Source: Spirogloea muscicola
Lineage: Eukaryota > Streptophyta > Zygnematophyceae > Spirogloeales > Spirogloeaceae
Assembly (NCBI GenBank): GCA_009602725.1
Contig: WELB01000034.1
Span: 42,410 to 67,617 of the forward strand
Reading direction: 5' to 3'
DNA length: 25,208 nucleotides
Below the pieces are notes generated by a model. It was not told the DNA's origin. It did not search any database and saw only the letters and a program-made list of their open reading frames with translations. The translations under genes and the position numbers were made by a program. Of this stretch, positions 1 to 25,208 are shown piece after piece (position 1 is the stretch's first letter; the number at the start of each line of letters is the position of its first letter).

Positions 1-360
1 GCGCCCGCCGCGTCGGCCGCCGCCGCGCCGGGCGCCATCGCGGCCGCCGCCGCGCCAGTGTAGTCGGGGGGTTTCCTGAAGGAAATTAAGACAGAAATCA
101 ATCTTCCCCGAAGGCGGGCACTGGCCGTAAATGCATGAGCTCTCATTTACTCAGAAACTGGGTAAGCTCTTATTTACAGCCATCGGGGGCGAGGACCGTG
201 AACGGCCAACCCACTGCAGGCCAGCCCACTGCAGACCGGACAAGGTCCAACGAAGCCAGAAAGCGTGTACGCACGCAGGAAAGCACGCGACCAGCAAGGA
301 TGGCCACTTTATGGCCGGCAGCTCGACAAATCCAGATAAAGATACCCGGATCGAGATGAG
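1..360. other. Unassigned GC-rich left edge
   Basis: The first 60 bases are almost pure GC and encode alanine-rich peptides on both strands. On the minus strand an ATG at 38-36 opens a frame reading MAPGAAAADAAGA that leaves the window; on the plus strand an open frame ends at TAG 61-63. Either could be the edge of a neighbouring gene and I cannot choose. Bases 61-360 show no recognisable coding region. They contain a direct repeat of about 14 bases (gagctctcatttac near 138, aagctcttatttac near 164) and a stretch near 238-330 resembling spacer sequence seen again near 12655 and 18655. Confidence 0.3.
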
Positions 361-966
361 GATTCTCTGATCAATGCTTCCCCTGGTTACCACTGATGTG
401 GTCGACCGCTCCAACCCGGGGCTTCCAGCCTCGCGGGCTGGCCACGCTGCGGCGAAGGCCGCTCGCAGCAAGGCGGCCAAACACGCCGACCACCCGGCTG
501 CCGATGAGTTCGCCCCCCTGGCTGTGGACGTGCACGGGGCTCTCGGATCCCACTGGCTCGACCTGTTAGCCAGGCTTGCACGGCGCGCTGTGTCCCGCAG
601 GCTTGGTGAGCCGGCTGACTTCAACGCCGCTGGCTCGTGGGCTCAGGTGTATCGTATGCGCTTGTCCGTCTCCCTCCAGCAGTCCATGGCCCACGCCTTG
701 CATCTGCGTGCTGGCCGTGCTCTCGCTGCGGCCTCCGGCTTTCGTCAGGGGGATAGTTTTCCGGCAGCTAGTCTGTCGGATGTGAGGCTCCTCACTCGTA
801 ACTACTGAGTGGACCATCCTCCCCCGTTCTGCCATAGCCTCTTCAGGCCCCGCGGTCGCTGCTTAGCTCGTAGCTCGTAGCTCGCTTTGGCCCCTTCGAA
901 CCTTGTCAATTCTTTTCGGGCTGGCTTCTCACAGCCCTTGCCCCCATTGGGAGAGCCACTCCTTCC
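360..966 (+). mobile_element. LINE 3' fragment: C-terminal coding end plus 3' tail
   Basis: An open frame at 374-808 encodes the C-terminal end of a non-LTR retrotransposon protein and stops at TGA 806-808. The stretch with KAARSKAAKH, then FAPLAVDVHGALG, matches the conserved region following the reverse transcriptase in many protist LINEs. It is followed by the family signature FNAAGSWAQVYRMRL, then RAGRALAAASGFR and LLTRNY-stop. The 3' untranslated tail contains the hairpin at 918-937 (GGGCTG, 8-base loop, CAGCCC). There is no reverse transcriptase here, so it is a 5'-truncated dead copy. The end signature recurs near 1520, 2300, 12150, 16120 and 18900. Family assignment is by motif recall, not by search. 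Confidence 0.75.
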
Positions 967-1188
967 CCTGGCCCCCTTCTCATACTTCGTTCCTTCTTTT
1001 TGGGGCTGGCTCCAGCCTCTATCCTCAATGGGCGAGCCCTTCTCTACTGAGTGCTTCGTAGCAGCTTTGTTTCTTCTTGTTGTGCTTGCTTTTCTCAGCG
1101 CTTCCCCTGGCCCCCTTCTCGTACTTAGTTCCTTCTTATTTGGGCTGACTTTTCCAGCCCCTATCCTCAATGAGCGAGCCCTATCTAA
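967..1188 (+). mobile_element. Two successive LINE tail-only copies
   Basis: Directly after the preceding tail come two further 3'-terminal modules in the same orientation. The first has its hairpin at 1002-1019 and ends near 1040. The second begins at about 1044 with the last codons (TAC TGA), keeps the 3' untranslated region and has its hairpin at 1142-1160. Both carry the downstream motif ctatcctcaatg(g/a)gcgagccc. They look like extremely 5'-truncated insertions, the second one base-substituted in the left stem (GGGCTGA). Confidence 0.6.
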
Positions 1189-1480
1189 AAAGCGCTAAGC
1201 AGCTACGAAGGGGCCTGAAGATGCTATGTCAGAACGGGGGAGGATGGACCACTCAGTAGTTACGAGTGAGGAGCCTCAAAACCGACAAACTAGCTGCCGG
1301 AAAACTATCCCCCTGCCGAAAGCCTGAGGCCGCAGCGAGCAGCTAGCAAGAACACGGCCAGCACGCAGATGCAAGGCGTGGGCCATGGACCACTGAGGGG
1401 AGACTGACAATCGCATGCGGTATACCCGGACCCACGAGCCAGCGGCGTTGAAGTCAGCCGGCTAACCGCGCCAGGCCATT
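1189..1480 (-). mobile_element. LINE 3' fragment, inverted
   Basis: On the minus strand this carries the same coding end as 617-808, ending RNY-stop with the TGA at 1255-1253, followed by the matching 3' untranslated sequence running down to about 1190, where it is interrupted by the plus-strand tail copy. The coding part has small insertions that break the frame, so it is a pseudogene fragment. With the copy at 360-966 it makes an inverted repeat (roughly 806-850 against 1205-1255). Confidence 0.6.
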
Positions 1481-1850
1481 AACCGGCGGCCGGGTCTGCC
1501 AGGGGCGATTCCCGGCTTCAACGCCGCCGGTTCGCTCGCACAAGTCTTCCGCATGCGCCTGGCCGTTTCGCTTCAATGCTCCCTTGCCCACGCCGTCCAC
1601 ACGCGCGCAGGCCGTGCTATGGCCGCCGCCTCTGGGTCTCGGCGGAGTGCCTCTTTCCCTGCAGCGAGCTACTCAGACCTGATGTTGCTCACTCGTGGGT
1701 ACCGAGCTTCCCTCTGCATCGTTTCTGTGTTCTGCACTGTTTTGTAGTGTAGTCCTTTCTCCGGGTCCTCTTTCTTTGGCTTTGGACGTTGTCCATTCAT
1801 TTTTGGGCTGGCTTTGCCAGCCCCTCTTCTCTATGGGCGCGCACTTCTTC
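1475..1850 (+). mobile_element. LINE 3' fragment, RGY subtype
   Basis: The plus strand reads GFNAAGSLAQVFRMRLAVSL near 1517-1580, then RAGRAMAAASGSRRS and SDLMLLTRGY. The stop codon found in the sister copy at 19036-19038 has mutated here (TAC CGA for TAC TGA). The tail hairpin is at 1805-1823 (GGGCTGGC-TTT-GCCAGCCC), and the module ends with ctatgggcgcgcacttct near 1848. Sequence upstream of the FNAAG motif (gccaggccatt...ccggcttcaac) is shared with the copy at 18800-19185, so both descend from a similarly truncated master or share the same internal region. Confidence 0.65.
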
Positions 1851-2400
1851 TGCGGGACACAGCGCGCCGGGCAAGCCTGGCCAGCAGCTCGAGCCACTGG
1901 GACCCGAGAGCCCCGTGCACGTCCACAGCCAGGGGGACGAACTAATCTGCAGCCGGGTGGTCGGCGTGTTGGGCCGCCTTGCTGCGAGCGGCCAAAGCAG
2001 AAAAGCAGTCCCCAGTAAAGAAGAAGTGGCTCTCCCAATGGGGGCAAGGGCTGTGAGAAGCCAGCCCGAAAAAAATTGACAAGGTTCGAAGGGGCCAAAC
2101 TACGAGCTAAGCAGGGACTGCGGGGCCTGAAGAGGCTATGGCAGAACGGGGGAGGATGGACCGCTTAGTAGTTACGAGTGAGGAGCCTCACATCCGACAG
2201 ACTAGCTGCCGGTAAACTATCCCCCTGACGAAAGCCGGAGGCCGCAGCGAGAGCACGGCCAGCACGCAGATTCAAGGCGTGGGCCATGGACCGCTGGAGG
2301 GAGACGGACAAGCGCATACGATACACCTGAGCCCACGAGCCAGCGGCGTTGAAGTCAGCCGGCTCACCGCGCCTGCAGGACACAGCGCGCCGTAAAGTGG
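1851..2400 (-). mobile_element. LINE 3' fragments on minus strand, composite
   Basis: A coding end runs from about 2443 down to a TAA stop at 2167-2165 (signature FNAAGSWAQVYRMRL, ending LLTRNY). It is followed by the 3' tail with its hairpin at 2048-2067 (GGGCTGTGAGAAGCCAGCCC on the plus strand). Below about 1995 the minus strand resumes with an internal LINE segment homologous to 480-620, encoding a VDVHGALGS-like stretch. Two insertions or a rearranged one are therefore joined here. Confidence 0.6.
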
Positions 2401-2612
2401 TAGTGAGCTCTTCTACGGCAGGTAGTCTGTCGCATTTCCTCACTCGTAGTCACCGAGTGGTCCATCCTCCCCCGTTCTGACGTAGTATCTTCAGGCCGCT
2501 GCTTAGCGCCTTCTTAGGCCCCTCCGTCAATTGGCCCCTTCGTCCCTTTGTCAATTCTTTTTCGAGCTGGCTTTCTCACAGCCCTTGCCCCCCTTGGGAG
2601 CGCCACTTCTTC
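2401..2612 (+). mobile_element. LINE 3' fragment, heavily truncated
   Basis: Only the last ~15 degraded codons of the LINE protein remain (ggcaggtagtctgtcgc, then ctcactcgtagtcacc), followed by the characteristic untranslated sequence gtccatcctcccccgttctg and the terminal module with hairpin at 2564-2584 (GAGCTG...CAGCCC; one G-to-A change gives a weaker pair). The module ends near 2612, about 90 bases before the SET-gene start. Confidence 0.55.
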
Positions 2613-2701
2613 CACTACTCCGCCAGGCCACTACCGAGGCGTGCTGCTACACATCAGCAGCCGCAGTCCACCTTGCCCATGGCGGCGGCGGGTCCGCCGT
2701 G

Positions 2702-5700
2702 ATGGGCGGCGCCGGCGCCCCCGCGCAGAGCGGCCACTCGTCGCTGGTAGACCTGGCGGACCTCCTGGCGGCGGGCCTGGACGACGGCGACGGCTGCGAG
2801 GCCGGGCGCCGNGCCGCAGAGCCCCGGCGCCTGGCGGCGCAAGCGCACCCTGCGCCGGCGCGACTTCTTCGCCGCCTCCGCTGGCCCCAATGGATTGCGG
2901 GGCGGAATGGCTGCCATCGAGGAGGAACTCGTCGGGAGAGGCTGTGGCCGTGCCGAGGCGAAGGGGAACTCCGAACGCGGCTCGTCTGGCAGCCACGCAG
3001 GCGAGGTGCTGGAGGCCCGTGACAGTGTCGTCTCTGGGACGGCGTCTCCAGACAAGCAGTCGTTTGCGTGGAGCGCCAAGAACGGCGGCATTGGCAGCGG
3101 GCCCTTCGATGCTCCAGGCTGGGACCAGACAGGAAGGAGCGGCCAACAAGGCCAGGCGCCCGTTGCAGGGCTGATTGGAGCTCGCGCCAAGCTGCTGCTT
3201 GGCAGCGGCAAGGGCGCTCTGACATCGGAGCGGATCGAGGCCATTGCTGCGCCACCGGAACCCACGGCACTGGGCGAGATGACGCCAGCAGCCGACCTGG
3301 CGGATGAAGCCACACTAGCCAGTGGCAGATGCAAGCTGCCAGAGCTTCTGGATGGGGACGGACCCTGCGCAGACATGGACTTCTTTCTTGCAGACATGGA
3401 CTCCCCGGCAAGGCCTGGTGCAGGCGCCGAGCAACCTTCAGGTGCCCTCGGGAGCTCTGTGGAAGCTGTCGCATATGTGGAAGCGCAGGCAGCCTGCGCC
3501 ACTCTGTCCCTGGCCTCGGCGGCGGGCGGTCGCACAGAAGCAGGAGCGAGCTCCAGGATTGCCTGCGTGGATGCAGTCTTGACTGGCCCCACTGGTAGGG
3601 TTCGTCTGAGCGCCACGATGCTGGAGCCAGGCGATGGCCGTGCACAGGAGGACTGTCAAGCTGCTCTGGCGGCATCGCCAGAGCCCCAGAGTGTGGAGTC
3701 AGAGCTGAGCCCTAGCACCAGGTCAGCAGCGAAAGCAGCAGGAGGCCTGACAGCAGCCGCAGTCGCGGCACTTGCGCTGGCGTTCTCAGAAGTGGACGAC
3801 CTGAGACATGCAAGAGTAATGCCTCTGCCAGAGCCTGGCAGTCTGCTGCCGCCGTTGGCTGTGCAGGGCGCCAGCGGAGCACCATTTGGCCCCATCTTTC
3901 CCCTCCCGCTGTGTGATGACGGACTCCAAGGTCAGCTACATATCCCAATATTTCAAGACCCCTACACCGGACTCCACACCAGCACCCCCTCCCCAAGCCT
4001 GCGCAATCTGAGTTGTGTCGTAGGGACTGAGCCCACTGTGCATCTCAAGGAGCCTCTGTGCCCTGCTGGTCTTGCTGCTTGCTGGGCAACTCTGCTAACA
4101 AGTGCCTGCGGTGTTACCTGCAGCTATGACCACCCCAAAGAATTTTGTCCTGCCGGCCCGCCTGAGGCGCCCGCATGGTCTCCCTGCAGCAAATCTGCCG
4201 GTAAGCAGCCGCTTCAGCTGGAGCCGCTCAATGCTTGCCTCGCAGTTGGAGAGCATGGCTGCACCTGTGCAACAACGTTAGATCCTCTCGAGCGCCACAC
4301 TGCGTGACAGAATGCCTGAAACTCGAATGTGGAGCACATGCTCTTGCAGCCAGTACGTCCGTCTCGCTCGCAGTAACTCACTTGTGAGCTGCTCAACGCT
4401 GCTCAACTGCTTCGTCGCCTGTGGCTGGTCATTAGGGGCAGTCCGGGGCACAGGCGCGGCAGCGCCCGCTGTACAAGCACCTCAAGAGGAATGTCATTGT
4501 CCACCGCTCGTATGGAACTCTCTACCTGCCTTGTAGTGTGGCAGCATAGATCATCGTGCCGGGCCCCATCATGTAAGGTGCCCGTAATATGATCTTATCA
4601 ATCCGTGGGGCATTGGGTGCCTTGGCGCACAGCCACAAGGTGGTCAGCGCGGACGAGGCCCCAGTGTGCGAGTGCTCCTATGTTGAGGGCGACGCAGGCA
4701 GCGCCTGCTCCGAGGACCGCTGCATCAATGCGCTGCTCGCTACGGAGTGCACTCCGGGCCTCTGTCCCTGTGGCGAGCGCTGCAGGAACCAGGTGAGCAT
4801 GTTGCTCATGCTTTTGATCAGTGACGCAAGCACGGCTGCTCGATCAGCCTCATGTTGGCCGTTTGTTCAATCAAGTTGGCTAGCCTGACTCCACTCCCTG
4901 CTGGGCTCGTTGCTGCAGCGGTTCCAACGGTGCGAGTATGCCAGGGTCAAGGTTGTTGCGACTGATGACGGGCGTGGTTACGGCTTGGTGGCTGCCCAGG
5001 ACATCAAGGTGTGCGCTGAAGTGGAAGGCAGTGTGTTGCCACAGTCTTGGATGCATTATCTCAATCAGCTTTCTTAGATTGCCGCTTGAACAAGAGTGTC
5101 TCATGCATAAGTCGCAGTATTGCAGGCTGGGCAATTTATGCTGGAATATTGCGGAGAGGTTATCACGGACAAGGAGGCAATCAGGCGAGCAGAGGCATAT
5201 GCTGCTGAAGGTGCACCCCCCCTCTCTTCATATGTTACTCGCTTGTCAACACGATCCAACAGCAGGTGCTCTTCTCCATAACTTGCCCTTACATGTTGAA
5301 TGTTGCAAAAGCCAGGCCTCTGCTATTGCTATTTAATGAGATTTGCAGTACAAGCAAAACTCATATCATAGCAAGACTAACTGAATCGGCCCTACCCATT
5401 CCAGGGGAGAAGAATCACTATATCTTGCAGCTGAGCGGCACCGAGTTTGTCGATGCGACCAAGAAGGGGGGCCTTGCTCGCTTTGGCAATCATTCATGGT
5501 AAGGGCAGCAGACTACATAGACTCATATTGTAAGTATCATAATGGCCGATAACTTCGCTAGGCTGGGAGGGTGCGAGCACAACAGGTCTCGTATTGTGCA
5601 TCCACTGCCACACAAGGAGGCCCATGAGACTTGTGAACACACAGTTGCCACTGCACAGCACTGAGATAGGCATGAGAGGGCAGCTGCATGGTTGGGTGTG

Positions 5701-6928
5701 CTAATTGCAAGAGCCGCCATTCTGCAGTGCTCCCAACTGCGAAACACGCAAGTGGAATGTGCTGGGGGAGGTGCGGGTGGGCATCTTCGCCAAGTACAAC
5801 ATTCCTGCAGGCGCGGAGCTCTCTTATGACTACAACTTTGAGTGGTTTGGTGGCGAGAAGGTGCAGTGCCGTTGCGGAGTAGCCTCATGCTCGGGCTTTC
5901 TCGGCGCCAAGTCCCGGGGCTTTCAGGCACGCTACCAAGAGAAGGGCCACTAAAGCCCTCCTGTACTTGACTTAGCAGTCCGAGGCAGGAGGTTCCCACC
6001 ATGTCTTGCAGCTCTATATCATGCACTACTCATATGAGGCTCAGGCTGGGACGATATGATTGCTTCATTAGAAGATTCAGGGCAAGTTATGGCAAGCATA
6101 GCACCGGAGCAGTGCAAGCTGACGACATGCAAGCTTCTCCCTGTGTTCTGCCGCAGCGGAATAAGCCATACTGGGAAGATGGTGAGGACAGGTCAGTGTA
6201 CTGCTGCTGCTGCTGCCACTGGCCATGATGGTACTGAGAAATCAACCATGCACGTATTGTCAGTGACTGAGCATGCAAGAAGAAAGCTTGACTGTGACTG
6301 CAACCTTTGACCGCAACTTCACAAGCGTGCTTACCAGGTCACCTGTTGCTTCTCATGCCATGAGGGTGCAGGTACCACATGGAGGACGTCCCTACATACG
6401 ACTCCGGGGACGAGGACCACAAGCCACCAATTGCAACTGTGCTCGGGCATGCGATGGGCGGCCCAGCAGTTCCCGCCAAACCTGTACACCATGTCCCACA
6501 GGATAAAGATGAGAAAAAGCTGGTGCAGAAGGAGACCCCGAAGAAGAAGGTACAGGCGAGGGTGGCAATGTCAGCTCCCACTACTGGCGAAGTGGATCTG
6601 ATAGAGTCCCCCAAAGCTGGGGCAGTGCGTTTGCCCGAGAATGTTGTGGTCGAAGTAGCAGTAGTAGTGGCCAAAAAGAAGAGGAGCGAGCGAAGGCGGA
6701 GCAGCATCACTTTGACTAAGGACGGGCAGGTAAAGAAGCGGCGGAAGGTGGCGGCGGTGGAGGCGCAGCACGCGAAGAGGACGAAAGGGCTGGTGGTGGG
6801 CATGCGCCCTGTCTTTGCAAAGAAGAAGCGTAAGGCTGCGACGGCACGCCCTCTGGAGGGGAAGGTTGTGTTGCAGCCTGTGATAGGGGAGGAGGGCGCA
6901 GGGCCGTTTCGCACAAAGAAGGCAAGAG
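2702..6928 (+). CDS. SET-domain histone lysine methyltransferase, ASHH1/SET2-like (multi-exon)
   Basis: Predicted to transfer methyl groups from S-adenosylmethionine to a histone H3 lysine (K36 by analogy with the SET2/ASH1 class) in the nucleus. Exons with mutually consistent phases: 2702-3930, 4124-4200, 4463-4509, 4633-4792, 4919-5008, 5126-5210, 5405-5498, 5728-5926, 6157-6191, 6372-6928 (or 6948). The first exon encodes ~410 residues of low-complexity Ser/Ala/acidic sequence. Exon 4633-4792 is a cysteine-rich AWS domain (VCECSY...ECTPGLCPCGERCRNQ). Exons 4919-5926 form the SET domain: LEYCGEVITDKEA, ARFGNHSCAPNCETRKW, ELSYDYNFEWFGG; then post-SET CRCGVASC. Downstream WEDGEDR and VPTYDS resemble the tail of Arabidopsis ASHH1. 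A Lys-rich basic segment (KKKRSERRR, KRRKV) follows. The intron after 5926 must use a GC donor. A single N at 2812 coincides with a frame change, so the first exon is uncertain. Confidence 0.85.
2812..2812. other. Single N with a frame change in the SET gene
   Basis: Before the N the coding-like frame is that of ATG 2702 (SLVDLADLLAAGLDDGDGCE); after it the coding-like frame is one step different (SPGAWRRKRTLRRRDFFAAS, leading to MAAIEEELVG). The N thus marks missing or extra bases, or a join. Confidence 0.6.
4633..4792 (+). other. AWS domain exon of the SET gene
   Basis: This exon starts after gcgcacag and ends before gtgagc. Its translation begins HKVVSADEAPVCECSY and closes with CPCGERCRNQ. 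The cysteine spacing is that of the associated-with-SET zinc-binding module which precedes SET in the SET2, ASH1 and NSD families. The one-base remainder at its start completes a serine codon with the upstream exon ending at 4509, giving NVIVHRSHK, which lines up with the residues just before the AWS in plant ASHH1. Confidence 0.85.
5927..6156 (+). other. Inferred GC-AG intron in the SET gene
   Basis: If exon 5728 is read on, it stops at TAA 5951-5953 after RYQEKGH, and no GT occurs before that stop. Splicing CAG|GCACGC at 5926/5927 to ccgcag|CGG at 6157 gives AKSRGFQ-RNKPYWEDGEDR, matching the ASHH1 order SRGFQ...WEDGDDR, with the phase preserved into the next exon (YHMEDVPTYDS). The alternative is that translation ends at 5953. 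Confidence 0.6.
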
Positions 6929-7073
6929 GTCAAGTCCAAGCTCGGGAGGTAATTGAGCAGGCTGACATACAATACTTGCACACCATTGTCTTTGAAGGCA
7001 TGGCAGGGTAGGCCTTGAATGGCGTGTAACTGCATGCTCTCATGCTGCCATGGTTGCCTTTGAATCCAATCAG

Positions 7074-7411
7074 CAAGCAGCCCTGGACTTGTCAGACAGG
7101 TACCTAGCTGGATAAAGGCAATCGTCAGTCAGAGACGCTTGACGATGGCGGAGCAGCATTTGATCCTTTGCTATGATGATGGTATGCAGAATGCTGCTGC
7201 GAGGGCTGCTTCTGCCTTGGCCTCTTTGAATGTATTGTTGCGACCAAAGGTGGAGGCGTGGCAGCGAAGTGAGCAGCCGGGAGTGCTGGCTGGTAGCTCT
7301 GAGGACTGGCTCACGTTGCGCAATCAGCAGCTGACGGCGGCTCTGGATTTTCATTGTTCCGTCCTATGGCACGGCACGGGCTGTGCTGACATTGATCAAA
7401 CCTGCCCTTGA
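7074..7411 (+). CDS. Probable further exon of the SET gene
   Basis: After the acceptor at 7073 the plus strand stays open through ASSPGLVRQVPSWIKAIV and MAEQHLILCYDDGMQ to a stop at 7411. Joining it to a donor at 6929 (GAG|gtcaag, phase 1) keeps the frame. A strong donor-like site (AA|GTGAGC) at about 7269 may end the exon early. I do not recognise the protein segment; its composition (Leu/Ala-rich helices, few repeats) looks coding. It could instead be an unrelated small gene. Confidence 0.45.
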
Positions 7412-7760
7412 CCTCCTGACGCCTGAACTGAGGCAGGCGACTCCAGCATTAAGGTCCACCACTTCAGTGCCTCTTTGAGCCTTCTGAATGATATGGATGC
7501 TGCTATTGGGCTCTTAGGTCGACAATGTGGACTCTGTGTGTGACAATCCGTCATCTTTTCCTCTGTGCCTTTGCAGACACACTGACTCAGACAGAGCAGC
7601 CTATCAAAGTCTGGGAGCCCAGATAGCTACTGGTCACGCCGGAACTTTGGTCCCCTTCACAATGTTGGCAGCCTACTGCTGGTGCACTGCCTAATCCAAC
7701 TGCTAGATGAGTTTGCAATTGCTTGCTAGATGTCTCTGCTGTGACTGAAATGTGCTCCAG

Positions 7761-7914
7761 GGAATGATGCAAGGTCGATGTGCGGTTCAGCTGTTGGAGG
7801 AGCAGAAGGACGACTGCCATTATCAGGAAAGCACTGCTTGTGCAGGCGGCACAGTGTTCAGCCGCAAAGATCCAGATGTGCGTGCATCATGGCTCTGCAA
7901 GTTACAGAAGGCAG
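7761..7914 (+). CDS. Possible exon, unrecognised protein
   Basis: A segment bounded by ctccag|GGA and GCAG|gtcttg is open in one frame (QLLEEQKDDCHYQ, then FSRKDPDVRASWLCKLQ). It could continue the SET gene or belong to a separate gene ending before 8.7 kb. No domain is recognised. Flanking 7412-7760 shows no coding signal that I can support. Confidence 0.35.
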
Positions 7915-8452
7915 GTCTTGTGCACTCGGACAGATTGATCACGACAGGCCTCAGCAATTTGGTGCGTCCTGCGCAACCAACGACTGAGCTCACTCAGTAT
8001 AGCAAGTAGATGTTTGGGCTAAAGGAGCGCTCCAGCTGTAGCTGATCAAGCATTGGGAGCTTGACTATCGCGCACATTCATGATGTTCTGACTCAGCAGT
8101 GGCCCTGAGTGTCATGCATGAGTCTGAGATGTGGATTGCCCGTAGATTGATTTGTCTGGCTGTCTGCAGCCTTGCAATTGTGGAGACAGAGTGTGATGCA
8201 TATAGTAGCACAGCATCGCTTGGTCTACAAGATGGTGGTGCTGGACCTAAAATGGAGGAATTAACAAGCTCTTGGCTCGGGGATGCGATGTACTTACTAC
8301 TTCAGTTGGGGTGGCTGGGGGTGGCTGGGGGTGGCTGGGGTAGCTTGGGGTGGCTGAATCAAAGTGGAGAATTGCTGCCAATTACATCTTCGACTTTGGA
8401 CTTGCACTCGCTAACCAGGGTAGTTGGTTCAATATATTCAAGTAATTAGCAG
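7915..8452. other. Non-coding stretch, probable intron
   Basis: No convincing exon is visible. It holds a GGGGTGGCTG minisatellite at 8308-8356 and is otherwise ordinary mixed-composition sequence. Confidence 0.4.
8308..8356 (+). repeat. G-rich minisatellite
   Basis: About four to five tandem copies of a 10-base unit GGGGTGGCTG, the fourth degenerate (GGGGTAGCTT). The runs of four to five guanines, repeated four or more times on one strand, could fold as a G-quadruplex in DNA or in the transcript. Confidence 0.8.
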
Positions 8453-8581
8453 CGGCTGTTCCAGCGGGTACACAAAGCTGCAAATTCCTGTCCACAGCTT
8501 ATGTATAAGGGAAAGGATCTACTTGTGCCAGTTATGGACACCCAAACAAGAGTGGGGCAAACTGGGCGGCTCGTTTCGCAG
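8453..8581 (+). CDS. Probable exon, unrecognised protein
   Basis: Exactly 43 codons lie between an acceptor (attagcag|CGG) and a good donor (TTTCGCAG|gtgaga). The translation is RLFQRVHKAANSC, then YKGKDLLVPVMD, then TRVGQTGRLVSQ. Phase 0 at both ends. It may be a late exon of the SET gene. No family is recognised. Confidence 0.4.
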
Positions 8582-8719
8582 GTGAGAAAGAAGAAGCCCT
8601 TCCAAGAGGTGACGACCATGGTCTTCACCGTGGGTGGCTCATTGGTGCCGATGACAAGGATGCCATGGTGGCTGTATGCGGGTAACATGTAAGGCGGACT
8701 CGTGCTTTGGTCTGCTGTC

Positions 8720-9050
8720 AAAAGAGTCGGGAGCACGGTATCTCATTCGGCTTGCCCCAAGAATGCTGGAATGGACAAGGTCCACAGGGCCGAAAGGTGC
8801 TACAACCACACAGCTATGCAAGAGGCTACAGAGCGGATGAGATCTTAGTAACCTCGAGTCAGCAGCCGCAAGTCGGAGTAATTTGCAGCTTGTTAAAGCC
8901 ACACCGACGAAATCCAGAAGTAGCAGCCAAAGCACGATCTGCCCGCGAGTGAGTGCACAGCGAGCTTGGGATTGTTGAAAGGAGATGGGGAGTCAAAGGA
9001 TCCAGTGACGTTGATTAAGAGTTCAGCCGAAAAAGCTGATGTGCCATGCC
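8720..9050 (-). mobile_element. Decayed LINE 3' end
   Basis: The minus strand reads ANYSDLRLLTRGY and a TAA stop at 8847-8845, aligning with the AASYSDLMLLTRGY-stop of better copies. Upstream on the same strand, FQQSQA, a degraded RAGRALAAA and SGFRR align in order with small frame-breaking indels, and INVTGSFD aligns with FNAAGSWA. The untranslated region then includes ggaccttgtccattc. It is much more diverged than other copies here, so probably older. It lies antisense to the end of the SET transcription unit or just beyond it. Confidence 0.6.
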
Positions 9051-9626
9051 TTTCTGAGATGAACGGCCTGCTCGGGAACAGACAAGCACAAGGGCAGTAG
9101 TCAGAGATCCGCATAGAGAGTGAAAGTAGGCAATCCGGGTGCGGGACAAGTGTTCCGCCAGTCCCTCAGCCATCGGCTCTCCTTTGAAGTAGGAGAGCTG
9201 GAGTGAAGGCTGCAACCATGCCACATGGAAAGACTGCCGGGGACGTATTTTGAGCTGATGCTCCAAAACAAGAAGCAACTTTTACCACTCTGAACTCTAC
9301 AGCCATGCTCACGGACTTGCCAACCATGGCACCAGCAGTCCACATTCGCGTCACAACTATGACACTAACTTTACTTGGCCCATGCACATATTGGAATGCC
9401 TTCTCAGGTCTCCTGAACTTTGTGGTCGGACACCGAAGCACTCTGGTGTTGCGGCCTGAGTGGAAGGACGAGCTCAGCTCCCTCGCCGCCTGCTTGATAG
9501 TAGACCTTCAACAGCATCTGTCGCCACAATCTTCAGGGATCTCAGGAATCGCATACGAGCACATACAACAATGGCTATCTAGGGCTGCTCAGGCACCCCA
9601 CATGATAGGCAACATCTATGAAGGAC
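9051..9626. other. Spacer with an unassigned open frame
   Basis: A plus-strand open frame covers 9305-9640 (LRPEWKDELSSLAACLIVDL, then GLKQT-stop), possibly an exon beginning after ttctcag at about 9409. No family is recognised and it runs into the 3' end of the opposite RuvX-like gene, so I do not call it a gene. The rest shows nothing. Confidence 0.25.
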
Positions 9627-10933
9627 TCAAGCAGACATGAGATGATGATGATCAATATACGCTCGTGCAGGCCGAGCTGCAGCCATGAGCAGGCGCTTGT
9701 TTCGGGTCGCCTGACCCGTCTATGCTGGACAGAAAGACATGCAGGAGTCTTGGTGGCACATCAGCAGTGCTGATTCAGAACAGCTAATTACAACTTACGC
9801 CGGCCGCGTGTGAATCCAGCTGTTTTGCTCTGGCCCTTCTGTTGCTGCCCCTGCATGTGCATTGTGAGTGTCAGTGCTTGTAAAGACCACAACATGACTG
9901 CTATTAAGCGTGAGGCTGGGTGACAGAGGAAGCTCAAGAGCAGCTTGATAGGCATGCATAATGCAATTTTCGCAATGGTCCCCATAGATTAATGAGTGCG
10001 ACGCTTGAAGATGGTTGGCTTCTCAAGATCCCTACATCTTGAGCATGTATGCCATGGCATCTTGTGAGGTATTATACTCGTTGTAGAGGAACACTTTCCA
10101 ACCCCTGCAGATACAATCCATGGCCCTCTTAACAAGTATGAGTAGAGCAGCCACTGACTGCGGCAGTGCTGGGGCCAAACTGTGCCAGCTCAAAGACCAT
10201 TCTAGAATGCAAGCAGAATACATAGTGATTGTTGCAGCAATTGTCTTGCACCTCGATGCTGCGTGGCTGGCCAGAAGCGAGGCAAAGGCCCTGCACTTCA
10301 CCGACTGCAATGTTTGCTTGTTCTGTGCCGACAGGGGCAGCCCAACCACAAACTCGTTGGCTCCCTGAGCAAAGCAACCACTGTAGGGAAGGTGAGGAAC
10401 TTCAGAAACCTCTGCATGAGCAAACACCAGGTGATTACTTGGAGCTCCACCACAGTGCAAGTTTTGCACATGGGTGTGATGAGCAGTGGTTGACAAACCT
10501 CCTCAGCAGCGAGCGTCAACAGCTGCACAGCAAGCTGATGCCCGCTGGTTGTGAGGACCTGCAGCAGCATCAGATTGTGTTGGCCTGGTCATATCTGCAG
10601 GAAAGCGACCAGACTGGAACAAGACAGTATGAGCCTACAGTCCTGCTCTGGCAGAGCTGGCAGGCGCACTACTGCAGCAACCTGGGGTGGGACTAGGCTT
10701 CACGTCAAGCGGCCTGGGCGCAAAGCCCCTGAAACTGGCAGCGACGCCGGTGCGGGAGTCGCCCAGATCCACGCCAAGGGACAGGCGTAGAGCTGAATCA
10801 TTCACGCCTTCGTGAGCCAGTTGCGCATTGGAGAGGACAGCTGCTTCGTCTGCAGGCAGCAGCTGGTGAGCTGTCTGAGCCTCCTCAGGCGTACGAAGTG
10901 GCCCACCGCTGGCTGGCTCTTGATGTCCAGCAT
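9627..10933 (-). CDS. RuvX/YqgF-like Holliday-junction resolvase homologue (multi-exon)
   Basis: RNase H-fold nuclease family; bacterial members act on recombination intermediates or rRNA, and plant nuclear copies are probably organellar. Minus-strand exons with matching phases: 10933-10704, 10558-10499, 10364-10252, 10104-10036, 9850-9799, and an uncertain last exon from 9719 to a TGA at 9629-9627. The first has RLSLGVDLGDSRTGVAAS followed by FAPRPLD, the family's N-terminal motif. Exon three has ANEFVVGLPLSAQNKQTLQS, the conserved central motif. Exon four has WKVFLYNEYNTSQDA, equivalent to the DE-x-x-T/S motif but with Asn for Asp. Exon five ends LDSHAAG, equivalent to the terminal D-A-x-A-A. 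The three acidic catalytic positions (D in GVDLG, E in NEYNTS, D in LDSHAA) are therefore kept. Earlier exon(s) encoding the N-terminus lie upstream and are not resolved. Confidence 0.8.
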
Positions 10934-11935
10934 CTGGAGAAGAGGGGACAGAGGGGTGGATTAGTATGGGGCCAGTACACATCGGCCTTGCTGAATCTGG
11001 TGCACATATGGAAGCAGTATAGTACCAGCGTAGCATTACTTCAGCTGGCCCTAGACCAAGTGACGGACATGACCAACTCTTGTATCCAACTCCTGGAGTC
11101 TGAGCATGTGCCATGGATCTCGAACATAACCCTAGCGACTGATTGGGAAGCCTGATGAAGCACAACCAGAGGAGGCTGACCCAGAGAAAATGGCCATCAA
11201 GAGGCAAGATGTGTCCAGGTAATCAAGTATGTGATTGCCAGGACGTCTGCCAAGCCAGGGCAAGGAGCAGTAGACTGCTGGCTCGGCACTTCAGCTCGCG
11301 AGCTGGCAAATACTGGAGCTTCTTCAGGAGGCTCTGCTCCCCCGTATGGCTGTGAGCCAGCCAGGATGCAGCCCTTTGCAGCATACTGTATGATTGACGG
11401 AGCCAAGCTGCCACAATGGACGGGAACGGCTGCAGCAGCACGCAGCACCTGGCTCCGCCAACTTCGTCACTGCTACTCGTTGCCGCCGTGCCCGCTGGCG
11501 AGGCCCCCGTCGCCGGCTGCCCAGGCCTGCCGCCGCAAGCAGGCGCTCGAACCTCGCCTCCTCGGCGGCTGCCATTGCTGCTGGAGCTCGCTCAACATCT
11601 CCACCTCGCGCTGCCGCGGGACGCTCGCCGCCCGTCAGCACCTGCCTCGACGCACCGGCGCCACCGCGGTCACCTGCCGCGGGGCCTGCCTCTGCGGCGG
11701 CGGCGGCGGCGGCCCGCACAGCAGGGCCTGGCCGGCGCTGCCGGGCACTCCTGTCAGCTGCTGCATCCACCGGCACGCGGACCCTCGCCCGGCTCCTGCA
11801 CGCCTCGCCGGCAGATCGTCGCGAGGCGAGGCCGGCCGGGCTGGCGGCGGCGGCGGCAACGGATGCGGCGGCGACGGCCGCAGCGGCCATGCTCCTGAGT
11901 GTTGCCGCAGGGACGGCGTTTGTGGCAAGGCGGAG
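10934..11935 (-). other. Probable 5' part of the RuvX-like gene
   Basis: Between 11400 and 11900 the minus strand is open from an ATG at about 11892-11890, giving a long Ala/Arg-rich, low-acid peptide (MAAAAVAAASVAAAAASPAG, later ARFERLLAAAGLGSRRRG). This composition fits an organelle transit peptide in a GC-rich alga and would suit the RuvX-like protein, but I could not define the splice from here to the exon beginning at 10933. The plus strand is also open across this GC-rich stretch, so the call rests on orientation and neighbourhood. Confidence 0.35.
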
Positions 11936-12240
11936 AAAGTGCTCGCCCATTGAGAATAGGGGCTGGAAAAGCCAGCCCAAAAAAGAATCAACAAAGGACG
12001 AGAAGCGCTAAGAAAACCAAGCACACAAAGAAACAAAGCAGCTACGGATCACTCAGTAACCCCTGCTAAGCAGCCTCAGGTCACAGACGCTAGGCTCCTG
12101 GAAGTGGGTCCCCTAGCCAGAGCCAGAGGCAGCAGCGAGGGCTCTGCCGGCCCGCAGATGCAGCGCGCGGGCCATCGACCGCTGCAGCGAGACGGCCAAG
12201 CGCATTCGGTACACCTGCGCTAGCGACCCGGCTGCAGGAC
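11936..12240 (-). mobile_element. LINE 3' fragment with premature TAG
   Basis: Minus strand: AAGSLAQVYRMRLAVSLQ, LHLRAGRALAAASGSG, an in-frame TAG, then GTHFQEPSVCDLRLLSRGY and a TGA at 12055-12053. The sister copy at 16097-16207 has CAG (Gln) where this has TAG, so it is a point mutation. The tail carries hairpin 11978-11960 and ctattctcaatgggcgagcac. The tail ends only about 45 bases upstream of the candidate start of the RuvX-like gene. Confidence 0.7.
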
Positions 12241-12365
12241 AGAGAAGCGCGGCCAGATTGACTGGTGGCTGGGAAAGGCCAGCCCAAAGAATAGACAAGG
12301 TCTGAGGGAGCCTGAGTGCGAAGGACGGCGGAGGTGGGCCAGCGCCTCTGAAGCGCACCCTGCAC
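12241..12365 (-). mobile_element. LINE tail-only fragment
   Basis: The minus strand carries accttgtctattctttgggctgg and the hairpin at 12284-12267 (GGCTGG...CCAGCC) with only untranslated sequence upstream. It abuts the coding end of the neighbouring LINE copy, as expected for nested or adjacent truncated insertions. Confidence 0.55.
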
Positions 12366-12750
12366 GCACTACAACCCAGGGGCCTCCTGCGTACGAGGGC
12401 CTCCGATACTGGCTGGCAGTTTACAGCCGATTCTTCTATATCAGCAGCCGCATTCTCTGATACACAAGCAGCTGAACTTTCCTCGAGGGCTGTGTAAATA
12501 GAAGTTGACAAGCTTCCCACAAGGGGGTAATGGCTAAGGACAGCGCGCATGAGGTGAAAGGGAGGCCAATGCAAGCCAGTACATAGGTCCGGCAAAGAAA
12601 GAAATGAGCATCTTCCAAATGGGGCGGGGATGTTTCAGTCAGGCCAGAAAAACCGAGGAAAGGTTAGTCCAGAGCAGAGTGGACAAGGTCCGACGTGGCC
12701 GGCAAATGCCATATCACGTACCTATGCAGGTACGCCAGTGGCTACAGCAA
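12366..12750. other. Spacer with LINE-associated repeat
   Basis: No gene is visible. Bases 12655-12725 (gagtggacaaggtccgacgtggcc and following) resemble 18655-18720 and, less closely, 235-310. This appears to be another module of the same retrotransposon family or its insertion environment. Confidence 0.35.
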
Positions 12751-15700
12751 AGCGAGAGGAGCGCTGCCTGTATCCCAACCTCGCCGGCAGACTAGGCTTG
12801 CAGCAGGAGGATTGGCCCCTCCAAGGCAGACGAGGACATTCAGCCAAAGCGCCACATGCTAGCAGCAAAGAGACGCAGGGTATGCTCACGCACTTGTGCT
12901 CAGGCCCGTCCTTTGAGCCCCTCCATTCTCATCGACTTCCTCTAGTGACTGGTCACTCGTGCCAGCTGGCCATTTGCCTTACCTCTCTCATTGCTGGGCC
13001 ATTTTTGTACACTTTCCCGGATAAGACACTTCACCCTAGACGCACTTCTGCCCGTTTGAATGACTGTACAATCGGTCTTCTGCAGCAACTGTGAATTGTT
13101 GCTAGAAGCATGTCATGAGGGTGGTCAGACATTCAAGGATGACCTCGGGCATTCATGTGAAGCAATTCCATGTCTGCCTTTCAAACCTTCGACCTCTTTC
13201 CACTGGGCAAGTCATAATAGTCCTCCACATCACGTCGACCCCTGGCATTCCCTCGCTCTTTCTTCTGCCTCTCCAGAATCTGATTAATCTTGTGAAGCTC
13301 ATTGTCAATCTTGTGATCCCTTGAATTGTCCTTTTCACGATCCTTTCCAGTCTGATTGTACTTTCGAGTTTTCCGCCCATCCTGCGCTTTCACACCAAAT
13401 TGCATGGCTGCCTTGGTGGTTGCCTCCTTGGCTTCATTATACTTCCCCCAATCCTCCTCATTGTCAAAGTCCCACCGCTGCAACCGGCCTTTGACCTGCA
13501 CGTTGTACGCCAGGCTCTCAACAATAGAAGATGGTGAAAAGCAAATGCCAAGAAGGTCATGTAGTTGATAAATGAGAAGGTGAAGACTCAAGAGGAAGTA
13601 AGAAGCCAGTGGAGGCGGAGTCTGACCTTGCCACCGGTGTCAACATCTGCCGCCTTCACTGCTGCAGGCCCTCCCGCGCCCTCTTCATCACTGTCTACAA
13701 CCTCCCTGCTGTACTCCTGGTAGCCAGGGTAGCACTCCGAGTAACTCTCACTTACGAAGGTTGGGTCCTTCTCTCGAGTGTCCTTCTCTCGTCGCGCCTT
13801 CTCCTTCTCATCATCGCGGAAGAAGACCGACCCCAGGCCCTTGTCCTTCTCCTCCTGGGTCATCACTTTCTCCCCAGCCTCCAGTGGAAGCTCCTGATAT
13901 GGGTCAGCATAGGGAACAGCGTCCTGGTACGGCGGCGGGCCTGCGGGATAGGTAGGATATGTGTAGGCTGTTGGATATGCTTGATATGTGGCGGCATCGT
14001 AGGCACCATTTCCCGGTGGAGGTGCATGTACATCTTCCAGGTATTCTCTGCTCGGGCCCGGCATTGTTGGCCCCTGCTCTGGTCCAAGCTCTGCTGCAGT
14101 TGCCTGGAAGGACATGTATGACAAGCTCATATGAGTGACACGCATTGCCTTCCGAGCCATGGTATTTTGGCGCATGTAGTGCTGCTCTGTGCAGCAGCAT
14201 AGCCAACACCATCAGTTGTTCCTTCGCTTGCTGGCTGCATTCACGAAGGCCCCTGAATGTGCATGGATGATATAATGGAATAGCATCTCTGCCAAGGCAG
14301 CCCCAAAACACCTGAGGAGGCTGAGGCAGGGGCACTGGCAGGCTCTGCTGCTTTTCAAAGTAGGTGGACTTGCCACCTCGCCTGCCTCTGCTCCTACTAG
14401 GCGAGCCTTCCCGTGCTTCTCCGGCAACTGGAGCAGGCCTCCCATTGGCCTTGCTGGGCAACGATGGCACATATTCTGTATCAACGTCCTCGAAGATGTT
14501 GTCCTCTGTGCGTCGTGGTGGAGGGGGAGGAAGAGGGGGGCCTCCTGAAGCCTGTGCTTCCTCCACATTCCCAATAGCATCTGCAGCATGAAGTGCTGGC
14601 TCCTCTACGTCCTCTTCGGTTGCGATGGAGATTCCCTTCACAAGGACTACAATATTGCTGAAAGTCAAAGTCTGCTAGGTAAAGCTTGCACAAGATCAAC
14701 TTGAGAGTGGAGCAGATCCAGCACTGACCCCCTTCTCAAGGGGGAAAGGTTGCTGCGACACGGCCATTGTCGATTGCACCAAGTATCCTGTGAAGGTCAT
14801 CTTACTTCGTGAATCTAGCTTGTCCTTCTTCTTCTTCTTGAGAACCTGCAGGTGGTAAGCAAGTGGCACAGATAGTGAATGTTACACCAAGTTTAGGCAA
14901 CTATAAGCAAGCCAAATGTGGAGCCAGCAGCTCCTCAAAGCAACAAGTATCTGACTGTTACCTTGCCAGAAGAGCCGAGGCGAAGATACGCCATAATCTT
15001 TGCAATCCGGTCCAGAACAGCCCCGTCCACAGACGCAGCAATCGCTTCCTGTTCAGCGCAGGGTCAATGCTATTCTCGTCATTAAGCAGGCTCCTCTTGT
15101 CAAGCAGCAGCTTCACTAACTGCTGCCTACTCCGAAGTGATGGCTCCCAGCCCATGCTTCTCATGCACCTGGACATCAACTCAGGAACTTCACGTGGATG
15201 CAATTCTCCAGCTAGATGGGCACAGAGGCCTGATACCTCAGGAGCAGGGCAATCTGCCTTGCTTCGATGGACTGTTGTGGGGAGCTCATGTGCAAAGTCA
15301 TCATCCTGTCCCAGGCCTTCTCACCCAGTATTAGCTCAAGTGTTGCTGCAGCCAAGCTCAAATGCATAGCTCACATGCCAAGTGCTGGAAGCAGCAGTCA
15401 ACATGTTGCCATAGGGTCAAGGCACTGCCAATGCCAGTAAGCCACTGACCATGTCAAAAAGGTACGCAGTGCGCCCTGGCAAGAACATCTCATTGACTTT
15501 ATTCAGCAAGTGAGGTCGCAGAAGAAATTGGTACACGGCCTGTCAGTTTCAAATTTGTCAAGAAGTTTCCTAATCAGTCACTTGCAGGTAAATCTGTAAT
15601 GGAAACTCAATCAACTCAGGGATGCGTGTCTCCTTGTAGCAGCTGAGAGGTCCAAGTAAACCAATGCTGGACACAAATTGGCCATAAGAAAGAAACCGTT

Positions 15701-16095
15701 GGTAACCTGTGCAGTGCATGAGTGGAACTTCATGGCTTTGTCCTCCTTCGCCTCCCTGCAAGACATTCCAATTTTCAAAAGCCCTCGCACGGCTGCTACC
15801 ATTCCTGTCTACCCTTCTTGGGCTGCTTCTTGACGTGCATCAGAGATGCAAGTGCACTGACAGCAAGACGAGCAGCCTGCAAACAAGACCCGTTGCTGCT
15901 GTTGTCCGGCTTGACTGATACTGCTGTGCCATGAAGACACACAATAACCACACTCCTTGTCGGACTCTGTGGTGGCAAGACGAGGCATCCTGGTGATGTG
16001 TGATTTGGAGATTGTAAAGTGTTTTGATACCTTGCCCGGTCCTCCTCACTGTCATCCTTCTTGTCCATCTCACTGCGAATCTTCTGCAACAGCGC
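12750..16095 (-). repeat. Segmental duplication, copy 1 (partner 20075-23412)
   Basis: The stretch aligns with 20075-23412 in the same orientation, through exons and introns of the RED gene and about 430 bases of its 3' flank. Similarity is highest across exons and lower in the flank (12750-13180). It stops exactly at the N at 16096. The 16.1-20.07 kb LINE cluster separates the copies. Confidence 0.85.
13181..16095 (-). CDS. RED/IK splicing factor, copy 1, 5'-truncated
   Basis: RED (IK) is a spliceosome component that works with SMU1 in activation of the B complex in the nucleus. Minus-strand exons: 16095-16031 (cut), 15856-15800, 15755-15707, 15539-15450, 15305-15237, 15048-14962, 14845-14806, 14646-14312, 14103-13627, 13495-13181. 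Every length matches the corresponding exon of copy 2. The coding sequence starts within ALLQKIRSEMDKKDD and keeps EMFLPGRTAYLFDM, LPTTVHRSKADCPAPE, NIFEDVDTEYVPS, STYFEK, ESYSECYPGYQEY and GRLQRWDFDNEEDW to the TGA at 13183-13181. All splice sites are intact apart from one altered but usable donor (gtcagt for gtgagt after FDM). No frame break is seen, so it does not look like a pseudogene despite lacking roughly the first 115 codons. The missing part is replaced by an N and a LINE fragment. Confidence 0.85.
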
Positions 16096-16096
16096 N
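16096..16096. other. Single N at a homology breakpoint
   Basis: The base before the N is the last one matching RED copy 2; the base after it starts a LINE coding fragment on the opposite strand. This suggests a scaffold join or unresolved consensus rather than a true biological junction. Confidence 0.7.
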
Positions 16097-16330
16097 CTGC
16101 ACCTGCGTGCAGGCAGAGCCCTCGCTGCTGCCTCTGGCTCTGGCCAGGGGACCCGCTTCCAGGAACCCAGTCTCTCTAACCTGAGGCTGCTTAGCAAGGG
16201 TTACTGAGTGCTTCGTAGCTGCTTCGTTTCTTTTCTGTGCTTGTTGTTCTTCGTACTTCCCCTGGCCCCTTCTCGTCCTTTGTTCATTCTTTTCTGGGCT
16301 GGCTTTTTCCAGCCCCTATCCTCAAGAAGG
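16097..16330 (+). mobile_element. LINE 3' fragment, KGY subtype
   Basis: Plus strand: LHLRAGRALAAASGSGQGTR, then LSNLRLLSKGY and TGA at 16205-16207. The untranslated region gtgcttcgtagctgcttcg follows, then the tail hairpin at 16296-16315 (GGGCTGG-CTTTTT-CCAGCCC) and ctatcctcaa. It is the closest relative of the copy at 11936-12240 and lacks that copy's premature stop. Confidence 0.7.
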
Positions 16331-18375
16331 AGCTCCACCACCTGGTCTTAGGCCGCTTTGTCCACCAACGCAGTGAAGCGGGCCTGGGCCCGCAGGTCGG
16401 GGGTGTGCGCGAGGTGGCCAAACGGAACGACCTGCTTCGACATGTCGGGGTGGGCCGCCAGGAGCCTGTCGCGGGCAGCCCCATCGCCGTGGAGAAAGAG
16501 GCCGCATCTACCTCCGCCATGAAGCGAGCTTGGGCCCGGAGGTCGGCCGTGCGTGCGACGTGTGCAAACGGAACGGCCTGTGGCACCAGGGCGGGGTGAT
16601 CCGCAAGCAGCGCATCCCGGGCTGAGCGGAGAGCCGCCTGGAATGGCAACGTGCCAGTCTCCACATCCGCTACCACCTGCTCCAAGAGGCGACCCCCATG
16701 CCGGATAAAACGCTGGGCCACCGAAGCCGCAACCTGCGCCTAACTCTCCAGGTGTGCTGCCCGCCACGCACGAGCCAGCGGACGGCAGCCCAGACCCCCT
16801 CGGCTCACAGGCAGGCAGGCCCGGTGCACTGCAGCCGGCGTCTCCAGGAAGGCCGGGTGTTGGACCAGGGCCGCTGTGCTGGCCAGGATACCTGCATCGA
16901 ACGTGGCATAGGCGGCCTGCGTCGCCGGGGAGGGGGGAAGGGCTCGAGCCAGATACAGGGGATGTTGGGCAATGCAGCGCGTCAGCATGGCGAGCCCTAG
17001 CTGCATATAGTGCAGCTCAGGGAGGCGGGCCGCCGGCTTGAAGTGCTCCTGCAGCTTGCCACGCAGCTGCTCATCCACGAAGGCAGGTGAGCCCAATGGA
17101 ACCCTGAGGAGTATGAGGCCCCCGGTTGGCGTTTGACAGCCGGAGGGTAGGCGGAGGAGGGCTGGCAACCCTTGTGGGGACCAAGCCCTACTCTTTGACG
17201 CTCGGATGTCCAGGCCGATCTCCTTCAGCTGCTCCTCAAGGGTGCGAAGGCGGCCAAGACCTCGTCTGGTTGCCCGATCAGGGTGGTGTCGTCGGCACAG
17301 GTGGGCATGAGGACGCCCGGGTGAGCAGCTACTGTGGCCTTCAGGGCGCGGTCGTGGGCCAGCGCATAGAAGAACCCCGCCAGCGGGTCCCCCTGACGCG
17401 TGCCCGTGGAAGACCGGAGGACCTCCACCCTGCTGGTGCCATGCCGCCATAGGAGATCACTGGGCTAGCCGTAGCCCATCCGGAAGAACGGCAGCAGGGT
17501 GGGGAAGGCCTCGCGGAGCTCCTCGGCGACAGCGGCGGGGTCGACGCAGTTAAAGGCATTGCGGACGTCCACCGCCAGCACCACCCACTCGGGGTGCAAG
17601 TCGAGGGAAGCCCGCAACCCATGGACGACTGCTTCGCCGCCGCTCCGCAGGCCTGCGCCATACTGGTGCGGCGCCAGGTGTGTCTGGGCCGCATCGGCGT
17701 GCTGTTGCCAGAGTGCCCGTCCCACCAGGCGGTACAGGACCTCGCTGATCGCAATGGGGCGGACGCTGCCGTTGACCTTGCTGAGGGCCAGCAGGGTGTT
17801 GGCACAGAGCACACCGCGGATGCTGGCAGGGACGTGACCTCGGGCCTTGTGTTGGCAGACCTGGTGCAGCACCCGAAGGTCCGCCTCGTCCCCCTCGAGG
17901 AAGAGCTCCTTCAAATGCTCCGTAACCATGCGCGAGGGGCCGCCTGCAGCTGCACGCCGGCTGCTCTGCAAGGCCTTGCGGAGGGCTGCCGCATCAAGGG
18001 CCACCTCCTCCGGCGAGACGTAGGAAGCCAACCACGAAGGCAGGGGAGAGCGCTTTGGGGGGTGGAGGGACGAGAGGGCTTGCCGCGTGTCCTCAGTCGC
18101 CGGCGCCAACACCGTATCATCCAGCGCCTGGACGGCTCTCGAGAACTCCCCGGCATGGCCATACTGGAGAGCGCGGCGGACACTGGCCGCCCTGTCAGGC
18201 GATGGCGCTGTCTGCGAAGTGCGGCGGTCGGCTGTGGCCGCAGCCACTGCAGCGTCGTCCCGCGCCAGAAGCTCCTCCCATCGCCCGCACTCAAATAGGT
18301 AGGTGCGGTCCACGAGCAGCTGGCGGCCTTGGCCGTGGCCCTGGGGGGGTGCTCGCCCGAGCAGCAGCCTGGGGA
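16331..18375 (-). pseudogene. LINE reverse transcriptase, broken
   Basis: Minus strand, reading down from 18313. RT fingers/palm motifs are visible: GGPSRMVTEHLKEL, GSVRPIAISEVLYRLVGRAL, WVVLAVDVRNAFNCVDP, then RSSTGTRQGDPLAGFFYAL and the catalytic CADDTTLIG near 17295 (CADD replaces the usual YADD/FADD). The order and the RPIA..E..YRL.G motif are those of non-LTR retrotransposons. An in-frame TAG at 17467-17465 follows RMGYG. A frameshift near 17230-17250 moves reading into the frame containing LEEQLKEIGLDIRASKSRAW and SRGGLGCRPL, which meets another TAG at 16742-16740. The end carries a degenerate internal duplication (see 16351-16632). It cannot encode an active enzyme as it stands. Confidence 0.85.
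16351..16632 (-). repeat. Degenerate tandem duplication inside the LINE
   Basis: Two units of about 135-140 bases, 16632-16500 and 16490-16351, encode related peptides: HPALVPQAVPFAHVARTADL with RAQARFMAEVDAA, and HPDMSKQVVPFGHLAHTPDL with RAQARFTALVDKAA. The second unit is now one frame off the first. This looks like an old in-frame duplication in the post-RT region that later shifted. Confidence 0.7.
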
Positions 18376-18440
18376 AGAGAGAAGTGCGCGCCCATAGAGA
18401 AGAGGGGCTGGCAAAGCCAGCTCAAAAAAGAATGGACAAG
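18376..18440 (-). mobile_element. LINE tail-only insertion (~65 bases)
   Basis: The minus strand gives cttgtccattcttttttgag, hairpin 18423-18405, then ctcttctctatgggcgcgca and cttct. It is flanked by LINE coding sequence on both sides and has no coding sequence of its own. The shortest clear example of a terminal module by itself in this window. Confidence 0.65.
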
Positions 18441-18665
18441 AGCCAAGCAGACAGGTTGGGGGGGAGACCCAACAGGCGATGGGTGGCCGTACGGAATAGT
18501 TCATCCGGCATCCTGAGGGCATTGTACAGGGGGAGCGCGGAGAGCCAGGCTGCCGCGCCAGGGGAGGCGGCCGACAGCAGCCGAGCATGGGCGCGCACGT
18601 CTGTTGGAGGGAGGAGCTGCAGCATGGCCGTGAAGGACGCCTTGTCGACTGAGAAGAGTGGACAG
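18441..18665 (-). mobile_element. LINE post-RT coding fragment, out of order
   Basis: The minus strand encodes FSVDKASFTAMLQLLPPTDV, ARLLSAASPGAAAWLSALPL and FRTATHRLLGLPPNLSAW. The SAASPGAAAWLSALP stretch is characteristic of the region downstream of RT in many protist LINE proteins. Here it lies upstream of the RT on the same strand, so it belongs to a different copy. The frame runs into the tail module at 18440. Confidence 0.6.
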
Positions 18666-18799
18666 GGTCCGGCGTGGCCAGAATGCGCAAATTCACATAC
18701 CCACGCAAGTACGCAGGGGCCAACGGTGATCGGGTGCTCAAAACCCCTAACCAGCAGCCGCAAGTCAGAGAAATAGTAGTAATTTCTAACCTGCGATTG

Positions 18800-19185
18800 C
18801 CCGCCAGGCCATTGACCGGCGGCCGGGTCTCCCAGGGGCGATGCCCGGCTTCAACGCCGCCGATTCGCTCGCACAAGTCTTCCGCATGCGCCTGGCCGTA
18901 TCGCTTCAACGCTCCCTCGCCCACGCCGTCCACACGCGAGCAGGCCGTGCTATGGCCGCCGCCTTTGGGTCTCGGCGGAGTGCCTCTTTCCCTGCAGCGA
19001 GCTACTCAGACCTGATGTTGCTCACTCGTGGCTACTGAGCTTCCCTCTGCTTCGTCTCTGTGTTCTGCAGTGTTTTGTAGTGTAGTCCTTTTCCCGGCTC
19101 CTCTTTCTTTGGCTTTGGACATTGTCCATTCTTTTTTGGGCTGGATTTGCCAGCCCCTCTTCTCTATGGGCGCGCACTTCTCTCG
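18800..19185 (+). mobile_element. LINE 3' fragment, best-preserved RGY copy
   Basis: The frame is intact from about 18838: MPGFNAADSLAQVFRMRLAV, then HAVHTRAGRAMAAAFGSRRS and SDLMLLTRGY to TGA 19036-19038. The 3' untranslated region then runs about 85 bases to the terminal module with hairpin 19138-19156 (one change in the loop-side stem, GGGCTGGA) and ctatgggcgcgcacttct. Nearly identical to 1475-1850. Confidence 0.7.
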
Positions 19186-19492
19186 ATTGCTTACTAGAGG
19201 TAACTAAGTGAGTAAGGCATTTGCTTAGTTGGAAGCAAGGAAGTGGTTTCGTAGTTGTGTTTCAACGCTTTCCGGCCCCTTCGGACCTTGTCCGTCCTTT
19301 TCTCTGGCTTTCGTCTAGGGGACTGCTTTCTGGCAGCTAGCCTTTCTGACTTGCGGCTGCTGACTAGAGGTTCATATTGGCCATCCTTCGTGGTCTTGAT
19401 AAGTTGTGTGTTTCAGCTGTTCGGCCCTTCAAACCTTGTCCGTTGTTTTGGGGCTTGCTCTTCACAGCCCTCGCGCCCTTTGGAAGAGCTCA
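19186..19492 (+). mobile_element. Two nested LINE 3' ends of a diverged subtype
   Basis: First, RLLTRGN and a TAA at 19207-19209 with its untranslated region. Second, after ggaccttgtccgtcc, a short coding end GFRLGDCFLAASLSDLRLLT at about 19306-19364 without a clear stop. This is followed by a tail with hairpin 19450-19470 (GGGGCT...AGCCC) and cgccctttggaagagctc. Both start inside the last ~25 codons, so the truncation is extreme. Confidence 0.55.
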
Positions 19493-20160
19493 ATAGCTCA
19501 CCTAGCTGGAACAGCTGCTTCCTGCTTCCTCATTTTACACACTTCATGCCTCTGAAGAAAGATGAGTAAGCTCAACGTTTGACTGAGCCAACTTTTCTAA
19601 TGAAAGAATGTCGGACCATGTCATTTGCTGCTGACGGTAAGCGGTAAGCCCATCCAAAGGGGCGGAGGGCTGTGACATTGAGCGGCTTGCAAGTAGTACT
19701 CAGCAAGTACTTGGCAAATACCATCTAGCAAATACTGGCCCCTACAGTTACTCGTAACCCTCACTCAATCTCGCAAGTTGGACTGTGTAAGAACAAGGAA
19801 GGAGTCACACATGCCATTATCCAGGGGCGGCAGCCAATGGGCAGCCAATGCGCGGCCAGTGTGGACACGCAAGGCTCAGATGCCCACTTTTCTGGAGGGG
19901 TGGAGGGAGGCCACGCCAGACGATGGGCCAGCCCCATGTTAGCTCTCACCAGCACGCTGGGCTCATAAGAGCTCGTGGATGCTGCTGACCAAGCCACCAG
20001 CGAGCATGGTCCAGCTCTCTAGTGTAGAGCATGTGCCTGAGCACACTCTGGAGTCACAGACACCTGGCGCAGCAGAGAGCGAGAAGAGCGCTGCCTGCAG
20101 CCCACCCTCGTCGGCAGAATAGGTCTGCAGCAGGCTGTCTGACGCTTGGCTCCTCTCAGG
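19493..20160. other. Spacer, no gene recognised
   Basis: Nothing codes convincingly between 19493 and about 20070. From about 20075 the sequence becomes the 3' flank of the RED duplication (gagaagagcgctgcctgcag matches gagaggagcgctgcctgtat near 12759). Confidence 0.4.
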
Positions 20161-23100
20161 CAGAGTGTGCAGACGAGGGGTTCTCCATGAAGGAGGACCC
20201 AGCGCAAGTGCTAGCGGCAGCAAAGAGAAGAAAAGTTCGCTTCTGCTCAGGCCCGTCCTTTGAGCCCCTCCATCTCATCAACTTCCTCTAGTGACTGGCC
20301 ACTCGTGCTAGCTGCCCATGTGCTATACTTCTCTCATTGCTGGGCAATGCATGTACAAGTTCCTGGATAAGACACTTCACCGTAGACGCACTTCTGCCCG
20401 TTTGTATGACTGTATAGTCGGTCTTCTGCAGCAACTGTAAATTGTTGCTAGAAGCATGTCAAGAGGACATCCAAGGATGACCTGTATTGGGCATGACTGT
20501 GAAGTATGATCTTGTTTGTCATTCACACCTTCGACCTCTTTCCACTGGGCAAGTCATAGTAGTCCTCCACATCACGTCGACCCCCGGCATTACCTCGCTC
20601 CTTCTTCTGCCTCTCCAAGATCTGATTAATCTTGTGTAGCTCGTTGTCAATCTTGTGATCCCTTGAGTTATCCTTCTCACGGTCCTTTCCAGTCTGGTTG
20701 TACTTCCGAGTTTTCCGCCCATCCTGCGCTTTCACACCAAATTGCATGGCTGCCTTGGTGGTTGCTTCCTTGGCTTCATTGTATTTTCCCCAATCCTCCT
20801 CATTGTCAAAGTCCCACCGCTGCAACCGGCCTTTGACCTGCACATCGTTTGCCAGACTCTCAACAACAGAAGATGGTGGAAAGCAAATGCCAAGAAGGTC
20901 AAGATCATGAGAAGGTGAAGACTCCAGAGGAAGTAAGGAGCCAGCGGAGGCGGAGTCTGACCTTGCCACCGGTGTCAACATCTGCCGCCTTCACTGCTGC
21001 AGCCCCTCCCGCGCCCTCTTCATCACTGTCCACAATCTCCCTGCTATACTCCTGGTAGCCAGGGTAGCACTCCGAGTAACTCTCACTTACAAAGGTTGGG
21101 TCCTTCTCTCGGCTGTCCTTCTCTCGTCGCGCCTTCTCCTTCTCATCATCACGGAAGAAGACCGACCCCAGGCCCTTGTCCTTCTCCTCCTGGGTCATCA
21201 CTTTCTCCCCAGCCTCCAGTGGAAGCTCCGGATAAGGGTCAGCATAGGCAAAAGCGTCCTGGTACGGCGGCGGGCCTGCTGGATAGGCAGGATATGTGTA
21301 GGCTGTTGGATATGCTTGATATGTGGCGGCATCGTAGGCACCATTTCCCGGTGGAGGTGCATGTACATCCTCCAGGTATTCTCTGCTCGGCCCCGGCATC
21401 GTTGGCCCCTGCTCTGGTCCAAGCTCTGCTGCAGTTGCCTGGCAGGACATGTATGACAGCTCATATAAGTGACGCACATTGCCTTTCAAGCCATGGTATT
21501 TTGGCGCATGTAGTGCTGCTCTGTGCAGCAGCATAGCCAACACCATCAGTCAATCCTTCGCTTGCTGGCTGCATTCACGAAGGCCCTTGAATGTGCATGG
21601 ATGATGTAATGGAATAGTATCTCTGCCAAGGCAGCCTCAAAACACCTGAGGAGGCTGAGGCAGGGGCACTGGCAGGCTCTGCTGCTTTTCAAAGTAGGTG
21701 GACTTGCCGCCTCGCCTGCCTCTGCTCCTACTAGGCGAGCCTTCCCGTGCATCTCCGGCAACTGGAGCAGGCCTCCCATTGGCCTTGCTGGGCAACGACG
21801 GCACATATTCTGTATCAACGTCCTCAAAGATGTTGTCCTCTGGACGTCGTGGTGGAGGGGGGGAAAGAGGGGGGCCCCCTGAAGCCTGTGCTTCCTCCGC
21901 GTTCCCATTGGCATCTGCAGCATGAAGTGCTGGCTCCTCTACGTCCTCTTCAGTTGCGATGGAGATTCCCTTCACAAGGACTACAATATTGCTGAAGTCA
22001 AACTCTGTTAGGTAAGCTTGCACAAGATCATAGTAGCAGGAGCAGATACAGCACTAACCCCCTTCTCAAGGGGGAAAGGGTGCTGCAACAAGACCATTGT
22101 CGATTGCACCAAGTAACCTGTGAAGGTCATCTTACTTCGTGAATCTAACTTGTCCTTCTTCTTCTTCTTGAGAACCTGCAGGTGGTAAGCAAGTTGCACA
22201 GATCGTGAATGGCACACCAAGTATAGGCAATTATAAGCAAGCCAAATGTGGAGCCAGCAGCTCCTCAAAGCAACAAGTATCTGACTGTTACCTTGCCAGA
22301 AGAGCCGAGGCGAAGATACGCCATAATCTTTGCAATCCGGTCCAGAACAGCCCCGTCCACAGATGCAGCAATCGCTTCCTGTTGAGCGCAGGGTCAATGC
22401 TATTCTCGTCATTAAGCAGGCTCCTCTTGTCAAGCAGCAGCTTCACTGACTGCTGCCTACTCCAAAATGATGGCTCCCAGCCCATGATTCTCATGCACCT
22501 CAACTTCAACTCAGGACCTTCGCCTGGATGCAATTCTCCGGTGAATGGGCACAGAGGCCTGATACCTCAGGAGCAGGGCAATCTGCCTTGCTTCGATGGA
22601 CTGTTGTAGGGAGCTCATGGGCAAAGTCATCATCCTGTCCCAGGCCTTCTCACCCAATATTAGCTCACGTGTTGCTGCAGCCAAGCTCACATGCATACCT
22701 CACACGCCAAGTGCTGGAAGCAGCAGTCAACATGCTGCCATAGGGTCAAGGCACTGCCAATGCCAGTAAGCCACTCACCATGTCAAAAAGGTACGCAGTG
22801 CGCCCTGGCAAGAACATCTCATTGACTTTGTTCAGCAAGTGAGGTCGCAGAAGGAATTGGTACACAGCCTGTCAGTGTCAAAGTTGTCAGGTAAGTCTCC
22901 TGATCAGTCACTTGCAGGTGAATCTGTAATGGAAACCCAATCAACTCAGGGATGCGTGTCTCCATGTAGCAGCCAAGAGGTCCAAGTAAACCAATTGTTG
23001 GACACAAGTTGGCCATGAGAAAGAACTGTGGGTTACCTGTGCAGTGCATGAGTGGAACTTCATGGCTTTGTCCTCCTTCGCCTCCCTGCAAGACATTACA

Positions 23101-23412
23101 ACCTCATAAGCCCTCGCACGACTGCTACCATTCCTGTCTTCCCTTCTTGGGCTGCTTGTTGACGTGCATCAGAGATGCAAGTGCACTGACAGCAAGACGA
23201 GCAGCCTGCAAACAAGACCCGTTGCTGTTGTTGTCCGACTTGACTGATACTGCTGTGCCATGAAGACTCACAATAGCAACACTCCTTATCGAACTCTGTG
23301 GTGGCAAGACGAGGCTTCCATGCATGACTTGGAGATTGTGAAGTGTTTTGATACCTTGCGCGGTCCTCCTCACTGTCATCCTTCTTGTCCATCTCACTGC
23401 GAATTTTCTGCA
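20075..23412 (-). repeat. Segmental duplication, copy 2 (partner 12750-16095)
   Basis: Homologous to 12750-16095 over exons, introns and 3' flank. Across the last RED exon (about 305 compared bases) I count 18 substitutions, of which one changes the protein (Arg in copy 1, Gly in copy 2 within NA(R/G)GRRD). Confidence 0.85.
20161..20291 (+). CDS. Possible last exon of a convergent gene
   Basis: After ctctcag the plus strand is open as AECADEGFSMKEDPAQVLAA, then AKRRKVRFCSGPSFEPLHLI and NFL with a stop at 20289-20291. The homologous site near 12840-12960 keeps HMLAAKRRRV and the sequence encoding the end, but with an indel that changes the frame. KVRF fits the RVxF docking pattern for protein phosphatase 1, though such short matches are common. 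The upstream exon is not identified. Confidence 0.3.
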
Positions 23413-24394
23413 ACAGCGCATAGTCCAACCCCTTGACGAGGTGCGTGTGCGCCACATCACCTGAGAGAAGCAGAGTCCCAGCCGCCATCTCGAATATGTC
23501 AAGGTGATAAAACGTACATCACAACCCAAGCTCCATGAAGCTTCAGCAAGCTGCCAAGTAAGACTGATCTAATTCTACTTCAGCAAGAGGCAAACTCCAC
23601 GTCTGTCAAAATTGCGAAGGAAGCTCTGGGAGGGTGCTGTGCAGGGGGACAAGAGGCAGCTGCAAACCTCCTAGAAACTTGCTGTTCTCAATGGATATCC
23701 GGTGAGCGTCCGCGCTTCTGCCGAGATTGCAGAGACAGACACGATGGCTGTCAGGACCCTTGACAGCAGCACACCACAAAGCCGCAGTAGCAACTGCTGT
23801 GGAAGCCATGCGAGTGGCTGGACTTCAAGAGCTAGTCGTTGCTCTTTGCCTGGACGTGCTACAGGGCACCTGATGTCGTGGAGGCCTGGCGGAGCGACGG
23901 CGCTGAGGGTGCCGCTGAGCTCCGTCGCGGTGCCGGCGTAGTCCAGGTTGAGGTCCTCGCGCCGCTCCTTGGCGCGGTCACGGTACGCCGCCACCTCCTC
24001 GCCCTGACCCTCAGCGCTGCCCGCCTCGGCCCTGCAGCAGCAATGCGCACGTCCATCAGGCGGCCGTGCCGAGGGCCGTAGCGCGAGAGACGGTCCCTGA
24101 GGCTCCCACCCGTCTTGTCCGCTGTGATTTCCGCCGGCCCTCGCTCACGGTGCTGTCCCGGCTGGAGGAGGTGCGTTAGGGCTGCCATGGGGCTGCAGGA
24201 GCTCTGGCTGGCTCAAAGCAGGAGGCGCGAGGCGCGCTTGTCCGCCAGCAGGCGGCGCACCTGGCGGGCTTGGGCTGGAACTTGCGCGCCGGCTTGCCAG
24301 GCGCCCGTCCCGGCGTGTCCTCAACATCGTCGTCCTCGTCGCCGCCGCCGCCGTCGGGCTTGCGCGCCCTGCGCGGCGCGGCGGCGGGGCGCAT
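20523..24394 (-). CDS. RED/IK splicing factor, copy 2, nearly complete
   Basis: Thirteen minus-strand exons, all with agreeing phases: 24394-24261, 24031-23870, 23717-23668, 23460-23355, 23185-23129, 23085-23037, 22868-22779, 22634-22566, 22378-22292, 22175-22136, 21980-21646, 21438-20962, 20837-20523. Together they give about 656 residues, against 557 in human RED. RED_N landmarks: YRDRAKERREDLNLDY, ENSKFLGGDVAHTHLVKGLD, ALLQKIRSEMD, NEMFLPGRTAYLFDM, TTVHRSKADCPAPE, RIAKIMAYLRLGS and a KKKKKDK tract. RED_C landmarks: NIFEDVDTEYVPS, STYFEK, a Pro/Tyr-rich stretch, ESYSECYPGYQEY, GRLQRWDFDNEEDWGKY, GVKAQDGRKTRKYNQ. The ATG at 24394 lies on the join to plastid DNA and the NEDF-RKLL-like motif of animal RED is absent, so the true start is probably lost upstream. 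Confidence 0.9.
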
Positions 24395-24396
24395 AT
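24389..24396. other. Nuclear-to-plastid sequence junction
   Basis: Within a few bases the sequence passes from about 80% GC (gcggcggggcgc) to AT-rich (atattatgttacaataag), and from the first exon of a nuclear spliceosome gene to DNA carrying a plastid photosystem gene. No repeat or element marks the border. Confidence 0.85.
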
Positions 24397-24815
24397 TATG
24401 TTACAATAAGAAAGATCAAATATTTTTTTTGTAAATTGATTATTCAATCATTTATCTAAAGTAAAGATGATCTCTATCTTCTTTTTTCACAAAGACTGTG
24501 TTCCATCTTATCATCTCTTCTAACCTATAGACATAGATTAAACTCGTGAAAAGCTTGCATGAACGCATAGCTTCCACATTATTGTACCGATGTTAATAAA
24601 CTGTGGCTATAGTTCTTTGTTGAAGTTTGTATATATTGTATTGTATATCTTGTTGATAATGATATTTATGTAGTTGCAAAAGCATTTTATATAAAATGCT
24701 TTTTTTCAGTTTCATTTTCATAAAATATCTTTGTTGTCAATGTGATTTTCTCGGCAATTTGTAAAAAAAAATTTGCTGTATCAGTACTATTTAATTTTTA
24801 AAAGGTTAGATTAAC
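24397..24815. other. Plastid intergenic region
   Basis: AT-rich, without an open frame of note. It contains a perfect 26-base palindrome at 24678-24703 and the leader of psb30. Confidence 0.6.
24678..24703. terminator. Perfect palindrome, plastid stem-loop
   Basis: The left half AAAAGCATTTTAT is followed immediately by its exact reverse complement, then by extra T residues to 24706. Such stem-loops in plastid intergenic DNA usually protect the 3' ends of transcripts. Here it could mark the end of an upstream plastid gene lying beyond the junction, or the processed 5' end of psb30 RNA. Confidence 0.55.
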
Positions 24816-24917
24816 ATGAATTTAGAAGTAGTTGCACAACTTACCACTTTGGCTTTGATAGTTTTAGCGGGTCCTTTAGTAATTGCTTTATTAGCAGCTC
24901 GCAAAGGAAACCTCTAA
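24816..24917 (+). CDS. psb30: Photosystem II protein Psb30 (Ycf12)
   Basis: A 33-residue one-helix subunit at the periphery of photosystem II in the thylakoid membrane, near PsbJ and PsbK. The translation begins [19 protein letters not shown] and ends ARKGNL, with a single hydrophobic span at about residues 8-27 and a basic C-terminus, the standard length and layout for algal and cyanobacterial Psb30. AAAAGG at 24800-24805 lies about ten bases before the ATG and may act as a ribosome-binding site. The frame is undamaged, so this is either true plastid DNA joined in assembly or a very recent nuclear insertion. Confidence 0.95.
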
Positions 24918-24954
24918 TTTGGTGATTATTAAAAGATCTTCTCAAAAATAAGAA

Positions 24955-24997
24955 TTTGCTCTTTGGTCCTCCTTACGAAGAAAGATCAAAGAGCAAA
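24955..24997. terminator. Stem-loop 3' of psb30
   Basis: TTTGCTCTTTGGTC pairs with GATCAAAGAGCAAA around a 15-base loop; the single mismatch is a G-T wobble. It starts 38 bases after the psb30 stop, the expected place for a plastid 3'-end processing and stability hairpin. Confidence 0.75.
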
Positions 24998-25137
24998 GAT
25001 GAAAGTTGTTGTTTCTTTGTTTTTTTATACAAATTTTTATTCAAATAGTAGTAAACTTTTCATTAAGTCAGGAATGCTAATATGTATTTAACACAAAAAT
25101 TTTTCATTTATGTTTTATGGAGAGTTGACTTTCTGTA

Positions 25138-25208
25138 ACTACAAATAAGACTCAATTTGGAGAGATTATTCGTTCTAGTAAAACCTTTACAGATGAAGCA
25201 GAGAACAT
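25138..25208 (+). other. Open frame running off the right end
   Basis: One plus-strand frame is open from after a TGA at 25125-25127 to the end, reading TTNKTQFGEIIRSSKTFTDE and on. It has no ATG after the stop. It could be the start of a plastid gene with a non-ATG start, an exon after an intron, or chance. I do not recognise it. Confidence 0.2.

Follow-up and report, generated by a model that had tools for sequence, protein, structure and literature searches.

The window (the whole 25,208-nt stretch of DNA analysed) probably holds a cluster of LINE-like elements of at least four subfamilies, in which the ~70-nt 3′ end is the only part of the 3′UTR that was kept and most likely acts as the recognition tag of the element's reverse transcriptase (RT). 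The copies appear to be dead, 5′-truncated members of a LINE-like (non-LTR) retrotransposon family. The proposed tag, here referred to as the module, comprises a U-rich stretch followed by a hairpin and then a terminal block, which finishes near C(A/C)CTTCT and has no poly(A). The element's RT would bind this tag and start target-primed reverse transcription there, as in stringent-type LINEs. Recognition of the 3′ end determines which RNAs a LINE copies, and the module would give a short tag for assays with purified RT.

Module copies and their 3′ boundary

All 12 hairpins listed by a first-pass annotation were present in a sequence check of the window, at the positions and on the strands given there (12/12; Table 1), and these copies are directly observed. 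An nhmmer profile recovered the 12 modules with a worst E-value of 5.3e-13, although it was built from them and these are its own matches by construction; the following matches had E-values of 0.03 and 0.036. The modules fall into four subfamilies (A, C, P and D, letters assigned in the present analysis). The annotation's broader statement, that the module ends every copy, was borne out by 12 of 14 tail pieces (our own count) and failed for A3, whose 3′ end at 1194 has no module, and for a half-module that ends just 5′ of the hairpin. C5 kept its hairpin but not its terminal block, which is unrecognisable in C5 and A6. At the 3′ junctions, six of the 12 copies end in C(A/C)CTTCT and four more are at most one change away, followed by a few pyrimidines; poly(A) was found at none of the 12. 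The 12 tails have the module in common and differ in their 5′ ends, with the exception of P1 and P2, two copies of ~380 nt each that start within ~5 nt of each other. Such a pair might represent a SINE partner with the same 3′ tail, as in stringent-type LINEs, though it amounts to only two copies.

Table 1. Features of the window. Stem, longest perfect stem in bp, followed by the number of 1,000 shuffled modules that reach it. TSD, target-site duplication.
Feature	Position	Strand	Hairpin	Stem; shuffles	Remarks
ORF tail of A1	371–808	+			Longest tail; last 56 codons compared between subfamilies
Module A1	893–963	+	918–937	6; 110	ORF tail 371–805 and 3′UTR precede
Module C1	977–1044	+	1002–1019	5; 156	Element only ~82 nt, from 962; abuts A1 and C2
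Module C2	1117–1186	+	1142–1160	6; 46	Copy ~1045–1186
A3, 3′ part of interrupted copy	1194–1472	−			3′ end without module
Copy P1	1473–1849	+	1805–1823	8; 0	Module 1780–1848; inserted in A3; empty site
A3, 5′ part of interrupted copy	1850–1993	−			1993–1850 matches 457–600 at 93%
Copy A2	2021–2391	−	2048–2067	6; 90	Candidate TSD CTTTAC at 2392–2397 and 2015–2020
Module A5	2540–2611	+	2564–2584	4; 675	Broken stem
Copy C3	11935–12236	−	11960–11978	7; 8	Minimum-energy fold includes outer helix
Module D1	12241–12307	−	12267–12284	6; 58	Abuts 5′ end of C3
Copy C5	16097–16330	+	16296–16315	7; 21	Block after CTATCCTCAA not conserved; copy starts at assembly N, 16096
Probable RT fragment	17465–18421	−			Weak RVT_1 match; frame broken downstream; own 3′ end missing
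Module P3	18380–18448	−	18405–18423	6; 45	Between two coding pieces; self-match 63 nt
Coding fragment upstream of P3	18440–18700	−			Pfam: zf-CCCH_6 below cut-off only, E 0.013
Copy P2	18801–19183	+	19138–19156	7; 6	Candidate TSD CGATTGC at 18794–18800 and 19184–19190
Half-module, A type	19274–19301	+			Stops before hairpin; profile match 19280–19309, E 0.56
Module A6	19425–19496	+	19450–19470	3; 998	Strongly decayed

The 3′ boundary is directly visible in one exact case. P1 interrupts A3, whereas A1 and A2 continue without a break across the corresponding point, and because these two copies supply the empty site, the 3′ end of P1 can be placed at CACTTCTT and the module identified as the 3′ end of an inserted, 5′-truncated element. 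Evidence from TSDs, examined in five copies (P1, P2, A2, C3 and A5), was mixed. P1, the sole exactly known site, has a TSD of at most 1 bp, and the 4-bp flank matches of C3 and A5 are at chance level. Candidate TSDs directly follow the module in P2 (7 bp, equalled by 1.1% of random site pairs) and A2 (6 bp, equalled by 4.3%), both picked by eye before the random-site control was computed. Together with the probable RT fragment in the cluster, the empty site, the candidate TSDs and the conservation of the module, alone within the 3′UTR, above shuffle level bear out the annotation's view that the module terminates LINE-type copies and support reading it as the 3′ end of 5′-truncated retroelement copies. 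Because target-primed reverse transcription always carries the 3′ end into a new copy, functional or not, copies that end in the module prove little about what the module does.

That the module is instead an element in its own right, or a site favoured for insertion, lying beside LINE tails by chance was already disfavoured, and we consider it very improbable. C1 (~82 nt) and P3 (63–69 nt) contain little besides the module, and for 6 of the 12 modules a further LINE tail piece occurs in the following 80 nt, as it might with such an element. Against this, ORF tail, 3′UTR and module form one unit in both P1 and P2, the former with its empty site and the latter with its candidate TSD, and copies of the same subfamily match across tail and module jointly. 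A hairpin serving RNA 3′-end formation or transcription termination rather than RT recognition is somewhat less remote, though still unlikely: the hairpin adjoins the 3′ end, a U-rich run precedes it and the copies are without poly(A), but ~25 nt past the hairpin belong to the copied element and show partial conservation, with 10 of 22 columns shared by A, C and P. Since these ~25 nt were also copied, the element RNA extends beyond the hairpin.

Conservation between subfamilies and coding pieces

Conservation of the module between subfamilies was observed directly. With one copy taken per subfamily, none of 2,000 mononucleotide shuffles reached the likeness of the modules in any of the six pairs. 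The 3′UTR outside the module, compared in one copy each of A, C and P, was at shuffle level, with 112 (A–P), 372 (A–C) and 113 (P–C) of 500 shuffles scoring as high. The arms of the six-pair stem do not differ between the consensuses of A, C and P (12 of 12 columns identical, against 27 of 49 other module columns; Fisher p 0.002), and they also stand out against the inner flanks only (18 of 30 columns identical, p 0.008) and, less strongly, as a 7-bp stem (13 of 14 arm columns, p 0.026); for these column tests the columns were picked post hoc, and each consensus comes from three to four copies. Within subfamilies, slower substitution in the arms was initially indicated (p 0.018), but the difference was gone once ragged edges and the non-homologous end of C5 were removed (4/132 in the arms vs 18/325, p 0.34). 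Because the module is conserved between A, C and P, with identical arms, while the remaining 3′UTR is at shuffle level, the module was under selection, probably as the recognition tag of the RT.

As judged from codon substitution, purifying selection is shown to have acted on the ORF tail adjoining the module (dN 0.20–0.26 vs dS 1.4–2.5 between subfamilies). The 145-aa protein encoded by the A1 tail had no Pfam match up to an E-value of 5 and no meaningful PDB match; it may resemble restriction-like endonuclease domains of the R2/NeSL type. The probable RT fragment matched RVT_1 with an E-value of 4.5e-4 and 20.4 bits, below the Pfam cut-off of 29.6, and the five other frames of this region gave no Pfam match. 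By eye, the coding fragment upstream of P3 presumably represents the segment that follows the RT in a different LINE copy. AlphaFold models were poor for both the RT fragment (pLDDT 38) and the A1 tail (pLDDT 54), and a PDB sequence search with the two yielded no RT or endonuclease match. Although the RT fragment lies in the same cluster, RT and module-bearing tail are not joined in any copy; we suggest that the fragment belongs to the module-bearing family.

Searches elsewhere were carried out with both proteins and with the module. In single-protein contig scans, which reach close relatives only, the RT fragment had one pattern match in viral contigs and 44 in genome contigs, none confirmed, and the A1 tail protein had five in viral contigs, also none confirmed. 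Three module DNA patterns produced two viral-contig matches, both in unrelated sequence without a second arm (701 and 601 bases inspected), and the other two DNA-pattern scans, one of genome contigs and one of viral contigs, returned no match. Rfam gave no match at gathering thresholds. Among published reports, surveyed mostly at listing level and in few subscription journals, we recognised none as describing the module.

Hairpin pairing and predicted folding

The annotation had also proposed that pairing is kept across subtypes and that this argues for selection on structure. Neither proposal was upheld in the window. Minimum-energy folds contained the hairpin in 9 of the 12 modules, while C1, A5 and A6 folded otherwise. 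Pairing occurs in 89.3% of 84 cells compared with 89.7% in shuffles, a control that is weak because the columns hardly vary; with partners slid by one to three columns, pairing is 42–68%. Covarying stem pairs were absent among the 12 window copies: none of the seven pairs (nor of six) had a two-sided change, and the RNAalifold covariation term was +0.26. With arm letters the same in A, C and P, no two-sided change, and four of five arm substitutions breaking a pair, structural selection is unsupported. Perfect 6-bp stems are moreover not rare in themselves, at ~3.6 start positions per kb of the window and in 2.6–12.6% of shuffled modules. As proof of RNA structure, the present window alone is insufficient.

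For the consensuses of P and C, folding predicted an additional, outer helix around the hairpin (z −3.4 and −4.1; better than 998/1,000 and 1,000/1,000 shuffles). The A consensus had no outer helix and was no better than shuffles (z −0.36), only the 6-bp hairpin being predicted. Single A copies likewise folded no better than shuffles (z −0.48 to +0.43), and D1 (z −1.25), P3 (−1.33) and C1 and C2 (−1.7 each) were not clearly better. Of the four C copies, only C3 had the outer helix predicted for the C consensus in its minimum-energy fold. In the P-type outer helix 72.9% of cells pair, and covariation stays within the shuffle range; the apparent covariation comes down to a single pair in which two cells (C2 and C5) are two-sided, a level reached by 330 of 500 shuffles, and the C5 cell was discounted for lack of homology of the C5 3′ block. 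A could form an outer helix only if the register were shifted by one base, which was not counted as covariation. A preference of cognate halves for each other was not significant, the consensus diagonal being the best of only six permutations, 0.6 kcal/mol ahead of the second-best (own sums). These models indicate that the tag in P and C may form two helices, the outer one enclosing the hairpin.

The module could also be kept as primary sequence, with the RT or another factor reading the letters of the U-run, GGGCTG...CAGCCC and terminal block, and arm complementarity being incidental or an aid to presentation. We regard this as the foremost alternative, yet a doubtful one. It agrees with the invariance of the arms between the three consensuses and the lack of two-sided changes, as well as with stems of equal length in 9–11% of shuffled A1 and A2 modules. 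It fits less well with P and C consensuses that fold far better than shuffles, and with a loop that varies from ~2 to 9 nt (read from the alignment) while both arms stay constant. In the preferred reading, the module RNA would fold and the RT would read the folded module.

Comparison with known systems

The module-bearing element is a further example of a known LINE 3′-tail arrangement and not a new kind of element. In ZfL2-1, ZfL2-2 and UnaL2, a 3′-tail stem-loop is read by ORF2, the stem being general and the loop specific (PMC4176376). The module resembles these stringent-type elements in its predicted stem-loop at the 3′ end; recognition was experimentally tested in those families. The 3′ end of UnaL2 consists of TGTAA repeats (PMC3747384), unlike that of the present copies, which show a few terminal pyrimidines and otherwise no repeat. 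R2Bm needs no more than a two-stem tag of 43 nt (PMC10499050), and the two helices predicted within ~70 nt in P and C are similar to this 3′UTR core recognised by the R2 RT. In contrast to R2, which is site-specific in 28S rDNA (PMC3414825), no common target was seen among the window copies.

In the monocot L1 subgroup described by Ohshima, the last ~45–50 nt, with a 3′ hairpin, are conserved and the rest has diverged (PMC3747384). The module shares this pattern of a conserved 3′-terminal segment beside a diverged remainder; however, stem letters vary with compensatory changes in monocot L1, while here they are fixed and none of the changes is compensatory. Zepp/ZeppL elements of Chlorella, Coccomyxa and Chlamydomonas form clusters of 5′-truncated 3′ ends inserted into older copies (PMC8226300), much like the clustered tails and nested copy in the window. 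Zepp is an L1-clade element with a poly(A) 3′ end (PMC8226300, PMC3747384), and in this respect both Zepp and L1-1_CR differ from the 12 junctions described here. A tag that stays constant through complete turnover of the other 3′UTR, in an element lacking poly(A), would be of use for dating stringent recognition within the green lineage. A further possibility, which we regard as rather unlikely, is that at least four LINE subfamilies with otherwise unrelated 3′UTRs retained one 3′ tag with fixed stem letters. One RT could then mobilise all of them as well as short non-autonomous versions such as the 380-nt P copies, and the tag would be an R2-like two-helix core in an algal element that has no poly(A).

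The twelve modules and the boundaries of their elements

All 12 hairpins in the first-pass annotation proved correct in coordinate and strand, and a search of the window, using a profile built from the 12 modules that it recovers, returned the same set (worst E 5.3e-13; following match E 0.03). This LINE-like 3'-end module is genuine and selected, and ordinary in kind. It does not, as had been claimed, end every copy: among 14 tail pieces (our own count) the exceptions were A3, a minus-strand A copy with its 3' end at 1194 and no module, and a half-module that breaks off ahead of the hairpin. Furthermore, C5 has the hairpin and no terminal block, and the copy with a reverse transcriptase (RT) fragment has lost its own 3' end.

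P1 sits within A3, as seen in a self-blast of the window, and because the stretch that it splits runs uninterrupted in A1 and A2, its insertion point is known exactly: P1 runs from ~1473 to 1849, where it ends with CACTTCTT. The junction end C(A/C)CTTCT was found in 6 of the 12 copies (A2, A5, C1, P1, P2, P3) and with at most one change in four more (A1, C2, C3, D1), followed in most junctions by a few pyrimidines; it was lost in C5 and A6. None of the 12 3' junctions had poly(A). Candidate target-site duplications flank P2 (CGATTGC, 7 bp) and A2 (CTTTAC, 6 bp), both spotted by eye ahead of a control in which 20,000 random site pairs gave at least 7 bp in 1.1% and at least 6 bp in 4.3% of trials. 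The target of P1 was duplicated by at most one base, and the C3 and A5 flanks match over just 4 bp, a length reached in 52% of random trials. On this evidence the module forms the 3' terminus of elements that were inserted in 5'-truncated form. P1 and P2, each ~380 nt long, lie between different flanks, and their start points are no more than ~5 nt apart; instead of being random truncations, they may represent a short, non-autonomous form of the element.

Features in the window, by position
Feature	Position	Remark
Subfamily A hairpins	918, 2048 (-), 2564, 19450
Subfamily C hairpins	1002, 1142, 11960 (-), 16296
Subfamily P hairpins	1805, 18405 (-), 19138
Subfamily D hairpin	12267 (-)	single copy
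A3 parts	1993-1850, 1472-1194	split by P1
P1	1473-1849
P2	18801-19183
Half-module	19274-19301
Abutting junctions	963-1045	A1-C1, C1-C2; no clear spacer
Abutting junction	12235-12241	D1-C3; no clear spacer
Abutting junction	18376-18380	P3-RT; no clear spacer
RT fragment	17465-18421 (-)
Tandem 116-bp duplication	16361-16476, 16507-16622	73% identical; coding part of RT-fragment copy
64-bp repeat	12672-12735, 18651-18714	80% identical
3.3-kb duplication	12751-16095, 20078-23419	91% identical; part of RED/IK-like gene
Single N	16096
RED_N part	23671-24144

Selection on the module, and tests of pairing

In four inter-subfamily comparisons of the ORF tail, dN was 0.20-0.26 and dS 1.4-2.5, which shows purifying selection on the source lineages, with neutral sites close to saturation. 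Compared with each other, the two A copies A1 and A2 showed no purifying pattern (three replacement and no silent changes). With one copy taken per subfamily, the 3'UTR outside the module was at shuffle level (112, 372 and 113 of 500 shuffles scored as high); for the module, 0 of 2000 shuffles did so in each of six pairs. Across the A, C and P consensuses, the arms of the six-pair stem were identical in 12/12 columns versus 27/49 other module columns (p 0.002), or versus 18/30 in the inner flanks only (p 0.008; 7-bp stem version, p 0.026), p values that serve as guides since the columns were picked after the fact. With the single D copy added, 11/12 arm columns remained identical. Conservation of the module and identity of its arms are the real evidence for function; carriage of the 3' end by copies is none, since target-primed reverse transcription begins there.

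Selection on structure had been argued from pairing kept across differing subtypes. Loop and innermost pairs do differ, and the seventh pair is missing in all four A copies, but the stem letters are the same in A, C and P, and no two-sided change occurs in the hairpin pairs of the 12 copies; RNAalifold likewise gave six hairpin pairs, none two-sided. Over the 12 copies, 89.3% of cells were paired; shuffles reached 89.7%, and sliding the partners gave 42-68%. Among the 11 A, C and P copies, five arm changes from the consensuses were counted, of which four break a pair and one gives G-U; in D1 the outermost pair is broken. Pairing is thus not visibly spared as the copies decay, which is what dead copies would show. 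The hairpin appears in RNA folds of 9/12 modules, and an RNA structure is plausible, though unproven.

A second, outer helix, absent from the first-pass annotation, is predicted for two of the three multi-copy subfamilies. In P, TGTCCAT 5' of the hairpin could pair with ATGGGCG 3' of it, and each of the three copies has this pairing in its minimum-energy fold; the partners in the C consensus are CTCGTCC with GGGCGAG and TTG with CAA, a helix found in the fold of C3 alone among four copies. Consensus folds (hand-typed, ties resolved manually) beat 998/1000 shuffles for P (z -3.4) and 1000/1000 for C (z -4.1), and were no better than shuffles for A (z -0.36). Single-copy z values were -4.4, -2.5 and -1.3 for P1, P2 and P3; -4.9, -2.1, -1.7 and -1.7 for C3, C5, C1 and C2; -1.25 for D1; and -0.5 to +0.4 for A copies. 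The helix stays a prediction because P-type pairing held in 72.9% of cells over the 12 copies, with covariation not significant.

The probable reverse transcriptase fragment, and repeats

A weak RVT_1 match, under the Pfam cut-off, marks a probable RT fragment; the other five frames of this region gave no match. VDVRNAFN, RQGDPLAG and CADD, judged by eye, we take to be its RT motifs. From proximity, we infer that it belongs with the module-bearing tails. The window has a G+C content of 56%, and two further repeats are listed in the table. Both copies of the 3.3-kb duplication have RED_C matches, the first ends exactly at the single N, and a RED_N part turned up past the second copy only; the arrangement resembles a scaffold join between two haplotype contigs, or a recent duplication.

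Proposed mechanism and comparison with known elements

Most likely, the RT would bind the 3' module, and it would then prime at a nick and copy mostly short cDNAs. Binding is suggested by analogy with R2Bm, for which a short two-stem core is described as sufficient (PMC10499050), and with zebrafish L2 proteins, described as reading both stem and loop (PMC4176376). Monocot L1 hairpins are reported with compensatory changes (PMC3747384), unlike the Spirogloea hairpin. For six of the 12 modules (A1, C1, C2, P1, A2, D1) the next 80 nt holds another LINE tail piece, and in four cases a module directly adjoins the 5' end of another, like-oriented piece, P3-RT being judged by reading frame. Either template jumping, described for R2 (PMC3414825), or insertion into or beside old copies, comparable to the insertion into old copies described for Zepp (PMC8226300), would explain these arrangements.
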